Positions 1-64,000 of a stretch of DNA of 64,000 bases are shown in pieces (position 1 is the stretch's first letter; each line of letters starts with the position of its first letter). Source of the DNA: Arcanobacterium wilhelmae (lineage in GTDB: Bacteria > Actinomycetota > Actinomycetes > Actinomycetales > Actinomycetaceae); NCBI RefSeq assembly GCF_029632765.1, contig NZ_CP121247.1:1116001-1180000 (forward strand), given 5' to 3'. A program made the translations under genes and the position numbers. A model generated the notes under the pieces. It ran no database searches, had not been told where the DNA came from, and saw only the letters and a list, made by a program, of their open reading frames with translations.

Positions 1-1586
1 TCCGGAGCCGTGTACTCGAGTTCGAAACGCTCCGGTAGGTTGAAATCGAGCTGGATCGTGGACATCTGCCAGGTGCGGCCCAGGGCGTCACGCGCCTGAA
101 CCGAGATCTTCGGGCCGTAGAACGCCGCGCCCTCCGGATCTGGAACCAGATCGAGGCCGGACGCATCCGCCACTTCCTGCAGGGTGCGGGTGGCTTCCTC
201 CCAGATCTCGTCGTCGCCAACGAACTTCTTGGGATCCTTGGTGGACAGCTCAAGATAGAAATCGTCCAGACCGTAATCCTTGAGCAGCGAGAGCACGAAA
301 TCGAGGAGCGAGGTGAGCTCGTCCTTCATCTGCTCGCGGGTGCAGTAAATGTGGGCGTCGTCCTGCGTGAAGCCACGTGCACGGGTCAAGCCGTGGATCA
401 CGCCCGACTTCTCGTTGCGGTAGACGGTACCGAACTCGAACAGGCGCAGCGGAAGTTCACGGTAGGAGCGTCCACGGCCGCGGTAGATGAGGTTGTGCAT
501 CGGGCAGTTCATTGGCTTGAGGTAGTAATCCGCGCCCTGCTTGGTGATGTTGCCCTCGGTGTCGCGCTCTTCGTCCATGTGCATCGGAGGATACATACCG
601 TCCGCGTAGAAGGAGAGGTGGCCGGACACCTCGAAGAGGTTCTGCTTGGTGATGTGCGGGGTGTTCACAAAGGAGTAGCCTGCCTCGAGGTGCCGCTTGC
701 GCGAGTAGTTCTCCATCTCCATGCGGATGATTCCACCCTTGGGGTGGAACACTGCCAGTCCGGAGCCGATCTCGTCCGGGAACGAGAACAGATCGAGCTC
801 GGCGCCGAGCTTGCGGTGATCGCGGCGCTCCGCTTCCTTGATGCGCTCTTGGTAGGCAACCAGTTCGTCCTTCGTGGGCCATGCGGTGCCGTAAATGCGC
901 TGGAGTGAATCGTTATTCTGATCCCCGCGCCAGTAGGCGGCCGAGGAACGCGTAAGCGCAAAACCGTTGCCGATGAGCTTGGTGGACGGCAGGTGCGGGC
1001 CGCGGCACAGATCGCTCCACACGGTTTCGCCCTTGCGGTTCACGTTGTCGTACATGGTGAGCTCGCCGCCGCCCACCTCGATCGAGGCGCCATCGGCGTG
1101 AGAATCGTGATCGCCCTTGAGGGAAACGAGTTCGATCTTGTACGGCTGATCCGTCAGCTCACCGAGCGCCTCCTCTTCAGAAACAGCGCGGCGCACGAAG
1201 CGCTGGCCTTCCTTGACGATGCGCTTCATATCCTTTTCGAGGTCCTTGAGCATCTCCGGAGTGACCGACGGGATGTTGCCAAAGTCGTAGTAGAAGCCGT
1301 CCGTGATGAACGGGCCAATGCCCAGGTTCACTTCAGGGAACTTGTTCTGAACAGCCTGCGCGAGCACGTGCGTGGTGGAGTGGCGAAGAATGTTCAGGCC
1401 ATCTTCGGAGGCGATATCCACACCTTCGATTGTTGCGCCGTCCAGCCCCTCGAGCGACGTGTACAGATCCTTGAGCGTCCCATTCACGCGGATCGCCACA
1501 ATATTCTTCTGCCCCTCGAAGAGGTCTGCACCGGTCATTCCCTGCGAAATCTCGTGAGACTGCCCGTCCAACATGATGTGTGCCAA
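1..1586 (-). CDS. thrS: threonyl-tRNA synthetase, N-terminal ~528 residues (3' end outside window)
   Basis: Charges tRNA-Thr with threonine in the cytoplasm (class II aminoacyl-tRNA synthetase). The reading frame opens with a TGS-like domain ([10 protein letters not shown]...) and continues through the editing/SAD region. In the catalytic core [13 protein letters not shown] and [17 protein letters not shown] (class II motif 2) are visible, with zinc-ligand region MNCPMHN just before. The start chosen is TTG at 1584-1586, because AGGAGGA lies five bases upstream; the next ATG is four codons further in. The C-terminal anticodon-binding domain is cut off by the window edge. It is divergent from the serine deaminase gene, with the shared 230-bp region carrying an inverted motif pair. 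Identification is secure. Confidence 0.96.
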
Positions 1587-1722
1587 TGGATTCCTCCTGG
1601 TAAAGCCCCACGCCATACCGGGGCGCCGGGCATTTTTGTGATAGCGAAACTATCCTACCTGCTGAGCTGCGACATCGGCGCTTCACCTCCCGCGCGCTTG
1701 CTCACCTTTTCGCGAAACCCGC

Positions 1723-1759
1723 GCACCGACGTCGCGAACGTGGCTCCCGACGTCGGTGC
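1723..1759. repeat. inverted pair of the 12-mer GCACCGACGTCG between thrS and sdaA
   Basis: GCACCGACGTCG at 1723-1734 is followed after 13 bases by its exact reverse complement at 1748-1759, so a 12-bp stem with a 13-base loop is possible. It lies between two divergent genes, where a terminator is not expected. The same 12-mer recurs dispersed across the window (see findings). Function unknown. Confidence 0.85.
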
Positions 1760-1780
1760 CACCCGAGCCTGCGTCCCACC

Positions 1781-1809
1781 TGCACACGCTCGCGAAAACG
1801 CGTTACTCT
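1781..1809 (+). promoter_or_regulatory. putative leaderless promoter of sdaA
   Basis: TGCACA (1781-1786), 17-base spacer, TACTCT (1804-1809), then six bases to the ATG at 1816. There is no Shine-Dalgarno sequence, so the transcript probably begins at or next to the start codon. Prediction from pattern only. Confidence 0.5.
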
Positions 1810-1815
1810 TTCCTC

Positions 1816-3198
1816 ATGGCTTTGAGCGTTTTCGATCTGTTTTCTATTGGCATTGGCCCGTCGTCTTCGCACACGGTTGGCCCGATGCGCGCGGCCGCGA
1901 TGTTCCTGGAGTCGCTGGGCGATCTGACGCAGGTGGAGCGCGTGGAGTGCCGCCTGTACGGCTCGCTCGGCGCAACGGGAGTTGGCCACGCTACCGATAA
2001 GGCAGTGATGATCGGCTTGATGGGCGAACAGCCGGAAACTGTGGATCCCAAGCGCGTCACTCCCCTCGTGCACAAGGTTGAGGAGGAACTCGCCCTGAAC
2101 CTGGGCGGGGTGAAGGTGATCGATTTCCCGCCCCAGCGCGACATTATCTTCCTGGGACGCGAGGAGCTGCCCGGGCATCCGAACGGCATGACGCTCGAGG
2201 CATGGAACGCGGCCGGAGCGCGACTTGCGTTCACGACCTACTATTCGGTGGGTGGCGGTTTCGTCGTGGAGGGCGACGTGACGCCGGACGAGCCCGTGAT
2301 TGCCGACGAGCACCCCGTCCCCTACCCGTTTAGTACCGCGGCTGAGTTGCTGGAGATTTGCGACCGCGAGAACCTCACGATCGCGCAGGTCGTGATGGCG
2401 AACGAGCTCACCTGCCGGACGGAGACGGAGGTTCGCGAGGGCCTGATGGAGATTTGGCAGGTGATGAAGGATTGCGTGACCAACGGCGTCACCTCCGATG
2501 AGGGGATTTTGCCGGGGGTTTTGCGCGTACCGCGGCGTGCGCCAGCGCTCGCGGCGAGCCTGAAGGAGCGCGACGACGCCGGTGATCCGCTTCGCGGGCT
2601 CGATTGGGTAACTCTGTTCGCGCTTGCCGTCAACGAGGAGAATGCGGCCGGTGGGCGCATCGTCACCGCGCCGACCAATGGCGCCGCCGGGATTATTCCG
2701 GCCGTCCTGCACTATTACATGAGTTTCTGTGAGGGCAGTGACGAGGGCGTGATCGAGTTCCTACTGACGGCTGCGGCTGTGGGCATGATCGTGAAGAATA
2801 ATGCTTCGCTTTCCGGCGCCGAGGTGGGGTGTCAAGGTGAGGTCGGTTCGGCCTCATCGATGGCTGCGGGAGGAGTGACAGCGGTGCTCGGTGGCACGCC
2901 GCACCAGGTGGAGAACGCTGCCGAGATCGCGATGGAGCACAACCTCGGGCTCACCTGCGATCCGATTGCGGGCCTGGTACAAATTCCGTGCATTGAGCGC
3001 AACGCGGTGGCGTCCGTGAAGGCGCTGACGGCAGCTCGTACCGCGCTGCGCGGCAACGGCGAGCACATGGTGTCGCTCGATGAGGTGGTGCGAACGATGA
3101 AGGAAACCGGGCGCGACATGCAGGTGAAGTATAAGGAGACCGCCCTCGGCGGGCTTGCAGTTCACGCGGGAATCCCGGTCTCGATTGTGGAGTGCTGA
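1816..3198 (+). CDS. sdaA: L-serine ammonia-lyase (serine deaminase), iron-sulfur type
   Basis: Deaminates L-serine to pyruvate and ammonia in the cytosol. The 460-residue protein has the single-chain bacterial layout: an N-terminal beta domain starting FDLFSIGIGPSSSHTVGPMRA and a C-terminal catalytic alpha domain. The cysteines expected to hold the 4Fe-4S cluster are at about residues 339 (EVGCQGEVG), 381 (TCDPIAG) and 392 (PCIER), all present. The ATG at 1816 is preferred to upstream in-frame starts because the family begins MxLSVFDLFSIGIGPSSSH and a -10-like box sits six bases upstream. A strong hairpin terminator follows the stop. Monocistronic by position. Confidence 0.95.
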   Translation: MALSVFDLFSIGIGPSSSHTVGPMRAAAMFLESLGDLTQVERVECRLYGSLGATGVGHATDKAVMIGLMGEQPETVDPKRVTPLVHKVEEELALNLGGVKVIDFPPQRDIIFLGREELPGHPNGMTLEAWNAAGARLAFTTYYSVGGGFVVEGDVTPDEPVIADEHPVPYPFSTAAELLEICDRENLTIAQVVMANELTCRTETEVREGLMEIWQVMKDCVTNGVTSDEGILPGVLRVPRRAPALAASLKERDDAGDPLRGLDWVTLFALAVNEENAAGGRIVTAPTNGAAGIIPAVLHYYMSFCEGSDEGVIEFLLTAAAVGMIVKNNASLSGAEVGCQGEVGSASSMAAGGVTAVLGGTPHQVENAAEIAMEHNLGLTCDPIAGLVQIPCIERNAVASVKALTAARTALRGNGEHMVSLDEVVRTMKETGRDMQVKYKETALGGLAVHAGIPVSIVEC

Positions 3199-3212
3199 AC
3201 TGACCGATTTTT

Positions 3213-3248
3213 ATTGGGGTGCTGGTTGAGGCGAACCAGCACCCCAAT
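3213..3248 (+). terminator. rho-independent-type terminator of sdaA
   Basis: ATTGGGGTGCTGGTT (3213-3227), six-base loop GAGGCG, then the perfect complement AACCAGCACCCCAAT (3234-3248). The T-run is short, as is common in actinobacteria. Confidence 0.85.
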
Positions 3249-3348
3249 TGTTCACCCATGATCCGCGCCACGTCATCCGAAGTCCGTATACCACGCGCAT
3301 CCCATTTCCGTGCCATAGATGCACGCCAGCCGCGCAAGTCTTCACCCC

Positions 3349-3378
3349 TTGCGCTTCATCTCGCTAAAGTGCTAAAGT
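3349..3378 (+). promoter_or_regulatory. putative promoter with tandem GCTAAAGT upstream of the TrpR-like gene
   Basis: TTGCGC (3349-3354), 18-base spacer, TAAAGT (3373-3378). The octamer GCTAAAGT is duplicated head to tail at 3363-3370 and 3371-3378, overlapping the -10 box, so it could be an operator for the TrpR-like protein encoded just downstream. The regulatory role is inference. Confidence 0.45.
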
Positions 3379-3441
3379 GGCACGCGTTGAGCAAACCGAG
3401 CTCCGACGTCGGCGGGAAACCGCACTTACGAAAGGCAACCT

Positions 3442-3735
3442 ATGGAACGCAAAATCGGCCAGCTTTCGCAGGCAATCGCGGATCTCGAATCTGCCGACGC
3501 TGTGCGCGCGTTCCTTGAGGACCTGTGCACGATCCGCGAAATCCAAGACATGGCCCAGCGCCTCGAAGCGGCCCGCATGCTTGAGGACGGAGCGTCCTAC
3601 CAGGAGGTCAGCGACGAGCTCGCGATCTCTTCGGCAACCATCGCCCGCGTGAATAAGGCTCTCCACTACGGCGCCGGCGGCTACAAGGCTGTGCTCGCCC
3701 GCCTCGGCTCGCAAAAGTCTCGACACGAGGGCTGA
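3442..3735 (+). CDS. YerC/YecD-type TrpR-related DNA-binding protein
   Basis: A 97-residue protein with the compact all-helical TrpR-like fold of the YerC/YecD family. A helix-turn-helix is visible around residues 45-70 (MLEDGASYQEVSDELAIS followed by SATIARVNKAL). The start at 3442 has AAAGG six bases upstream. It sits between sdaA and an amino-acid ABC importer in the same direction, so a role in amino-acid-responsive control of its neighbours is plausible but not shown. A copy of the CCGACGTCGG core lies just upstream (about 3403). Family members are usually of unknown ligand. A hairpin follows the stop and may separate it from the transporter. Confidence 0.88.
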   Translation: MERKIGQLSQAIADLESADAVRAFLEDLCTIREIQDMAQRLEAARMLEDGASYQEVSDELAISSATIARVNKALHYGAGGYKAVLARLGSQKSRHEG

Positions 3736-3750
3736 AACCTGCATACTGCA

Positions 3751-3773
3751 CGGGCTGGCACTGTCCCAGCCCG
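3751..3773 (+). terminator. hairpin downstream of the TrpR-like gene
   Basis: CGGGCTGG (3751-3758) pairs with CCAGCCCG (3766-3773) across a seven-base loop. No T-run follows. It could be a weak terminator or part of the leader of the transporter operon. Confidence 0.5.
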
Positions 3774-3828
3774 ACGCCGGTGTACCCGATTCACCTCCCT
3801 TCCCCACTTTTTCTCGTTAGGACTTTTC

Positions 3829-4632
3829 ATGAAATTCGCAAAGCTCGCTGTCCTCGCAGCCGCTGCACTCCTCGCCCTCGGCGCCTGCAGCCAGAGCGCC
3901 ACGACCAATTCCTCTCCCGAACCTGGCATGGAGTTCGCCGTCGGCTTCGATCAAAGCTATCCACCCTACGGCTTCATCGGCCCGGACGGCAACTACACCG
4001 GATTCGATCTCGATCTCGCAGCAGAGGTTGCCAAGCGCAACGGCTGGACGTACAAAGCCGAACCTATCAACTGGGATACGAAAGACGCCGAACTCGAGAC
4101 CGGCGCGATCACCGCAATCTGGAACGGCTTCACCATGGAGGGCCGCGAAGGCCAATACACCTTCTCAGATCCCTACATGCTCAACGGCCAGGTGGTCGTG
4201 GTCAAGGCAGGATCCGGGATCAAGGATGTCGCTGGCTTGAAAGGAAGGAACGTGGTCACCCAGGTCGATTCGGCCGCGCTCGATGTCCTCACTGGCGCCC
4301 AGAAGAAAATCGCAGATACCTTCGGTTCCCTCCAAGAACGCGACAACTACAACACCGCGTTCATGGAGCTCGAATCCGGCGCTGTAGACGCCGTCGCCTG
4401 CGATCTTTCCATCGCCCAGTTCCAGATGGCCGCGAACCCGGGAGCCTACTTCCAGCTCCCTGATCCACTCTCATCCGAGCACTACGTGGTGGCGTTCAAG
4501 AAGGGGCGCACGGAGCTCGCCGCCGCCGTCACGAAGACTCTGCGCGAAATGGCAGCCGACGGCACCGTGGAAAAAATCGCGAAGAAGTACGAAAAAGACG
4601 GCCTGTCTGACAAAAACTGGCTCCTGAAGTAA
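3829..4632 (+). CDS. amino-acid ABC transporter substrate-binding lipoprotein
   Basis: Extracytoplasmic receptor of a polar amino-acid importer (SBP family 3), anchored by lipid. The signal peptide ends in lipobox LGAC with the modified Cys at residue 20. The mature domain starts with EFAVGFDQSYPPYGFIGPDG and contains GFDLDLAAEVAKRNGW, both typical of periplasmic binding proteins for glutamine, histidine or cystine. Length 267 residues is normal. AGGA precedes the ATG. Permease and ATPase genes follow in the same direction at 4695 and 5352, giving a complete importer. Substrate cannot be assigned from sequence alone. Confidence 0.93.
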   Translation: MKFAKLAVLAAAALLALGACSQSATTNSSPEPGMEFAVGFDQSYPPYGFIGPDGNYTGFDLDLAAEVAKRNGWTYKAEPINWDTKDAELETGAITAIWNGFTMEGREGQYTFSDPYMLNGQVVVVKAGSGIKDVAGLKGRNVVTQVDSAALDVLTGAQKKIADTFGSLQERDNYNTAFMELESGAVDAVACDLSIAQFQMAANPGAYFQLPDPLSSEHYVVAFKKGRTELAAAVTKTLREMAADGTVEKIAKKYEKDGLSDKNWLLK

Positions 4633-4655
4633 GCCCCGCATCGAGCGCGCGCCGT

Positions 4656-4667
4656 GCACCGGCGTCG
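4656..4667 (+). repeat. intergenic copy of the dispersed 12-mer GCACCGGCGTCG
   Basis: Exact copy of the motif described in the findings, placed in the 62-base gap between the binding-protein and permease genes. Confidence 0.8.
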
Positions 4668-4694
4668 TCGTTCTCAACGAAACGAGAATCCCCC

Positions 4695-5348
4695 ATGACT
4701 ATCTCAGTAATGCTCACCGGCCTGTTGCAGGGCCTGGGCCTGTCGATCGCGATCTTCGTGCTCACGCTGATCGGTGCGCTCCCCCTCGGAATCCCGATCG
4801 CGTTCGCACGCATGAGCACGATCGCGCCGCTTCGGTGGCTCGCCCGCGCCTATATTTCGATTATGCGCGGAACGCCGCTCATGCTGCAGATGCTCGCGAT
4901 CTATTTCGCGCCGTACTACGTGTTCGGGATCGAGCTGAACTCGAACTCGAAGTTCATCGCGGCCGTGGTGGCGTTCATCCTCAACTATGCGGGCTATTTC
5001 GCGGAAATCTACCGTTCCGGTTTGGGATCGATTCCGCGCGGGCAGTGGGAGGCTGCCGACGTGCTCGGCTATACGCGCGCCGGTGCGTTCCGGCGGATCA
5101 TTTTCCCGCAGGTGATTCAGCGCATTCTGCCCGCCACGGGTAACGAGGTGATCACGCTGGTGAAAGATACGTCGTTGGCGTTCTCGCTGGGCATCTTGGA
5201 GATGTTCTCGATTGCGAAGGCGCAGGCCGCGGCGAGCGCGTCGATGCTGCCGTTTATCCTGGCGGGCGTGATTTATTGGGTGGTCAACTTCGGCGTGGAG
5301 ATTGCGCTGGGGCGGATCGAGAAGCGTTACAACTACGAGATGGTGTGA
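4695..5348 (+). CDS. amino-acid ABC transporter permease
   Basis: Inner-membrane channel subunit of the importer (HisM/GlnP type, 217 residues). It has about five hydrophobic segments, the first at residues 8-30. The conserved EAA loop reads EAADVLGYTRAGAFRRIIFPQ near residues 117-137, the contact site for the ATPase. The motif RGTPLMLQMLAIYF is typical of polar amino-acid permeases. It follows the binding-protein gene and is three bases from the ATPase gene, so all three are probably co-transcribed. No strong ribosome-binding site is seen; translation may depend on the upstream gene. Confidence 0.94.
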   Translation: MTISVMLTGLLQGLGLSIAIFVLTLIGALPLGIPIAFARMSTIAPLRWLARAYISIMRGTPLMLQMLAIYFAPYYVFGIELNSNSKFIAAVVAFILNYAGYFAEIYRSGLGSIPRGQWEAADVLGYTRAGAFRRIIFPQVIQRILPATGNEVITLVKDTSLAFSLGILEMFSIAKAQAAASASMLPFILAGVIYWVVNFGVEIALGRIEKRYNYEMV

Positions 5349-5351
5349 AAA

Positions 5352-6104
5352 ATGAGCGTTGTTTCTGTACGCGATGCGCGTAAGCGGTTCGGTTCGCAGC
5401 CGGTACTCAAGGGCGTGAGCCTGGAGGTGGCCGAGGGCGAAGTGGTGGCGATTATTGGACCGTCGGGTGGCGGAAAATCCACGTTGCTGCGTTGCCTCAC
5501 CCTGCTCGAGCGGCTCGATTCGGGCGAGCTAACGTATGGCGAACTCGAGGTGGCCTCCGACGACGCCGGTGGCGCGCGTTACGCCGACCGCTCGGTTCTC
5601 GCCCAAGCGAAGGCGCGTTTCGGGCTGGTGTTTCAAAACTACAATCTCTTCCCGCACATGAGCGTGCTGCAGAACGTGATGGACGCGCCGATCCACGTGG
5701 CCGGGCGCGAGAGGCGCGAGGTTGAGGTGCAGGCGCGTGCCTTGCTGGCCCGGATGGGTTTAGAGGGTGCGGCTGAGAAGATGCCGAGTCAGATCTCGGG
5801 AGGGCAGGCGCAGCGCGCGTCGATTGCGAGGGCGCTGGCGATGCAGCCGGACGTTCTCTATTTTGACGAACCGACGTCGGCGCTCGATCCGGAGCTGACG
5901 GCAGGCGTGCTCGGCGTGATACGCGAATTGGCCAAGGAACGAATGACGATGGTGATCGTGACCCACGAGATGGCATTCGCACGAGAGGTGGCCGACCGCG
6001 TGGTGTTCCTCGACGGCGGAGTGATCGTGGAGGAAGGCACGCCGCAGCAGGTGTTTGATGCCCCGCGCGAGGCCCGCACAAAGGCGTTCGTGGCAGGGGC
6101 ATAG
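5352..6104 (+). CDS. amino-acid ABC transporter ATP-binding protein
   Basis: Cytoplasmic ATPase that powers the importer (GlnQ/HisP family, 250 residues). Walker A is GPSGGGKS at about residues 37-44, the Q-loop is [13 protein letters not shown], the signature is [14 protein letters not shown], Walker B is [13 protein letters not shown] and the switch histidine is in VTHEM. The ATG is three bases after the permease stop codon. The DNA encoding the EPTSALD segment contains ACCGACGTCGGCGC, a near copy of the dispersed motif. Nothing is missing, so it should be active. Confidence 0.95.
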
Positions 6105-6114
6105 CGCGCCGCGG

Positions 6115-6120
6115 TAGCAT
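6115..6120 (+). promoter_or_regulatory. putative -10 box (leaderless) of the 652-residue membrane protein
   Basis: TAGCAT ends six bases before the GTG at 6127; no Shine-Dalgarno sequence and no clear -35. Confidence 0.4.
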
Positions 6121-6126
6121 CGTGGG

Positions 6127-8085
6127 GTGACTACTCACCACACTCACCGTTCTCGTTTGCCTGAAAATACCGAGGCTCAGCGTCGCGATTGCTGGCGCCG
6201 TCTCGTTGTGATTGGCGCGATCCTGATCGCCCTGGCGACGGGATGGGGCGCCTCGCTCCTGGCCCAGCAGTTCGCGCCGGAGCCGGCTCCCCTACCATCG
6301 GCGTCGTCGTACTCGCATGAGGAGTACGCGAAACTGGAGTGGAAGTACGAGAGCGCCCAGCTGTGGATTGCGCGGCAGGCTCACGCGACGGGGATCCTCG
6401 CGGGAGGCATCGCGCTGGTGCTCGCGTATGTTGGCCTCGACGCGGCACGCCAGAACGCGATCCAGCGACGCCGGTTCCTGGGCCTCGCGGCGCGCTCCCG
6501 GCGCGAACGCCGCGCGGCTCTCGCCCGCGCACGCAGGCAGTTTACGCAGGCGAGCTCACAGATAGAGGAGCTGAGTTTCCTCCCGATCTTGCCGAATGCG
6601 ACGAGCTCGGTGGAGGTTCGCGAGCGGGCACTTGCTCGTTGGAACGCCCGTTACGTCGAGTTTGCGCGCGCGATGTTCGCGGCGAACGAGTTTTCGGATC
6701 GAGAGCTGATCTCCGATCGTGAGCTCGCGTTGCTGACGAGGATCGTTTCGCTCGCGGATCTCGTCGAACGCACCACCGCGGATCTGCTGGGCGGCAATGA
6801 GGTGGCGCCGGAGCTGACGACGCCGCCCGAGCCCGTTTCCTCATCAGCAGCGACTGTGCCGGGCGCTCCTGAGCACGTACCACCAACGCCTACAGCCGAG
6901 CAGACGACCGATGCACCGCACCCGGCCACGCCGATGCTTGCGCCACCAGCCGACGGCGCCGGCGCACCGCCGTCGCTCCTCATGCTCCCCTCCGCAAAGT
7001 TCTCGCTCAATCCGCGGGTTGTGGCGTGGGCGTTTCCGCTCGCGGTCGCGTTCGCGGCAGTTGGGGTTTTCGTTGCGCCGGGCGTGTTCACTCCGCGCCT
7101 GTTCCCTCACTTCCCCACGTTCGTTCCGACCGATCCGAATGCTAGATTCCACGCCACTTATCCCGCAGCCGTGATGGTGAGTTCCCTATGGTTCTACTTC
7201 CCCGCGCTGGCCACGTTGGGCGTGGTGAGAGCGGTGGTTGGTGCTGTTCGCCGCAGGCGCGCGGAGCGGGCGGAGATCGCGACGACGCTGACCGCGTTGG
7301 CTCTGCAATACGATTCGCTTCAGCTCGAGGGCCTGCGTCTCGCCGTCGACGCCGGCACGTACAGTGCGCAAGCAGAGCGCCGGTTTTCGATGTGGCCGAC
7401 GTCGTACGTGCGCGGCGTGCGTATCGCGAACGATCCGGATTCAAGCCATCGCAGGAAGCTCGCCGCGGTTCGAATGCTTCGTGCACAGGCGGAGAGCCTG
7501 TGGCGGATCGGGCCGATTCTCGACGGCGAGCTCGAGGCATCGCGTCTGCTCGACGACGAGGTCACCACGATGTATGCCCTGCTCTCGGCGGTGAAGTCTG
7601 CGCAGGTTTCAGAGCTGCTTGAGTTCGCGAACCGTCGTACTCACGTGAGCCTGGATCCGGCGTCGGCGCTGACCGAACTGGATGCGATTGCGCGCGAGGA
7701 GGGCGTGGCCCGCCTGTGGCGTCAGCTTTTCGTGGCCGAAGATACGCTCTACAAAGCCTATATTGATCGGCTGGCCTCGAAGCGTCACGCGTTGAGCGGG
7801 CGCCGCAGGGAGGCGATCTCGGAAGGTTTTGCGCGCGCCTCGCTGATCGGGCGCGATTCGCTCACGCAGCCGCGGCTTGTGCGCGAGGAGCCAGAATTTC
7901 GGTATTCAGTGCGCGAGTTGCGCGGGCCGTTGCTTGCGCGCCTGGCCGCGCGATGGGCCGCCTGGCGCACACGCCACGCCGCCGCCTCCGAGCTGATCAT
8001 TTTTCTCGTGTGGTGCGCAAGCGGTCTGGTCTTTATGATCGCCGGATACGCCACTCTTGCCCTGTTCCTTGAAGCCTTCGGCTGA
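6127..8085 (+). CDS. membrane protein of unknown function, 652 residues
   Basis: I do not recognise a family. Hydrophobic segments lie near residues 26-47, 88-105, 298-320, 348-372 and 625-650. After the second is an Arg/Ala-rich stretch (about 112-140) likely to be a cytoplasmic helical region; residues 228-285 are rich in Pro, Ala and Thr, like a flexible linker. The region between about 375 and 615 is soluble, charged and predicted helical. It starts with GTG just behind the ABC-transporter ATPase on the same strand, but a likely promoter of its own lies in the gap. The gene's composition matches its neighbours. It could be a scaffold or sensor; no catalytic motif is visible. Confidence 0.8.
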   Translation: MTTHHTHRSRLPENTEAQRRDCWRRLVVIGAILIALATGWGASLLAQQFAPEPAPLPSASSYSHEEYAKLEWKYESAQLWIARQAHATGILAGGIALVLAYVGLDAARQNAIQRRRFLGLAARSRRERRAALARARRQFTQASSQIEELSFLPILPNATSSVEVRERALARWNARYVEFARAMFAANEFSDRELISDRELALLTRIVSLADLVERTTADLLGGNEVAPELTTPPEPVSSSAATVPGAPEHVPPTPTAEQTTDAPHPATPMLAPPADGAGAPPSLLMLPSAKFSLNPRVVAWAFPLAVAFAAVGVFVAPGVFTPRLFPHFPTFVPTDPNARFHATYPAAVMVSSLWFYFPALATLGVVRAVVGAVRRRRAERAEIATTLTALALQYDSLQLEGLRLAVDAGTYSAQAERRFSMWPTSYVRGVRIANDPDSSHRRKLAAVRMLRAQAESLWRIGPILDGELEASRLLDDEVTTMYALLSAVKSAQVSELLEFANRRTHVSLDPASALTELDAIAREEGVARLWRQLFVAEDTLYKAYIDRLASKRHALSGRRREAISEGFARASLIGRDSLTQPRLVREEPEFRYSVRELRGPLLARLAARWAAWRTRHAAASELIIFLVWCASGLVFMIAGYATLALFLEAFG

Positions 8086-8410
8086 CGCTACGCCTGCACC
8101 AGCCGCCGTGAGCTCTCGTTACACCAACATGAACGCATTGCCTAAGCTTCGGTCTTCGTTAGCCGACGATACGCTTTCACAAACTGTTTTGCGAACGAAA
8201 TCCGGTACGTCACGGAGCCCCCCCCGGGAGATTAGGCAGACGTGGAGCTGTGGAGGAAAGCCAGTGCATCGTCGATGCAACCGCAATTCTGGGTAGCGCC
8301 CTGATGGCAATCACGTTCAAAGTAACCGAGCCGCTGTTGGATCACCTGACAGATAACAGCTCACACGATTCATGATGCCTTTTGCCAAGAGATACTTAAC
8401 TCAAGCTCTG
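8086..8410. other. 325-bp non-coding stretch at the left edge of the accessory island
   Basis: No gene with credible start, length and codon pattern is seen on either strand. It contains a run of eight C followed by GGG at about 8218-8228 and no strong hairpin. Being next to several gene relics, it is probably decayed sequence. Confidence 0.55.
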
Positions 8411-8487
8411 CGCCGTTCGCTTCGATCACGGCTCGCGAGCTGCGGCTTCGTCGTCGGCGGAAAGCTCGCGCAAAACCAACGTCGGCA
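8411..8487 (-). pseudogene. relic of a GNAT acetyltransferase gene (internal deletion)
   Basis: Bases 8411-8440 are identical to 12395-12424 and bases 8446-8487 closely match 12797-12838, two separated parts of the intact GNAT gene at 12324-12839. The relic keeps the start codon and the first residues (MPTLVLRELSADDEAAA) and then jumps directly to the part coding for GSRAVIEANG, out of frame, ending at TGA. About 370 bases of gene are missing. The intact gene has GCTCGCG at both ends of the missing part, so loss through short-homology recombination fits. Confidence 0.85.
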
Positions 8488-8494
8488 TCTCTGG

Positions 8495-8841
8495 TTACGC
8501 TTCTTTCGTCAACTGGCCAGCACGCTGGTAAGAGACGCCGAGCAACATCCCGATGTCACGCAACGTGATGCCCTCTTCCTGCAAAACGCGAGCGGCCTGG
8601 CGGTACTCACGAGCGCTACGAGCATTGGCTTCCTCAGCGACACGACGCGATTCTTTTGCGCTCTCCATCGCATCCGTGAAAGCACGCGGCAAGCGCGGAA
8701 CAACATGAATACCAACTTGGTCTTCTGCCACACCTGCAAGGTAAACGATTGGTATGACAAACCTGCGGCCGCAGCAGCAGCCTTGCGGATTTTGATCACT
8801 TGCCTACGCTTCGTCTGAGAATTCCACCCCGAGAGAGACAC
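8495..8841 (-). pseudogene. relic of a HicA-HicB-like toxin-antitoxin module
   Basis: Two reading frames overlap. One begins near 8841 with TKRRQVIKIRKAAAAAAGLSY, resembling the start of actinobacterial HicA toxins. It then loses all similarity. The shifted frame from about 8760 down to the stop at 8495 reads IHVVPRLPRAFTDAM... and ends in LRDIGMLLGVSYQRAGQL, typical of the helical C-terminus of HicB-like antitoxins. The HicA dsRBD-like body with its catalytic His, and the HicB N-terminal domain, are absent. The simplest reading is a deletion and frameshift that merged the two genes. Family assignment is from memory of the motifs. Confidence 0.5.
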
Positions 8842-8847
8842 GCAATT

Positions 8848-9294
8848 CTAGAGCAGGGTAGAACTCCCATGGCCGAATATGCTCACTGCTCGTTCCTCTC
8901 CGCCGTCGCTTAGGCGATCGGCGATTGCCGTCCCGTTGTCGGATCGGTGACCATCAGCGACGAGATTCCGAAGGCCTGAAGCTCGCATCACAACATTTCC
9001 ATCTGCGGGATCCATATCAACCAAAATGTCAGTATCGCTTTCAGGCCCGGCCGGCCCCCGTGCCACGGAGCCAAACAAGCGAGGGTTAGTCGCATGGTAT
9101 TTCTCAAGAAGCATGCGAATCTCATCTGAGCGCGACTCGAGACTCGCGCGTAACGCCCGAGTCTGAGAAGTTACAAATCCATCGCCTATACGGCAACAAT
9201 ATCGAACCGCTTGCACACTGACAACGCCGAAGAACCAACAACGCCCCGCGTCGCAACGTACGGTGCATATGGCGCAGGTAAGGGCTCGTAGCAT
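8848..9294 (-). pseudogene. degraded MNT-type nucleotidyltransferase (antitoxin-like)
   Basis: The middle of the frame carries the minimal nucleotidyltransferase signature LFGSVARG, then SDTDILVD, as in MNT antitoxins of HEPN/MNT pairs. After MRASGLRNLV the family pattern breaks; the overlapping frame gives SLMVTDPTTGRQ, resembling the missing end (VDVVT...), so a frameshift near 8960 is likely. No convincing start codon with ribosome-binding site is found before residue ~50, and no HEPN partner gene is adjacent. Probably non-functional. The limits given are those of the open frame. Confidence 0.6.
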
Positions 9295-9376
9295 AAAACC
9301 ACCCCAGCGGCGTTCAGCTTGTGCTACTCGGACGTCGGTAGTCCAGCTTTTTAACCGGTGGAATTTATCGAATCGA

Positions 9377-9414
9377 TTACCGCCACATTTTTACCGCCAC
9401 ATGGCGGTAAAAAT
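9377..9414. repeat. operator-like cluster: two direct and one inverted copy of TTACCGCCAYAT-type element
   Basis: TTACCGCCACAT occurs at 9377-9388 and again at 9391-9402, 14 bases apart. The second copy is the left half of a palindrome: ATTTTTACCGCCA (9387-9399), two-base spacer, and the exact complement TGGCGGTAAAAAT (9402-9414). It lies in the gap between the MNT relic and the 3' end of the restriction-modification gene. The geometry suggests a dimeric repressor site, perhaps of a lost toxin-antitoxin promoter. Confidence 0.75.
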
Positions 9415-9446
9415 AGAATCGCTACGAAAAGTAGCTACCGCACGGC

Positions 9447-12272
9447 TTAGCGGTTGACGGCGTGGTTGTAGAGCTCGAATAGGTGGGCGACGATCTGCTC
9501 CTCGCTCACCCCCGGCTCGAATCCGTAGGCGGCTTCCACGGCAACGTCGAGACGGCGGTGAGCCGCGACGAGCTGCGGGAACAGGAACTTGTGCTTCGGA
9601 TCGTACATCTGGGCAATAGTCGAGTCCGGGTAGAGAGCGCGAGCGTCGAGAACCGCCTGCCCAGCCGCTTCGATCTCCGCGCGTTGCTCCGACGACGGCG
9701 TTGGCCAGATGAAGTTGTTGTAAACGACGCCAGCGGAATACCGATAATCACTCTTCAGCCTGCCTGCGACGGTGCGCATCCACGCGTTATGGACACGGGA
9801 CTGTAGCACGCCGAAATGATAATCCTCGGCATCCTGGATCAAAAACACGAGATCACTGGCGAAAGTCCCCTCTTCAAGTATCCCCATCGGGATGTAATCG
9901 CGCCGTTCAGAAGACACTTTCGGCACAAGAATCGAGCGGCCAGACGGAATGTTTTCCACATGGAAACGAGTTGGAGTGTCGGCGATTTTTCGCGTTGGAG
10001 CACTCTTGGACTCAAGACGATACTGCCGCACAGCCTCTACCTGCTCCAAAACTCGCGGCATCGACAGCAAATCAGACGGCGAACAGTCCCCCGCCCACAG
10101 CACCCATCGCTCGATCCCCTTGATAAATTCCTGTGAGCCAAACCAGCGATGGAACAGCGACACAGCTCGAGGCTCTTGGCTTAGAAAGTCCGCTTTTTCG
10201 TCGGGTGTAAACAGGTAGAAACCTCCATCAATCGGCTTATTCCCAATCCCCATCGTTGGCACGTCACACAGCGGTTTGCTCCGGCTCCATACAAACACAT
10301 CCGGAGCGTCCTTCAGGTAGGCGTTGAGCTGCGCCGGATACGCCAACTCGGGCACCGCCGTCGGCGAGGCGTAGTGCCACAGGCGCTTTTGCCCGCTGAG
10401 CTTCGAAAAGCCAACAATCACGCAGAAAACCGCTGCAGAATCCGTCGATTCGTTTGTCCATTTAAAGGTATCGTGAGCGAAATCGATTCGAACGCCCAGA
10501 TCGTAAATCGGGCTCCATACGTTTGCCACCTGCTCACCTTGGCAGATCGAGTTGGTCGAGACAAAGGCAGCTCGAACCGGATGCTCACCCATGTACTGAG
10601 CCGCTTTCATATACCAGCCAGCGACATAATCAATATTTCCAGCATTACGCTTGCCCGAATACACCGCCTCAAGCTCGGCCTTTTGTTCCTTCGTCTGGTA
10701 ACGCGCACCGCGAAACGGCGGGTTGCCGATAATGTAGCTCGCTTTGCTGGGCGGGAGTACACTCTCCCACTCCATCTGAAGAGCGTTACCCGCAACAATA
10801 TGAGCCTTGTCGGCAAGAGGGAGATCCTCGATCTGCTGGGTCACGATTGTTTGCGCTTCGGCGTTGGCCTGAAGCTCCGCGATCCACAGGGCCGTCATCG
10901 CCACATTCACCGCGAAATCATTGATCTCGATCCCATAGAACTGGTCCAAGCTCACCTTCAACGGCGTGCCGATCTCCTCGAACACCAGCGAGGTCTGCTG
11001 ATGAGCCAACTCCGCGAGAACCTTGTTCTCCAAGCGGCGGAGCCAAATGTACGTCTCTGTCAGGAAATTTCCACTGCCACAAGCAGGATCGAAGAAGGTC
11101 AGCGAGCCCAATTTCTCGTGGAAACGGCGCAACTCGCCGTTCCGCTTCCTTTCTGACGCACCGGCGTCGGCGAGGATATCATCCAGCTCTGCCTTCAAGC
11201 CATCCAAAAACAGCGGGTCGATCAGCCGGTGAATATTCTCTGGGCTCGTGTAATGCATACCGCCGCTACGGCGAGTCTGAGGATTCAGGGTTGACTCGAA
11301 GACGCCACCAAAAATCGTCGGCGAAATCTTCGACCAATCCGTCCCGCGGCTCACCTCGTTCAAAAGCACCGCTAGAATCTCGTCCGTGAACGGCGGAACC
11401 TCCACCACTTCCTCGAACAAGCCACCATTGACATACGGGAACGCCTTCAACTCGTCTGAGGCGTACGGATCGCGATTCTCGGGCTTCGTCCGCAAATATA
11501 CGAACAACTCCTTGAGCGCACCGCGCACCGAACGCGCCTGCAAGCCATCCAAATAACGGAAGAAAGCATCCTTCGGGAATAAACCCGCATCCTCCGCGAA
11601 CAAGCAAAACACCAGCCGCACACACAACACATTGAGCGAATGAAGATTCGCCGGCTCATCCGGATCCGCAAACTGCCCACGCAGCAAATCGTAGACCTTA
11701 CCAATCAGCGCACCGGCGTCGAGAGAAACCCGTGCCTCGCGCTCGATTCGCCGACGCTCCGGATCCTTCAAAAAATCCAGCAAATGAAACTGCTCGGGAA
11801 GCTCGTCCAGCCGGAACGACGTGTAATGGTTCGCCGGATCCTCCACATCCAAATCGTGGATCCGGAACTCTTCAAAATTACACACGATAATGAAATCCGG
11901 GCGCTGCGAATTCGGCAGCGTATCCGCATATCGCTTCACCTGCTCGAACGGCGTCACCATCACGTTCTGGCGCAACTCCGGCTTATCCAGATCCACACCC
12001 AGCGACTTCTGCTCGATCATCGTCTTCGCTTCAGGCACCCACACGTCAATAAATCCGCCGGCACTAGTGCGATGCTCGAAGCTCGCCGACGTCGTCGTAT
12101 CTTCCAAGCCCACAACCGTGCGCAACAACTCGAGCCAGAAGGAGTGCGTATCGCCCTTCTCATAGCCGCGGCCCGCCCACTTCTCCGCGAAAGTAGCAGC
12201 TGCCGCCTTCCGAGCCGCCGATCGCGCGGCCACGCTCAACTGAGGCTCTTCACCGGTAACGCGTACGGACAT
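9447..12272 (-). CDS. MmeI-like type IIG/IIL restriction-modification enzyme (nuclease-methylase fusion)
   Basis: A single 941-residue polypeptide that should both methylate and cut DNA. The N-terminus carries a PD-(D/E)XK nuclease core with Asp76, Glu87 and Lys89 (D-x10-E-x-K), matching the MmeI arrangement. The methylase has motif I FFDPACGSGNFL at residues 393-404 and motif IV NPPF at 517-520, the class that methylates N6 of adenine. A helical spacer lies between them and a target-recognition domain fills the C-terminal third. MmeI itself has 919 residues. AAAGGA precedes the ATG. All key residues are present, so activity is likely. Recognition site cannot be read from the sequence. It is flanked by relics and toxin-antitoxin genes. 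Confidence 0.88.
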   Translation of the reverse strand: MSVRVTGEEPQLSVAARSAARKAAAATFAEKWAGRGYEKGDTHSFWLELLRTVVGLEDTTTSASFEHRTSAGGFIDVWVPEAKTMIEQKSLGVDLDKPELRQNVMVTPFEQVKRYADTLPNSQRPDFIIVCNFEEFRIHDLDVEDPANHYTSFRLDELPEQFHLLDFLKDPERRRIEREARVSLDAGALIGKVYDLLRGQFADPDEPANLHSLNVLCVRLVFCLFAEDAGLFPKDAFFRYLDGLQARSVRGALKELFVYLRTKPENRDPYASDELKAFPYVNGGLFEEVVEVPPFTDEILAVLLNEVSRGTDWSKISPTIFGGVFESTLNPQTRRSGGMHYTSPENIHRLIDPLFLDGLKAELDDILADAGASERKRNGELRRFHEKLGSLTFFDPACGSGNFLTETYIWLRRLENKVLAELAHQQTSLVFEEIGTPLKVSLDQFYGIEINDFAVNVAMTALWIAELQANAEAQTIVTQQIEDLPLADKAHIVAGNALQMEWESVLPPSKASYIIGNPPFRGARYQTKEQKAELEAVYSGKRNAGNIDYVAGWYMKAAQYMGEHPVRAAFVSTNSICQGEQVANVWSPIYDLGVRIDFAHDTFKWTNESTDSAAVFCVIVGFSKLSGQKRLWHYASPTAVPELAYPAQLNAYLKDAPDVFVWSRSKPLCDVPTMGIGNKPIDGGFYLFTPDEKADFLSQEPRAVSLFHRWFGSQEFIKGIERWVLWAGDCSPSDLLSMPRVLEQVEAVRQYRLESKSAPTRKIADTPTRFHVENIPSGRSILVPKVSSERRDYIPMGILEEGTFASDLVFLIQDAEDYHFGVLQSRVHNAWMRTVAGRLKSDYRYSAGVVYNNFIWPTPSSEQRAEIEAAGQAVLDARALYPDSTIAQMYDPKHKFLFPQLVAAHRRLDVAVEAAYGFEPGVSEEQIVAHLFELYNHAVNR

Positions 12273-12293
12273 GCGGGATCCTTTCGATGTGGA

Positions 12294-12315
12294 ACGCGAG
12301 GCTCATTCCTCGCGT
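12294..12315 (-). terminator. hairpin between GNAT and restriction-modification genes
   Basis: ACGCGAGG (12294-12301) and CCTCGCGT (12308-12315) flank a six-base loop. It lies after the stop of the upstream GNAT gene, without a T-run, so it may be a weak terminator or processing hairpin. Confidence 0.45.
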
Positions 12316-12323
12316 GTCCTATT

Positions 12324-12839
12324 TTATTGCACGAGCGCGATCCAGTACCTGCGCACTCGTTCGCCGTCGAACTCGCGCACGTCTTCTAGCACGCCGCCGT
12401 TCGCTTCGATCACGGCTCGCGAGCCGGCGTTCGTTTCGTCGAAGGTCACGAGCACACGATCGAGCCCGAGTTCGCTTGCGCAGTAGCGCAGCGCCTGGGC
12501 GAGGATCTCGGTTCCATAGCCCCGACGTCGGTGCGCGGGCAGCACTGCGTAGCCGATATGCCCGCCGCGGGCGAGCAGGTAGTCGTTCAACTCGTGGCGG
12601 ACGCTCACGCGCCCCACGAGCTCGCCGCCCACAAACGCACCAAAAAACGTTGCAGGAACGAAACCGTCAGGAAGATTAATACCCCGCCTCATCTCCTCAA
12701 GCTCGTGCATATACTCGACCCACGGACGCGAGGAATCCCCCAAAAGAAACTCGAAATCGTCCCCCAACAACTGGGCGTGGGCGGCGCGAGCAGCCGCTTC
12801 GTCGTCGGCGGAAAGCTCCCGCAAAACCAGCTTCAGCAT
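12324..12839 (-). CDS. GNAT family N-acetyltransferase
   Basis: Predicted to transfer an acetyl group from acetyl-CoA to an unknown amine or protein N-terminus; 171 residues, normal for the fold. The acetyl-CoA loop is VLPAHRRRGYGTEIL (Q/RxxGxG/A type). It ends RVLVTFDETNAGSRAVIEANGG...RRYWI, the RimJ/RimL-like C-terminal pattern. The ATG at 12839 has AAAGG six bases upstream. The dispersed 12-mer is present at 12523-12534 on the minus strand, inside the acetyl-CoA loop codons. A truncated relic of a near-identical gene lies at 8411-8487. Confidence 0.9.
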   Translation of the reverse strand: MLKLVLRELSADDEAAARAAHAQLLGDDFEFLLGDSSRPWVEYMHELEEMRRGINLPDGFVPATFFGAFVGGELVGRVSVRHELNDYLLARGGHIGYAVLPAHRRRGYGTEILAQALRYCASELGLDRVLVTFDETNAGSRAVIEANGGVLEDVREFDGERVRRYWIALVQ

Positions 12840-12914
12840 TGAACGCCTTTCTCTGTGTCTCGAGCAACTCTCGAAGACGCGCTCGTTTGCGCAGGCCGAA
12901 ACTTCGTCGGCCAC

Positions 12915-13172
12915 TCACGGAACCGAATCGATCGCTTTCTTTGCCGTCACCAGATCGGCCCCCGTGCGCACCCTATACGCCTTGATCGCCTCAACCTGAC
13001 GCCCTTGCATCGCGAGAGCACGTTCCTGCGTCGTCACCGCGTACGGATCCTTCTCCGGCCGCATGCCTGCTTTGTTCATCTGTACAAGCAGACGCTCAAT
13101 CGCCTCGCGCTGACGGACAACCTCCGCTCGAAGACGTTCGATTTCTCGTGCTTGATCAAACCACTTGCCCAT
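12915..13172 (-). CDS. small protein with coiled coil and L7/L12 C-terminal-like domain
   Basis: An 85-residue protein. Residues 8-35 (REIERLRAEVVRQREAIERL) form a probable coiled coil. Residues about 50-85 end in GRQVEAIKAYRVRTGADLVTAKKAID, which matches the ribosomal L7/L12 C-terminal fold used as a protein-docking module in many stand-alone actinobacterial proteins. Function unknown. The ATG at 13172 has GAGAGGA upstream. It lies between the GNAT and the PIN-domain genes on the same strand, 75 and 35 bases away. Confidence 0.75.
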   Translation of the reverse strand: MGKWFDQAREIERLRAEVVRQREAIERLLVQMNKAGMRPEKDPYAVTTQERALAMQGRQVEAIKAYRVRTGADLVTAKKAIDSVP

Positions 13173-13207
13173 CGGTGTTCCTCTCGCAGTAAACAATGAA
13201 GTATTAG

Positions 13208-13573
13208 CTACTGTACACCGAGGAGCTTGTTGAGTTTCTTATCGAACGTAACGATACGCTCAGCCAAAACGCGCGAACGCGCAACCAGAACCGCATCAAC
13301 AAAATCGATGCGATCTTCCGCAAATACCCGCAAGGCGACGAGCACAACCGCTCTGTTGTCCACGTCCACCTCATCAAGAAGCTGCGTCAATGCCTCAGCA
13401 ATGTCACGCCGCGAAAGCTCGTAAACTCCAGACAGCACATAGACAACTTCAGCAACGACCTCGTCGACTGTGTATGCGCCAGCACGAATGGCAGCCTGTG
13501 CACGCTCAGCCTGCTCGGGGACATCGTCAAGGAGGTACCTCAGGATAACATTCGCATCAACGAGCACCGGCAT
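13208..13573 (-). CDS. PIN-domain ribonuclease toxin (VapC type)
   Basis: Toxin half of a type II toxin-antitoxin pair; PIN proteins cleave RNA with a metal-binding acidic cluster. The 121-residue protein starts MPVLVDANVILRYLLDD (first catalytic Asp in VDAN), has a conserved Glu in TVDEVVAEVVYVLSG, and a third acidic site in RIDFVDAVLVA, with a further Asp in RIVTFDKKL. All expected acidic residues are present. The start at 13573 overlaps the upstream antitoxin gene by 17 bases, indicating translational coupling. Cleaved RNA cannot be predicted. Confidence 0.9.
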   Translation of the reverse strand: MPVLVDANVILRYLLDDVPEQAERAQAAIRAGAYTVDEVVAEVVYVLSGVYELSRRDIAEALTQLLDEVDVDNRAVVLVALRVFAEDRIDFVDAVLVARSRVLAERIVTFDKKLNKLLGVQ

Positions 13574-13838
13574 GCTTTGCCTCCATGGCGGCCTCGAACG
13601 CGTGCGACTCCTTGGCACGCTTGGCGGGATCGGCAGCTGCGCGGAGAATCCCACGCGCACCCCCAGTCTGTTCGCGTGACGCATGTATAGCGAATGGGTA
13701 TCCCTGTGCGTTGATCGACTGCACAGCAAACACTCGAACTGCTTCGGCGAAGCTCGTTCCAAGCCCCCGATAGAGCTCCTCCACCCGTTCTTTCACTATT
13801 CCGTCCATTCGAACTTGTAGCGTTGATTCTTTCGCCAT
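13557..13838 (-). CDS. RelB/DinJ-type antitoxin
   Basis: Antitoxin partner of the PIN toxin. Residues 1-45 form a ribbon-helix-helix DNA-binding region: STLQVRMDGIVKERVEELYRGLG then TSFAEAVRVFAVQSI, as in RelB/DinJ proteins. The flexible C-terminal half (about 60-93) would wrap the toxin. Ribbon-helix-helix antitoxins normally repress their own promoter; a TATTAT box lies 29 bases upstream (13867-13872, minus strand). AAGGGGGAG precedes the ATG at 13838. The RelB-type antitoxin with a PIN toxin is a known mixed pairing. Confidence 0.88.
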   Translation of the reverse strand: MAKESTLQVRMDGIVKERVEELYRGLGTSFAEAVRVFAVQSINAQGYPFAIHASREQTGGARGILRAAADPAKRAKESHAFEAAMEAKHAGAR

Positions 13839-14055
13839 CAACTCCCCCTTTCCAGATGAGACAAATATAATACGGCGTAATGCAAACGTAAATAGCCGGG
13901 CAGGGAAACCATCCAGAACGACAGACAGAAGATGACGGCGCCGCAGAGGAATACGAAAACAGCCGAAGAAGGCGAGGAAGTAGCGGGCACAAAAAATGAC
14001 GATGCGCATAGGTTAAACCAAAGGAATATACACAACACTGTGCGAATAAAAAGAG
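13839..14055. other. gap between antitoxin gene and tRNA cluster
   Basis: Holds the probable antitoxin promoter (TATTAT at 13867-13872 on the minus strand). The rest has no credible gene or hairpin. Its A-rich right end is unlike the flanking genes and may be the border of the acquired island. Confidence 0.5.
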
Positions 14056-14128
14056 AGCGGATGACGGGGCTCGGACCCGCGACCTCCACCTTGGCAAGGT
14101 GGCGCTCTACCAACTGAGCTACATCCGC
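14056..14128 (-). tRNA. tRNA-Gly(GCC), copy 1
   Basis: 73-base cloverleaf. Acceptor GCGGATG pairs with CATCCGC; the D-arm GCTCAGTTGGTAGAGC, anticodon stem-loop CCACC-TTGCCAA-GGTGG (anticodon GCC) and T-loop GGGTCCGAGCCC are clear. CCA is not encoded. It is identical to the copy at 14350-14422. Confidence 0.97.
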
Positions 14129-14131
14129 AGA

Positions 14132-14155
14132 GAAACGCCGCCGAAGCGGCGTTTC
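14132..14155 (-). terminator. hairpin between tRNA-Val and tRNA-Gly
   Basis: GAAACGCCGC (14132-14141), loop CGAA, GCGGCGTTTC (14146-14155): a perfect 10-bp stem in the spacer. Read on the minus strand it ends in TTTCTCT, so it may partly terminate or guide processing of the tRNA transcript. Confidence 0.55.
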
Positions 14156-14157
14156 AG

Positions 14158-14231
14158 TGGGCGATACTGGACTCGAACCAGCGACCTCTTCCGTGTCAAG
14201 GAAACGCGCTAACCAACTGCGCCAATCGCCC
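14158..14231 (-). tRNA. tRNA-Val(GAC)
   Basis: 74-base cloverleaf. Acceptor GGGCGAT/ATCGCCC, D-arm GCGCAGTTGGTTAGCGC, anticodon loop TTGACAC (anticodon GAC), T-loop GGTTCGAGTCC. Discriminator A; CCA not encoded. Confidence 0.97.
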
Positions 14232-14244
14232 ATATTCAATTGAG

Positions 14245-14315
14245 AGGTGGGTACGGGATTCGAACCCGTGTATACGGCTTTGCAGGCCGCTGCCTCGCCT
14301 CTCGGCCAACCCACC
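14245..14315 (-). tRNA. tRNA-Cys(GCA)
   Basis: 71-base cloverleaf. Acceptor GGTGGGT/ACCCACC, D-arm GGCCGAGAGGC, anticodon stem-loop CGGCC-TGCAAA-GCCG region giving anticodon GCA, T-loop GGTTCGAATCC. Discriminator U, as expected for tRNA-Cys. Confidence 0.96.
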
Positions 14316-14349
14316 AGGTGGTTGAAGCGGTTGCCCGCTTTGGCCATCG

Positions 14350-14422
14350 AGCGGATGACGGGGCTCGGACCCGCGACCTCCACCTTGGCAAGGTGGCGCT
14401 CTACCAACTGAGCTACATCCGC
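14350..14422 (-). tRNA. tRNA-Gly(GCC), copy 2
   Basis: Base-for-base identical to 14056-14128, so the two form a 73-bp direct repeat that encloses the Val and Cys tRNA genes. It is first in the operon, nearest the promoter. Confidence 0.97.
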
Positions 14423-14457
14423 ATTGCTTTTTGGGGAACACCCCGCAACGAGTAATT

Positions 14458-14487
14458 AATTTACACGCATGTAACCCAATCGTCCAA
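14458..14487 (-). promoter_or_regulatory. promoter of the Gly-Cys-Val-Gly tRNA operon
   Basis: On the minus strand TTGGAC (14487-14482), 18-base spacer, TAAATT (14463-14458), about 35 bases before the first tRNA. Strong match to the housekeeping consensus. Confidence 0.75.
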
Positions 14488-14522
14488 TCCGCGTTCCGTG
14501 ACCTGCGCCACGCGGTTTCAAT

Positions 14523-14552
14523 TTGATCGAGGGGTGGATTGTTGGCTATTCT
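14523..14552 (+). promoter_or_regulatory. promoter of tRNA-Val(CAC)
   Basis: TTGATC (14523-14528), 18-base spacer, TATTCT (14547-14552), 18 bases upstream of the tRNA 5' end. Confidence 0.65.
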
Positions 14553-14570
14553 TTTCGAGTGCCCAGCAAG

Positions 14571-14642
14571 GGGCGATTAGCTCAGTGGTAGAGCGCTTCG
14601 TTCACACCGAAGAGGTCACTGGTTCGAACCCAGTATCGCCCA
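14571..14642 (+). tRNA. tRNA-Val(CAC)
   Basis: 72-base cloverleaf. Acceptor GGGCGAT/ATCGCCC, D-arm GCTCAGTGGTAGAGC, anticodon loop TTCACAC (anticodon CAC), T-loop GGTTCGAACCC, discriminator A. Followed immediately by a terminator. Confidence 0.97.
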
Positions 14643-14685
14643 CAAGGAGAAGCCCGAACGGCGTAGCCGTTCGGGCTTCTCCTTG
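14643..14685 (+). terminator. terminator of tRNA-Val(CAC)
   Basis: A perfect 20-bp stem (14643-14662 with 14666-14685) closed by the three-base loop GTA, starting one base after the tRNA. Confidence 0.9.
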
Positions 14686-14774
14686 TCTTCTGGAGCCGCG
14701 CTCGCGCGAGCGGAAGAATGACACGGCAAAGCCCGCGCTGACGTGAAACGTCAGTGAGGGCGCCGAACTTGTGC

Positions 14775-14834
14775 GTAAAATCCGCAGGATTTTACAAGCA
14801 CCGCAAGAGATCGTCGCATATGCGACGATCTCTT
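14775..14834. terminator. two hairpins between the tRNA gene and thiQ
   Basis: GTAAAATCC-GCA-GGATTTTAC at 14775-14795, and a 14-bp perfect palindrome arm pair at 14805-14818/14821-14834 (core TCGTCGCATATGCGACGA) ending in CTCTTTT on the + strand. The second lies 48 bases past the thiQ stop and is the likely end of the thiamine operon, working in both directions. Confidence 0.65.
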
Positions 14835-14881
14835 TTCGTATGCGCATGCCCCGAAGGGTTTTGCTGGCACGGCAAGGTCCC

Positions 14882-15538
14882 CTAGCTTGCGAGCACGCCG
14901 TCGGCGATGCGGACCACACGGTCGGCGAGAACGTCAGCTTCGGCCGGATCGTGCGTAACGAACAGCGCTGTGGTGCCGTGCCCTTTGAGAATCTCGCGAA
15001 TCTCCACAGCGAGCCGGCCGCGGAGTTCTTGATCGAGTGCGGAGAGCGGCTCGTCGAGGAGCATGACGCGCGGGCGCGGAGCCAGTGAGCGCGCCAACGC
15101 CACGCGCTGGGCTTGCCCGCCGGAGAGTGTGGCGACGTCGCGCGGCCCGTATCCTTCAAGTCCAACGAGTGCGAGCATTTCTTCCACGCGCGCCTTGCGC
15201 TCACCGGCATCGACGCCGGCCATCTCGAGCCCGTACGCAATGTTGCGTTCGACGCTGCGCTGTGGGAAGAGGAGCCCGTCTTGAAACACCATCCCCACCC
15301 CTCGCTTGTGGGTGGGCACTCCAGCTACGGATTCGCCGTCGATCAGCACATCGCCGGAAGCGATCGGTTCGAGCCCCGCAACAGCGCGTAAGACCGTGGA
15401 TTTTCCGGAGCCGGACGCGCCGAGCAACGCAACGATTTCGCCGGGAGCTGCGCTCAGCGAAACGTTTTTCAGCGCCTCGTACCCATCCGGGTAGACGAGC
15501 GAAATATGGCGGATGTCCAGGCCGACGGCGGTGTTCAT
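14882..15538 (-). CDS. thiQ: thiamine ABC transporter ATP-binding protein
   Basis: ATPase of the thiamine importer, 218 residues, short for an ABC ATPase as is usual for this family. Walker A GASGSGKST at about residues 39-47, Q-loop VFQDGLLFPQRSV, signature LSGGQAQRVALARSL, Walker B VMLLDEPLSALDQ, switch His in VTHD. Its ATG overlaps the stop of the permease gene (ATGA). It is last of the thiB-thiP-thiQ set, which follows a TPP riboswitch; that context is what makes thiamine the likely substrate rather than iron or sulfate. Confidence 0.92.
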   Translation of the reverse strand: MNTAVGLDIRHISLVYPDGYEALKNVSLSAAPGEIVALLGASGSGKSTVLRAVAGLEPIASGDVLIDGESVAGVPTHKRGVGMVFQDGLLFPQRSVERNIAYGLEMAGVDAGERKARVEEMLALVGLEGYGPRDVATLSGGQAQRVALARSLAPRPRVMLLDEPLSALDQELRGRLAVEIREILKGHGTTALFVTHDPAEADVLADRVVRIADGVLAS

Positions 15539-17241
15539 GCTCTCTCCTTTCGTTGATTGCGCGCGGGCGCGCTGGCTCGTTCAACGCCAAGCATCACCAG
15601 ACCGGTGACCACGCACAACAACACAGTGCCAGCGTAGGCCATGCCTTGATCGGCAGCACCTGCGCGGGATACGAGCCGGTAGATCATGACGGGAAGGGTC
15701 GGATCGCGCTGGAGCACCAGGAACGACGTGGCGGAGAACTCCCCGATGGAAATAGCGAATGCGAAGCCTCCAGCGACGCCGAGTGCGCGGGTCACTACCG
15801 GCCCCTCCACGACCCAGAACGCACGGAAACGATTCGCGCCAAGCGTAGCGGCGGCGTCGTAGAGGCGCCTGTTCACTCCCCCGATCATTGGCACGCAGGT
15901 GCGCACAATGATCGGGATGGACACGAGCGCCTGCGCGAGCGGCACAAGGAACGCTGAATCTGCGAGAAATCGGAGCGCCCCTCCGAGCGCCACGAGCATG
16001 CCGAAGCCGAGCGTGACCGACGAGATCCCAAGCGGGGCAACGAACAGGGCGTCGTAAAATGCGGTGACTTTCTCGAACGCGGCTGCGTGGCGGCGGAATT
16101 TTCGAGTAACGAGAAGCGACACGGCGAGCCCAAGTGCCACGGCGATCACGGTGGCGAGCACAGCCGACTGGAGCGACTCGAGGATCGAGGCGAGTACCGG
16201 AGCGTCGATCCCTTTCGCGGCTCCGGGAACCGTGAGGTCGGTGAAGTTCGCGAGCGTCCACTGGCCGTTGCGGCGCAGCGAGCGCACGAGCACCTGAACG
16301 AGCGGCGCAACAATGAGGAGTGCGACGACGGCGACGACGACGCCCAGGAGCGGCAGTTGCGAACGAGTGAGCCGACGCGGGGCACGAACGTAACGCGATG
16401 CAGCTTCGGCTTTCTGCCCGCGCTGGGCACGCCGAGACACCCACAGGGCCATGATCACGACGATCACCTGGAGGATCGAGAGCATGGCCGCAGCACCGAG
16501 GTTGAGAAACTCCGAGGTTTGGCGGTAGATCTCGGTTTCGATAGTGCGTGTGCGCGCGGTTCCGAGCACCATCACGAGCGAGTAGGACGTGGCGCAGTAC
16601 AGGAAGACAAGCGTGGAGGCAGAGGCGAGCGCTGGCCGGAGCCTCGGCCATGTGACCGTCGCAAATGCGCGCAACGGGCTGGCTCCGAGTGTGCGCGCCG
16701 CCGCCTCATAGTTCGGGTTGAGCGCGCCCCACGCGGCGCCCACGGTTCGCACAAACACCGAGATGTTGAAAAACATCATGGCGAGCACGATGACCACGGG
16801 TGAGCCTTCCCAGCCGAGGGAGCCGAATGTTCCACCGGCGTCGTACAGGGAGCGGAACGCCATTGATACCGCGATCGTGGGCAAAACGAAGGGGAAGACG
16901 ATCAGGAAACGCAACAGGCCGCGCCCTGGAAAAGCGGTGCAATAAAGAATGTACGCGGCTGGCACGCCCACTATCGCGGAAAGAACCGTGCCCGCGAACG
17001 CGAGGCCGAGCGTCGTGACGAGGGCTTGGCCGGCGTTGGCCATGACAAGCAGGTCCGCGAGCGCGCCGATGCCCCCGGCGCCCCACGCACCTGCGATTTG
17101 TTCGAACCCGAGCACACTCAGATCCCACACGGGAATCACGAAGAACAGTACGAGGAACGCCGCGGGGATGATGGCCAGGAGGGCCCACACGGCGTGTGGG
17201 CCCTCCTGGCGTATCCGGCTACGCGAATCAATCATGTCCAC
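15535..17241 (-). CDS. thiP: thiamine ABC transporter permease, fused two-domain form
   Basis: A 568-residue membrane channel with two tandem permease halves (about 1-270 and 290-560), each with around six membrane segments and an EAA loop: NYEAAARTLGASPLRAFATVTWP in the first and RRLYDAAATLGANRFRAFWVVE in the second. The duplication in one chain is the normal ThiP layout. The GTG start at 17239-17241 is chosen because AGG is five to six bases upstream; an ATG two codons later is the alternative. It lies 87 bases after the binding-protein gene. Confidence 0.93.
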   Translation of the reverse strand: MDMIDSRSRIRQEGPHAVWALLAIIPAAFLVLFFVIPVWDLSVLGFEQIAGAWGAGGIGALADLLVMANAGQALVTTLGLAFAGTVLSAIVGVPAAYILYCTAFPGRGLLRFLIVFPFVLPTIAVSMAFRSLYDAGGTFGSLGWEGSPVVIVLAMMFFNISVFVRTVGAAWGALNPNYEAAARTLGASPLRAFATVTWPRLRPALASASTLVFLYCATSYSLVMVLGTARTRTIETEIYRQTSEFLNLGAAAMLSILQVIVVIMALWVSRRAQRGQKAEAASRYVRAPRRLTRSQLPLLGVVVAVVALLIVAPLVQVLVRSLRRNGQWTLANFTDLTVPGAAKGIDAPVLASILESLQSAVLATVIAVALGLAVSLLVTRKFRRHAAAFEKVTAFYDALFVAPLGISSVTLGFGMLVALGGALRFLADSAFLVPLAQALVSIPIIVRTCVPMIGGVNRRLYDAAATLGANRFRAFWVVEGPVVTRALGVAGGFAFAISIGEFSATSFLVLQRDPTLPVMIYRLVSRAGAADQGMAYAGTVLLCVVTGLVMLGVERASAPARNQRKERA

Positions 17242-17328
17242 GAATTACCTTTCTTGGCTCCGGGATCACCGAAACGCACAGCGAGAGTGTGATGCGCGTT
17301 TCGGCTTCACACCAAGCGGGGCATGCAA

Positions 17329-18396
17329 TCAGAACAGCGCAGTGACCGCGGTGATCCACTTTTGCTTGTTGGCCTTGATGAGTGTCGGATCGAGCGGATC
17401 GCCAGAGTTCGGGCGCGGCGCGAACTCGGCCATTCCCTTGGGGAGCTCGACCGATTCGTCAATGGGGTAGGTAACGTTCTCCTCAGCATTCGCCGCCTGG
17501 GCCTGCGGGGTGGCGAGCCACTCGAGGAATGCCTTCGCTCCTGCGGCGTTCTTCGCGCCCGTGAGTACGGCGCCGTATTCCACCACCGGGTAGCAGCCGC
17601 CTGCAACGTTCGCGGTTGCCGAAGCATCGCCTGCCTCATTGATGGTCCAGAACGGCGAGGAGGCATACGACATCACGATCGGGTACTTGCCCTTGCCTTC
17701 ACCCGCGGTGAAATCCACCTGGTAGGCGTCTGTCCAGGAGGCATCGACCTTCGTGCCGTTGCCCATGAGCTTAGTCCAGTAATCCGTGTAGCCATCTTCA
17801 CCGAACTTCACGATTGTGGCCGTCAGCAGCGCGAAACCGGTATCCGACTTCGACGGATCCTGGATCACAGTAAGCCCCTTATATTCGGGTTTGATCAGAT
17901 CCTCGAGGCCGGCGGGCGGGGTGAGGTTCTTCTCCTTGAACCAGGCGATGTCGTAATTGAAGCAGGCATCCGAACGATCCAGGGCCACCGCGCCTTCAGC
18001 TCCTGCAACCGCGTATTTTTCTGCGCCCGTGGCCGGCTTCGGAGCCGATTCCTTGTCGAAAACACCAGCTTCGCCCACCTGGAGCACGTTATTTGCGGTG
18101 AGGCCAACGACTGCATCGCCCACCGGGTTCGCCTTGGTCAGAATCAGCTTCGAATCGAGCGTGCCCGATTCCTCGCCGTTCACCAGCGTGACCTTGTAGC
18201 CAGTTTCCTTCGTGAACTTCGCAAGCGTTTCGTCCTTGAGCTTCCATGAGCCATTGGTGACAACCTTCACATCCGTGATTTTCTCAGCTGCGGCAGACGA
18301 GCTGGCCGAGGAACCCGACGTCGACGACGAGGTTCCGCACGCGCCCAGTACGAGAGCGGATGCGGCTGCCACGGCGGCAAACTTGACAAACTTCAT
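17329..18396 (-). CDS. thiB: thiamine ABC transporter substrate-binding lipoprotein
   Basis: Captures thiamine outside the membrane. The signal peptide ends in lipobox LGAC, lipid Cys at residue 20, followed by a Ser-rich linker. The mature part begins VKVVTNGSWKLKDETLAKF and includes GYKVTLVNG, GDAVVGLTANNV and NYDIAWF, as in TbpA/ThiB proteins; 355 residues. The ATG at 18396 has a strong GGAGG seven bases... upstream, and that GGAGG is one arm of a hairpin below the riboswitch, so translation should drop when thiamine pyrophosphate is plentiful. Confidence 0.93.
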   Translation of the reverse strand: MKFVKFAAVAAASALVLGACGTSSSTSGSSASSSAAAEKITDVKVVTNGSWKLKDETLAKFTKETGYKVTLVNGEESGTLDSKLILTKANPVGDAVVGLTANNVLQVGEAGVFDKESAPKPATGAEKYAVAGAEGAVALDRSDACFNYDIAWFKEKNLTPPAGLEDLIKPEYKGLTVIQDPSKSDTGFALLTATIVKFGEDGYTDYWTKLMGNGTKVDASWTDAYQVDFTAGEGKGKYPIVMSYASSPFWTINEAGDASATANVAGGCYPVVEYGAVLTGAKNAAGAKAFLEWLATPQAQAANAEENVTYPIDESVELPKGMAEFAPRPNSGDPLDPTLIKANKQKWITAVTALF

Positions 18397-18400
18397 TTTT

Positions 18401-18438
18401 CCTCCATGTTTAGTGGAGGGCCTACCTGGGCAGGTAGG
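18401..18438 (-). promoter_or_regulatory. SD-sequestering hairpins (riboswitch expression platform)
   Basis: On the minus strand CCTCCA (18419-18414) pairs with TGGAGG (18406-18401), hiding the thiB ribosome-binding site. A second hairpin CCTACCTG-CC-CAGGTAGG (18438-18421) sits between it and the aptamer. This supports control of translation rather than of transcription. Pairing is directly visible; the switching mechanism is inferred. Confidence 0.7.
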
Positions 18439-18445
18439 GAGAGAC

Positions 18446-18532
18446 TTCACTTCCTCCGCCGGCATGACCCGGATCAGGTGTGAGGGTCTGCGGACCTTTC
18501 CGCACTCTCAGCGCGCTCGCGCTCCCCTGTGA
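18446..18532 (-). ncRNA. TPP riboswitch aptamer (THI element)
   Basis: On the minus strand the conserved blocks appear in order: CACAGGGGAGC, GCGCTGAGAGTGCGG, the P4/P5 part ACCCTCACACCTGATC, and CGGGTCATGCCGGCGGAGG-AAGTG. These match the thiamine pyrophosphate aptamer closely. It lies about 50 bases before the thiB start codon, so it should repress thiBPQ when TPP is abundant. Confidence 0.95.
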
Positions 18533-18540
18533 CGCCCACA

Positions 18541-18546
18541 ATTTTA
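18541..18546 (-). promoter_or_regulatory. putative -10 box of the thiBPQ transcript
   Basis: TAAAAT on the minus strand, eight bases before the aptamer begins. No clear -35 element. Confidence 0.45.
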
Positions 18547-18654
18547 TCAGGAGGAAAGTCCCGGATCGCTCATTGATTGTTGACGCTCGCCACATATTCA
18601 TTCAGCCCACAGCGGCACGCGCGGACACATCGAGCACGATCTGTGTGCACGTGG

Positions 18655-18660
18655 CATATT
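18655..18660 (+). promoter_or_regulatory. putative leaderless -10 box of glgX
   Basis: CATATT ends six bases before the ATG at 18667; no Shine-Dalgarno sequence. Confidence 0.4.
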
Positions 18661-18666
18661 AAGCAC

Positions 18667-20886
18667 ATGGAAATTTGGCCAGGAAAACCCTATCCGCTCG
18701 GCGCAACCTACGATGGCGCCGGAACGAACTTTGCCATCTACTCATCGGTGGCTGAGAAAATCGAGCTCTGTCTCATTGCAGACGACCTCACCGAAACACG
18801 CGTGGAGCTTCGTGAAGTCGATGCCCACGTCTTCCACTGCTACCTGCCCGGCATCCGCCCGGGACAGCGCTACGGCTTCCGCGTCTACGGGCCGTACGAT
18901 CCGGCGTCGGGCAACCGATGCGATCCGTCGAAGATCCTCCTCGATCCGTACGCGAAAGCGATCGACGGCCAGGTGGAAAACGATCAGTCGAACTTCTCCT
19001 ATGATTTCACCAACCACGAGGAGCGCTCGGAGCAAGATTCGCTCGGGCACACTATGCTCTCCGTGGTGATCAACCCCTACTTCGATTGGGGCCACGATCG
19101 CCCGCCGCGCCATCCCTACCACAAGTCCGTGATCTACGAGGCGCACGTGAAGGGCATGACCGCCACCCACCCGGGCATCCCGGAGGAACTGCGCGGCACC
19201 TACATGGGCATGGCGCACCCGGCGATGGTGGAGTACCTCAAGGAGCTTGGCGTCACTGCCGTCGAACTTATGCCGATCCACCAGTTCGTCAACGATACGG
19301 CCCTCATCGACCGCGGCCTGTCGAACTACTGGGGATACAACACGATCGGCTTCTTCGCACCGCAAAACACGTACGCCGCCGCAGGAACCCGCGGCGAGCA
19401 GGTGGACGAGTTCAAGGCCCTCGTGAAGGCCTACCATGCGGCTGATATCGAAGTGATCCTCGACGTGGTGTATAACCACACGGCCGAGGGGAACGAGATG
19501 GGCCCGACCCTCTCCTTCCGCGGAATCGACAACGCCTCGTATTACCGCTTAGTAGACGGCGACGAAGCGCACTATTTCGACACCACCGGCACCGGCAACT
19601 CGCTCAACATGCGTTCACCGCATTCGCTCCAGCTGATCATGGATTCGCTTCGTTACTGGATCCGTGAGATGCACGTGGACGGATTCCGTTTCGATCTCGC
19701 CTCAACTCTCGCGCGTGAACTCCACGCCGTCGACCGCCTGTCCTCCTTCTTCGATATCATCCAGCAGGATCCGGAGATCTCGCAGGTCAAGCTCATCGCC
19801 GAGCCGTGGGATGTTGGCGAGGGTGGCTACAACGTGGGTGAGTTCCCGCCGCTGTGGACGGAGTGGAACGGAAAGTACCGCGACACGATGCGCGATTTCT
19901 GGCGCGGTGAGCCATCGACGCTCTCCGAGTTTGCTTCCCGCCTGTCCGGTTCTTCGGATCTGTACGCAAATTCGGGCCGCCGCCCGTTCGCGTCGATTAA
20001 CTTCGTCACCGCCCACGACGGCTTCACGATGCGCGATCTCGTGTCCTACAACGAAAAGCACAACGAGGCTAACGGTGAGGATGGGCGCGACGGCGAATCC
20101 CACAACCGCTCGTGGAACATGGGCGCGGAGGGCGAGACCGACGATCCGCAGATCCGCGCGATCCGATTGCAGCAGATGAAGAATTTCTTCGCCACGCTCC
20201 TGTTCTCGCAGGGCGTGCCGATGATCTCCCATGGTGACGAGATTGCGCGCACACAGGGCGGCAACAACAACGTTTACTGCCAGGACAACGAGATCTCCTG
20301 GATCGACTGGCAGATCGACGACGCTAAGCGTGATCTTTACCAGTTCGTCCGCTCCGCGATCGCGTTGCGCAAGGAGCACCCGGTGTTCCGCCGTCGTCGC
20401 TTCTTCAAGGGCGACGCCGATCGCGGCGGTACATCCGAGCGCGGCGACATCGAGTGGATGCGTAACGACGGCCAGGTGATGGGCGACGGCGATTGGGGCA
20501 CCTCCTACGCGCGATCCATCATGGTGTTCTTGAATGGCGATCGCATCGCGGAGCCAGATCTGCGCGGCGAGGAGATTAAGGATGACGATTTCATTCTCGC
20601 GTTCAACGCCTCTGATGAGAATCTCTCCTTCCATCTGCCTCTCAACGAGAACACTCCCGAGGGCGTGTGGCACAAGGTGCTCGCAACGAACGTGTCGCTC
20701 GAGGTGCCCAGTGAGATGAACGCTGGCGACGAATTCGAGGTCGCCTCGCGTTCGCTCGTGGTGTTGCGCCGCGAGCGCCGCACCCCCGTGGCTGTGAACA
20801 CGTCGAAGGCAACGCTCGAAGAACTCACGAACCTCGATCCGGCACCGTTCGAGGAGGAAGAGGCTCCTGCCTCCGATCCGTCCTGA
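18667..20886 (+). CDS. glgX: glycogen debranching enzyme / isoamylase (GlgX/TreX type)
   Basis: Hydrolyses alpha-1,6 branches in glycogen or limit dextrins; 739 residues, GH13 family. An N-terminal CBM48-like domain (PYPLGATYDGAGTNFAIYS) is followed by the barrel with region I DVVYNHTAEG, region II GFRFDLAS (nucleophile Asp), region III AEPWDVG (acid Glu) and region IV VTAHDG. The start at 18667 gives the family's usual MEIWPGKPYPLGA; longer in-frame starts would run into the riboswitch region. In many actinobacteria the treXYZ genes are adjacent: here treY and treZ follow after a terminator. It would supply linear maltodextrins for trehalose synthesis. Confidence 0.95.
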   Translation: MEIWPGKPYPLGATYDGAGTNFAIYSSVAEKIELCLIADDLTETRVELREVDAHVFHCYLPGIRPGQRYGFRVYGPYDPASGNRCDPSKILLDPYAKAIDGQVENDQSNFSYDFTNHEERSEQDSLGHTMLSVVINPYFDWGHDRPPRHPYHKSVIYEAHVKGMTATHPGIPEELRGTYMGMAHPAMVEYLKELGVTAVELMPIHQFVNDTALIDRGLSNYWGYNTIGFFAPQNTYAAAGTRGEQVDEFKALVKAYHAADIEVILDVVYNHTAEGNEMGPTLSFRGIDNASYYRLVDGDEAHYFDTTGTGNSLNMRSPHSLQLIMDSLRYWIREMHVDGFRFDLASTLARELHAVDRLSSFFDIIQQDPEISQVKLIAEPWDVGEGGYNVGEFPPLWTEWNGKYRDTMRDFWRGEPSTLSEFASRLSGSSDLYANSGRRPFASINFVTAHDGFTMRDLVSYNEKHNEANGEDGRDGESHNRSWNMGAEGETDDPQIRAIRLQQMKNFFATLLFSQGVPMISHGDEIARTQGGNNNVYCQDNEISWIDWQIDDAKRDLYQFVRSAIALRKEHPVFRRRRFFKGDADRGGTSERGDIEWMRNDGQVMGDGDWGTSYARSIMVFLNGDRIAEPDLRGEEIKDDDFILAFNASDENLSFHLPLNENTPEGVWHKVLATNVSLEVPSEMNAGDEFEVASRSLVVLRRERRTPVAVNTSKATLEELTNLDPAPFEEEEAPASDPS

Positions 20887-20900
20887 TCACGGCATACGAT

Positions 20901-20931
20901 GAAGGCCCGGCAGCCCCGCTGTCGGGCCTTC
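20901..20931 (+). terminator. terminator of glgX
   Basis: GAAGGCCCGGCAG (20901-20913) pairs with CTGTCGGGCCTTC (20919-20931) with one G-T pair; followed by ATTCTTTTC. Confidence 0.9.
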
Positions 20932-21032
20932 ATTCTTTTCAACAATCGCACAGCTATGCGTTCAGCCATGCCCCGGCGTCGGCTGATCGCGTAATCGGAC
21001 CCGCACCACCGGCGTCGGTTCCCACGCCCGCG

Positions 21033-21038
21033 TAGGGT
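21033..21038 (+). promoter_or_regulatory. putative leaderless -10 box of treY
   Basis: TAGGGT, seven bases before the ATG at 21046. A copy of CACCGGCGTCGG lies just upstream at about 21008-21019. Confidence 0.4.
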
Positions 21039-21045
21039 AGGACGC

Positions 21046-23556
21046 ATGAGTGAAAATACCCGCCATCACACGCACGTTCCCGCCACCGGTCGGCGCACAC
21101 CGGTCACGTCCTATCGCCTCCAGCTCAACGCGGACTTTACGTTTGCCGACGCCGAGTCGATCATCCCTTACCTCTCCTCGCTCGGTGTGACGGACGTGTT
21201 CTTCTCCCCCATTCTTCAGGCGGCTCCCGGTTCGACTCACGGCTACGACGTCGTCGATCACTCGCGTATCTCCGAAGATTTGGGCGGTCGCGCGGCATTC
21301 GAGCATGCGGCACGCGCCTTCCACGAGGCGGGAATGGGCGTGATTGTGGATGTGGTTCCGAACCACATGGCGGTGCCCACTCCCCTCTACAAGAATCCTG
21401 CCCTGTGGTCGATGCTCCGCGACGGCCACGATTCTCCTTACGACACGTGGTTCGATTTCGAACCGAGCGAAGCCGGCGATGGTCTCCTCCTCGCCGTGCT
21501 CGGAGATCGCATCGGCAACGTGCTCACCTCCGGCGAAATCACCGTGGAGAACATGGTAGTTCCCGGCTTCGAGGCCGACGGCGAAGTACCGGTTTTGCGC
21601 TACTACGACCATGTGTTCCCTGTGCGGGCCGGTACCGAATCGCTACCACTGGCCGAGCTCATCAACCGCCAGTACTACCGGCTTGCCTACTGGCGCGTGG
21701 CGAACGACGAGCTCAACTACCGTCGTTTCTTCGACGTCGATACTCTCGTTGCCGTTCGCGTGGAAGACGACGCCGTTTTCCGCGCCTCGCACGCGCTCCT
21801 CCTGGAGCTTTTCGATACCGGTTTGATCGACGCGTTCCGCATCGACCACGTGGACGGCCTGGCCGATCCGCGCGGCTACCTGCGCCGCCTCAACGAAGCG
21901 ACCAGCGGGGCGTGGATCGTTGCCGAAAAGATTCTCGAAGGCGCCGAGCAGCTCCCCTCCGATTGGCCGATTGCCGGCACCACAGGCTATGACACACTCC
22001 GCCACGTGGGCGGGGTACTCACCGAGCCCGCTGGAATCGCCCACCTGATCCAGATCTACACCGAGGAATCAGGGCGCCCGCAGTCACTCGCCACGATCGA
22101 GCACGATGCGAAACGCCAAATCATCAAGGAGTCCTTGTTCTCCGAAGTGGACCGGCTCTCTACCCTCATCTGGGAGATCTTCCACGCGGACGTGCGCCTG
22201 CGAGATCACACCTTCCGCTCTATTTACGAGGCGATCGTGGAACTCGTGGTCAACATGCCGCGCTACCGTGCCTACGTGGTGCCTGGCGAACGCCCAGATA
22301 CGATCGACGAGGAGTTGCTCCGCTCGGTCGCACAACAGGCTGTAGCCAACCTGGACGAGTTCCGTAGCGAAACGCTCTCCGTCGTCGTCGAGCTCCTGCT
22401 CGGGTACGAGGTCGGCTCAGCGGGCCGCACCCACGAAGACAAGCGCAACGAGGCAATCGTGCGCTTCCAGCAGGTAGCCGGAGCAGTGATGGCCAAGGGC
22501 GTCGAAGACACCACTTACTACCGCTACACGCCGCTGACCAGTGCAAACGAAGTCGGCCACGGGCCGGCCCACATCGTCGCGTCCACCGACGCATTCCACG
22601 CGTTCGAAAACCACTTGCATGAAGCGTGGCCGACCACGATGAGTACCCTGTCCACACACGATACGAAGCGCGGAGAAGATACCCGCGCCCGAATCGCCGT
22701 ACTCTCCGAGTTCGCCACCGATTGGGGCGCAGCGCTCACAGCTGCTCGAACCGCCGTCGCCGAAGAGTGCCCTGCAGAGCTCGACGGCCGCTTCGAAAAC
22801 CTCATGTGGCAAACGCTTCTCGGCACCTGGGTAGGCGGCGAACCGATTGAAACGGATCGTCTGCGCGCCTACTTCCTCAAGGCAGCACGCGAACAGAAAT
22901 CCTGGACGACATGGACCGCTCAAGACGAGGGCGCCGAAGCGGACATGCTCGGCTACCTCAACGCGATCCTCAGCAATGACGAGGCGCGCACCATCCTCAC
23001 GGACTTCGCCGCGCACATTGCTCCGGCCGCGCGCAGCTATCTCCTCACATCGAAGGCGCTCCAACTCACTGGCGTCGGGGTTGCTGATATCTACCAAGGC
23101 GAGGAAATCACCCAAACGTCGCTTGTCGATCCCGACAACCGGCGCCAGGTCGATTTCCCAGCGCTCGCGGCCACGCTCGAGGCTCTCGATTCCGACGGCC
23201 TGCCCTCCACTCCCACGCTCGACGAAGAGAAACTCTTCCTCACCTCGCGCCTGGCCCGGTTGCGCCGTGAACGGGCACTTTCCGACCCCAAGTGGGGCTA
23301 CCTTGCGCTCCCGGTTTCCACCGGTCACGCGCTCGCCTTCGCCCGCACCGACGCCGACGGCGAGGCTCAACTCGTCACCGTCGGCACGCGTTTCGCCGGC
23401 TCACTCGAGCGCAACGGCGGCTTCGCGGCCCACACGGTGGTCCTTCCGCAGGGCAACTGGCACGACGTTCTCACGGGCCGCGACATCGCAGGCGGCGTGG
23501 TCAAACTCGACGATCTGTTCACCGATTTCCCTGTGGTGGTGTTGGAGCGAGCATGA
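21046..23556 (+). CDS. treY: malto-oligosyltrehalose synthase
   Basis: Rearranges the reducing-end glucose of maltodextrin into an alpha,alpha-1,1-linked trehalosyl end. The 836-residue protein starts with PVTSYRLQLNADFTFADAE and SLGVTDVFFSPI, the TreY hallmark, and contains GH13 region I VDVVPNHMA, region II DAFRIDHVDGL and WIVAEKIL. The long insert between regions III and IV and TLSTHDTKRGEDTRAR near residue 535 are characteristic. Its last codons overlap the treZ start (ATGA), so the two enzymes are translationally coupled. Confidence 0.95.
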   Translation: MSENTRHHTHVPATGRRTPVTSYRLQLNADFTFADAESIIPYLSSLGVTDVFFSPILQAAPGSTHGYDVVDHSRISEDLGGRAAFEHAARAFHEAGMGVIVDVVPNHMAVPTPLYKNPALWSMLRDGHDSPYDTWFDFEPSEAGDGLLLAVLGDRIGNVLTSGEITVENMVVPGFEADGEVPVLRYYDHVFPVRAGTESLPLAELINRQYYRLAYWRVANDELNYRRFFDVDTLVAVRVEDDAVFRASHALLLELFDTGLIDAFRIDHVDGLADPRGYLRRLNEATSGAWIVAEKILEGAEQLPSDWPIAGTTGYDTLRHVGGVLTEPAGIAHLIQIYTEESGRPQSLATIEHDAKRQIIKESLFSEVDRLSTLIWEIFHADVRLRDHTFRSIYEAIVELVVNMPRYRAYVVPGERPDTIDEELLRSVAQQAVANLDEFRSETLSVVVELLLGYEVGSAGRTHEDKRNEAIVRFQQVAGAVMAKGVEDTTYYRYTPLTSANEVGHGPAHIVASTDAFHAFENHLHEAWPTTMSTLSTHDTKRGEDTRARIAVLSEFATDWGAALTAARTAVAEECPAELDGRFENLMWQTLLGTWVGGEPIETDRLRAYFLKAAREQKSWTTWTAQDEGAEADMLGYLNAILSNDEARTILTDFAAHIAPAARSYLLTSKALQLTGVGVADIYQGEEITQTSLVDPDNRRQVDFPALAATLEALDSDGLPSTPTLDEEKLFLTSRLARLRRERALSDPKWGYLALPVSTGHALAFARTDADGEAQLVTVGTRFAGSLERNGGFAAHTVVLPQGNWHDVLTGRDIAGGVVKLDDLFTDFPVVVLERA

Positions 23557-25256
23557 AACTTTCCCTGTGGGCGCCAAACGCCACCGACGTCACGTACGAG
23601 ACCAACCACGGGCCCATGCCGGCGGCTCCAGCCGAGAATGGCATGTGGGAGATCGATCTGCCAGTGGACGAACGCTACCAGATCCGGCTCGACGGCGGCA
23701 TGCCGTTGCCCGACCCGCGCTCCATGTGCCAGCCCGACGGCCCGCACGGCGTGAGCGAGGTGGTCGATCCAGCGAGTTTTGTTTTCCACCACGATCGCGA
23801 CGCCGGTGATCTCACGGGGCGCGTCTGGTACGAGCTCCATGTGGGCACGTTCACGGAGGAAGGAACGTTCCTCTCGGCGATCGAAAAGCTGGATGCGCTC
23901 GCCCAGCTGGGGATCGACGTCGTCGAACTCATGCCCATCGTGCCGATCCCAGGCAAACGCAACTGGGGCTACGACGGCGTCTCCCTCTTCGCGCTCAACC
24001 CCGCCTACGGGCGGCCGGAGGATCTCGTTGCACTCGTGGATGCCATCCATGAGCGCGGAATGGCAGCCGCCCTCGACGTCGTGTACAACCATCTCGGGCC
24101 CGACGGCAACTACCTTGCCCAATTCGGCCCCTACTTCACCGATTCGCACCACACGCCGTGGGGCTCGGCTGTGAACATGGACGCTCCCGGCTCCGAGCAC
24201 GTGCGCCGATACGTGGTCGACAACGCGCTCCAGTGGCTCGAGCACTATCACTTCGACGCGCTTCGCCTCGACGCGGTGGACCACCTCAAAGACGATTCCC
24301 CGCGTCACATCCTCGCCGAAATCTCCGATGCCGTCGGTGAGGCAAGCAGGCGAACCGGGCGAACGTTCACTCTCGCCTACGAATCCGACGCCAACAACCC
24401 GCGCACCATCGCACCGACGTCGGCGGGCGGGCGCGGAGCAAACGCACAGTGGGCCGACGACGTCCACCATGCCCTGCACGTGTGGCTCACTGGAGAAACG
24501 AACGCCTACTACCAGGACTATGCCGAACCCGGAACCCTTGAGAAAGCGCTCGTTGACGGCTTCACCCGAACCGGGCAAGTCTCAAAATTCCGAAAGGTGG
24601 CATGGGGACAATCTCTGCCCGCGGACGTCAACGGGCACGCGCTAATCGTCTTCGACGAAAACCACGACCAGGTAGGCAACCGCTACCTCTCCGACCGACC
24701 AACCGAAAAGCTCACCCCTGGCGAGGTAGCAATCTCGCGCGCGCTCATCCTGCTCTCCCCCTTCACGCCCATGCTATTCATGGGCGAAGAATGGGGCACG
24801 AAACGCCGCTTCCCGTTTTTCACCAACTTCGGCAACGACATCGGGCAACACATCCTTGCCGGGCGCATGAACGAGTTCAAAGACTGGGATTTCGGTAGCA
24901 CACACGAGGACATGCTCGACCCGCAAACCACCGAGGCTTTCGAGGCGGCACGGCTAGATTGGAGCGAAGCAGACTCACCGGAAGGCTCGCGAATGCGCAC
25001 CTTCGTTCGCAAGCTGATTCGCTTGCGCCACGCAAGCCCCGACGTCGCAAGCGGAAACCGAGTTGAAACCGAGGCGCACGTCGGAGCCGACGGCGGCTGG
25101 TTGCGCCGCGGAGAAACGCTCGTCGTGTTTTCCAAGGTAGCCGGCGACGTCGCCGCCCCGATCGACGGACGCGAACCAGTCCTCGAATGGGAACCGGTGC
25201 GCGCCGAAGCGAACTCGGTAAGGTTCAGCGGGAGCGGGATCGCAGTTTTTCAATAA
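23553..25256 (+). CDS. treZ: malto-oligosyltrehalose trehalohydrolase
   Basis: Releases trehalose from the trehalosyl end made by TreY. 567 residues. N-terminal CBM48-like domain (MKLSLWAPNATDVTYE), then a GH13 barrel with AALDVVYNHLGPDGNY, FDALRLDAVDHLKDDS (nucleophile Asp), TLAYESDANNP (acid Glu) and VFDENHDQVGNR. A dispersed 12-mer copy lies at 24411-24422 inside APTSAGG codons. The 3' end overlaps the convergent FemAB-like gene by 32 bases. treY-treZ with glgX upstream forms the complete glycogen-to-trehalose route. Confidence 0.95.
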   Translation: MKLSLWAPNATDVTYETNHGPMPAAPAENGMWEIDLPVDERYQIRLDGGMPLPDPRSMCQPDGPHGVSEVVDPASFVFHHDRDAGDLTGRVWYELHVGTFTEEGTFLSAIEKLDALAQLGIDVVELMPIVPIPGKRNWGYDGVSLFALNPAYGRPEDLVALVDAIHERGMAAALDVVYNHLGPDGNYLAQFGPYFTDSHHTPWGSAVNMDAPGSEHVRRYVVDNALQWLEHYHFDALRLDAVDHLKDDSPRHILAEISDAVGEASRRTGRTFTLAYESDANNPRTIAPTSAGGRGANAQWADDVHHALHVWLTGETNAYYQDYAEPGTLEKALVDGFTRTGQVSKFRKVAWGQSLPADVNGHALIVFDENHDQVGNRYLSDRPTEKLTPGEVAISRALILLSPFTPMLFMGEEWGTKRRFPFFTNFGNDIGQHILAGRMNEFKDWDFGSTHEDMLDPQTTEAFEAARLDWSEADSPEGSRMRTFVRKLIRLRHASPDVASGNRVETEAHVGADGGWLRRGETLVVFSKVAGDVAAPIDGREPVLEWEPVRAEANSVRFSGSGIAVFQ

Positions 25257-26250
25257 GGCGGCGCTTCGCTTTCAATCCTGCCACCAGGCCGCGGTAGAAA
25301 AGCGGGCGCAAGGGGTAATCCCATGCGCCTGGGATCTCAGTGATCTCTTCGGAAAACTTCGTTTTAAAACCACGAACTCCCGCAAGTTGTGGTGCGCGAT
25401 CGGAATCGATCCCCATCAGATCAAACACCTGCACGCCCGATTCCTTCAAGAACTTCGCCATCGACCACACCAAAAGATCCGGGGCGCCGCTCTTGCGGCC
25501 CTCCTCGTTCGACGCGGCGTAGTAGTACGAGGCGTGCGCACCGTTGACGGTGCAGATCCCCCAGCACAGCGGGCGGCCCCCGCGACGCACAGTAAACAGG
25601 CGCCCATGCTGCGGGCCGAGTGCGCTCAACATCAGCTCATAGGTTTGCCGTGGCGCGATCCCGAACTCGTCGCGTGCGCCGGTCTCAACAAGCAACTCGT
25701 AGAGCTCGCCGAACACAGCTGACGCACTCGCGGTTTCCTCCGCCGCGACCATTGTTTCGTCCCTCAGGGCCTTGCGCACATCGCGACGCCCACGCTTCTT
25801 CATCGCATTCATTCGCTCCTCGTCACTGGGTGTGAGATCAAGCACAACAGTGCGATCGTAGGTCACAGACTGGAGCAAATCCACCAAATCATCCGCAGGC
25901 TCAGCATGAAGACGAATGAACGCGAGCGACCGATCAGCCTCACGCACGATCGCCGCAAGCCCCTCGCGGAACTGACGTTCCATCGTCGGAGTTGGCGCGG
26001 TGAACCACACCGGCCCGTGTTTCGCCCACAAGTAGGTAAAACCGCGCCCCTCCAGCGCCGAGAGGGAAATCACTGCCACGGGATCACCGTCGAGAATCCA
26101 CGCGAAGCGCCCCCAGGGGCGACGCCCAGCTACCGCCTCATCGAACGGATCCCATGCCCCCGACTGCTCGAGCGGCAACGGAACACCAGCACTCTTCGCC
26201 AGCTCATCCAACTCGGCGGAATCAATTCGAACAAACTGCGAACGGCTCAT
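25225..26250 (-). CDS. FemAB-type aminoacyl transferase (peptidoglycan bridge / lipid II ligase family)
   Basis: A 341-residue protein of the FemABX/GNAT-like fold, which adds amino acids from tRNA to peptidoglycan precursors. Visible features include GRFAWILDGDPVAVISLS near the N-terminus, the basic stretch MKKRGRRDVRKALRD at about residues 145-160, and the closing motif VQVFDLMGIDSDRAPQLAGVRGFKTKFS, typical of FemAB C-terminal domains. The acceptor and amino acid are not predictable. The ATG at 26250 has GAGAGGA upstream. It converges on treZ with a 32-base overlap of coding ends. Confidence 0.85.
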   Translation of the reverse strand: MSRSQFVRIDSAELDELAKSAGVPLPLEQSGAWDPFDEAVAGRRPWGRFAWILDGDPVAVISLSALEGRGFTYLWAKHGPVWFTAPTPTMERQFREGLAAIVREADRSLAFIRLHAEPADDLVDLLQSVTYDRTVVLDLTPSDEERMNAMKKRGRRDVRKALRDETMVAAEETASASAVFGELYELLVETGARDEFGIAPRQTYELMLSALGPQHGRLFTVRRGGRPLCWGICTVNGAHASYYYAASNEEGRKSGAPDLLVWSMAKFLKESGVQVFDLMGIDSDRAPQLAGVRGFKTKFSEEITEIPGAWDYPLRPLFYRGLVAGLKAKRRLIEKLRSRSR

Positions 26251-26298
26251 CTCATTCCTCTCATCGTCATGCGGCTTCTATCCTACCCGGCGCGCCAT

Positions 26299-26328
26299 AT
26301 GACACTCGCCCCACTCGCCATTTAGAGT
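26299..26328 (+). promoter_or_regulatory. leaderless promoter of the DUF3000 gene
   Basis: ATGACA (26299-26304), 18-base spacer, TAGAGT (26323-26328), six bases to the ATG at 26335. No Shine-Dalgarno sequence. Confidence 0.6.
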
Positions 26329-26334
26329 TTTTAT

Positions 26335-26910
26335 ATGCAAACGCCCCAGGAATTTATCACAGCCCTCGATTCGCTTCGCGGGCAGAAATTCCGCCCCGAG
26401 TTGCACGTGGTCCAGATTCCCCCACCAACACACATTGCACCCTGGACAGTTGCGCTCCAGGCGGAGGTCAATACGTCATCCGATCTGGATCCAGAGTTTT
26501 ATCTTGGCGAAGCCAAGTTCGTGGTACTCCACGATCCTCAGGGCCAGCCAGCGTGGAACGGAAACTTCCGCGTCGTCGTCCATGCGAAAGCTCCGATGGA
26601 TTCCGAGCTCGCTGGAGATCCCCTACTTGGCGAGGTTGCCTGGAGCTGGCTTGCCGAGTCACTGGACCACCAGGGCGCCTCCTTCCATACACTCGGGGGC
26701 ACCGTCACGCGCGTCTTCAACGAGACTTTCGGTGGCCTCACGCTCGGAACGTCAAAAGTCGAACTTGAGTTGCGCGCCTCGTGGACTCCCCACACCGAGT
26801 ACCTCACCGAGCACCTCCTCGGGTGGGCAGATTTCGCAGCGAAACTTGCAGGGCTGGGCCCGTGGGAAGAGAACGTCTCCAGCCTGCGCAGAAAGGTAGA
26901 AACAATTTGA
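26335..26910 (+). CDS. DUF3000 domain-containing protein
   Basis: A 191-residue cytosolic protein of an actinobacteria-specific family of unknown function. It begins with a helical TPQEFITALDSLRGQKFRPEL and contains the family's FVVLHDPQGQPAWNGNFRVVVHAKAPMD-type strand region (about residues 62-92) and LLGEVAWSWLAESLD. The stop overlaps the TTG start of the RNase D gene (TTGA), a pairing that is conserved widely in actinobacteria and suggests a joint role in RNA metabolism. No catalytic motif is seen. Confidence 0.9.
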   Translation: MQTPQEFITALDSLRGQKFRPELHVVQIPPPTHIAPWTVALQAEVNTSSDLDPEFYLGEAKFVVLHDPQGQPAWNGNFRVVVHAKAPMDSELAGDPLLGEVAWSWLAESLDHQGASFHTLGGTVTRVFNETFGGLTLGTSKVELELRASWTPHTEYLTEHLLGWADFAAKLAGLGPWEENVSSLRRKVETI

Positions 26911-28106
26911 GCGAGGATATCGACGCCCGCCCCTTAAACGAACCATTTGACGGGATTCCCCCGATTACCCACGACGACGTCGCCACTGCCGTTGCTACCC
27001 TTGCACAGTCGCCTGGGAAGGTTTTTGCACTCGATACCGAACGCGCAATGGGAATCCGCTACTCCGACCGCGCCTACCTCGTGCAGGTCAAAAGCGAAAA
27101 TTCACCAATTTACCTCATCGATCCGGTTGGTGTTGAAGACAAACTCGGTCCTCTCGCTGATGCACTGTCCGGCGAATGGATCCTCCACTCTGCTGATCAA
27201 GACCTCCCGTCGCTGCGCGAACTCGGCCTTGAGCCAACCAAAGTGTTCGACACCGAGATGGCAGCGCTTCTCCTGGGCTACGATCACACCTCCCTCCAGC
27301 ACCTCGTCGCCGATCTTCTCGGCTGGTACTTGGCGAAAGAGCACTCAAACGCCGATTGGTCGGAACGTCCACTCGGGCCAGACCTGCGCGCGTACGCAGC
27401 GCTCGACGTCCAGTTGCTCCACGAACTGCGTGATTCACTCACTGAGATGCTCAAGAATGCTGGCCGGTTCGACTGGTTCGAACAAGAGTGTGAAGAAATA
27501 CGCATGCGCCCTCCGAAACCGCCGAAGGCACAGCCGTGGCGCCGAGCCGCGCGGCAAGCTGGAGTAAAGGACCAGCGCGCCCTGGCAATGATCGAGCAAC
27601 TGTGGAAGGTTCGCGACGAGATCGCGAAATCTCGCGACCTCAACCCCTCGAAAGTGTTCCCCACCAAGCTGGTGGGCGAGCTTGCCTCACACAAGCTCCG
27701 CTCCTATGCGGACCTGAAGCGTTCGCCTTTGCTTCGTCGACGCGAGCGCCAAAAGCTAGTCGCCCCATTCTGGGAAGCAATCGACGCCGCATGGCATACT
27801 CCTGAATCGGAACTTCCTGCGCGGAAGTTCCGCGATCCGAACCGTGACCCATTCCCTCCAACGAACCGCTGGGACTCCGTGAACCCCGAGGCTGGCCGCC
27901 GGTGGCACGCAATACGAGATCGCATTTTCTCGCTCGCTGACGAACTCGGAATCCGCCAGGATGTGCTCCTCAAACCGATAGTTCAGAAGACCGTCGCATG
28001 GAACGGATGGAGCTCAACCTCGGATCTTCACCGTGCACTCACCGCTGCAGGCGCACGGCCGTGGCAGATCGAGCTCACCGTGCCGGTTCTGGCACAGACC
28101 GCGTAG
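26907..28106 (+). CDS. rnd: ribonuclease D-like 3'-5' exonuclease with HRDC domains
   Basis: Trims the 3' ends of structured RNAs such as tRNA precursors. 399 residues. The DEDD exonuclease core is at about 30-200: VFALDTERAMGIRYSD (Exo I, D-x-E), WILHSADQDLPSL (Exo II), and YAALDVQLLHEL (Exo III). One HRDC domain follows at about 225-300 (ALAMIEQLWKVRDEIAKSRD) and a second, more diverged one to the end. The TTG at 26907 overlaps the DUF3000 stop and has AAAGG about ten bases upstream. dxs converges immediately behind, with one base between stop codons. Confidence 0.93.
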   Translation: MSEDIDARPLNEPFDGIPPITHDDVATAVATLAQSPGKVFALDTERAMGIRYSDRAYLVQVKSENSPIYLIDPVGVEDKLGPLADALSGEWILHSADQDLPSLRELGLEPTKVFDTEMAALLLGYDHTSLQHLVADLLGWYLAKEHSNADWSERPLGPDLRAYAALDVQLLHELRDSLTEMLKNAGRFDWFEQECEEIRMRPPKPPKAQPWRRAARQAGVKDQRALAMIEQLWKVRDEIAKSRDLNPSKVFPTKLVGELASHKLRSYADLKRSPLLRRRERQKLVAPFWEAIDAAWHTPESELPARKFRDPNRDPFPPTNRWDSVNPEAGRRWHAIRDRIFSLADELGIRQDVLLKPIVQKTVAWNGWSSTSDLHRALTAAGARPWQIELTVPVLAQTA

Positions 28107-28107
28107 G

Positions 28108-29976
28108 TCAGTTCAGCATGCGCCGAGCTGCCTCGACAACGGCGGCAGCGTCCATCCCCTGAGCCGTCAAAATATCCTTACGCGCGGCATGCAGGAGGAA
28201 TTCTTTCGAGATGCCGAGCGTCTCGATCCGCACATCGGAACCAGCTTCGCGAACACTGCGCGCAATCTCGGAGCCAATACCGCCGTCGATCAGTCCGTCC
28301 TCGAGGATGACGGCACCTCGCGAGGAAGCGATCAACTGCGCCAGTTCCGTCGGTACTGGCAAAACCCACGTCGGATCCACAACGACCACAGGGGCATCGA
28401 TGCTCCCTGCTGCGTCCATCATCGTGTGAGCGAGAGCACCGACCCCGACGAGCACGAGTGGGCGAGGATCGTCTGAATCGAGGAGAATTTCGATCGTTCC
28501 GATTGTTCGCACAGCGGGCAACGCCGGCGGCATCGCACCTTTCGGATAGCGGAGAAGCGTGGGCCCCTCGCTCGCGACGGCGGTGCGAAGTTCTGCTCTC
28601 AAGGTCGCTTCATCGCGTGGCACGGCAACCTTGAGCCCTGGAATCATTGCGGCGAGCGAGAGATCCCACATGCCGTTGTGGGATGGGCCGTCGTCGCCCG
28701 TCACTCCCGAGCGGTCGAGCGAAATAGTGACGTTCTCACCGTGGAGCGCCACATCCATCAACAGTTGATCGAAGCCGCGATTCATGAACGTTGAGTACAG
28801 TGCGAGGACTGGGTGGTAACCGGCGTGGGCGAGGCCTGCGGACATTGTCATCGCGTGTGCTTCCGCGATTCCGACGTCGATCACGCGCTGAGGGAACGCT
28901 TCCTTGAGCGGTTTGAGGCCCACAGGGTTCATCATCGCCGCAGTGACTCCGACAACCCTCGGGTTCTCCTTCGCGATCGATGCGAGCTCGTCCGCGAACA
29001 CACTGGTCCAGCCAAACCGTGACGGCGCAATCGGCAGGCCCGTCTCTGGATGGATCTTCCCGATCGCGTGGAAGCGATCGTCTTCGTTCGTCTCCGCAGG
29101 TTTGTACCCGCGGCCCTTCTCGGTGATCGCATGCACCACAACTGGGCCACCGAAATCGCGTGCCATTGTCAGTGCTTCTTCGAGCTCTCCAATATTGTGG
29201 CCATCGACAGGGCCGATGTATTTGAGGCCCAAGGTGTCAAAAATGCCCGCATCGACAAGCATTTCCTTCATTCCGCGTTTGAATCCGCGCAACGCACCGT
29301 ATGTGAGCTGGCCGGGAAGACCGCCCGCCTGCAAGGTGCGCTTGCCCCAGTTGAGGAAGCTTTCGTAGTTCTTCGACACGCGCATCGAATCGAGCTTCCT
29401 GGCCGGATCGAGCGACCGAATCACGCCACCCACTGTGGGCGAATAGGAACGTCCGTTGTCGTTAAGCACGATCACGACCGGACGGTTCGGATCCTCAGCA
29501 ACATTATTGAGCGCCTCCCATGCCATGCCGCCCGTCATCGCGCCGTCACCAATGATCGCTACCGCATGATTTGTTGAACCTGACAGCTGGAAACCGCGCG
29601 CGACGCCGTCCGCCCACGAAATGGCTGTGGAGGCGTGAGAGTTCTCCACGACGTCGTGCTCGGACTCCGCTCGCGACGGATAGCCAGACAGGCCGCCGGC
29701 CTGACGCAGATGATCGAAATCGTGACGACCGGTGAGGATCTTGTGCACGTAGCTCTGATGCCCAGTGTCGAAAATCAGTGGATCGCGTGGAGAGTTGAAC
29801 ACGCGATGCAGAGCGATCGTGAGCTCGACGACGCCCAGGTTCGGACCGAGGTGCCCTCCTGTGGCTGCAACATGTTGAACGAGAAAATGGCGAATCTCCT
29901 CACTCAGGGTAGCGAGTTGCTCCTCGCTCAGCGTGCTGAGATCCGCCGGGCTTGTGATCGTTTCAAGAATCGACAT
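28108..29976 (-). CDS. dxs: 1-deoxy-D-xylulose-5-phosphate synthase
   Basis: First step of the MEP isoprenoid pathway: condenses pyruvate and glyceraldehyde 3-phosphate, using thiamine pyrophosphate. 622 residues. The TPP-binding motif starts at IIGDGAMTGGMAWEALNNV (GDG...NN) near residue 150-170; the transketolase middle domain carries GIAEAHAMTMSAGLA and DRSGVTGDDGPSHNG; the C-terminal transketolase domain follows. GAGGAG precedes the ATG. Its need for TPP links it to the thiBPQ locus, and its product feeds the polyprenyl synthase at 51125. Confidence 0.96.
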   Translation of the reverse strand: MSILETITSPADLSTLSEEQLATLSEEIRHFLVQHVAATGGHLGPNLGVVELTIALHRVFNSPRDPLIFDTGHQSYVHKILTGRHDFDHLRQAGGLSGYPSRAESEHDVVENSHASTAISWADGVARGFQLSGSTNHAVAIIGDGAMTGGMAWEALNNVAEDPNRPVVIVLNDNGRSYSPTVGGVIRSLDPARKLDSMRVSKNYESFLNWGKRTLQAGGLPGQLTYGALRGFKRGMKEMLVDAGIFDTLGLKYIGPVDGHNIGELEEALTMARDFGGPVVVHAITEKGRGYKPAETNEDDRFHAIGKIHPETGLPIAPSRFGWTSVFADELASIAKENPRVVGVTAAMMNPVGLKPLKEAFPQRVIDVGIAEAHAMTMSAGLAHAGYHPVLALYSTFMNRGFDQLLMDVALHGENVTISLDRSGVTGDDGPSHNGMWDLSLAAMIPGLKVAVPRDEATLRAELRTAVASEGPTLLRYPKGAMPPALPAVRTIGTIEILLDSDDPRPLVLVGVGALAHTMMDAAGSIDAPVVVVDPTWVLPVPTELAQLIASSRGAVILEDGLIDGGIGSEIARSVREAGSDVRIETLGISKEFLLHAARKDILTAQGMDAAAVVEAARRMLN

Positions 29977-30055
29977 GCACTACTCCTCGCTTCCATGCTG
30001 GCGTCTATGCCAAAGGACCTACCCAGCAATCTTACGTGGCATCGCCGCCTGGCGC

Positions 30056-31255
30056 TCACTCAAAAACGCTGACAATCTCGACGTGATGGGTGTGCGGGAA
30101 GATGTCGCGAGCCTGCGCTGAGACGAGTTCACGCCCATTTTCAATGAGTGCCTGAGCGTCTCGCGCCATCGCTGCAGGATCACATGAAACAAGCACGATA
30201 CGGCGCGCATTCGAAGTAGCGGCAGCCTGCGCTTCAGCCTTGCCTAGCCCCGCACGCGGAGGATCGGCGATCACGACGTCGGCGCCTGAGGCGAGCTGGG
30301 CAACTTCTCTCACTCCGATCTTCCCGGCGTGGAGCGTGGAGTTGCCAAGCCCGCTAAGATTCTCGCGCGCGTCGGCGACGGCATCTGCGGAGCCTTCCAT
30401 CGTGACCAGCGCACCGGCGTCGCCGATCGCTTTCGCTATCGGCAGGGAAAACAGGCCCGCGCCGGAGAAAAACTCAGCCACACGTTCTCCCCCGTGTAAG
30501 TCCGCGCCCGCCATCACGAGCTGCAACAGTGTGCTCGGCGCCTTTGCGTGCACCTGCCAGAAACCATCGGGAGAAATCTCGTAGTCGTAGATCTGGCTTG
30601 CCGTGGTCGCGCGCTCCGCAATTTTTCCACGGAAACGATCGCCAGGCGCCGTGTAAGCGCGCCCGCCGTATACCACGACGTTGTCGCCCGACGCCGGCGC
30701 CACCACGTGCACCCGAGTGCCCGCAGCGATCGCACCATCCCATGCACCGCCGAACAGATCGAGATCCTCCAGCTCACGAACGCCCAATGGCTGGGAGGCA
30801 AGCGCAACCAGATCATGCGAGGACTCACGATGCATCCCCATTCCGTGGGGAAGTTTCACCAGGTCGAAGCGGGTGCGCCGTCCCCAGCCGTCGCTCAAAT
30901 CTACTGGCTCGACCGTCAGACCCGCTAGCGAATCTGCCAGCTCTTGAGAGCCCAGACGCCTCGCGAGCTGACGGATCACTCCCGCCTTCAACTCGCGCTG
31001 GTAGGAAAGCTCGGCGTGCTGATAATCCGCAGCTCCGACTCGCCCCGCAGCGCCGTCGGGCCACACCTCGTCCACGCGATGGGGGGACGCCTCGAGAACG
31101 CGAACCACGCGGGCAAATTGAAGCTTCGAACGCTTCTTCGTCACTTCAACGTCGACGACCTCGCCGGGGAGAGCACCGCGCACGAACACGACTTGGCCGT
31201 CGACTCGGCCAACGAATACGCCCCCGTGGGCAACGTCAGTGATCTCAATCTTCAC
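30056..31255 (-). CDS. class I SAM-dependent RNA methyltransferase (TrmA/RlmD family)
   Basis: Methylates C5 of a uridine in rRNA or tRNA. 399 residues: N-terminal TRAM domain (MKIEITDVAHGGVFVGRV...GALPGEVVDVEV), a middle domain, and a C-terminal Rossmann methylase with ERVAEFFSGAGLFSLPIA (SAM loop). The IADPPRAGLG and IVLVSCDPAAMARD motifs, the latter with the catalytic Cys, lead to the base Glu in HHVEIVSVFE. The GTG start directly abuts the stop of the APC permease gene, with GGAGAG four bases upstream, so the two are co-transcribed. The precise target is not determined. A dispersed 12-mer copy lies at 30411-30422. Confidence 0.92.
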   Translation of the reverse strand: MKIEITDVAHGGVFVGRVDGQVVFVRGALPGEVVDVEVTKKRSKLQFARVVRVLEASPHRVDEVWPDGAAGRVGAADYQHAELSYQRELKAGVIRQLARRLGSQELADSLAGLTVEPVDLSDGWGRRTRFDLVKLPHGMGMHRESSHDLVALASQPLGVRELEDLDLFGGAWDGAIAAGTRVHVVAPASGDNVVVYGGRAYTAPGDRFRGKIAERATTASQIYDYEISPDGFWQVHAKAPSTLLQLVMAGADLHGGERVAEFFSGAGLFSLPIAKAIGDAGALVTMEGSADAVADARENLSGLGNSTLHAGKIGVREVAQLASGADVVIADPPRAGLGKAEAQAAATSNARRIVLVSCDPAAMARDAQALIENGRELVSAQARDIFPHTHHVEIVSVFE

Positions 31256-33067
31256 TTAACTCTCCTCACGCTCGGTTTCGGCGTCGGTTAGCTGGAACGG
31301 AACCTCCATGATCGTCACGCCAGGTTCCATGCGCAACTCCGAAACGATCGCCGGAGTGGTGTGCGAGACGAAGAAACGTTGCCAAGCGCCTGTGGCCATC
31401 ACAAGCGCAGTGACAACGACGACCAGATCGCGCGGATGCTGCTGGCGAGCGGCGCGAATGTACTCAATCACCGGGCCGCGTGCGGCGCCGCGGGGCGTTC
31501 CGAGAACTGTGAGTGGAACCGCAATCTGGCCACGGCGCCAGTCCTCGCGGATGGCGCGGGTCTGTGCCGGGTCGATGTCGACGGCGAGAGCTTCCAACGT
31601 GGATGGGCGCAACGCACGGGCCATATCGAGTGCCCTCAGGGTAGGATCGTCAACCCTCGATACCAACACATAGGTTCGAAGCCGCACCGGGATTTCACGG
31701 CCTGCGCCGAGTGAATCGGCGGACAGTTCGTCGGCGATACGCAATTGCCCACGACGCAAAATCACCAAAAATGCGCCCGGAACGGCAAGCATCGCCACGT
31801 CAAGGAGCATCCACCACGGTTGCATGTAGGTAATCGCGCCAAGCGCGATTGTGGCAAGGATCCCAAAGAAACGAAACAGCCAGCTTTCGATCCGTGCACG
31901 ACGGCGAACATCCGACACCGTCGAGGAACGCAACTTCGCCTTGGCGCGGCTCACGAGCGCCGCCGCACCGAGAACGCCCATCACGAAGGTTGCCACCACA
32001 AAGGTAATCGGGACAACACGCGCAGACGACAAAACGTGCACTCCGATACCACAAATCACGGCGATCACGATGAGGATGAGGTTTCGTGAACGAACCGAAT
32101 CACGAGCAGCGAGCCGGCGGGGAACGAGTCCGTCGACGGCGAGCTCACGGATGAGCCGCGGGAGCTGTCGGAACGACGTGTAGGTGACCGCGACACCTGC
32201 GAGCCCAATGGCAACGGCGACAACGTATTGCGGGATCTCTCCCATGAAAGCGGCGGCCATCGACAACACTGGCAGGGCGAGGCGTTCGCCTGGCAAACCG
32301 AGCACCACCGTGAGGTAGAGCGTTGCGAGAATGACCAGGAGTGAGGGCAAGAAGGCCAGAACAAGGCGTTGCATATCAACACGGCGTTCTTGGGCAGGAA
32401 CCATGATCCGCTCTGCTGTGAGGAGGAGGAGACCTGTGGGGAATAGCGACGCAATAACGACGGCCGAAAACCCGCCCTGCGACGTTTTCGCTTCGGTGGC
32501 GAGCACATCGAGGCGTGCCGTCGCCACTTCGTTCCACTCGATCCCGCCTGTCGTTTCGAAGAACAAGCCAACAGCAAGAACGACAATCGCCATCGCGAGG
32601 GCTGCGGTCGTGGAAATCACCGTCCACCGTAGGTTTCCGACCCAGTGGCGCAATAGCACAACCACAGCTGCGAAGGCGATAATCGCCGTCGCAATCCAGG
32701 GCGCGAAATCACTCACATCGACGAAAGGAATCAGCGCCGCTGTTGTGAGCTCAGTGCCCAGAATCGAGACTGACGCATAGGCCACGATACGAGCCGAGGC
32801 CACCATAATCGCCGTCTGCGGCGAAAGGAACGCCCCTGCCAACTGGTGGAGCGAACGCCGGGGAGCAATCTGGCGCACCTGAACAAGGCCATACGCCACT
32901 GCGAAGAACGCTCCGATTCCCACGAGAACAGCGAGGAAGATCCCCCAACTCGCATGAAACTGAGGAGTGGAACGGAGCATCGTTTGCGGCACGATGAGGG
33001 CTGCGAGGCCGATCAGCACAACTGACGAGGCTCGCGACACCGACATTTCTGTTCTATTCTTGGACAT
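31256..33067 (-). CDS. APC-family amino-acid/cation permease
   Basis: A 603-residue inner-membrane transporter with about 12 hydrophobic segments from residue ~10 to ~440 and a soluble C-terminal domain of roughly 140 residues (after ILRRGQLRIADELS). This pattern belongs to APC-superfamily permeases seen next to paired TrkA genes in actinobacteria, and the two TrkA genes are divergent from it here, so it may be regulated by them, possibly as a potassium or amino-acid carrier. The ATG at 33067 has a TAATGT box eight bases upstream; a second ATG is seven codons later. Substrate unknown. Confidence 0.85.
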   Translation of the reverse strand: MSKNRTEMSVSRASSVVLIGLAALIVPQTMLRSTPQFHASWGIFLAVLVGIGAFFAVAYGLVQVRQIAPRRSLHQLAGAFLSPQTAIMVASARIVAYASVSILGTELTTAALIPFVDVSDFAPWIATAIIAFAAVVVLLRHWVGNLRWTVISTTAALAMAIVVLAVGLFFETTGGIEWNEVATARLDVLATEAKTSQGGFSAVVIASLFPTGLLLLTAERIMVPAQERRVDMQRLVLAFLPSLLVILATLYLTVVLGLPGERLALPVLSMAAAFMGEIPQYVVAVAIGLAGVAVTYTSFRQLPRLIRELAVDGLVPRRLAARDSVRSRNLILIVIAVICGIGVHVLSSARVVPITFVVATFVMGVLGAAALVSRAKAKLRSSTVSDVRRRARIESWLFRFFGILATIALGAITYMQPWWMLLDVAMLAVPGAFLVILRRGQLRIADELSADSLGAGREIPVRLRTYVLVSRVDDPTLRALDMARALRPSTLEALAVDIDPAQTRAIREDWRRGQIAVPLTVLGTPRGAARGPVIEYIRAARQQHPRDLVVVVTALVMATGAWQRFFVSHTTPAIVSELRMEPGVTIMEVPFQLTDAETEREES

Positions 33068-33111
33068 CAGGAAACACATTACGCCAGGATTCACGCAAAG
33101 GAGTTCTCCCC

Positions 33112-33780
33112 ATGCATTTTGTGGTGATGGGATGCGGGCGAGTCGGCTCGACACTCGCAGTGGACTTGGTGAATCGTGGACACTCAGTCGCCATCATCGA
33201 TCGAGATCCTGCCGCGTTTCGCCGTCTGCCCGAAGATTTCCCTGGACAGCAGGTCACAGGGCACGGCTTCGACCGCGACATCTTAATCCAGGCAGGAATC
33301 GAGGAAGCGCACGCCTTCGCGGCAGCAGCCTCAGGAGATAACTCGAATATCATTGCGGCGCGGGTGGTCCGCGATACCTTCGGAGTTTCCAACGTCGTCA
33401 CTCGAATCTACGATCCGCAACGTGCCACTATCTATCAGCGCCTCGGTATCGATTCCGTCGCACCCGTCACGTGGACGGCCGATTCCATGCTCCGAGCTCT
33501 CATTCCGCTCGGCCCTCACGAGGACTATTCGGACTCAGCCGCAGGAATTTCTCTCATCGAGGTCGACGTCGATGACGCCTGGTTCGGTACGTCTGTCACA
33601 GACGTCGAAACCGCAACAAGCGCACGCGTCGCCTACATTGTGCGAGCAAACAAAGGACTCTTACCCCAGCCCAGCACCGTCCTCCAAGACGACGACCGTC
33701 TGCACATGATGGTTCCGACGTCGCGAGCAACCGCGGTGCAACGCATTCTCAACCATCCGCCGACGGAGGACATGCTATGA
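33112..33780 (+). CDS. TrkA-family potassium-uptake regulator, first copy
   Basis: Cytosolic nucleotide-binding gate for a potassium transporter. 222 residues. RCK_N Rossmann domain: MHFVVMGCGRVGSTLAVDL (GxGxxG at about 7-12), acidic end of strand 2 in VAIIDRDP, then GHGFDRDILIQAG and ARIYDPQ-like RCK core; RCK_C domain from about residue 140 (GISLIEVDVDDAWFG). AAGGAG lies eight bases upstream. The last codons overlap the second TrkA gene by four bases. Together they likely form a heteromer (the CeoB/CeoC arrangement). Confidence 0.92.
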   Translation: MHFVVMGCGRVGSTLAVDLVNRGHSVAIIDRDPAAFRRLPEDFPGQQVTGHGFDRDILIQAGIEEAHAFAAAASGDNSNIIAARVVRDTFGVSNVVTRIYDPQRATIYQRLGIDSVAPVTWTADSMLRALIPLGPHEDYSDSAAGISLIEVDVDDAWFGTSVTDVETATSARVAYIVRANKGLLPQPSTVLQDDDRLHMMVPTSRATAVQRILNHPPTEDML

Positions 33781-34445
33781 AAATCGTCATTGCTGGAGCT
33801 GGGTCCGTTGGCCGCTCGATCGCCCGCGCGATGATCACTCGCGGCGATACCGTCGTGCTCATCGACCGCAATCCCAGCGCAATGCGCGTGGCTTCGGTTC
33901 CCCAGGCTGATTGGCTTTTGGGAGATGCGTGCGAAATTTCAGTACTGAACGACGCCGGCGTCAACGAAACCGATGTCGTCGTCGCGGCAACCGGCGACGA
34001 CAAGGCAAACCTCGTACTGTCGCTCCTGTCGAAAACCGAGTTCGGTGTGCCCCGCGTGATTGCCCGCAACAACAACCCCGCGAACTCGTGGCTCTTCGAC
34101 GAATCGTGGGGCGTGGATGTGGCAGTCTCGACGCCCGAGATTCTCGGCTCGTTCATCGAAGACGCGATGGCCACCGGCTCGCTGATCCGGCGTCTGACCT
34201 TCGAAGATTCCACCATCGCACTCTTCCAGGGCACCGTTGCGAAGAACGCACCTGTGGACGGCCGTGCCGTTCACGAGATCGAGTTGCCACTCGGTAGCCG
34301 CATCTCCTCGATCGTCCGCTCGGGAATCACCGTGGCACCCGAGCCCGATATTGCGGTGCTCTCAGGGGACATCATCCTCGTTGAGATCGACGAATCGACC
34401 AGCGGAGCAACAGCACAGGTCGCCGCCTTTATCGGGCAAAAATAG
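33777..34445 (+). CDS. TrkA-family potassium-uptake regulator, second copy
   Basis: Paralogue of the preceding protein, also 222 residues. RCK_N has MKIVIAGAGSVGRSIARAM, IDRNPSAM and GDACEISVLNDAGVNETDVVVAATGDDKAN; RCK_C runs from about 145 to the end with PVDGRAVHEIELPLGSRISSIVRSG. Its ATG overlaps the stop of the first copy (ATGA). No TrkH/TrkG channel is nearby; the closest transporter is the divergent APC permease. The downstream DUF3159 gene converges with five bases between the coding ends. Confidence 0.92.
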   Translation: MKIVIAGAGSVGRSIARAMITRGDTVVLIDRNPSAMRVASVPQADWLLGDACEISVLNDAGVNETDVVVAATGDDKANLVLSLLSKTEFGVPRVIARNNNPANSWLFDESWGVDVAVSTPEILGSFIEDAMATGSLIRRLTFEDSTIALFQGTVAKNAPVDGRAVHEIELPLGSRISSIVRSGITVAPEPDIAVLSGDIILVEIDESTSGATAQVAAFIGQK

Positions 34446-34450
34446 ATCGC

Positions 34451-35122
34451 TTAGTTGGTGGACGCGGCTGGAGTCTCATCCGGTGTACCGGCGTCACTCA
34501 CAGCCGGCAAATCGTGCACAAGCATCCATGAGAGCCACACAAGAACAGCAAACAACGGAAACCCCATCAGGAGCTTTGCCACGCCGAGCGCCGACGTCGC
34601 CCCCGCAAGATACAACGGAACCTGGACCGCCATCCGGATCCCGAAGAGAGCCGTAAACAACGCCGTCACCTGCGTATAGCGACGTCGGGTGACATCCGGG
34701 CGCGCCCACCAGCCTGTCAACTCTCCACGAAACGCGCCAATTAAAAAACCAGCGAGCGGGCGACGAACGAGTAGGGAGACAGCGAACGCAAGGAAATACG
34801 CCGCGTTCGTCAGCAAACCCCACAGGAAGAAGTTCGACGCTTCTCCTGTATGCCACGTCAGCGCAGCAGAAATCGCTGCCGCACAAAAACCGCCCACCGC
34901 TGGTGCGATAGGGATCCGCGTCAGCGCACGCACAGCGATGAAAAGTACAGCCAATGCGAGCGACAACCACAACGCAATATTGACGCCCCACACAAGGTAG
35001 GCGATCAGGAAAACCAACGTGGGGAGCGAGGATTCGACAATGCCTCTGACACCGCCGACGGCCTCGAGCGCATCGAAATCGTCACCGAACATCGCACTCA
35101 CTGCGCCACGGGTTTCGCTCAT
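34451..35122 (-). CDS. DUF3159 membrane protein
   Basis: A 223-residue integral membrane protein with six probable segments between residues ~28 and ~205 (for example VFLIAYLVWGVNIALWLSLAL). DUF3159 proteins are actinobacterial and of unknown function; the conserved sequence LVRRPLAGFLIGAFRGELTGWW is present. It is last in the minus-strand set DUF4193, DUF3710, OB-fold, DUF3159, and its start overlaps the OB-fold stop (ATGA). The conserved clustering with TrkA and APC permease genes suggests a role in ion or osmotic balance, which is inference. Confidence 0.88.
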   Translation of the reverse strand: MSETRGAVSAMFGDDFDALEAVGGVRGIVESSLPTLVFLIAYLVWGVNIALWLSLALAVLFIAVRALTRIPIAPAVGGFCAAAISAALTWHTGEASNFFLWGLLTNAAYFLAFAVSLLVRRPLAGFLIGAFRGELTGWWARPDVTRRRYTQVTALFTALFGIRMAVQVPLYLAGATSALGVAKLLMGFPLFAVLVWLSWMLVHDLPAVSDAGTPDETPAASTN

Positions 35123-35370
35123 GATTCCTCCGCCAGGATCGTATACGTCGGGTTAAACAAGGTGGGTGCGCCAGCTACTGTCACAAGATTGCCACGGACG
35201 TTGAGTTCTTGACCAATATCGATCGCGCTCAAATGACGCCTCGACATGAAAACCATCCGGAGCACCGCCGTGCCCACCTGGAGCGAGACCACCACATTCG
35301 GCGCGTCCGATGCGCCCGGATAAGTCACAGAAATGACGCTCCCGCGCACGTTAATGCGCCGCTTTGCCAT
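35119..35370 (-). CDS. small OB-fold nucleic-acid-binding protein
   Basis: 83 residues making almost only beta strands: INVRGSVISVTYPGASDAPNVVVSL, ELNVRGNLVTVAGAPTLFNPTYTIL. This matches the short stand-alone OB-fold proteins (RecG wedge/tRNA anti-codon-like) found between DUF3710 and DUF3159 genes in actinobacteria. It probably binds single-stranded nucleic acid, but no partner is known. Three bases separate it from the upstream DUF3710 gene and four bases overlap the downstream one. Confidence 0.85.
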   Translation of the reverse strand: MAKRRINVRGSVISVTYPGASDAPNVVVSLQVGTAVLRMVFMSRRHLSAIDIGQELNVRGNLVTVAGAPTLFNPTYTILAEES

Positions 35371-35373
35371 AGG

Positions 35374-35991
35374 CTAGCTTTCGACTGGCTGGAGGCTGGC
35401 CTGAATCTGCTCCGGAATCTGCAAAGCGAGAAGCTCACGGGGCGGATGCGGCTCTGAGCCACGGCGAACAGCCACGCGATCGAGGATCTGAAGAATGTGT
35501 GCGGCCGCCGCATCGTCAGCACCGGCACGACCGTACAGTGTTGCTCGGAGAAGCCAACGGTGGCCGTCGATTCCAAGGAAGCGGTGAGGCGCCGTGCCGC
35601 CCTCGACCGGCATCTGTGCACGCAGTTCCTTGCCATAGGTGCCATCAACTTCCACCGACGATCCACCCTGGGCGGCGATCGACGTGCGCATATCGAGACG
35701 AACCTCGTCCCAAATGCCGCGCGACTTCGGAGCAGCGAACGCCTGCAACTGCAGCGCCGACCCGTCAAGAACATAGACGACTCCGACTACGGTGGTTCGA
35801 TCTTCGTTGAGGGTGAGCTGAAGCTGGGCGCCAGGGACCGCAGGAATCAGGAGCGAACCGGCGTCGAGGAGTTCGCCAGGTTCGGAGATTTCAGCCGCGT
35901 CGTACGGGCCGTGGGCGGCCTTCTTCGGCTTTTCCTCAGCCGCCGGTGCGGGCGCGCTCGTTTCCTTCTTCTTGCGTGAAAACCAACTCAT
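35374..35991 (-). CDS. DUF3710 domain-containing protein
   Basis: 205 residues. A Lys/Ala/Pro-rich start (MSWFSRKKKETSAPAP) is followed by the family core: HGPYDAAEISEPGELLDAGSLLIPAVPGAQ, the DGSALQLQAFAAPKSRGIWDEVR strand-helix, and GIDGHRWLLRATLYGRA. Function unknown; the family is restricted to actinobacteria. The ATG at 35991 has AAAGG eight bases upstream. In related genomes a dUTPase gene commonly precedes it; here only 72 bases separate it from the DUF4193 gene, so dut is absent from this spot. Confidence 0.9.
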   Translation of the reverse strand: MSWFSRKKKETSAPAPAAEEKPKKAAHGPYDAAEISEPGELLDAGSLLIPAVPGAQLQLTLNEDRTTVVGVVYVLDGSALQLQAFAAPKSRGIWDEVRLDMRTSIAAQGGSSVEVDGTYGKELRAQMPVEGGTAPHRFLGIDGHRWLLRATLYGRAGADDAAAAHILQILDRVAVRRGSEPHPPRELLALQIPEQIQASLQPVES

Positions 35992-36063
35992 CTGCTGTGC
36001 CTTTCGTTCTTTCCTTGCCCTACAGTACCGCAACGGCCCGCCAACTGGCGGGCCGGAGCGATG

Positions 36064-36360
36064 TCAGGCTGCACACTCGAGGCAGACCGGAAGGCCGTTT
36101 TCCTCGTAGGCAAGCTGCGAGCGGTGGTGAACAAGGAAGCACTGGCTACACGTGAATTCGTCGTCCTGAGCAGGAATCACGGCAACCGAAAGCTCGACGT
36201 TCGACAGATCCGCTCCGGGGAGCTCAAAGCCCTCCGCCGCTTCGTTCTCGTCTTCGTCCACGGTGCCCGACTGCTGGTCGGAGTGCGCTTTCAAAGCCTC
36301 CAGAGAATCTTCCTTGATCTCCTCATCTTGCTTGCGTGGCGCATCGTAATCTGTGGCCAT
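36064..36360 (-). CDS. DUF4193 zinc-ribbon-like protein
   Basis: 98 residues. It starts MATDYDAPRKQDEEIKEDSLEALKA, has an acidic middle (DEDENEAAEGFELPG), and ends in a probable zinc site CSQC (about residues 74-77) with CLEC near the C-terminus, four Cys in two pairs. Such proteins are conserved in actinobacteria with no assigned function; the zinc site suggests nucleic-acid or protein contact. GGAGG lies five bases upstream of the ATG at 36360. It is the first gene of the minus-strand DUF set and is divergent from sepH. Confidence 0.92.
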   Translation of the reverse strand: MATDYDAPRKQDEEIKEDSLEALKAHSDQQSGTVDEDENEAAEGFELPGADLSNVELSVAVIPAQDDEFTCSQCFLVHHRSQLAYEENGLPVCLECAA

Positions 36361-36375
36361 CGTGACCTCCTTCAA

Positions 36376-36597
36376 TTTCCTTGTCGCGGTACTGCTGAGC
36401 GTGCCTCAGCCTGTCCCGGAGGCGCCATGCGGCGCCTGTTTGTTCCCGCTGTTTTTACCAGATTTTTACGCGTTTGTGAAGTCCAATTATGCGGTGAGCT
36501 ATTTTCTGCATTCGACCTGGGTGAACACACCGCCGCAAAAATGGGTATTTACCGCCGTTTCGTGGCACTCTTGATACTGGAGATTTGGGAGGAATAC
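36376..36597. promoter_or_regulatory. 222-bp divergent promoter region between DUF4193 and sepH genes
   Basis: Contains a hairpin AGGCGCC-ATGC-GGCGCCT (36420-36437) and, toward sepH, TTTACC followed after about 19 bases by GATACT (near 36570-36580). No gene is seen in it. Confidence 0.45.
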
Positions 36598-37659
36598 ATG
36601 ATCGATCTTGAGCTGTTGGGTTTGGTTCCAGACGGCGACGCACTGAGTTTAAACGACGCCGACGGCAACCGCTACCGCCTACCGATTACGTCCGAGTTGC
36701 GTGCGGCGCTCCGAAAGGACGTGCGCGCAAGCGCCGAAGAACCACCCCGCCCGATCACTCCGAAGGAAATCCAGGCGCATTTCCGCGCAGGATTGTCGGT
36801 CGCTGAGGTTTCTGAGCTAACGGCGATCCCGCCGGCCGATCTGGACGGCCTGGCGCGTCCGATCCTCGCTGAACGCCAGTACACTGCACTCCAAGCCCGA
36901 CGCTGGATGTTAAGCAAGGAAGCCGGCTCGATGAGCCTGGAGGAGCTCGTCGGCTCGCGCCTTGCCGCCCGAGGCGTTGATGCTCATTCGATCGAGTGGG
37001 ATTCGTACCGCAAGAACAATGAGCGCATGCTTGTTGCTGAGTTTGTCATCGGCGAGAAGCAGCACCTCGCCCAGTGGCGGATCGATATGCAGGCTCACAC
37101 TGTGACCGCCACGAACGACGAAGCCGCCTGGCTCACGGAAACGCAGATCCCTACCCCAGTTTCTCCGTGGCGTCCGCTCAATACGCCCGACATGAGCGAG
37201 AACACCGCATCCCTCGAGGCGCGTCGTGCTCGCCATGCGCTTGAGGCGGCCGAAAGCCCGGCCAGCCCGGACAGTGCCCTCTCCCCCGAAACTCCCCATG
37301 CTGGGGCGTCGATCGATGAAATGCTTGAATCGCTTGATTCGCAGCGTGGTGTTGCACAGCCGATGCCCGAGTTTGATGGCGCCCATCGGGCAGATTCCGA
37401 CGTCGACGGCGCTACCGACGCCACGATTATCGAGTTCCCCGGGAATACTGCACATGCCGAACAGGAGTCAGCCGCAAGCGCCGATGACGAACCCGCCGAG
37501 GAAGCAAATTCTGCCGAGGAACCGAGCGAAACCCAGGCTGAAATCCCGAATATCCCGCCGTCACCGGAGCCGTCTCACAAGGAGTCGAAGAAACGCAAGG
37601 GGCGCCCGTCGATGCCGTCGTGGGACGAGATCGTGTTCGGCTATTCGAAAGACAGCTAG
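36598..37659 (+). CDS. sepH: septation protein SepH (DUF3071)
   Basis: FtsZ-interacting cell-division protein of actinobacteria; SepH binds FtsZ and promotes its assembly. 353 residues. The N-terminal DUF3071 domain (about 1-175) starts MIDLELLGLVPDGDALSLND and includes a helix-turn-helix-like part LRPKEIQAHF-type (TPKEIQAHFRAGLSVAEVSELT). A long acidic and Pro/Ser-rich linker (about 190-330) leads to the conserved C-terminal segment RKGRPSMPSWDEIVFG. GGAGG lies six bases upstream of the ATG. The stop region contains three closely spaced TAG triplets in an AGCTAGA repeat. Confidence 0.93.
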   Translation: MIDLELLGLVPDGDALSLNDADGNRYRLPITSELRAALRKDVRASAEEPPRPITPKEIQAHFRAGLSVAEVSELTAIPPADLDGLARPILAERQYTALQARRWMLSKEAGSMSLEELVGSRLAARGVDAHSIEWDSYRKNNERMLVAEFVIGEKQHLAQWRIDMQAHTVTATNDEAAWLTETQIPTPVSPWRPLNTPDMSENTASLEARRARHALEAAESPASPDSALSPETPHAGASIDEMLESLDSQRGVAQPMPEFDGAHRADSDVDGATDATIIEFPGNTAHAEQESAASADDEPAEEANSAEEPSETQAEIPNIPPSPEPSHKESKKRKGRPSMPSWDEIVFGYSKDS

Positions 37660-37671
37660 ACAGCTAGAGAG

Positions 37672-38304
37672 CTAGAGATCGAGCGTTTGAGGCGACAGCT
37701 CCGAGGCATGCGCCGTCGCGGCAGTCATGCCACGCATGTGGTGATAACGGCATAGCACCTCGTATGCGACGGTGGCGCCGCCGGTATCGCCGACCACCAC
37801 CTGCTCGCCCTCGGTCACCATCACGCCGTTCACGGTACGGGCGTTGTGCGTGGCTCGCTTCCCGCACCAGCACAACGCCTCCACCTGAAGGCGTTCGATA
37901 CGGTCTGCGAGTTCCATCATGCGCTGGGAGCCTTCGAACAGCCTCGCGCGGAAGTCCGTGGTGATGCCGAATCCGTACACGTTGATCCCGATCTCGTCGA
38001 CGATACGCGCGAGCTGATCGACCTGCGGGCGGCTGTAAAACTGCACTTCGTCGCAGATCAGCCAGTCGACGCGGCCTTTCTGACGGGCGGCCGCAACCTC
38101 TTTCCAAAAGTCGGTGGTGGGTTCAACCTCGACGGCATCCTCGATCAGTCCGATACGCGAGGAAAGCTTGCCGCGTCCTGCACGATCGTTCATCGTGAAG
38201 ATGATCCCCGCAAGGTCGCGTTGGCGGAAGTTGTAGGCGGTCTGCAAGGCGAGAGTGGATTTTCCACAGTCCATCGTGCCCGAGAAAAAGACCAGCTCAG
38301 CCAT
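37672..38304 (-). CDS. tdk: thymidine kinase (type II)
   Basis: Phosphorylates thymidine in the salvage pathway. About 210 residues. P-loop SGTMDCGKSTLALQ at residues 8-21, DE motif WLICDEVQFYS near 75-85, lasso region and a zinc site formed by CWCGKRATH and CRYHH toward the C-terminus. The ATG at 38304 has GGAGG seven bases upstream; the adjacent ATG at 38307 is the alternative. Either overlaps the stop of the upstream phosphodiesterase gene, so the two are coupled. With no dut nearby, it is the only dTMP-related gene in the window. Confidence 0.95.
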   Translation of the reverse strand: MAELVFFSGTMDCGKSTLALQTAYNFRQRDLAGIIFTMNDRAGRGKLSSRIGLIEDAVEVEPTTDFWKEVAAARQKGRVDWLICDEVQFYSRPQVDQLARIVDEIGINVYGFGITTDFRARLFEGSQRMMELADRIERLQVEALCWCGKRATHNARTVNGVMVTEGEQVVVGDTGGATVAYEVLCRYHHMRGMTAATAHASELSPQTLDL

Positions 38305-39398
38305 CATGCCACCTCCATGATTAGGGGAACATACATTTCGTCGTCGGTGAGAGAGCCATGAACACCGATCAGGTCGATCGCCGACGATGGTTGCGTGGTG
38401 GAATCTACCACGACGCAGGTGCCTTTCATGAACACCAACACGTCTGGCAGGCGCTCGACGACGTGTGGAAGTACAGGCCCCATGATTCCCGACGCCGCCA
38501 CCTGAGCTTTCGTGTAAACGGTTGCTTTGTCGCCAAGGAACTCTCGCCAGCGCTGGGCGACGTCGTCAGGGACCTTCGTGTGAAGGTGAAGGGCACGCGG
38601 TTCGCCTGCGATCACCTCGACGCCGGTGCGCAGCTCACGGTGGGCAGCGATGTCGATCCGCTCGGACACGTCGATCATTCCGTGATCGGCGGTGAGAACG
38701 ACGAGGGTGTCTGTGGGGACGCTCGCGAGCAGTTGCCGGATCCCTGCGTCGACTGTTTCGAGGGCACCGATCCACGCGTGAGAATTCCAGCCGTCTCGAT
38801 GGCCAGCCTTGTCCACGTGTTCCCAGTAGAGATAGACGACGTCGGCGCTGCCGCGCAGCGCACGGGCAGCGGCCTCGACACGCTGGTCGAGAGTCTTTGC
38901 TCCGATCGCCTGAGCTCCGCGCAGGAACGTGCGCGAGAAGCCCGAGCCAATGAACTTCTTCGCCTGGACAACACGCACCGCGCTGGCACGATCACCGAGG
39001 CGCTCAAAGAGCGTGGGCTGGGATTGCCAGAGTTCGGGTTTGGGAAGATGCTCCCCCTTCCACGACACGAGCGAAAACACCTCACCCGTTGCGGGATTGC
39101 GCATCGAGTATCCGAGCATCGCAGTTTCGCCTGGCTCTTTGCCCGTACCGATCGCTGCGAGAGCGGCGGCCGTCGTCGAGGGAGCCACGGTTGTGATTGC
39201 GCGATCCACGCCGATTGCGCGCAACGTGGGGGCATGCCCTCGCCTCGCTTGTAACTGGAGCGCACCCAGGCCGTCCACAACCACAAAGCACAACTTGCGC
39301 GCGGAGGGAAAACCTAACGCACCGGCGTCGGCGGCTCCCGAAACACCGTAACCGACGGCGTCGAGTGCGCCAGCCAGTGCGGCCGTCACCTCGCTCAC
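38304..39398 (-). CDS. alkaline-phosphatase-superfamily phosphodiesterase / nucleotide pyrophosphatase
   Basis: 364 residues of the type I phosphodiesterase fold. Metal-site motifs are visible: CFVVVDGLG at about residues 36-44 (first Asp), the nucleophile Thr in TTVAPSTTAAALAAIGTG (about 69-86), YWEHVDKAGHRDG (Asp and His), VVLTADHGMID (Asp-His) and IGVHGSL (His). All are present, so hydrolysis of a phosphodiester or pyrophosphate is likely; substrate unknown. No signal peptide is seen, so it is cytosolic. It overlaps DUF5998 by four bases and tdk by one. A dispersed 12-mer copy lies at 39319-39330. Confidence 0.9.
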   Translation of the reverse strand: MSEVTAALAGALDAVGYGVSGAADAGALGFPSARKLCFVVVDGLGALQLQARRGHAPTLRAIGVDRAITTVAPSTTAAALAAIGTGKEPGETAMLGYSMRNPATGEVFSLVSWKGEHLPKPELWQSQPTLFERLGDRASAVRVVQAKKFIGSGFSRTFLRGAQAIGAKTLDQRVEAAARALRGSADVVYLYWEHVDKAGHRDGWNSHAWIGALETVDAGIRQLLASVPTDTLVVLTADHGMIDVSERIDIAAHRELRTGVEVIAGEPRALHLHTKVPDDVAQRWREFLGDKATVYTKAQVAASGIMGPVLPHVVERLPDVLVFMKGTCVVVDSTTQPSSAIDLIGVHGSLTDDEMYVPLIMEVA

Positions 39399-39952
39399 CG
39401 GCCACCACCAAGAGCGGCCTCAACCTCACCCATGAACGCGAGAGTCGGCGCAAAATACTCTCCGTCGGAAAACCGTTCCGTGAAAATCTGGAAATCGTCG
39501 TTCGTGAGCATCCCGATAAACCCGTGATCGAGCGTGCACTGAGGATCCTCGCACATGCTCGGCAAAATCTCGGTGGACCAGGACCCTCCCCAGCGCAACC
39601 GCAAGACTGCGGAGTTAAGCTGGCCGAAATCATCGCCGTCCACTTCACGACGGCGAATCACGTGATGTTCACGCACCTGATCCAGGCTGATCACCTGAAT
39701 ATCGGAAACCAGCTCACCCTTCGCTGTGAAATCGTGGGAAATATCCGAAAACAGCACGACAAGCCGGGTGGCTGTCAAAACGAAGACGACGGCGCGTTCG
39801 TAGACAGCGTCGTCGTCGAAAGCCGTTTCGGGACGCGCAAAATAGGCACGTACTTCCTCGTTGCCCACTGCCAACGCGACATCATCGACGAGAGCGGCCC
39901 CGTGCGGGCCGGCTAGACGCATGGCACGAGCAACTTCGGAAAAATCAATCAT
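39395..39952 (-). CDS. DUF5998 family protein
   Basis: 185 residues, cytosolic. It contains [33 protein letters not shown], a PH-domain-like strand region, then [17 protein letters not shown] and [19 protein letters not shown], all characteristic of this actinobacterial family of unknown function. It is first of a three-gene minus-strand unit with the phosphodiesterase and thymidine kinase. The divergent parC-like gene starts 102 bases away. Confidence 0.88.
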
Positions 39953-40042
39953 GCTTCTATTCTTTCACCTCGGCCCGCCGTGTGCGAGGTTGAGCGAGGT
40001 ATGCCACCCGTGGCGTTCCCCCTACTCTCACCCAAAAACCAC

Positions 40043-40048
40043 GATAAT
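40043..40048 (+). promoter_or_regulatory. leaderless -10 box of the parC-like gene
   Basis: GATAAT six bases before the ATG at 40055; no Shine-Dalgarno sequence is present. Confidence 0.5.
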
Positions 40049-40054
40049 AGTGGA

Positions 40055-42451
40055 ATGGCTGAAATGACGGAACATATTGTCGATATCGACGTCTCGCAAG
40101 AGATGCGCACCTCGTTCTTAGAGTATTCGTACTCTGTGATCTACGCGCGCGCCCTGCCCGATGCGCGCGATGGCCTCAAGCCCGTCCAACGCCGCATCCT
40201 GTTCCAGATGAACCAGATGGGCTTGCGCCCGGATCGTGGGCACGTGAAGTCCTCGCGCGTCATCGGCGACGTTATGGGCCGCCTTCACCCGCACGGCGAT
40301 TCAGCAATTTACGATGCCATGGTGCGCATGGCCCAACCGTTCACGATGCGCTTGCCGCTGGTGGACGGGCACGGAAATTTCGGTTCTCTCGACGACGGCC
40401 CCGCGGCCGCCCGCTACACCGAGGCCCGCATGGCCCCAGCGGCACTGGCAATGACGGCCTCGCTGGATGAAGACGTCGTGGATATGGTTCCGAATTACGA
40501 CAACACCCTCCTTCAGCCTGAGGTGTTGCCGGCCGCGATCCCCAACCTTCTGGTCAACGGTTCCTCCGGTATCGCCGTTGGCATGGCCACCAACATGGCA
40601 CCCCACAACCTCAATGAAGTGATCGCGGGCGCCCAGCATTTGCTCAATCATCCAGATGCGACGCTCGACGAGCTCATGAAGTTCATTCCCGGCCCGGATC
40701 TGCCTGAAGGTGGGCGAATCGTGGGATTGGATGGCATTCGCCAGGCATACGAAACGGGCCGCGGAATTTTCCGCACCCGTGCCACCGCACACATCGAGAA
40801 CATTACCGCACGCAAGAAGGGCATCGTGTTCTCGGAGTTGCCTTACCTCGTGGGCCCAGAAAAAGTGATCGAGAAAATCAAGGACGGGGTGCAAAACAAG
40901 AAACTCACCGGTATCGCGGACGTGCAAAACCTCACCGATCGCCACCACGGCATGCGCCTCGTGGTGGAGGTGAAAGCGTCCACGTCGCCGGAAGAGGTGC
41001 TCGCGGCGCTCTACCAGCACACGCCGCTCGAAGAGTCCTTTGGTATCAACAATGTGGCGCTGGTGGACGGTGAGCCACGCACGCTCGGCCTTCGCGAGCT
41101 CCTGCAGGTCTTTATCGATCACCGTATTTCTGTGACGCGCCGCCGTTCACAGTTCCGCCTCAACAAGGCCCTCGAGCGCTTGCACCTTGTTGAAGGCCTG
41201 CTCATCGCAATCCTCGATATCGACGAGGTAATCCAGTTAATCCGTTCCTCGGAGGATTCTGCCACGGCGAAGACCCGCCTGATGGAGGTATTCGACCTTT
41301 CAGAGCCTCAAGCCGAGTACATCCTCGAGTTGCGCCTGCGCAGGCTCACGAAGTTCTCTCAGATCGAGCTCGAGGCGGAGCGCGATGAACTCAACAAGAC
41401 GATCGAGGAGCTTCGCGAGATTCTCGGCTCGGAAGTTGCTCTCAAGGCGCTGATTACCCGTGAGATGAGCGAGGTTGCCCGCGAGTACGGCACGCCGCGT
41501 CGCACGATTCTGCTCGAGTCGGATGCCTCCTCCGCAGCGGGCGGGAAACCGAAAAAGCTCGCAGACGATCCGGCCTGGGTTCTGCTGTCGACGTCGGGGC
41601 GCGTGGCGCGTGTAGAAGGCGAGGAACCAATTTCGCGCATGGGGAACGCCACCCATGGCGCGCTCACCAGTGAGGTTCTGACCTCGAACCTGGCCGAAGT
41701 CGGCGTTGTTAGTTCCGGCGGCACAGTGGCGCGCCTGCGCGTTGGCGACATCCCTGCCCTGCCCCGCACCGAGAACGCCCCATCACTCGAGGCAGGCGCT
41801 CCGATCGACGAGATCGTCCTTCTGCCGCCGAGCGAAACGGTGGTCGGCTTGATTTCCCTCGACCCCGACGTCGTCGTCGCTGTCGCCACGGAGCAAGGAA
41901 AGGTCAAGCGCACGAACGCCGCCGACGCCGCTGCCGCCGGCTCACTCATCACCCTCCTCGACGACGATGTGGTAATTGGCGTTGCGCAGGCGCCAGACAA
42001 CCACGATCTAGCTCTCGTCACGTCGGATGCGCAACTGCTGCGTTTCTCAGCGGCAGATGTGCGCCCGCAGGGCCATGCCGGGCGTGGTATCGCTGGAATG
42101 AGAGTATCCGATGGCGCTCGCGTGATTGCCCTCGGATCCTTACCTTCCAACGATCTCGCCGCTCACGTTGTGGCAACCATCTCGGGATCCTCCGATGCGC
42201 TCCCTGGAACTGTCGCAGGACACGTGAAAGTAACTCCACTCGATCGTTACCCGGCGAAGGGCAGGGCCACGGGCGGCGTGCGCACGCACCGATTCCTGCG
42301 CGGAGAAAACGTCTTGCAGCTTGCATGGATCGGCCCGATGCCAGCGCGCGCGGTCGATTCGCGTGGCAAGTCCGTCCCACTCCCCGAGGTCGATGAGCGG
42401 CGAGACGGTTCCGGTGAGCCCGCTGCGCGTGCAATCGTCGCGATCGGGTGA
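40055..42451 (+). CDS. parC: DNA topoisomerase IV subunit A-like type II topoisomerase
   Basis: DNA breakage-reunion subunit, 798 residues. Winged-helix region with [17 protein letters not shown] (Ser83 at the quinolone-resistance hot spot, wild-type form) and the catalytic Tyr121 in AARYTEARM. The tower and coiled-coil follow, then a C-terminal beta-pinwheel (about 520-798). The GyrA-box (QRRGGKG-like) is not found; the corresponding site reads [10 protein letters not shown]. Its partner-like subunit B is encoded nearby on the other strand at 44470-46581. That separate placement and the missing GyrA-box favour a ParC role over gyrase, though a dedicated GyrA elsewhere is assumed. Confidence 0.85.
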
Positions 42452-42527
42452 GAGGGTGGCGCGCATCATCGGTGCGCCGCCCGCAACAGCTCACACATGC
42501 ACACGCCGACAGTGGCGGACCAGTGTG

Positions 42528-43421
42528 CTACTGCGCGGAGAACCGCCGATCCCACGCGCGCTGTGCCGCGACCGGCGAAAACCCCAGCTGAATGAACGAA
42601 TCGTAAACCGGCGAGTCCGCATCTAGATCGAGGCTCATCGCACCAATCCCCTCAGATGCAAACCCCTCTTGAGCGGCGGCGAGGAGACGTGCACCCACGC
42701 GCCGCCTCTGCCACTCGGGTTCTACCACAAGCTCCTCAACCAGCGCCTCCGGCGCAGCCCATCCCTCGACTCGCGAAGCGAGCAGGTATCCCACCAGCCG
42801 GGGCCGATCGGAGAACTCGTCCACAGCCCCGAAACGCCACCTCAGCCCCGCGCTCTCCCACGCTCCGGCGTCGTTGAAAACTGCTCGGCGTAGACGCGCC
42901 ACGTCCTCTTCCATCGCCGAATCCAGGTCGGCAATCCGGAGGTACGCTCCTGCAAGTTCTGGCGCTTCGCCCACTCCAACAAGCTTTCGCATCGAGACGA
43001 TCGATTCCCTGGGATGAAAAGCAAAACTCCGCAGGAGGGATTCTAAATCTGTGTTTGCGCGATCCACATACATGCGCATCATCCACGCCGATAAGCCGCA
43101 TTCGCTCGCGATCTCGCTACTTGCCTCAATCGAATGCCGAACCACGTGCTCACCGATGCCCCTGCGTCGAAAATCTGGATGCACAGCGCCGCTCATCGTC
43201 ATCTGTGGCGATGACGGATCGTGGAACCTCACCATCGAAAACGCGACCAAGGTGGGCCCTGCAAAAAAACCTTGAATACGATGTGCAGCTCCAGGAGAAA
43301 AATACTCCTGCACCTCGACACCCGTGGTGCGAAGTTGCGAGCGTTCCGCCGCTTCGCATGCCGTGATCAGTTTCGTCAGCGCGGCGGAATCGGCCAACGT
43401 GAGGGCACGTTGCGCGATCAT
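42528..43421 (-). CDS. tandem GNAT acetyltransferase (297 residues)
   Basis: Two GNAT domains in one chain. The first (about 1-150) has VHPDFRRRGIGEHVVRHS as its acetyl-CoA loop; the second (about 155-297) has VVEPEWQRRRVGARLLAAA. This two-domain layout is like mycothiol synthase but the sequence is not close enough to call it MshD. The ATG overlaps the stop of the upstream double-GNAT gene by four bases (ATGA). Substrate unknown. Probably co-transcribed with the parE-like gene and the next GNAT. Confidence 0.85.
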   Translation of the reverse strand: MIAQRALTLADSAALTKLITACEAAERSQLRTTGVEVQEYFSPGAAHRIQGFFAGPTLVAFSMVRFHDPSSPQMTMSGAVHPDFRRRGIGEHVVRHSIEASSEIASECGLSAWMMRMYVDRANTDLESLLRSFAFHPRESIVSMRKLVGVGEAPELAGAYLRIADLDSAMEEDVARLRRAVFNDAGAWESAGLRWRFGAVDEFSDRPRLVGYLLASRVEGWAAPEALVEELVVEPEWQRRRVGARLLAAAQEGFASEGIGAMSLDLDADSPVYDSFIQLGFSPVAAQRAWDRRFSAQ

Positions 43422-44413
43422 ATCTCGATCGAATACCTAATCAAGGTGCCATCAGGGCTGAAACCATCAGCAAGGAGAGAATCAACAATCGGATCATCGT
43501 CTCCTGCCAGAATTCGAAGCTCCGTAAAGCGCGACGCAACCAGCCCGACGTGCGCAGCGAACATGTGCCGCGCCACGAGCTCCGGCGCCCCCTCGCGCAC
43601 GCCGCGGGCACGAACAAGACCCGCTCCCCGTCGGCCTTCCTCCAACAGATCGTAGGCAACCACGCCTCGAGAATCCGCGATCACAATCGACGCATCCGCA
43701 TTGATCATTCCGATCAGGAGCCGCCAATCCTCATCGCCGGCTGGCTTCAAGAACGACGAACGCGACGTTGTCGAATTATTCATCTCCTGGAGTTGCGCCA
43801 AATCTTTCGCTGCCAAGGGACGCGCCTGAAAACCTTCGGCGCGCAACGTATCAAGCGCTTCCCGGCCGACCTGCGCCAACTGCGAAACGTTCGCAAGATA
43901 AAACGTTCGCGCCTCCGCGGGGGTGAATCCGCCGGCAGCCAGCAGACGCCGCAACTCTGAGTTCTCGCCCTCTGCAAGCGAATCAATCTGGATCCCGGTC
44001 GCACCGGGAACTGTCATTGCAAGCTGGCGCGCGCGGCCATCCTGCCAGTCGAGAACTGCGCGCCCTACGCCTTTCTGACGCCAGTTTCGGGAAATAACGC
44101 CCTCCACCTGAGCCCGAACGATCGGGGTGTTCAAGTGATTGACGATCACCGACGCGAACGCCTGCATCACTCCTTCAGAATCGAAACCAGCGATCACATC
44201 AGAATATTCGGGCAGGACGTTCATCCGTGCAAGCCGTGCAAGCCGTGCAAGCATCATCGGTTCACACCGGATGTGGTTCACACCGGTCGTTGCTTGAGCT
44301 GCCAAAGCTAGCATGCGCTCAAGATCCGAAACCTGGGCACGGCGCCACGTCAACCCCAAATGTGGGGGCGGAAACTCCACTCCCCCCTCTACAGGGTCAG
44401 ACCACTGTGCCAC
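43418..44413 (-). CDS. tandem GNAT acetyltransferase (331 residues)
   Basis: Second two-domain GNAT. Acetyl-CoA loop of the N-terminal domain is ISRNWRQKGVGRAVLDW; the C-terminal domain keeps VARHMFAAHVGLVASRF and LGFSPDG-type ends but a weaker loop, so it may be structural. The same C-terminal theme (DGFSPDGTLIRY) recurs in the neighbour (LGFSPVAAQRAW), which suggests the two arose by duplication. GTG at 44411-44413 is chosen as start because GGAGG lies four bases upstream; a longer ATG start at 44452 has none. It contains a triple LAR repeat. Confidence 0.82.
   Translation of the reverse strand: MAQWSDPVEGGVEFPPPHLGLTWRRAQVSDLERMLALAAQATTGVNHIRCEPMMLARLARLARMNVLPEYSDVIAGFDSEGVMQAFASVIVNHLNTPIVRAQVEGVISRNWRQKGVGRAVLDWQDGRARQLAMTVPGATGIQIDSLAEGENSELRRLLAAGGFTPAEARTFYLANVSQLAQVGREALDTLRAEGFQARPLAAKDLAQLQEMNNSTTSRSSFLKPAGDEDWRLLIGMINADASIVIADSRGVVAYDLLEEGRRGAGLVRARGVREGAPELVARHMFAAHVGLVASRFTELRILAGDDDPIVDSLLADGFSPDGTLIRYSIEI
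44225..44251 (-). repeat. three tandem 9-bp units coding for (Leu-Ala-Arg)x3
   Basis: CCGTGCAAG repeated three times exactly, inside the double-GNAT gene. Copy-number change by slippage would add or remove LAR without shifting the frame. Confidence 0.8.
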
Positions 44414-44469
44414 TGTTCCTCCTGTCCATTCGGTGTGACTGTCACGAAACATATTCTTCCAGGATTTTC

Positions 44470-46581
44470 TCAGGCGTCAATTTGATCGCGCGAAATCTGA
44501 TCGGCACTCTCCACGATAAACTCCTTGCGAGGAGCCACTTCGGAGCCCATTAATAGCTCGAAAGTACTCTCCGCGTATCGCAGAGCCTCAATATCGGCCA
44601 TCGAGATCCGGCGAAGCGTACGATGAGCTGGATCCATCGTCGTCTCGGCAAGCTGATCAGCATCCATCTCTCCGAGCCCCTTGTAGCGCTGGATCGGCTC
44701 CTTGTAGGTGCGGCCCGACTTCTTGAGCTTCGCGAGCTCGCGGGCAAGATCAGCATCCGAATACGTGTAAATATATTCGCCCTTGCGGCGCCCAGAACCG
44801 GCCACCTCGATCCTGTGAAGTGGCGGAACGGCAGCATAAACACGACCCGCCTCGACCAACGGGCGCATGTAGCGGAAGAAGAGCGTGAGTAGCAAGGTAC
44901 GGATGTGCGCGCCGTCGACGTCGGCGTCTGTCATGAAAATGATCTTGCCGTAGCGAGCGGAGTCGATATCGAACGTTCGGCCGGATCCTGCGCCGACCAC
45001 TTGGATGATCGACGAAACTTCAGCATTCTTCAAAATATCCGCAGGCGACGCCTTTTGGACATTGAGAATCTTGCCTCGGATTGGGAGCAGGGCCTGGAAC
45101 TCAGAGTTTCGCGCGAGCTTCGCGGTTCCAAGAGCCGAATCTCCCTCCACGATGAACAGTTCGGAACGGGAGACATCCTCCGTGCGACAGTCCGCAAGCT
45201 TCGCCGGCAACGTTGACGATTCAAGAGCGTTCTTGCGCCGCGAGATCTCTTTTTGTGTTCGTGCAGCCACGCGCGCACGCATCTCGGCAACGATCTTCTC
45301 TGCTAGGCGCATCGTCTCGGTTTTCTGATCGCGCTTGTTCGACGAAAGGACTGTGCTGAGCTGCGTATCGACCACCTTCGACACGATCGAGCGGATCGGA
45401 GCGGTTCCCAGGATCTCCTTTGTTTGCCCTTCGAACTGCGGTTCCGGGAAGTGGACCGAAATGACGGCAGTGAGCCCGGCGAGGATATCCTCTTTCTCGA
45501 TCTTTGGTTCGCGGGCTGAGAGTTTGAGCTGGCGCGATTTCGAATCGATCACCGAGCGGAGGGCCTTGACGATTCCCGCTTCGAAGCCCGCGAGGTGTGT
45601 TCCGCCCTTCGGGGTGGCGATGATGTTGACAAACGATTCCTCAGTTGTTTCGTAGCCGCTCCCCCAGCGAAGCGCGACATCGACCTGGCAGGTGCGCTCC
45701 ACATCCTTCGGAGCGAGGTGGCCCGTTTTCGGATCGAGAGCCTGAACGGTTTCTGTGAACGTTCCTTCGCCGGTGAGATGCATCGTATCGGTGATCGCCG
45801 GATCGGAGGCGAGGAAATCAACGAAATCCACGACACCGCCGTCGTACTGGAACGTTTCCTCAACGGTGTCGGCCCCGTCCAGGCCACGCGCGTCTACCAC
45901 GTGCATCGTGAGCCCAGGAACGAGGAACGCCTTCTCGCGCACGCGCTCGATCAGCTCCGGGTACGAAAAGTGTGCGGAGTCCGGGAAAATCTGAGGATCT
46001 GACCAGTAGCGGACCCGGGTGCCCGTGTCTTTCTTTGTGGCTTTCCCGACGACACGCAACTCAGAGGAATCCTCAAACGGAGTAAATGGTGAATCCGGGG
46101 AAGCACCTTTCGAATCGTCAAAGACGCCGGGCTCACCGCGACGGAACGACATTGTCCAAATCTTCCCGTCGCGTTTGACCCACACGTCCAGACGCGAGGA
46201 GAGCGCGTTGACAACCGAAGCGCCAACACCATGCAAGCCGCCCGACGACGCATACGAACCGCCACCGAATTTTCCACCTGCGTGAAGCTTCGTGTATACG
46301 ACCTCGACTCCAGAGGCCCCCGTACCTGGCACTTCATCGACGGGGATACCACGGCCGTCGTCGCTGACGTCGATCGAACCGTCTGCAAGAAGGTGGACAT
46401 TGATCTCGTGCGCATAGCCTTCAAGCGCTTCGTCGACGCCGTTGTCGATAATCTCCCAGGCACAGTGCATCAGGCCCCGCGAATCCGTGGAGCCGATGTA
46501 CATTCCTGGACGCTTCCGAACCGCCTCGAGCCCCTCGAGAACGGAAAGATGACGCGCATTGTATTCGTTGTTTTGTGGCAC
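44470..46581 (-). CDS. parE: DNA topoisomerase IV subunit B-like type II topoisomerase
   Basis: ATPase subunit, 703 residues. GHKL ATPase motifs: WEIIDNGVDEALEG (about residues 42-55), DDGRGIPVD, GGLHGVGASVVNALS; the TOPRIM domain has FIVEGDSALGTA and MTDADVDGAHIRTLLL with its acidic Mg2+ site, then EGRVYAAVPPLH-like end and a C-terminal YKGLGEMDADQL. The starting residues PQNNEYNARHLSVLEGLEAVRKRPGMYIG are those of ParE/GyrB. Length and context with the parC-like gene support subunit B of topoisomerase IV. The GTG start follows TAAACT by six bases, so leaderless. Confidence 0.88.
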   Translation of the reverse strand: MPQNNEYNARHLSVLEGLEAVRKRPGMYIGSTDSRGLMHCAWEIIDNGVDEALEGYAHEINVHLLADGSIDVSDDGRGIPVDEVPGTGASGVEVVYTKLHAGGKFGGGSYASSGGLHGVGASVVNALSSRLDVWVKRDGKIWTMSFRRGEPGVFDDSKGASPDSPFTPFEDSSELRVVGKATKKDTGTRVRYWSDPQIFPDSAHFSYPELIERVREKAFLVPGLTMHVVDARGLDGADTVEETFQYDGGVVDFVDFLASDPAITDTMHLTGEGTFTETVQALDPKTGHLAPKDVERTCQVDVALRWGSGYETTEESFVNIIATPKGGTHLAGFEAGIVKALRSVIDSKSRQLKLSAREPKIEKEDILAGLTAVISVHFPEPQFEGQTKEILGTAPIRSIVSKVVDTQLSTVLSSNKRDQKTETMRLAEKIVAEMRARVAARTQKEISRRKNALESSTLPAKLADCRTEDVSRSELFIVEGDSALGTAKLARNSEFQALLPIRGKILNVQKASPADILKNAEVSSIIQVVGAGSGRTFDIDSARYGKIIFMTDADVDGAHIRTLLLTLFFRYMRPLVEAGRVYAAVPPLHRIEVAGSGRRKGEYIYTYSDADLARELAKLKKSGRTYKEPIQRYKGLGEMDADQLAETTMDPAHRTLRRISMADIEALRYAESTFELLMGSEVAPRKEFIVESADQISRDQIDA

Positions 46582-46587
46582 CTGAGC

Positions 46588-46593
46588 AGTTTA
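46588..46593 (-). promoter_or_regulatory. leaderless -10 box of the parE-like gene
   Basis: On the minus strand TAAACT, then GCTCAG, then the GTG start. No Shine-Dalgarno sequence. Confidence 0.5.
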
Positions 46594-46634
46594 GCGCGAA
46601 ACAGTGTGCTAGCGGCGCATGCGCGCCGTAAAAG

Positions 46635-46672
46635 AACGTTGCGGCCGTACCCGAAAGTACAGCCGCAACGTT
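46635..46672 (-). terminator. terminator of the DUF7455-like gene
   Basis: AACGTTGCGGC (46635-46645) pairs with GCCGCAACGTT (46662-46672), with a further GTAC/GTAC pair inside and one mismatch. On the minus strand it is followed by CTTTTAC. Confidence 0.8.
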
Positions 46673-46689
46673 AAGCCCATTCGCTCGCG

Positions 46690-46881
46690 TTACCGTGCGA
46701 TTCGCTCGCGCTCATCAACGATTGAGATCGCCAGCTCGTCGATCTTACTCTTGTGCTCCGCCGCGTGATGAGCGCAGAACAGCAATTCGCCAAACGGCAT
46801 CGTCACTCTCACGTATGCCTGGGCGCCGCATGCGTCGCACCGATCAGCGGTGGTCAAAGTCGGTTTCAAAGTCTCTTCCAT
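46690..46881 (-). CDS. DUF7455-like small zinc-site protein
   Basis: 63 residues: MEETLKPTLTTADRCDACGAQ then AYVRVTMPFGELLFCAHHAAEHKSKID. The CDAC and CAHH pairs form a probable zinc knuckle (CxxC...CxxH). Small proteins of this pattern are common in actinobacteria next to sigma-factor and topoisomerase genes and have no assigned function. The ATG at 46881 follows TGGTGT by seven bases with no Shine-Dalgarno sequence, so it is probably leaderless. Confidence 0.85.
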   Translation of the reverse strand: MEETLKPTLTTADRCDACGAQAYVRVTMPFGELLFCAHHAAEHKSKIDELAISIVDERERIAR

Positions 46882-47010
46882 CGTATTCACACCAACATCA
46901 AAGCACGGACCGTGCAAAAAATTCCAAACCACCTCATTTCTTTCGCCGCTGGCGGAGAATGACAGCCCAGGAGAGACAGACTTCATCTCCAGATCACTGG
47001 CGCATTCTCT

Positions 47011-47038
47011 TTGAGTGAGCGGTGAAACACGCTAGCCT
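47011..47038 (+). promoter_or_regulatory. leaderless promoter of the exonuclease gene
   Basis: TTGAGT (47011-47016), 16-base spacer, TAGCCT (47033-47038), six bases to the GTG at 47045. Confidence 0.55.
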
Positions 47039-47044
47039 AAAAGC

Positions 47045-47638
47045 GTGAATTCTTTTGCAGTGGTGGATTGTGAGACAACTGGACTCGACCGCGAATCGGA
47101 TCGCATCGTCGAAATTGGCGTGGTCCTGCTCTCCCCCACGTTCGGGGAGGAAATCCGCTTCGAGACCCTCGTCAATCCGCAGCGCCCCCTCGCAGCTTCA
47201 GAAATCCACGGATTGCGTGCCGCCGACGTCGCCCATGCTCCGACATTCGCCGCGATCGCCCCTCGCTTGATTGAGTTACTGAGCAGGCGCGTGATCGTTG
47301 CCCATAATTTTCCCTTTGATCAGGAGTTCATCAACCGCGCATTTTCCCGTGCTGGGTATGCCGAACATATCCCCAACGAGTGCGCAGTGGATACTCTTGA
47401 CCAATCGCGCATCTATCTCCCTGACGGCTCACACTCACTGGTAGGGGTCGCACAACGCCTCGGTCTTCCCGAGCGCGCACACCACCATGCGCTCTCTGAC
47501 GCGCTCACGGCAGCCGACATTCTCCGAGCGTTTGCGTTGATGGAGGCGCGCGGAGAACGCTACACCGAGCATGCGCACGGCCGCCACGGCGAGGTGACGC
47601 CCGCTCAGTGGGAGCGAGCCACGCCGTGGCGGCCGTAA
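47045..47638 (+). CDS. DnaQ-like 3'-5' exonuclease
   Basis: A 197-residue DEDDh exonuclease (RNase T/DNA polymerase III epsilon-like). Exo I VVDCETTGLDRESDRIVEIG at residues 5-24, Exo II VIVAHNFPFDQEFIN (about 83-97), Exo III HHALSDALTAADILRAF with the catalytic His and Asp near 145-155. All catalytic residues are present. It is too small to be the whole proofreading subunit, so a role in repair or RNA/DNA end trimming is more likely. It converges on the sigma-factor gene, nine bases away. Confidence 0.92.
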   Translation: MNSFAVVDCETTGLDRESDRIVEIGVVLLSPTFGEEIRFETLVNPQRPLAASEIHGLRAADVAHAPTFAAIAPRLIELLSRRVIVAHNFPFDQEFINRAFSRAGYAEHIPNECAVDTLDQSRIYLPDGSHSLVGVAQRLGLPERAHHHALSDALTAADILRAFALMEARGERYTEHAHGRHGEVTPAQWERATPWRP

Positions 47639-47647
47639 AAGCAGAGC

Positions 47648-49261
47648 TTAATCGAGGTAGTCGCGGAGCACCTGCGAGCGCGACGGGTGACGAAGCTTCG
47701 ACATCGTCTTCGACTCGATCTGACGGATTCGCTCACGCGTGACTCCGTAGACCTTGCCGATCTCGTCGAGGGTCTTCGGCTGGCCGTCCGTCAATCCGAA
47801 ACGCATCGAGACAACGCCGGCCTCGCGCTCCGAAAGCGTATCGAGGACCTGATGGAGCTGTTCCTGAAGAAGAGTGAAGCCCACGGCGTCGGCAGGAACC
47901 ACAGCCTCAGAATCTTCAATCAGATCGCCGAACTCGCTGTCACCATCTTCGCCGAGCGGGGTGTGAAGCGAAATCGGCTCGCGGCCGTACTTTTGAACCT
48001 CGACGACCTTCTCTTCAGTCATGTCGAGTTCCTTCGCCAGTTCCTCCGTGGTGGGTTCGCGGCCAAGATCCTGGAGCATCTGGCGCTGAACGCGTGCAAG
48101 CTTGTTGATCACTTCAACCATGTGCACCGGGATACGAATGGTTCGAGCTTGGTCCGCCATGGCGCGCGTAATTGCCTGGCGAATCCACCACGTGGCATAG
48201 GTGGAGAACTTGAAGCCCTTCGTGTAATCGAACTTTTCGACTGCACGCACGAGACCCAGATTGCCTTCCTGAATAAGATCGAGGAAGAGCATTCCACGCC
48301 CCGTGTAACGCTTCGCCAGCGACACCACGAGACGCAGATTCGCCTCGAGCAGGTGGTTCTTCGCAGCATGCCCGTCACGGGAGATAATCTCGAGTTCACG
48401 GCGATACTTGCGATCGTCGATCTCTGTGGTCTCAAGGATGTGCTGGGCGAGCATGCCCGCCTCGATGCGCTTGGCGAGCTCGACCTCCTCCTCTGCGTTG
48501 AGCAGAGCAACCTTTCCGATCTGCTTGAGGTAGTCCTTGACCGGATCCGCCGTCGCGCCGGCGACATGCACCCGCTGGGCGGGCTCGTCAGTGTCGTCGG
48601 AATCCTTGACGACGAAGGAGCCTTTGGTGGAAGGAGCCGGTTCGGATTCGTTTTCCTCCGAATCGTCGTCGGAATCCTCATCCTCGGAATCATCGTCGGC
48701 TGATTCTTCGTCGTTATCCTCGTCGGCTGATTCTTCGTCCAGATCGTCGAGATTCTCATCCTCGAGCTCAGTAGGCTCGTCGGGAGTGGATTCCTCGAAG
48801 TCGTCTTCCTCCTCATCCGATTCAGGAGTGACAACCTCAGTTTCCTTCGCCTTCGCACCCTTCTTGGTGGTCGATGCGCTCTTCTTCGCAGTGCCCGACT
48901 CGTCCTTCTTCAGCGCCGCTTTCTTCGTCGCTGGCTTCTTCTCCGAGGCCTCTGAGGCAACCTGGGGAGCAGATTTCTTCGTGGCCGGCTTCTTCGTGGC
49001 CGGCTCCTTCACCGCGTCATCACTCGCGGCCTTCTTTGCGGTGGCCTTCTTCGGCACAGATTTCTTCGTAGCCGACTTCTTCACCGCGTCATCGCTCGCG
49101 GCCTTCTTTGCGGTGGCCTTCTTGGGTGCAGTTGCGGTTTTCGACGTCGAAGCCGCCGCCTTCGCCGACGTGGTCTTCCGAGAAGAAGATTTCTTGGCGG
49201 GCGTCGATGCCTCCTCGGACGCCGAAGAGGAACGGTTTGTAGAGGAAGCGGAAGTTGCCAC
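47648..49261 (-). CDS. rpoD: principal RNA polymerase sigma factor (SigA/HrdB type)
   Basis: Primary sigma-70 factor, 537 residues. A long non-conserved N-terminus (about 1-225) is first Lys/Ala/Ser-rich, then strongly acidic (about 145-215). Region 1.2 ([16 protein letters not shown]), region 2 ([48 protein letters not shown]), region 3 and region 4 ([20 protein letters not shown]) are intact. The GTG start has AAAGG six bases upstream. The N-terminus holds a 72-bp near-tandem repeat. A TATAAT box lies 57 bases upstream of the start codon. Confidence 0.96.
49008..49123 (-). repeat. 72-bp-spaced direct repeat in the rpoD N-terminus
   Basis: Bases 49008-49051 and 49080-49123 match over 44 bases with one difference, 72 bases apart, so they encode two 24-residue units containing [15 protein letters not shown]. 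An in-frame expansion or loss would leave the sigma core untouched. Confidence 0.85.
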
Positions 49262-49317
49262 GCGTAGCCTTTCACGAGATGATCACTGCTGGCTGAGCAT
49301 ATATTGCCCGGCTCACC

Positions 49318-49323
49318 ATTATA
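49318..49323 (-). promoter_or_regulatory. consensus -10 box of rpoD
   Basis: TATAAT on the minus strand, 57 bases before the GTG start; the -35 region (ATAAAA) is not consensus. Confidence 0.6.
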
Positions 49324-49427
49324 GCGTGTCGCGGCGTGTTTTTATTCCTCCCCCACCGTTGGACGTTCTCGGGAGGGCTCGTGCACCTGGACTTCATGCC
49401 CATGAGTGGCAATGGGAGTGTTCCTAC

Positions 49428-49808
49428 TCACTCGCGAACGATGAGTACATCACATGGAACTTCGAGCAGTAACTGTTGGATCTGCTTGCCCAGGTGAAGA
49501 CGCCCATGCTGTGGCTTGGTCGCGATCGCTACAACGATCACGTCTCGTGGCCCACCTGCCATGTGAAGCAGAATATCCACGATATCTGTTTCTTCCAGGC
49601 GCGCATCGAACTTATAGGGCACGTCCTGCGAATCGAGCACGCCGGAAAGCTGATCGATTTCCGCATCGATATCAGCCTGCGAAAACTCTCCAAGCGGGCG
49701 CCGCATCACCACAGTGATCGGTTCATTCATTGCGTGTGAGAGCACCACGCCTTTCGCGAGCGCAGGGCTGTTTGTGTTTCGTGGTTCAACTGGAACAATG
49801 ATCGGCAC
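49428..49808 (-). CDS. universal stress protein (UspA family)
   Basis: 126 residues, single Usp domain. It begins PIIVPVEPRNTNSPALAKGVVLSHA, with VVMRRPLGEF in the middle and ends HLGKQIQQLLLEVPCDVLIVRE, the last part matching the usual ATP-binding-type ending, but the G-2x-G-9x-G(S/T) loop is not complete (GGPRDVIVVAIATKPQHGRLHLGKQIQQLL), so nucleotide binding is uncertain. The GTG start has GGAG six bases upstream. Confidence 0.82.
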   Translation of the reverse strand: MPIIVPVEPRNTNSPALAKGVVLSHAMNEPITVVMRRPLGEFSQADIDAEIDQLSGVLDSQDVPYKFDARLEETDIVDILLHMAGGPRDVIVVAIATKPQHGRLHLGKQIQQLLLEVPCDVLIVRE

Positions 49809-49846
49809 GGCGGCTCCTCACTCTGAAAAATGCGTCCTCCCTAGTG

Positions 49847-49875
49847 AAGATACCGATTTCTTACACTAAATGAAA
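49847..49875 (-). promoter_or_regulatory. promoter of the Usp gene
   Basis: On the minus strand TTTCAT (49875-49870), 17-base spacer, TATCTT (49852-49847). Confidence 0.6.
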
Positions 49876-49898
49876 CTTTTCACGCGATTTCATTTGCA

Positions 49899-51011
49899 TC
49901 ACACTCCCTGTGTTCGCATTGCTTCCCCTTCGGCCTCGTCCAACCGTTCTTCAGCGCTGATCACCCATGGCGGCGGCAATACTGCCGAGTATGCACGATG
50001 CAAAAGAGCGGCCAATGGATACTGAGGATCGGATTCCCACGCAAGATCGGAATAGAGCGCCCCGCGCCTTCCATCCCCACTCCACCACGCAAGGTAAGCA
50101 AGCATCGCATATGGCCGCGCATCGTCGTCGCCGCTGTATCGTGCAAGCATTGTCAGCAGATGGCTGAGTAACGTTATTCGCTCGAGAGGCGGTCGCTGCT
50201 CGCTGAGCTCGCGCAGGCGTTCCCGCGTCGCCTGACGCCCAAGGACACTCACGCGCTCCACGCTTGGATCCAACGCCCACAACAGGATCGCATCACGCTG
50301 ATAAGGATTCGTGAGATAGGCGAGCAAACGTGCCCACACCCAGACAGTGTCGCGATGAATGCTCGGTAACAGACCGTAAGGGTTGGCAGGAGTGCTTTCG
50401 ATGTGCGCAAGGGCGGCATCCCATTCTTCAGCGAAGTTCGTCCGTCCTTTTGCCACGTAGTTCCGGTAGCGAATAAGGATTTTCTCACGGCGCTCGCAGT
50501 CGAAACGCGCAAGATTCTCCGCCGCGAGCAACGGCACTTCCCAGAACCCACTGTAGAGAGTGTCGAAGCCTTCCTCTTTTTCGAGTTCATGGAAGGGGAA
50601 ACTGAAATCGCTCCCGCGGGAGTTGTACCATGCATGAAGTTGCGTGACGTCGGCGTAATCAGTGTAGAGAAGCGCAACGTTCACATGGTCCAGGCTCTCC
50701 AAGCAACTCGTGGTTTCCAAAAGTGCCTTCTCGGTGTGGGACATCGTGTTCCTGTCAAACGGCTGATTGCCGTACCAAACCATCGCCACATGATCCGCCT
50801 TCATATCGTTCGCAAAAGCGCGAATCGCCTTGGTGAATTTTTCGCCGATCTCGCCGCGGGTCAGATCCCAGAGCAACACAGGACCGATCGCAGTATCGAG
50901 AAACACGCCCGGTTGACAGTTGAGCGCCACGATACCGATGGCTTGGCGTGGCCGATAGCCGAGCATGTGCGGGAGAAGAAGAATTGTTCGTTCAATCGAT
51001 AGAATATCCAT
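49899..51011 (-). CDS. DUF4192 domain-containing protein
   Basis: 370 residues. The DUF4192 pattern is visible: LLPHMLGYRPRQAIGIVALN near the start, and AMLAYLAWWSGDGRRGALYSDLAWESDPQYPLAALLHRA-type ending (residues about 315-350, shown in parts), where families have WLAGDGARA. It is an actinobacterial protein of unknown function. The ATG at 51011 is preceded by TGGAAT six bases upstream and no Shine-Dalgarno sequence, so it is probably leaderless. It is divergent from the polyprenyl synthase gene. Confidence 0.85.
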   Translation of the reverse strand: MDILSIERTILLLPHMLGYRPRQAIGIVALNCQPGVFLDTAIGPVLLWDLTRGEIGEKFTKAIRAFANDMKADHVAMVWYGNQPFDRNTMSHTEKALLETTSCLESLDHVNVALLYTDYADVTQLHAWYNSRGSDFSFPFHELEKEEGFDTLYSGFWEVPLLAAENLARFDCERREKILIRYRNYVAKGRTNFAEEWDAALAHIESTPANPYGLLPSIHRDTVWVWARLLAYLTNPYQRDAILLWALDPSVERVSVLGRQATRERLRELSEQRPPLERITLLSHLLTMLARYSGDDDARPYAMLAYLAWWSGDGRRGALYSDLAWESDPQYPLAALLHRAYSAVLPPPWVISAEERLDEAEGEAMRTQGV

Positions 51012-51112
51012 GCGCCTATTCCACGCGAATTGCGCACTGTCTCGCGCTGGTGCACCGCCCTCTGTGGAAACTGTTGGCACGAGCGAAAAATGTGGAAAAC
51101 TTTCTCCTCGGC

Positions 51113-51118
51113 TACCCT
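51113..51118 (+). promoter_or_regulatory. leaderless -10 box of the polyprenyl synthase gene
   Basis: TACCCT six bases before the ATG at 51125. Confidence 0.5.
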
Positions 51119-51124
51119 TGCCTT

Positions 51125-52159
51125 ATGAACCAAACTTTTGCGTCCGACGTCACGAACCGCATCAACGAGCTGCTGTCTTCCGTGCGTTTTTCGCACCATC
51201 TGAGCCGGGAATTCGTCGAACCGGTGCGCGAGCTCGCCCAGGGCGGCAAGCGCACCCGCGCTCTGTTTGTTGCCGCGGGGTGGGAGGCCGCCGGCGGCGA
51301 AGACCCGTTGCCGTTGCACGCCGGAACCGCAGTCGAGCTCTACCAGCTCTCCGCACTCGTTCACGACGATCTCATCGATCACGCCACCACACGCCGCGGA
51401 ACGGATGCATCACACGTGGGATTTGCAAAAATTCATGCGCGCGAATCCATGAGAGGCATCGCGGATGAATTCGGCACCGCCGCAACCATCGTGCTGGGCG
51501 ATTATCTTCTCAGCCTCGCAATGGAGGAAATGGCTGTGGCAGAGGCCGTTTCCGACGAAGCTCGAAGCGCCGGAATGCGCTTGTTCGCCACAATGACCGC
51601 CGAAACGGCGTTCGGCCAATACCTCGATATCCGCGCCGAAAACGTTCCCCTCTCGCCAGACGTCGAGGAGGCGACCGACTCCGCACTCGCAGTTCTCCTG
51701 CACAAGTCGGCGCGGTATTCCGTTGAGTCGCCGCTCCTCCTCGGAGCGACGCTGCGCGGCGCCGATCACGCCACGCTCACGGCACTATCGAAGGTTGGGC
51801 TTCCTCTTGGGGAGGCTTTCCAACTTCGCGACGACGATCTGGGGATTTTCGGCAAGCCGGAGCTCACGGGGAAGCCTGTCGGGAGCGACTGGAGCGAGGG
51901 GAAGCGGACTGTTCTCCTTGCGCTCACGCGCGCGGGACTCGATGTCAGCAACCTTGCCAACGCCGACGCACTGCTTGGATCCCCTCTGGACGCTCAGCAA
52001 GCCCGGCGCGTTCAGGAGCTGGTGGAAAAATCGGGAGCTCGAGAACTCCACGAACGCATGATCACCCGACGCGAGGACGCGGCGCTCGAGGCCGCAGAGC
52101 ATATCGATACCCCGATCCTCCACTCGCTGATCTACCAGTTAATCGGACGCGATTCGTGA
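51125..52159 (+). CDS. polyprenyl diphosphate synthase (IdsA-like)
   Basis: Builds short or medium polyprenyl diphosphates (geranyl/farnesyl/geranylgeranyl type) from the C5 units made by the MEP pathway. 344 residues. GGKRTRALFVAAG at about 40-52 (pyrophosphate-binding Arg/Lys), first Asp-rich motif VHDDLIDHA (DDxxD) near 79-87, second DDDLGIFGKPELTGKP near 238-253. All catalytic aspartates are present. It lies next to the Rv2175c-like and PASTA-kinase genes, the same order as idsA2-Rv2175c-pknL-aroG in mycobacteria (known gene order). Confidence 0.93.
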   Translation: MNQTFASDVTNRINELLSSVRFSHHLSREFVEPVRELAQGGKRTRALFVAAGWEAAGGEDPLPLHAGTAVELYQLSALVHDDLIDHATTRRGTDASHVGFAKIHARESMRGIADEFGTAATIVLGDYLLSLAMEEMAVAEAVSDEARSAGMRLFATMTAETAFGQYLDIRAENVPLSPDVEEATDSALAVLLHKSARYSVESPLLLGATLRGADHATLTALSKVGLPLGEAFQLRDDDLGIFGKPELTGKPVGSDWSEGKRTVLLALTRAGLDVSNLANADALLGSPLDAQQARRVQELVEKSGARELHERMITRREDAALEAAEHIDTPILHSLIYQLIGRDS

Positions 52160-52165
52160 AAACTC

Positions 52166-52525
52166 CTACACCTGGAGAAGTGCGAGCCTGCGCACCGCAT
52201 GGGTGTTTCCTGCGCCGAGCGCTTCGAGTGGAGTAGCGCCGAGCTCGTCAGCGTATTCAAGGAGCCAGTCCATCTTCTCCTGATTCGTGAAGGCGAGATC
52301 AGAAAGGACAGTCAGCGTTCCCTTGAGCGCCGGAATAGGCTCACACGTGTCTCCGCTGTGGCGAAGCTCTCCAATGTGAATCATCCAGGCGTTATTGTCG
52401 CCTCGGCGCACAGCCAGGAGCGCCCCTTCATCCAACATTGAGCGGACTTCGCGCTGTTTGACGCCAATCAGTTCGGCAACCTCTGGAACGGACAACCACG
52501 TTTCCTCAGAAAATTGTTCAGTCAC
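52166..52525 (-). CDS. Rv2175c-family DNA-binding protein
   Basis: 119 residues. A winged-helix/MerR-like N-terminus carries WLSVPEVAELIGVKQREVRSMLDEGALLAVRRGDNNAWMI (given in parts), the HTH with its wing, followed by a helical C-terminus with TNQEKMDWLLEYADELGATPLEALGAG. Rv2175c is a known substrate of the kinase PknL, and here the kinase gene is 1.3 kb away. The GTG start at 52525 is six bases from a TATGTT box, so it is leaderless. Confidence 0.88.
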   Translation of the reverse strand: MTEQFSEETWLSVPEVAELIGVKQREVRSMLDEGALLAVRRGDNNAWMIHIGELRHSGDTCEPIPALKGTLTVLSDLAFTNQEKMDWLLEYADELGATPLEALGAGNTHAVRRLALLQV

Positions 52526-52531
52526 AGGCGC

Positions 52532-52537
52532 AACATA
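52532..52537 (-). promoter_or_regulatory. leaderless -10 box of the Rv2175c-like gene
   Basis: On the minus strand TATGTT, GCGCCT, then GTG. Confidence 0.55.
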
Positions 52538-52644
52538 GCGCACTTTTTTCAAAATCGCAGTAGCGACACGCCACAATTTCCACTACAGTCACATCCTGAA
52601 CGTTATTTAACTTTTATCAATTGTTTCACATTTGTAACATTCGA

Positions 52645-52662
52645 CGAGCCGAGTACGGCTCG
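52645..52662 (+). other. 5'-leader hairpin ahead of the LysM-SLT gene
   Basis: CGAGCCG-AGTA-CGGCTCG, three bases before the AGGAGG ribosome-binding site. It may affect access to the start. The A/T-rich stretch 52598-52640 just upstream probably holds the promoter. Confidence 0.55.
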
Positions 52663-52674
52663 ACAGGAGGAACA

Positions 52675-53760
52675 ATGGCACGCACGCTCGCCTCGGCACT
52701 CGCGCTCGCAACCACGGCCGCGGCCTTCACGCCCACCGCCGCTTCCGCGGTCACGGGAACGTCCGCGCTCACACTCGCACCGACGTCGCCGGCTACACTC
52801 CAAATCAACTACCAAGTCAAGAAGGGCGATTCCTTCTGGGCAATCGGCCACCGATTCGGCGTGCCGATGCGCGAGGTCGCGGCCGCTAATGGTCTGAAAC
52901 TCACCGACGTCATCCACCCAGGCCAGCTTCTCGTCATCCCCGCGGCGCAACCGCGCACCGCCGCCGCAAAGCCAGCGCCAGCGCCTGCTGCGAAGGTTCC
53001 AGCGAAGAAGGCAAAGCCAGCCACTGCGCCAGCACCGCGTTCGGCGGCAAAGTCGGGCGTCTACACGGTCCGCGCAGGCGACACTCTCTCCGCCATCGCA
53101 CGCTCGAACAACACCACCGTTTCCGCCCTCGCCTCGCTCAATAAGATCGCCAACCCGTCGCGGATCTACGTCGGCCAGCGCATCGTGCTGTCCGCGCCGA
53201 CGGCGACCGCGCCAACAACGAAGGCGGCACCGGCCTCGAAGGCTACACCTGCAGCGAAGAAGACAGCAACGAAACAACTCGTGACCAACAACTTCCCGGG
53301 CTACACGTACGCCAGCGCCACCGTTGCGGCGGCGAACGCAAACAAGAACGCCCTCGTCGCCCGCTCCCACCCCTCGCGCGCACAGGTCCAGGCGATGGTC
53401 GCTGCCACAGCACGCGCCATGGGCGTCAACCCGCGTCTTGCGCTCGCCCACGCCTACAACGAATCCGGATTCGATGCTTCCGCAGTGTCCCCCGCAAACG
53501 CGATCGGAGTGATGCAGGTGATCCCCTCCTCCGGGAAATGGGCAGAGAGCCTAGTCGGTCGCAAGCTCAACCTGCTCGACGTACAGGACAACATCACCGC
53601 TGGCGTCGCAATCATCCGCTACCTCCAGACCCACGCAAGCTCACTGGAGCAAGGCATCGCAGGCTACTACCAAGGCCTGGGCGGGGTACGCAAGTACGGA
53701 ATGTACCCCGATACCAAGGTCTACGTGGCAAAGATCAAAGCTTCAATGAAGAAGTTCTAA
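52675..53760 (+). CDS. secreted LysM and lytic-transglycosylase (SLT) protein
   Basis: Cell-wall hydrolase, 361 residues. A signal peptide (about 1-25, AAASAV cut) precedes LysM1 (residues 45-88: YQVKKGDSFWAIGHRFGV), an Ala/Pro/Lys linker, LysM2 (129-172: YTVRAGDTLSAIARSNNTT) and the C-terminal SLT domain (about 235-361) with LALAHAYNESGFDASA, whose Glu263 is the expected catalytic acid, and AIGVMQVIP. AGGAGG lies four bases upstream of the ATG. The neighbour PknL-like kinase suggests wall-growth control. A dispersed 12-mer copy is at 52777-52788. Confidence 0.93.
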   Translation: MARTLASALALATTAAAFTPTAASAVTGTSALTLAPTSPATLQINYQVKKGDSFWAIGHRFGVPMREVAAANGLKLTDVIHPGQLLVIPAAQPRTAAAKPAPAPAAKVPAKKAKPATAPAPRSAAKSGVYTVRAGDTLSAIARSNNTTVSALASLNKIANPSRIYVGQRIVLSAPTATAPTTKAAPASKATPAAKKTATKQLVTNNFPGYTYASATVAAANANKNALVARSHPSRAQVQAMVAATARAMGVNPRLALAHAYNESGFDASAVSPANAIGVMQVIPSSGKWAESLVGRKLNLLDVQDNITAGVAIIRYLQTHASSLEQGIAGYYQGLGGVRKYGMYPDTKVYVAKIKASMKKF

Positions 53761-53763
53761 ACC

Positions 53764-53800
53764 ATGAGTGCGGCGCGGGAACTGCCCGCGCCGCACTCAT
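53764..53800 (+). terminator. terminator of the LysM-SLT gene
   Basis: A perfect 16-bp stem (53764-53779 with 53785-53800) closed by AACTG; no T-run. Confidence 0.85.
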
Positions 53801-53837
53801 GTGCGATTGCTCAAACCACGCCCACCCAAATATTCGG

Positions 53838-53843
53838 TAGGCT
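53838..53843 (+). promoter_or_regulatory. leaderless -10 box of the PknL-like gene
   Basis: TAGGCT six bases before the GTG at 53850. Confidence 0.5.
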
Positions 53844-53849
53844 AGGCGT

Positions 53850-55852
53850 GTGAATTCTTCAGACCCACTCATCGGCTCGGCGATCGACGGCCGCTACTAC
53901 CTCACAGCGCGTATCGCTCGCGGTGGCACGGCCACTGTGTACCGTGCACGTGATTCACGCCTAGATCGCGACGTTGCTCTGAAGATCATCCATCCCCACC
54001 TGGCCGAGGATCCCTCGTTTGTTGAACGATTCATCCGCGAGGCTCGCTCTGCCGCTTCACTCTCCTCGCCACATATCGTCTCCGTTTACGATCAAGGCAT
54101 CGCGCGTGTGGGCGGAGCGGACCGCGCCTACCTCGTCATGGAACTCATGAGCGGGCCGAACCTGCGCACCGAACTCAACTCTCACGGCTCGCTTCCCATC
54201 GGCGCAGCCCTCGCCATCACGCGTCAAGTCCTGCGCGCACTGGCCGTTGCTCATGCGAAGAACGTGATCCACCGTGACGTCAAACCAGAAAATATCCTGC
54301 TTGAATCATCCATCGACACGTCGGCTGTGATGTCGGCGCCGAAGGTCAACGCGAAAGTCGCCGACTTCGGTCTCGCGCGAGCCGCATCGGATCCGCGCGG
54401 AACCTCCACCGGCACTCTCCTCGGCACCGTCGCCTACGTGCCGCCAGAACTCGTCACGCACGCAACAGCGTCCCCGACGTCGGATATCTATTCCACCGGC
54501 ATCATGCTCTATGAACTGATCGCAGGCGCATTGCCGTTTGAAGGCGAAACCGCCATCCAGATTGCGTTCTCGCACGTCAACACACCCATGCCACGGCTGA
54601 CGGAGCTCGCGCAGTGGATGCCGCCGGTATCGACTCCCTCATCGCTTTGTTTACCTCGAAAGATCCTGCCAAGCGCCCTGCAACCGCGTCGGCGGCGATC
54701 GACGCACTCGACGACGTCGCCGCCTCCGTCCCTGACGAACTACGGTTTCGGCGCATTCCGGTGTTCCCCAGCGCACAGCCCGTCGCCCCGGCAGCAACAG
54801 CGGTTCTCGAGCGCTCTGAGGCCCCCACAGCACCGTCGCACAACCCGCCGTCGCAGGCCACGATCGCACTCCCCCAAGTTTCGCGTGGGCCCGTCCAGCC
54901 CACGGCTCGCCTCGACGTCGGCACGGGCACTACCACTGAACTTCGCCAGGCGCGTCCAGCCACACGCAAGCGCCGGTGGCCCGCCGTCGTCGTCCTTCTC
55001 ATCCTCCTCGCCGCCGCCGCAACCGGCGCCTGGTGGTATTTCACCAAGGGGCCCGGGCTTCGAATTGAAGTGCCTGCCGTCGCCGGGGAAACAACAGTCT
55101 CTGCAGAAAAGTCAATACTCCATGCACAGTTGCAGTCGAAAATAGAATCTGCGTACTCCGATACCGTCGCCAAAGATACTGTCATCGGCACCGATCCGGA
55201 GGCTGGAACAAAAATCCACCCCTCGCGTGTGGTCACCATCATTGTCTCGCGCGGTATCGAACAGGTGGAAGTCCCCGACGTCGTCGGGAAGAAATCCGAG
55301 GACGCACAAAACGCCCTTACCGAGGGCCGCCTCTCGCCCGAGATCGCGGAAGAGTATTCCGAGGACGTCCCCGCGGGCGAGGTCATTACTCAGAAGCCTG
55401 CTGCGGGGAACCACATCAACCACGACTCCACAGTCACCATCACCGTCTCGAAAGGCCGCCAACCCATCGAGATCCGCGACTACACTGGCTCCTCAGGCGA
55501 GGTCGCATCGGGTGAGCTCAGGGCCCTCGGATTTGCCGTGGACGTGAAGGGAACATTCTCAGACACCGTCCCCGAAGGTGAAGTGATCTCACAAAAGCCC
55601 GCCTCAGGCACCGGCTACAAGGGCGACACCATCACGCTTACCGTGTCTAAGGGGCCCGAACTTGTCGAAGTTCCCTCCGTCTTCGGCAAGCAGAAAGACA
55701 ACGCGGTCAAGGAACTTGAAAAAGCCGGCTTCAAAATAAAGGTTGAAGTGGACGCCCTGTGGGGCGAAGTGTTCGGCACAGTTCGAGCTCAAAGCCCCGC
55801 CGCCGGCGAAAAAGTGAAGAAGGGAAGCACCATCACGATCAATGTCGTGTAA
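53850..55852 (+). pseudogene. PASTA-domain serine/threonine protein kinase (PknL-like), split by an apparent -1 frameshift
   Basis: Frame 1 (53850-54623) encodes a complete-looking kinase domain: RGGTATVYRARD glycine loop, Lys45, HRDVKPENI (Asp143), DFGLA (172-176), TVAYVPPELV. Near 54621-54626 (CCGCCGG) the reading must slip back one base; frame 2 then continues GIDSLIALFTSKDPAKRPATA, a Pro/Thr linker, one membrane span (VVVLLILLAAAATGAWWYF) and about four PASTA repeats to 55852. Without the shift frame 1 runs on for 174 unrelated residues to 55145. It is a one-base deletion, a sequencing error or programmed slippage. Other residues are intact and the context equals pknL. Confidence 0.85.
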
Positions 55853-55944
55853 TCCCGCGCTCATATGAAGCGCGCGCTCGCACCACCAGACGAGCGAGCC
55901 AGCTACCCCGAACTAGGCTCCGGTTCCGCCGTGGGGTGATATTT

Positions 55945-57273
55945 TCAGCAACGATCGCGCAGGATCTGCGCCACCTCGAAAGCCAGTTCAAGCGCCTGCT
56001 CGTGATTGAGTCGCGGATCGACGAGAGTCTCGTATCGTTGCGGCAGATGCTCTTCAAGGATTTCGTTCGAACCGCCCAGCACCTCGGTGACGTCGTCGCC
56101 AGTAAGCTCGATATGAATTCCGCCCGGCACAGTGCCTGCGGCGCGGTGCACGTCGAAAAAGCCTGCAATCTCCGCGAGCACGTCGGCCATCCGGCGGGTC
56201 TTGAAGCCATTCGCGTAGAACGTGTTCCCGTGCATCGGATCGCAAATCCACGTCACTGGCCGCCCATCGCTCCTCACAGCCTCCACGATCGCAGGCAACA
56301 GGTGACGGACGTTGCCAGCTCCCATCCGGGTGATGAACGTGAGCCGGCCGGGAACGCCGTCAGGATTGAGACGATCGATCAGGCGCAAACACTCACCGGG
56401 CGTAGCATTGGGGCCAATTTTCACTCCGATCGGATTTGCCACCTGAGACAGTAGCTCCACGTGCGCGCCTTCCGGATCGCGGGTGCGCTCGCCGATCCAC
56501 AAGAAGTGGGCGGACGTATCGTAGAGCCGGTCCGACAGTGCATCGGGACGGATCAGCGCATCCTCGTAATCCAGCAGTAGCGCCTCATGGGAAGAGTAAA
56601 AATTCACGGTTGTGAGTGGATGTGCCTGCGCACCAGCAGCCGAAATAAATCGCAGAGCACGATCAATTTCCTCTGCCATCTCGTTGTACCGCTCGTAGGC
56701 CGCATTGCGGGCGAAACCGCGGTTCCATTCATGGACGAGGTTGACGTCGGCGAAGCCGCCATGTGAAAGCGCTCGAATAAGGTTGAGTGACGCTGCGGAC
56801 CGCGAATACATCGTCAGTAACCGGCCCGGGTCTGGCATGCGTGCCTCGGCAGTAAACTCGTACCCGTTCACAGCATCGCCGAAGTACGACGGGAGCGCAA
56901 CGCCGTGGCGAACTTCCGTGGCATGCGTGCGGGGCTTGGCATACTGACCGGCAATGCGGCCGATCTTCACGACAGGAACGGAGGCCGAATACGTGAGCAC
57001 AATCGCCATCTGGAGGATTGTCCGCACCTTCGCGCGAATCGGCTCTTCTCCCGAGGTAGCGAAGGATTCTGCACAGTCACCGCCTTGGAGCACGAACGCT
57101 CGGCCTTCGCCTGCGGCGGCCAACTGGCTCATCAGAGCGTCCGCCTCTGGAGCAAAAATCAGTGGCGGGAGTTCACGAATCTGTTCGATCACAGCGCGCA
57201 GACGCGCCGGATCACGATACGCCGGCTGGTGAAGCGCGGGCTTCGCCTTCCAGGATGGGATTGATTCGTTCAC
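55945..57273 (-). CDS. aroG: 3-deoxy-D-arabino-heptulosonate 7-phosphate synthase, class II
   Basis: First step of the shikimate pathway: joins phosphoenolpyruvate and erythrose 4-phosphate. 442 residues, the plant/actinobacterial class II type. Motifs: QGGDCAESFA (metal Cys), VKIGRIAGQYAKPRT, ALSHGGFADVNLVHEWN, GERTRDPEGAHVELLSQVANPIGVKIGP (in parts), VTWICDPMHGNT and GGIHIELTGDDVTE. All metal-ligand motifs are present. The GTG start is six bases after TAAGAT, so leaderless. Its adjacency to the PknL-like gene matches mycobacteria. Confidence 0.95.
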   Translation of the reverse strand: MNESIPSWKAKPALHQPAYRDPARLRAVIEQIRELPPLIFAPEADALMSQLAAAGEGRAFVLQGGDCAESFATSGEEPIRAKVRTILQMAIVLTYSASVPVVKIGRIAGQYAKPRTHATEVRHGVALPSYFGDAVNGYEFTAEARMPDPGRLLTMYSRSAASLNLIRALSHGGFADVNLVHEWNRGFARNAAYERYNEMAEEIDRALRFISAAGAQAHPLTTVNFYSSHEALLLDYEDALIRPDALSDRLYDTSAHFLWIGERTRDPEGAHVELLSQVANPIGVKIGPNATPGECLRLIDRLNPDGVPGRLTFITRMGAGNVRHLLPAIVEAVRSDGRPVTWICDPMHGNTFYANGFKTRRMADVLAEIAGFFDVHRAAGTVPGGIHIELTGDDVTEVLGGSNEILEEHLPQRYETLVDPRLNHEQALELAFEVAQILRDRC

Positions 57274-57279
57274 ACCGAT

Positions 57280-57285
57280 ATCTTA
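57280..57285 (-). promoter_or_regulatory. leaderless -10 box of aroG
   Basis: On the minus strand TAAGAT, ATCGGT, then the GTG start. Confidence 0.55.
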
Positions 57286-57332
57286 ATCGGAGACGGCCAG
57301 CCACGTGCGCCAACGCGTTGTCCGTTTCCTCA

Positions 57333-57366
57333 CGACGCCGGTGGGAAGCCTTGCGCACCGGCGTCG
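57333..57366. repeat. second inverted pair of the dispersed motif
   Basis: CGACGCCGGTG (57333-57343) and CACCGGCGTCG (57356-57366) are exact complements with a 12-base loop, in the gap between aroG and pfk. The right copy is a full GCACCGGCGTCG (57355-57366). A further GCCGACGTCG lies at about 57399. Confidence 0.85.
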
Positions 57367-57440
57367 ACAGCCCCGTCCAACCGTGTCGGGAAACTTGTGC
57401 CGACGTCGAGAACCTTGCAGGCCGAATGTGCGAGAAACAC

Positions 57441-57470
57441 GGAGGGCGGCCACTTGCGCGACCGCCCTCC
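57441..57470 (-). terminator. terminator of the phosphofructokinase gene
   Basis: GGAGGGCGG (57441-57449) pairs with CCGCCCTCC (57462-57470), 12-base loop; on the minus strand it is followed by GTGTTTCTC. Confidence 0.75.
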
Positions 57471-57486
57471 TTACGTCAGCAACTGA

Positions 57487-58698
57487 TTACTTCGCCGACC
57501 ACGCCTGGCCGATCTCGCCCATCAGCTCACCGAACCACTCCTGGTTCGTGTTGAACGGCTTGTGGCCTGCGATGCGCGGGAACGCGATCACCGAAAGCTC
57601 GTCGTTGTTCTCCTCATCCTGGCCAACAACGCCCGGCGTTCGAGCAAATGCGGCCTTCACAGCGAGCTCCGCAACCTCGCGGATCAGCTTCAGATCCGCC
57701 TCGTTCGAGGCTGCCGAACGCGAGAAGTACCCCGACTTCTGCACCATGACCTTCTCCGCGCCAATCTGCTGGGAGAACTTCTTGGCGAACCACTGGCCCG
57801 GGTTGATCGTGTCGAGCTTGACGTGGCCGAACGCGTCGCGCTCCGGCTCTTCTCCATCCTCAACCATCTCTTCGATGATTTCAGCAACGCCGGCCCCCTC
57901 CGAGAGGAAGATGTTCACGTTGCCCTGCTCGTCCATGATCTTACGAAGGCGCGAGGCCTCAACGTCGAGATCGAAACCGATCTCTGGCAGGTAGAGGGCG
58001 TGCACGTCCCACCGCTCAGCCGACAGGCCAGCCTCAGGCAGCCACTGCTGCTCCTTGACCCACTGGTGGTAGTTCGCGGTGGCCTGGGCTGCGAGGTAGC
58101 CACAGTTGCGGCCCATGATCTCGTGAATGATAAGCATGCGCGGGTTCGAGCGGTGCTCGCCAATAATGTTCTGAGCGAACTTGGAGGCCTCGTCCGCGGC
58201 GGTCCATGCACCGAGCGACTGCTTGATCGGCACGATGTCGTTATCGATCGTCTTCGGCAAGCCAACCACCGTCAAGTCGTAGTTGTTCTCCTTGAGGTAG
58301 GCGGCCAGATCGGCTGCAGCAGTGTTCGTATCGTCGCCACCGATGGTGTGGAGCACGTCCACGCCGTCCTTCTGGAGCTGCTTGGCGGCAACCTCGAGCG
58401 GAAGTTCGCCTTCCTTGACGAGGCCGCGATCGATGCAGTCTTGAACGTTGGTGAGCTTCACGCGCGAGTTGCCGATCGGCGAACCGCCGAAACGGGTCAG
58501 GACTTCAGCGTTCTTGCGAACCTCATCGCCGAACACCACGTACTGGCCCTTGAGCAGGCCGTAGTAACCGTACTGGTAGGCGATGATTTCGACTTCCGGG
58601 GCCTCGCGGGTGTAGATCTCGACGAGATCGCCGATGGCGGTCGAAAGGCAGGGGGCAAAGCCTCCGGCAGTGAGCAGGGCAACGCGACGAACAGACAT
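57487..58698 (-). CDS. pyrophosphate-dependent 6-phosphofructokinase
   Basis: Phosphorylates fructose 6-phosphate. 403 residues. The donor-site motif reads TIGGDDTNT (Gly-Gly-Asp-Asp at 120-123) where ATP-using enzymes have GGDGS, and GLPKTIDNDI follows at 147-155; Asp and Lys at these places are the known signature of PPi use. Further family motifs are IIHEIMGRNCGYLAAQA and HVKLDTINPGQWFA. Lengths near 400 are typical of the PPi group. AAGGAAA precedes the ATG. PPi use is inferred from these two residues, not measured. Confidence 0.88.
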   Translation of the reverse strand: MSVRRVALLTAGGFAPCLSTAIGDLVEIYTREAPEVEIIAYQYGYYGLLKGQYVVFGDEVRKNAEVLTRFGGSPIGNSRVKLTNVQDCIDRGLVKEGELPLEVAAKQLQKDGVDVLHTIGGDDTNTAAADLAAYLKENNYDLTVVGLPKTIDNDIVPIKQSLGAWTAADEASKFAQNIIGEHRSNPRMLIIHEIMGRNCGYLAAQATANYHQWVKEQQWLPEAGLSAERWDVHALYLPEIGFDLDVEASRLRKIMDEQGNVNIFLSEGAGVAEIIEEMVEDGEEPERDAFGHVKLDTINPGQWFAKKFSQQIGAEKVMVQKSGYFSRSAASNEADLKLIREVAELAVKAAFARTPGVVGQDEENNDELSVIAFPRIAGHKPFNTNQEWFGELMGEIGQAWSAK

Positions 58699-58750
58699 CG
58701 GTTTCCTTCCATACTTGAGAACAGTAATGCGGCTCCATTCTATCCGGTGT

Positions 58751-58756
58751 TAGTGT
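58751..58756 (+). promoter_or_regulatory. leaderless -10 box of the small membrane-protein gene
   Basis: TAGTGT seven bases before the ATG at 58764. Confidence 0.45.
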
Positions 58757-58763
58757 GAAACCC

Positions 58764-59156
58764 ATGAGCAAGGAATGGGATGCGGACGCCGAGTGGCGCA
58801 AGGCACAAGAGGAGATAGCCCGCGGTGGGAGTTCAGTCCCACGCGAACCGTCGGGCGAAGCTCGCGCTGTGGCAGGCAGTGGCCCGCGCGATTGGCGTCC
58901 ACCCGAAATCGACGAGCCTGAAACTTTCGATCGAGACGTCTTAGAGCGCCCCAGCGAGCGCTTCTCGCCGACGTCGGTAGCGCTTTTCGTTGTCGCAGCA
59001 GTTGCGTTCGTCGTCGCTTTCCTCGGGCTGTTCGGCGTGATTGGCGGCGAAATTGCGGGCACAGCTGGCGCAGCGGGTTTCGTTGCACTGGTAGCCGCGA
59101 TCTGGTTTTCGCTTCCCGCCCACCGCGATTTCGATGACGACGGTGCCCGAGTCTAG
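58764..59156 (+). CDS. small two-span membrane protein, function unknown
   Basis: 130 residues. A hydrophilic N-terminus (MSKEWDADAEWRKAQEEIARGG, given in part) rich in Arg, Glu and Pro reaches to about residue 68. Two hydrophobic segments follow: VALFVVAAVAFVVAFLGLF (about 72-90) and GTAGAAGFVALVAAIWFSL (about 100-118), and a short acidic tail. No family recognised with certainty; similar short proteins occur in actinobacteria. An in-frame GTG three codons earlier is less likely because it overlaps the -10-like box. Confidence 0.7.
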   Translation: MSKEWDADAEWRKAQEEIARGGSSVPREPSGEARAVAGSGPRDWRPPEIDEPETFDRDVLERPSERFSPTSVALFVVAAVAFVVAFLGLFGVIGGEIAGTAGAAGFVALVAAIWFSLPAHRDFDDDGARV

Positions 59157-59187
59157 ATGATCTGCGTTTCGTGTCATACCTCTGAAC

Positions 59188-59193
59188 TAGCGT
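59188..59193 (+). promoter_or_regulatory. leaderless -10 box of the DnaQ-UvrC fusion gene
   Basis: TAGCGT seven bases before the ATG at 59201; the in-frame GTG at 59192 overlaps this box. Confidence 0.45.
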
Positions 59194-59200
59194 GGGCTGC

Positions 59201-60970
59201 ATGAACAACGACTCACGCCCTGGCGGGCGCCTCGATCTTGCCTCGCGTGTGGCGCACCGTAAGGGCCAACGCCACTCAGATCAGCAGCTCACGTTCGACG
59301 GTCTCGGCCCCGAGCTCATCGACGTCACCTTCGTCGTGGTCGATTTGGAAACCATTGGCGCAAAGGCCGGCGCCAACTCGATCACCGAGATCGGTGCGGT
59401 GAAGGTGCGAGGCGGCGAGGTGATTAGCGATTTTTCCACGCTCGTGAACCCGCGCGCCGTAATCCCTCCGTTCATTACCGCGCTCACGGGCATCTCGCAG
59501 GCGATGGTCGCCACTGCGCCTGGCATCGAGGAGGCCCTCCCGGCGTTCTTCGCCTTCGTCGGTTCGCGCACGGATACCGTGCTCGTTGCGCACAACGCAC
59601 GCTTCGACGTCGGGCAGCTGCGCGGTGCAGCGGAGGCGATCGGCTACCCGTTCCCGAAAATCGCCACTGCGGATACTCTCGCACTCGCACGCAAAGCGTT
59701 CACAAAAGACGAGGTTCGCAACTACAAGCTCTCCACGCTCGCAGCCTTCATCGGAGCCGAAACTTCACCCACGCATCGCGCTCTCGACGACGCACGGGCG
59801 ACTGTCGATCTGCTCCACGCGATCCTAGCTCGACTCGGAGGTCTCGGGGTCACACATCTCGCCGATCTCGCAACTGCCGCCGATCCAGTCCCTGCGAAGC
59901 GTCGAGCCAAGGCCCACCTCGCCGATGGTCTTCCACGTTCCCCAGGCGTGTACAAATTTATCGGCCCGGGAGGCGACGTCTTGTACGTCGGCACCTCACG
60001 CAACGTCTACTCACGCGTTCGTAGCTATTTCACCGCGGCTGAGAAGCGCAAGCGGATCGCCGAGATGGTCGATATTGCAGTGGGTGTCGAAGCGATTGCG
60101 ACAGCCACCGTGCTTGAAGCGAACGTGCTCGAGGTTCGGCTCATCGATGAACTCGACCCGCCATATAACCGGCGATCGAAACGTTCCCAGAGCAGGCCAT
60201 GGGTGATGCTGACTGAAGAGCCTCATCCGCGGCTGAAAGTTGCCAGGAAGATTACGTTAGAACAAGCCGCCCTGGCCCTTGGCCCATTTGGCGGTGAGCG
60301 CGCGGCGCGGGCCACAATTGACGTTCTCAACGACGCCACCGGGTTACGCTCGTGCACATTGAAGATTCCTGCTGATGGCGGCCTCCTCCCCTGCCACCTT
60401 GCAGAACTGGGAAAGTGTACGGCGCCATGCATCGCCGGCGATCACCAAACGGAACAGCGTGAACAGGTATGCGAGGCGCTCAGCGGCGCGATCCAGCCGG
60501 TGACGGCTATGGCGCTCGAGCGGGTTGATGTGCTTGCTGGCTCTGGCCGTTTCGAGCAGGCGGCAGAATATCGCGATCGCATCTTCTCGCTTGTGCGCGG
60601 CGGGCGTTCACGCGAGCAGCTCGTGCCGGTGCTTGCGGCGCGTCGAATCTGCGCGGCCCACCGCGTGCGCGGCGGGTGGGAGATCATTGTTACCGACTAC
60701 GGCCGCTTGCGTGGAAGCGTGTTTGCTCCCGATTCTGGATCGCCTCGCGCGGCTGCTCAGGCCCTCATGGAGAGAATCGAACCTCTTGAGGCTCCTCAGC
60801 ACGCAACAGCTCACGCACCCCTCGACGAAACGCAACTCATCGCCCGGTGGCTGTGGCAGGAAGGGACCCGTCTGATCGAGGTTGATTCAGATACGCCGTT
60901 AGCCATGCGGCCCGACGGCGCAACATCGATCATCCTGCCTGAACGCGACGACGGGCCAGATTTGGGCTGA
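59201..60970 (+). CDS. DEDD exonuclease - GIY-YIG (UvrC-like) fusion protein
   Basis: 589-residue two-enzyme protein. N-terminal DEDDh exonuclease (about 40-215): VVVDLETIGAKAG, VLVAHNARFDVGQL and THRALDDARATVDLL, with the three catalytic acidic sites and His. Then a GIY-YIG nuclease (from about 243): PGVYKFIGPGGDVLYVGTSRNVYSRVRSYF-type core (GVYKF, VLYVGTS) and a UvrC-like middle with the CTAPCIAG Cys pair, plus a UvrB-interaction-like segment DVLAGSGRFEQAAEYRDRI. The UvrC RNase H-like half is missing, as in Cho. Known as a DnaQ-UvrC-type family in actinobacteria; role in repair is inferred. Exo I reads DLETIG rather than DLETTG. Confidence 0.9.
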   Translation: MNNDSRPGGRLDLASRVAHRKGQRHSDQQLTFDGLGPELIDVTFVVVDLETIGAKAGANSITEIGAVKVRGGEVISDFSTLVNPRAVIPPFITALTGISQAMVATAPGIEEALPAFFAFVGSRTDTVLVAHNARFDVGQLRGAAEAIGYPFPKIATADTLALARKAFTKDEVRNYKLSTLAAFIGAETSPTHRALDDARATVDLLHAILARLGGLGVTHLADLATAADPVPAKRRAKAHLADGLPRSPGVYKFIGPGGDVLYVGTSRNVYSRVRSYFTAAEKRKRIAEMVDIAVGVEAIATATVLEANVLEVRLIDELDPPYNRRSKRSQSRPWVMLTEEPHPRLKVARKITLEQAALALGPFGGERAARATIDVLNDATGLRSCTLKIPADGGLLPCHLAELGKCTAPCIAGDHQTEQREQVCEALSGAIQPVTAMALERVDVLAGSGRFEQAAEYRDRIFSLVRGGRSREQLVPVLAARRICAAHRVRGGWEIIVTDYGRLRGSVFAPDSGSPRAAAQALMERIEPLEAPQHATAHAPLDETQLIARWLWQEGTRLIEVDSDTPLAMRPDGATSIILPERDDGPDLG

Positions 60971-60984
60971 GACGCATAGAAAAA

Positions 60985-61018
60985 TGTGTGGGGCACATCG
61001 ATTGATGCGCCCCACACA
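60985..61018. terminator. bidirectional terminator between convergent genes
   Basis: TGTGTGGGGC (60985-60994) pairs with GCCCCACACA (61009-61018), with an inner CATC/GATG pair after one mismatch. It is preceded by AAAA on the + strand, giving a T-run in the minus direction. Confidence 0.85.
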
Positions 61019-61032
61019 TGAGTTCACAGAAT

Positions 61033-61419
61033 TCAGGCGTTGACCTTCGCCTCGACAATACTCCTGACCGCCTGCGCGAGATCGCGTGGGTTCGACGGAT
61101 ACTCGAGAATCACCTCTGGCTTTGCAACGCGAGCCAGCCAGCGATCCTGCGGGCGAGCAACGAGAATGATGTATGGCATGTGCTCATCGATCTCATCACG
61201 GACTGTTTTTCCCACACCAATGCCACCGAGCTTGCCGGCCTCAGCATCAAGGATCAGGAGATCGAACGATCCCTCTTCGACCTTGAGGATTGCGCCTTCG
61301 TGAGTGGCCGCTTCAGTCCATTCGATTGAGTGCTCGCCGACTTTCCGGCCGACAGAGCGAATGACATCCTCACGCGTGTGCAGATTGTCAGAGTAAACAA
61401 GGATGCGAACAGACGCCAT
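61033..61419 (-). CDS. Rv3143-like atypical response-regulator receiver protein
   Basis: A 128-residue stand-alone receiver-fold protein. It starts MASVRILVYSDNLHTREDVIRSVG where normal receivers have the DD pair, has FDLLILDAEAGKLGGIGVGK at the phosphorylation-site strand (LDAEA, the Asp kept but the surroundings altered) and MPYIILVARPQDRWLA where the Thr/Lys strand ends occur; the usual Lys is absent. It resembles mycobacterial Rv3143, an atypical regulator. It lacks a DNA-binding domain. GGAGG lies eight bases upstream of the ATG. Ordinary phosphotransfer is doubtful. Confidence 0.82.
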   Translation of the reverse strand: MASVRILVYSDNLHTREDVIRSVGRKVGEHSIEWTEAATHEGAILKVEEGSFDLLILDAEAGKLGGIGVGKTVRDEIDEHMPYIILVARPQDRWLARVAKPEVILEYPSNPRDLAQAVRSIVEAKVNA

Positions 61420-61498
61420 CGAAAGAACCTCCATGAATGTAGACTTTGCCATTCTAACGCCTTTTTGCCACACGGTGTGGATAAAAACCGTTGCGAAA

Positions 61499-61533
61499 TG
61501 TGGGGAGAGCGGGAAACTTCCGCTCTCCCCACA
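61499..61533 (-). terminator. terminator of the FKBP gene
   Basis: TGTGGGGAGAGCGG (61499-61512) and its exact complement CCGCTCTCCCCACA (61520-61533), seven-base loop, directly after the stop; on the minus strand TTTCG follows. Confidence 0.9.
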
Positions 61534-61536
61534 CGC

Positions 61537-62487
61537 TCAGTGAACAGCGACAATATCAATGATGAAGGCCTGAGCCTTCGCATTCGGATTGTTTGGATCG
61601 ACCATCACGAAAAAGACTCGTGAACCAGCCCGAATACCCTTGAGCGGATCGAGACCGTTGCCCGAGGCAAACGTCGTCGCCTGGGCGCCGCCCTGGTCGT
61701 AAGACGAAACCGAGGTCGCCTTCGGATCCCAGTTCACTGCCGCAGACTGATAGTAAAAGGTTTTACCGTCGTCGATCTTCGGACCCGAGCCCTCCGCGAT
61801 CACGATCGCCTCAGACTTCTCTGGAACCGCTTGCCCATCCTTGACCTTCAGATCCGTCACTGGCTTGCCCAGATCGCCCTTGTACGTGACAGGAAGATCC
61901 TTAAGCTTGCCCGTGTCCTTCGCCTTCGGATCACCAGACGAATCCTTGCCGAAGCCATCCACCAGCTCGATGTAGAAGGCGATCGTATCGCCCTTCTTGA
62001 TGCCAGCCTGATCGTTACCCTCGGCGTATCCAAGCTCAGAGGGAATCGACACAATCAGCTTCGAGCCAACCTTCTGGCCAGAAAGGCCCTGGGTCCAGCC
62101 CGGAATGACCCCCTGAAGAGAGAAGGCTGCGGGAGCGCCACGAGAGAACGACGAATCGAACGGCGTATCGTTGCCCCAGACCTGGCCGACATAGTGAGCT
62201 ACAACAGTATCGGTAGGCTCGAGTACACGCCCCTTGCCTTCCTCCAGCACCAAAACCTTCAGACCAGATGGAGCGTCAGACTTCGGGAAAGCGAGCTTCG
62301 TTGTTTTGGCCGAACCGGTCACCGTTGGCATTGTTGCGGCGTCGGGGTTCGTGTCGGGCTTGACCGCGGGAGCGGCGCTCGATGCCGGTGCAGATGCGGA
62401 TCCCTCCGACGAAGGTTTTGACGAGCCGCAGGCTGCCAGACTCAGCGACAGCGCTCCAGCGAGGACGAGAGCAGCGAATTTACGCAA
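61537..62487 (-). CDS. FKBP-type peptidyl-prolyl isomerase lipoprotein
   Basis: Surface-anchored folding catalyst. 316 residues. The signal peptide ends LAAC (lipobox), then an Ala/Ser/Pro linker to about 60. The FKBP domain is at about 70-170: DTVVAHYVGQVWGNDTPFDSSFSRG, GVIPGWTQGLSGQKVGSKLIVSIP and the end AFYIELVDG. A second, weaker FKBP-like half follows (KTFYYQSAAVNWDP ... GIRAGSRVFFVMVDP), with aromatic pocket residues changed. The TTG at 62485-62487 is chosen as start because AAAGGAG lies six bases upstream. Confidence 0.9.
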   Translation of the reverse strand: MRKFAALVLAGALSLSLAACGSSKPSSEGSASAPASSAAPAVKPDTNPDAATMPTVTGSAKTTKLAFPKSDAPSGLKVLVLEEGKGRVLEPTDTVVAHYVGQVWGNDTPFDSSFSRGAPAAFSLQGVIPGWTQGLSGQKVGSKLIVSIPSELGYAEGNDQAGIKKGDTIAFYIELVDGFGKDSSGDPKAKDTGKLKDLPVTYKGDLGKPVTDLKVKDGQAVPEKSEAIVIAEGSGPKIDDGKTFYYQSAAVNWDPKATSVSSYDQGGAQATTFASGNGLDPLKGIRAGSRVFFVMVDPNNPNAKAQAFIIDIVAVH

Positions 62488-62505
62488 TGTATTCTCCTTT
62501 GGCAC

Positions 62506-62534
62506 AGTGCAACCCCGCTATGCGGGGTTGCACT
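62506..62534 (-). terminator. 13-bp hairpin between the ErpA-like and FKBP genes
   Basis: AGTGCAACCCCGC (62506-62518), loop TAT, GCGGGGTTGCACT (62522-62534): perfect stem. It lies nine bases after the ErpA-like stop and ends seven bases before the FKBP ribosome-binding site; no T-run. Confidence 0.75.
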
Positions 62535-62542
62535 CGTTAAAC

Positions 62543-62890
62543 TCAGTGGAACGATTCACCACAGGCGCAGGAGCCCACGGCGTTCGGGTTGTCGATCGTG
62601 AAGCCCTGACGCTCGATCGTGTCGGCGAAATCGATCGTCGCCCCATCGAGGTACGGCACGGACATCTTGTCCACAACAACTTCCACACCGCCGAAATCGC
62701 GAATCGCATCGCCATCGAGCGTGCGCTCGTCGAAGTAGAGCTGATACATCAGACCCGAGCAACCACCCGGCTGCACGGCAACGCGCAGACGAAGATCATC
62801 GCGGCCCTCCTGGGCGAGGAGCGACTTCACCTTCTGTGCGGCTCCCTCGGTGAGAGCGACGTTGTGAGTCGCTTCGATCGTTTCAGTCAT
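62543..62890 (-). CDS. iron-sulfur cluster carrier (HesB/ErpA family)
   Basis: A-type carrier that inserts 4Fe-4S clusters into target enzymes. 115 residues. The three conserved cysteines are at Cys44 (PGGCSGLMYQL), and Cys108 and Cys110 (GSCACGESF); VPYLDGATIDFADTIERQGF (in part) is the family's other signature. It lies beside an Rv2205c-like gene, as Rv2204c does in mycobacteria (known gene order). The iron-sulfur serine deaminase at the start of the window would be a possible client. GGAGG is five to six bases from the ATG. Confidence 0.93.
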   Translation of the reverse strand: MTETIEATHNVALTEGAAQKVKSLLAQEGRDDLRLRVAVQPGGCSGLMYQLYFDERTLDGDAIRDFGGVEVVVDKMSVPYLDGATIDFADTIERQGFTIDNPNAVGSCACGESFH

Positions 62891-62952
62891 GCCTTTCCTC
62901 CTACTGTCTAGGTCTTATGCTCAACTACCCTATGCCCCGCGGCGGGAACTTT

Positions 62953-64000
62953 CTAGTCCCAACCCCAGGTTCGTGCCACACGACTCACTTGCTCGTCGAG
63001 CAAGATGGGGATCATAGCGAGGGCGTCAATGGGGGTTTCTTCTTCAGCGTAAGCATCTTCACGAAGTTCGTATGCCCCGTTCAGCCCGAGCCGAGGCAGT
63101 TCCCCCTTGCGCAGGCCGGCGCGGTCGAAGATTACGACAACGGGCGCAGCTTCCTGTGAGGCAAGCTCGACACAGGTTTGGACCCCAGAGGGGACGTCCA
63201 CTCCGATCGTATCGCCGACGTAAACAACCAGATCGTACGGCTCATCTCCGAGACCCTGCCCGCGGCGGGTGAGGAACGAACCGAGAGGCCGCACTTGCGC
63301 CCCGAGCAGGTCGAACATGAGTCCGAGCCCGCCGCCGACGCCGGAGTATGCGCTAGTTGTACTCGGTTGTGATCCAGCGAGGAGAGATTTGCGAGAAATC
63401 TGTGCCTGCGCCGCTTCGAGCGCGTGCGCGATCTCGCCGATTTCACGCTCTGCCTCGAGCGCGGCCCTCGAGCCGAGTTTGGGTTCCCAATGGCGCGCGA
63501 CGCCGGAGAGCCCGGTGAGCGCCATCGCGGACGGGTACGTGAGGATCATACGCACGCCCGCAAGACGACGTCGGGCGGTGAGCAAGGCCAGCGACAGCTC
63601 GTTGGGATCCGTCGAGACTGGCTGGCCTGCGAGATGGGCAAGCATGCCCAGGCCGACGTCGGTGTGCCGCATGAGCGTGGGCACGTGCACGTGGATCTGG
63701 TGGGCGCCAGACATCACAAGATGATCAAGATCGGCGCCGAGAAAATCGCTGCTCCCGCGAGGGTCCGATTCCCCGCTCCACGTCAAAGAGTTGGCCAGAT
63801 CGATCGTCCACTCGTTGCGCCCTGACCACCAGATCCGGCGCGGTTCGTCGCCCAACTGAAGGGACGAGAGTTCAGGGTTGATGTACTCCATGACCTCGTC
63901 GAGCCCGGTGCCAACATGCGCCACGACGTCGCCTTCCGCGATCGGCGCGATCTGAACGTCGTCGTGCGGACGCACGGAAAACCAGGCACGCTGAGCGCGC
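62953..64000 (-). CDS. divergent glycerate-kinase-like protein (Rv2205c type), N-terminus outside window
   Basis: Open to the window edge; 348 residues visible. The right end begins RAQRAWFSVRPHDDVQIAPIAEGD, the position where glycerate kinases have ...RPxDxVxxxPLADGGEG. In the C-terminal half SAYSGVGGGLGLMFDLLGAQVRPLGSFL matches their GGLGxAL loop. The catalytic DGGEGT motif is not kept (AEGDVVAHVGTG), so kinase activity is doubtful. Rv2205c is the mycobacterial gene beside the ErpA-like Rv2204c, which supports the assignment. Function unknown. Confidence 0.65.
   Translation of the reverse strand, partial: RAQRAWFSVRPHDDVQIAPIAEGDVVAHVGTGLDEVMEYINPELSSLQLGDEPRRIWWSGRNEWTIDLANSLTWSGESDPRGSSDFLGADLDHLVMSGAHQIHVHVPTLMRHTDVGLGMLAHLAGQPVSTDPNELSLALLTARRRLAGVRMILTYPSAMALTGLSGVARHWEPKLGSRAALEAEREIGEIAHALEAAQAQISRKSLLAGSQPSTTSAYSGVGGGLGLMFDLLGAQVRPLGSFLTRRGQGLGDEPYDLVVYVGDTIGVDVPSGVQTCVELASQEAAPVVVIFDRAGLRKGELPRLGLNGAYELREDAYAEEETPIDALAMIPILLDEQVSRVARTWGWD

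Follow-up and report, generated by a model that had tools for sequence, protein, structure and literature searches.

The 64,000-nucleotide stretch of DNA analyzed here (the window) raises the question of why a single 12-base word, GCACCGRCGTCG, recurs across it and what might read that word. An exact search found 12 copies (9 on the plus strand and 3 on the minus strand), compared with a mean of 0.09 and a maximum of 2 in 100 dinucleotide shuffles, none of which reached 12 (Table 1). A sequence-only reading had listed 11 copies and judged them far in excess of base composition; all 11 are where it placed them, a twelfth was overlooked, and the first-base variants, which it put at "about eight", number exactly eight and lie 0 to 9 bases from the places it named. 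The 12 exact copies and the 8 variants make up 20 instances of the 11-mer CACCGRCGTCG (11 plus, 9 minus).

Table 1. Copies of the 12-mer and its first-base variants in the window
Positions	Strand	Form	Context
1723..1734	+	exact 12-mer GCACCGACGTCG	left arm of inverted pair
1748..1759	-	exact 12-mer GCACCGACGTCG	right arm of inverted pair
2574..2584	-	11-mer CACCGRCGTCG	
3772..3782	-	11-mer CACCGRCGTCG	non-coding
4656..4667	+	exact 12-mer	non-coding
5561..5571	-	11-mer CACCGRCGTCG	
11158..11169	+	exact 12-mer	
11710..11721	+	exact 12-mer	
12523..12534	-	exact 12-mer	
16833..16843	+	11-mer CACCGRCGTCG	
21007..21017	+	11-mer CACCGGCGTCG	non-coding
23798..23808	-	11-mer CACCGRCGTCG	
24411..24422	+	exact 12-mer	within ORF called at 23553-25256
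30411..30422	+	exact 12-mer	antisense to ORF called at 30056-31255 (-)
38618..38629	-	exact 12-mer	overlooked by the sequence-only reading
39319..39330	+	exact 12-mer	
52777..52788	+	exact 12-mer	within ORF called at 52675-53760
57333..57343	-	11-mer CACCGGCGTCG, first 12-mer base changed	left arm of second inverted pair
57355..57366	+	exact 12-mer	second inverted pair: right arm, opposite 57333-57343
63654..63664	-	11-mer CACCGRCGTCG	

A strict core and its genome-wide excess

Rather than being the basic unit, the 12-mer represents the core CGNCGTCG in its longest form. This core, with seven strict positions and one free position (base 3), occurs at about 3.4 per kb and has 113 matches on the plus strand and 112 on the minus strand of the window (1..64000), counts in which the palindromic form CGACGTCG is entered on both strands. 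In this species the core is lengthened to (G)CACCGRCGTCG(G), and enrichment rises with length, from 5.9-fold for CGACGTCG to 21-fold for CACCGGCGTCG. Core forms that are one base off at positions other than base 3 are not enriched (0.4 to 1.3 times expectation). The flanks carry almost no information past the motif edges, with weak A preferences at -8/-7 in the host (G000). The genome also has another dispersed repeat, distinct from the motif, that contains the half GAGTTGTGCAC and adjoins the motif at two places in the sample described below.

The whole genome contains 292 exact 12-mers (144 plus, 148 minus), compared with 5 copies (2 and 3) of a control pattern read backwards. Codon and composition effects were assessed in a 464-kb sample consisting of the window and 20 stretches of 20 kb, in which a simple ORF scorer called 76% as coding and the "non-coding" fraction holds some missed genes. 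In 319 kb of genes, 73 copies of CACCGRCGTCG were observed versus a mean of 4.5 in 60 synonymous-codon shuffles (standard deviation, 2.3; maximum, 10), and the 109 kb of non-coding DNA contained 38 versus 0.6 expected from an order-3 Markov model. An enrichment of 1.3- to 1.6-fold is background level, because three other CG-rich palindromes reach 1.3 to 1.6 times expectation in the same coding shuffles. The sequence-only reading had held that codon bias alone is insufficient and that genome-wide counts no higher than in a codon- and dinucleotide-preserving shuffle would refute the over-representation; over the 464 kb the genic count stands at 73 versus 4.5, and on the synonymous and Markov nulls we reject a codon or composition artefact. 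By the ORF scorer's calls, 81 of 120 11-mers are genic, and orientation within genes is 41/32, with both orientations in excess and no strong preference. The description of copies as lying in genes, in either direction, and in gaps holds for both strands and for coding and non-coding DNA.

Core density across 116 bins is not perfectly even (variance/mean, 1.5; correlation with GC, 0.57). The three non-palindromic core forms number 539 on the leading and 492 on the lagging strand, as assigned from local GC skew; there is no replication-strand bias, and a replication- or segregation-oriented oligomer is unsupported. Pairs within 300 bp are inverted in 9 of 19 cases, which is no excess and gives no clear support to a terminator role, though the window contains two strong predicted hairpins, one at 1723-1759 (-24.9 kcal/mol; z, -3.0) and one formed by the second inverted pair of Table 1 (-25.2 kcal/mol; z, -3.2).

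Turnover and dialects among relatives

In alignments to the nearest relative (G001; mean protein identity, 80.7%), none of 10 coding 11-mers lies near an indel and none of the same 10 is an 11-mer in that genome; in this comparison, copies appear to arise by substitution, with turnover. The flank profile and these alignments speak against a larger mobile element. Against the more distant G008, 14 of 91 sites are near indels (4 of 6 when only 11-mers are counted), more often than the 6 to 7% for random positions. Site sharing with G001 (18/62 versus 4.5 expected) is not clearly above that of control words, two of which each have one form in common with the motif (CGTCGTCG, CGCCGTCG) and are therefore incompletely independent of it.

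The 12-mer itself is characteristic of the host species, with its 292 copies compared with 2 to 41 in eight congeners. The core is enriched in all seven sampled genomes of the genus (of nine) and in a neighbouring genus (G009; 113 versus 23.4 expected). In the latter comparison one control, CGNCGACG, has CGACGACG in common with the motif, so its independence is incomplete. Control words are also elevated, by as much as 4.9-fold, in the 22-kb loci taken from A. bovis and A. pluranimalium. In most congeners the palindromic CGACGTCG is the most enriched form. Three other family members contain look-alike words instead, namely, CGCCCTCGGMAA, CGYCCTC[G/T], and CCCCGGCCTCGT. These sister motifs keep the frame CGNCxTCG and alter base 5 (G or C) and the tail. 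CGCCCTCGGMAA has 548 copies in the genome of G013 and 0 to 10 in 24 other genomes. G013, whose dialect has an AA(T) tail, is enriched in CGCCCTCG (127 versus 15.3 expected) and has the form CGNCGTCG under expectation (14 versus 29.7), while G019 contains 33 copies of CGCCCTCG (6.1 expected) and 31 of CGCCCTCT (4.4 expected) and G017 contains 38 of CCCCGGCCTCG (1.3 expected). The dialect CGNCCTCG of G013 and G019 cannot form a palindrome. At the level of sequence, dialects are present in related taxa.

A candidate self-tag for DNA uptake

The sequence-only reading had offered four candidates unranked: an uptake signal, a replication- or segregation-linked oligomer, a nucleoid-protein site, and dispersal of the motif by a mobile element. 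The first of these is the best supported; the mobile element is opposed by the flanks and the absence of indels near coding 11-mers in the comparison with G001 (0/10), and the replication or segregation role by the strand counts (539/492). We lean toward the view that the chromosome carries a genome-wide self-tag, with the 12-mer as its strongest form, which may work like a DNA uptake sequence; this reading best fits the dialect pattern taken together with the ComEA, ComEC, and Tad pilus genes of the host. We infer that the host may be competent and that the core CGNCGTCG would be recognized on free DNA by a receptor at the cell surface, part of an import machine made up of a Tad/Flp pilus and ComEA/ComEC. 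Tagged DNA of its own kind would be preferentially taken up and then recombined into the chromosome. Preferential uptake would, in turn, drive the spread of tag-creating point mutations, so that tags could build up on both strands, within genes as well as between them, and receptor drift would give rise to the dialects of relatives, with G or C as the fifth core base and different tails.

In the host genome the genes for ComEA and ComEC are neighbors (L158), and three loci encode TadA-type ATPases. The host ComEC scores 63, below the cut-off of 190 for the full ComEC/Rec2 model; of the three TadA proteins, two likewise fall short of the cut-off of the TadA model. No DNA-uptake receptor was recognized in the annotated tad and com loci. 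The competence machinery is encoded in the host but does not discriminate it from motif-less relatives. Of 39 genomes, 38 have ComEC, among them the motif-less G023, G024, and G026, and Tad-type ATPases occur in all 25 genomes tested, G026 included; correlating the motif with competence genes is uninformative, as ComEC and Tad-type ATPases are present in almost every genome searched. Transformation of Micrococcus luteus, likewise a high-GC Gram-positive bacterium with comEA/comEC and tad loci, is described as requiring a gene set of this type, although the phrase "uptake sequence" is absent from that paper's main text (PMC4322843).

Uptake sequences are already established in the Neisseriaceae and Pasteurellaceae, and dialects have been described in both (PMC3630211, PMC1626085). 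Like the motif analyzed here, the DUS of the Neisseriaceae is described as a short motif that recurs hundreds to thousands of times on both strands, within genes and between them, with variants in related genomes, a conserved sub-core, and some family genomes without any (PMC3630211). The two differ in sequence and phylum, no T4a pilus or ComP was identified here, and a role of the present motif in uptake is a prediction. Single-mismatch copies are reported to outnumber exact ones in Neisseria (PMC3630211), whereas single-mismatch core copies are not in excess here; inverted close pairs are common in Neisseria, in contrast to the 9 of 19 found here, and the orientation bias reported for known uptake sequences contrasts with 41/32 for the 11-mer in genes. 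The USS of the Pasteurellaceae, as described, has two subclade dialects in one family, an origin by mutation and not copying, and competence genes in all members, competent or not (PMC1626085); the dialects and the competence genes resemble the present case, as may the origin by mutation. The USS, unlike this motif, has AT-rich flanking repeats, where the weak A preferences of the host and the AA(T) tail of G013 are found here.

More tentatively, and somewhat short of probable, this Actinomycetota family may have its own uptake language, with a CGNC[G/C]TCG core, species and genus dialects, and a Tad/Flp-pilus or ComEA reader, as an independent third origin of uptake sequences with a different kind of receptor. 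If so, sequence-selective DNA uptake would have evolved again with different hardware, in high-GC Gram-positive bacteria; the tags would indicate between which relatives DNA is exchanged and would offer ready-made labels for genetics where tools are scarce. Among the open-licence papers listed, judged by title, there was no report of the motif (those containing CGACGTCG, CGNCGTCG/CGACGNCG/GNCGTCG, or longer words were unrelated) and none on Actinomycetota uptake sequences or relevant Arcanobacterium natural transformation. Were uptake the wrong explanation, a strict, dialect-forming, evenly spread word would still require a reader.

Other possible readers

The main rival is a methylation-linked origin, in which a DNA methyltransferase or methylation-directed repair would make and maintain the word and the dialects would track enzyme specificity. 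HIP1 and the alternative HIPs of cyanobacteria are similarly GC-rich 8-base words, present at about 1 to 3 per kb with alternates in relatives; their dialects are described as tied to methyltransferases, and the core density found here is of the same order as the roughly one site per 1,000 nt discussed for HIP1 (PMC4390886). The rank of palindromic CGACGTCG as the most enriched form in most congeners fits such an origin. HIPs, however, are methyltransferase-linked palindromes, and HIP1 one-offs vary at the outer bases (PMC4390886), whereas the whole motif here is non-palindromic, with strict outer bases in the host, a free internal base, and a dialect, CGNCCTCG, that is never a palindrome. Specific words also reach 11 to 12 bases, and we consider this origin unlikely.

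Chi and KOPS are over-represented words of small size, a free base being present in some, and Chi-type signals are short and strict, may include a free base, and differ among taxa, all of which match the motif. A Chi-like recombination signal would be read by a DNA-end-processing helicase-nuclease, and L223:5032-8322 encodes a UvrD helicase that carries a PD-(D/E)XK nuclease domain and that we take to be AdnB-like. This reading is disfavoured and seems improbable: the strand bias is absent (539/492), RecC had no match in the motif-bearing genomes (G000-G009, G013, G017, G019, and G020), and AddB, searched with the Gram-positive model, was above cut-off in none of 39 genomes, with 13 weak matches.

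A binding site for a nucleoid or chromosome-organising protein would account for the roughly uniform density, the lack of strand bias, and the presence of the motif in genes and gaps, but it does not specifically predict turnover between relatives or a family-wide one-base change; we regard it as quite improbable. Mobile-repeat debris or cargo, or a codon or composition effect, is scarcely credible, with the adjoining GAGTTGTGCAC-half repeat in its favor and, against it, nearly information-free flanks, no coding 11-mer of 10 near a G001 indel, and the excess that persists under synonymous shuffling (73 versus 4.5).

Abundance and basic unit of the motif

The 12-mer GCACCGRCGTCG occurs in 12 exact copies in the window (9 on the plus strand and 3 on the minus strand), against a mean of 0.09 in 100 dinucleotide shuffles, and the 11-mer CACCGRCGTCG occurs 20 times. 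The host genome (G000; 2,015,622 bases in one contig) contains 292 copies of the 12-mer (144 and 148 by strand) compared with 5 (2 and 3) of the reversed control, bearing out the over-representation proposed in the sequence-only reading. Eight congeners, also counted as that reading had suggested, contain 41, 17, 2, 9, 3, 8, 5, and 13 copies. Copy numbers in the remaining 30 of the 39 searched genomes range from 0 to 80, with the top values in larger, high-GC genomes, and the raw count therefore needs a null. Within the host the 12-mer is patchy, with none in 4 of 20 stretches and 6 to 8 in each of three near the end.

Neither codon usage nor base composition accounts for the excess. In 464 kb of G000 (the window and a further 20 stretches, each of 20 kb) with synonymous codons permuted inside genes, the 11-mer was found 73 times in genes versus 4.5 after shuffling (sd 2.3, maximum 10, n = 60), and CGRCGTCG 681 times (318 sense, 363 antisense) versus 165; other CG-rich palindromes reached 1.3- to 1.6-fold in genes under the same shuffle. 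Noncoding DNA contained 209 copies of CGRCGTCG versus 31 under an order-3 Markov model. The earlier argument that codon bias alone is insufficient is borne out. Among 120 11-mers, 81 lay inside called genes (47 sense and 34 antisense, predominantly in the phase ACC-GRC-GTC) and 39 outside.

Base-by-base substitution of CGACGTCG showed position 3 to be tolerant (A, 5.9-fold; G, 3.6-fold; T, 3.2-fold; C, 2.9-fold), with no enrichment upon substitution at any of the other seven positions (0.6- to 1.3-fold); CGGCGTCG substituted elsewhere than position 3 gave 0.4- to 1.3-fold. The core is therefore CGNCGTCG. In G000, upstream CACC raises enrichment to 21-fold for CACCGGCGTCG, and the outer flanks carry little information (a weak A at -8/-7). 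Core density averages 3.4/kb (2.7 to 4.5 per stretch, counting palindromes on both strands), and the three non-palindromic forms divide into 539 leading- and 492 lagging-strand sites. Across 4-kb bins, density has a variance/mean ratio of 1.5 and a correlation with GC content of r = 0.57, the poorest bin having a GC content of 0.51. Two core-poor, low-GC bins are possibly acquired DNA.

Distribution and dialects

The core is enriched in all seven genus genomes sampled (G000, G001, and G004 to G008; 2.4- to 6.9-fold overall), with exceptions at base 3: C at 0.8-fold versus T at 6.4-fold in G006, and G at 0 versus 1.8 expected in G005. C at -3 is common across the genus; G000 prefers C at -1 and G at +9, and several other congeners prefer T at +9. 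The eight congeners are G001 to G008; the ParC of G003 is identical to that of Arcanobacterium phocae, which identifies the genus as Arcanobacterium. The whole-genome ratio of CGACGTCG to CGTCGACG, a control palindrome with the same dinucleotides, is 2- to 35-fold in nine genus members, 12-fold in G009, and 0.2 to 2.8 in the remaining 29 genomes; the 35-fold value, from the nearest relative, G001, is partly due to scarcity of the control word. CGTCGACG occurs just 17 times in the 1.87 Mb of G001, as if avoided, perhaps as a restriction site effect. Among 29 named loci analyzed (19 to 23 kb each, out of 80 fetched), the core reached at least 3.5-fold in 8, including A. bovis, A. pluranimalium, A. 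phocae, Actinotignum schaalii, and Actinobaculum massiliense; it stood at 1.4-fold in a locus labeled A. haemolyticum and 1.1-fold in Ancrocorticia populi, and one uncultured Arcanobacterium locus had none. On these values, the distribution is clade-wide but patchy. CGNCGTCG is close to background (1.7- to 1.8-fold) in the high-GC genomes G010, G011, G012, G015, and G016.

In DNA sampled from 22 of the 39 genomes, over-represented words or matches to the grid CGNCxTCG were sought. G013 carries CGCCCTCG (127 versus 15.3 expected; all bases strict save base 3), which lengthens to CGCCCTCGG(A/C)AA(T), and has CGNCGTCG under expectation (14 versus 29.7). Genome-wide, CGCCCTCGGMAA has 268 and 280 copies by strand in G013, with 0 for the reversed control and 0 to 10 in each of 24 other genomes. 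The word of G019 is CG[C/T]CCTC[G/T], relaxed at base 8. In 151 kb of G017, CCCCGGCCTCG occurs 38 times versus 1.3 expected and CCCGGCCTCGT 31 times versus 0.5; the G017 word has 0 to 15 genome-wide copies in each of 25 genomes excluding G017 itself. G020 contains CGCCGTCGG (34 versus 5.5 expected), G021 reached 1.4-fold only, and no comparable word was found in 38 to 71 kb each of G023, G024, G025, and G026. Allowing a single substitution in the seven fixed core bases, and counting both strands, takes in at most 176 of 65,536 8-mers (0.27%, before any correction for GC richness), which makes an accidental resemblance of core and dialects unlikely, although the words of G013, G019, and G017 may have one common origin.

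Site turnover, competence genes, and candidate function

Of 62 core sites in coding sequence whose amino acids are identical in G001, 18 are shared with it (4.5 expected if shuffled), compared with 8/34, 4/39, 0/2, and 4/27 for control words, two of which share one form with the motif. All 10 alignable 11-mers lack an 11-mer counterpart in G001, and all lie away from indels. In the comparison with the more distant G008, an indel lies near 14 of the 91 core sites and near 4 of the 6 11-mers (random, 6 to 7%). The alignments thus suggest that at short distance sites mostly arise by substitution and then move on; at longer distance they would occupy permissive, indel-prone places.

The motif is best read as an uptake-sequence-like tag, resembling the Neisseriaceae DUS and its dialects (PMC3630211) and the Pasteurellaceae USS (PMC1626085). 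It differs from these in that it shows no excess of one-off core forms or of inverted pairs (9 of 19, despite two strong hairpins inside the window) and no marked orientation bias in genes, and no receptor was identified here. The competence genes that the sequence-only reading had proposed to seek are present, as ComEA, ComEC, and three TadA-type loci; all three ATPases pass the T2SSE cut-off and only the first passes that of the TadA model. With ComEC in 38 of 39 genomes and T2SSE in all 25 tested, these near-universal genes permit the motif without explaining it. RecC had no match in the motif-bearing genomes, and AddB had none above cut-off in the 39 genomes. The main rival, a HIP1-like, methylation-linked accumulation of the word (PMC4390886), predicts palindromes and a matching methyltransferase; its palindrome prediction fails for this motif.

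A second dispersed repeat, with GATTGATTGAGTTGTGCAC, has some copies in the G000 sample as inverted pairs and some in 81-bp tandem. At two places in that sample, GAGTTGT directly precedes the 12-mer.

Locations of features in the window and in fetched stretches (L numbers, internal coordinates)
Feature	Location	Strand	Remarks
ComEC	L158:9391-10968		525 aa, competence domain
ComEA	L158:8518-9246		adjoins ComEC; SLBB and helix-hairpin-helix
TadA-type ATPases	L222, L223, L224		three loci; neighbors small pilin-like or RcpC
TPP riboswitch	window 18434-18538	-	upstream of 14882-18396
Apparent transporter genes	window 14882-18396		3' of TPP riboswitch; read from called-ORF sequences
Five tRNA genes	window 14056-14642	four -, one +	
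Core-poor bins	L017:16001-20000, L018:16001-20000		GC 0.51; 1 and 3 core sites versus mean 9.8
Repeat with GATTGATTGAGTTGTGCAC	e.g., L024:6115-6340, L011:17003-17243, L010:10658		
CRISPR-like array, G009	L161:3640-8893		87 word copies, 61-bp period, varying spacers
Palindrome TTTCACGTGAAA, G011	L198		clustered, 10 copies in ~5 kb
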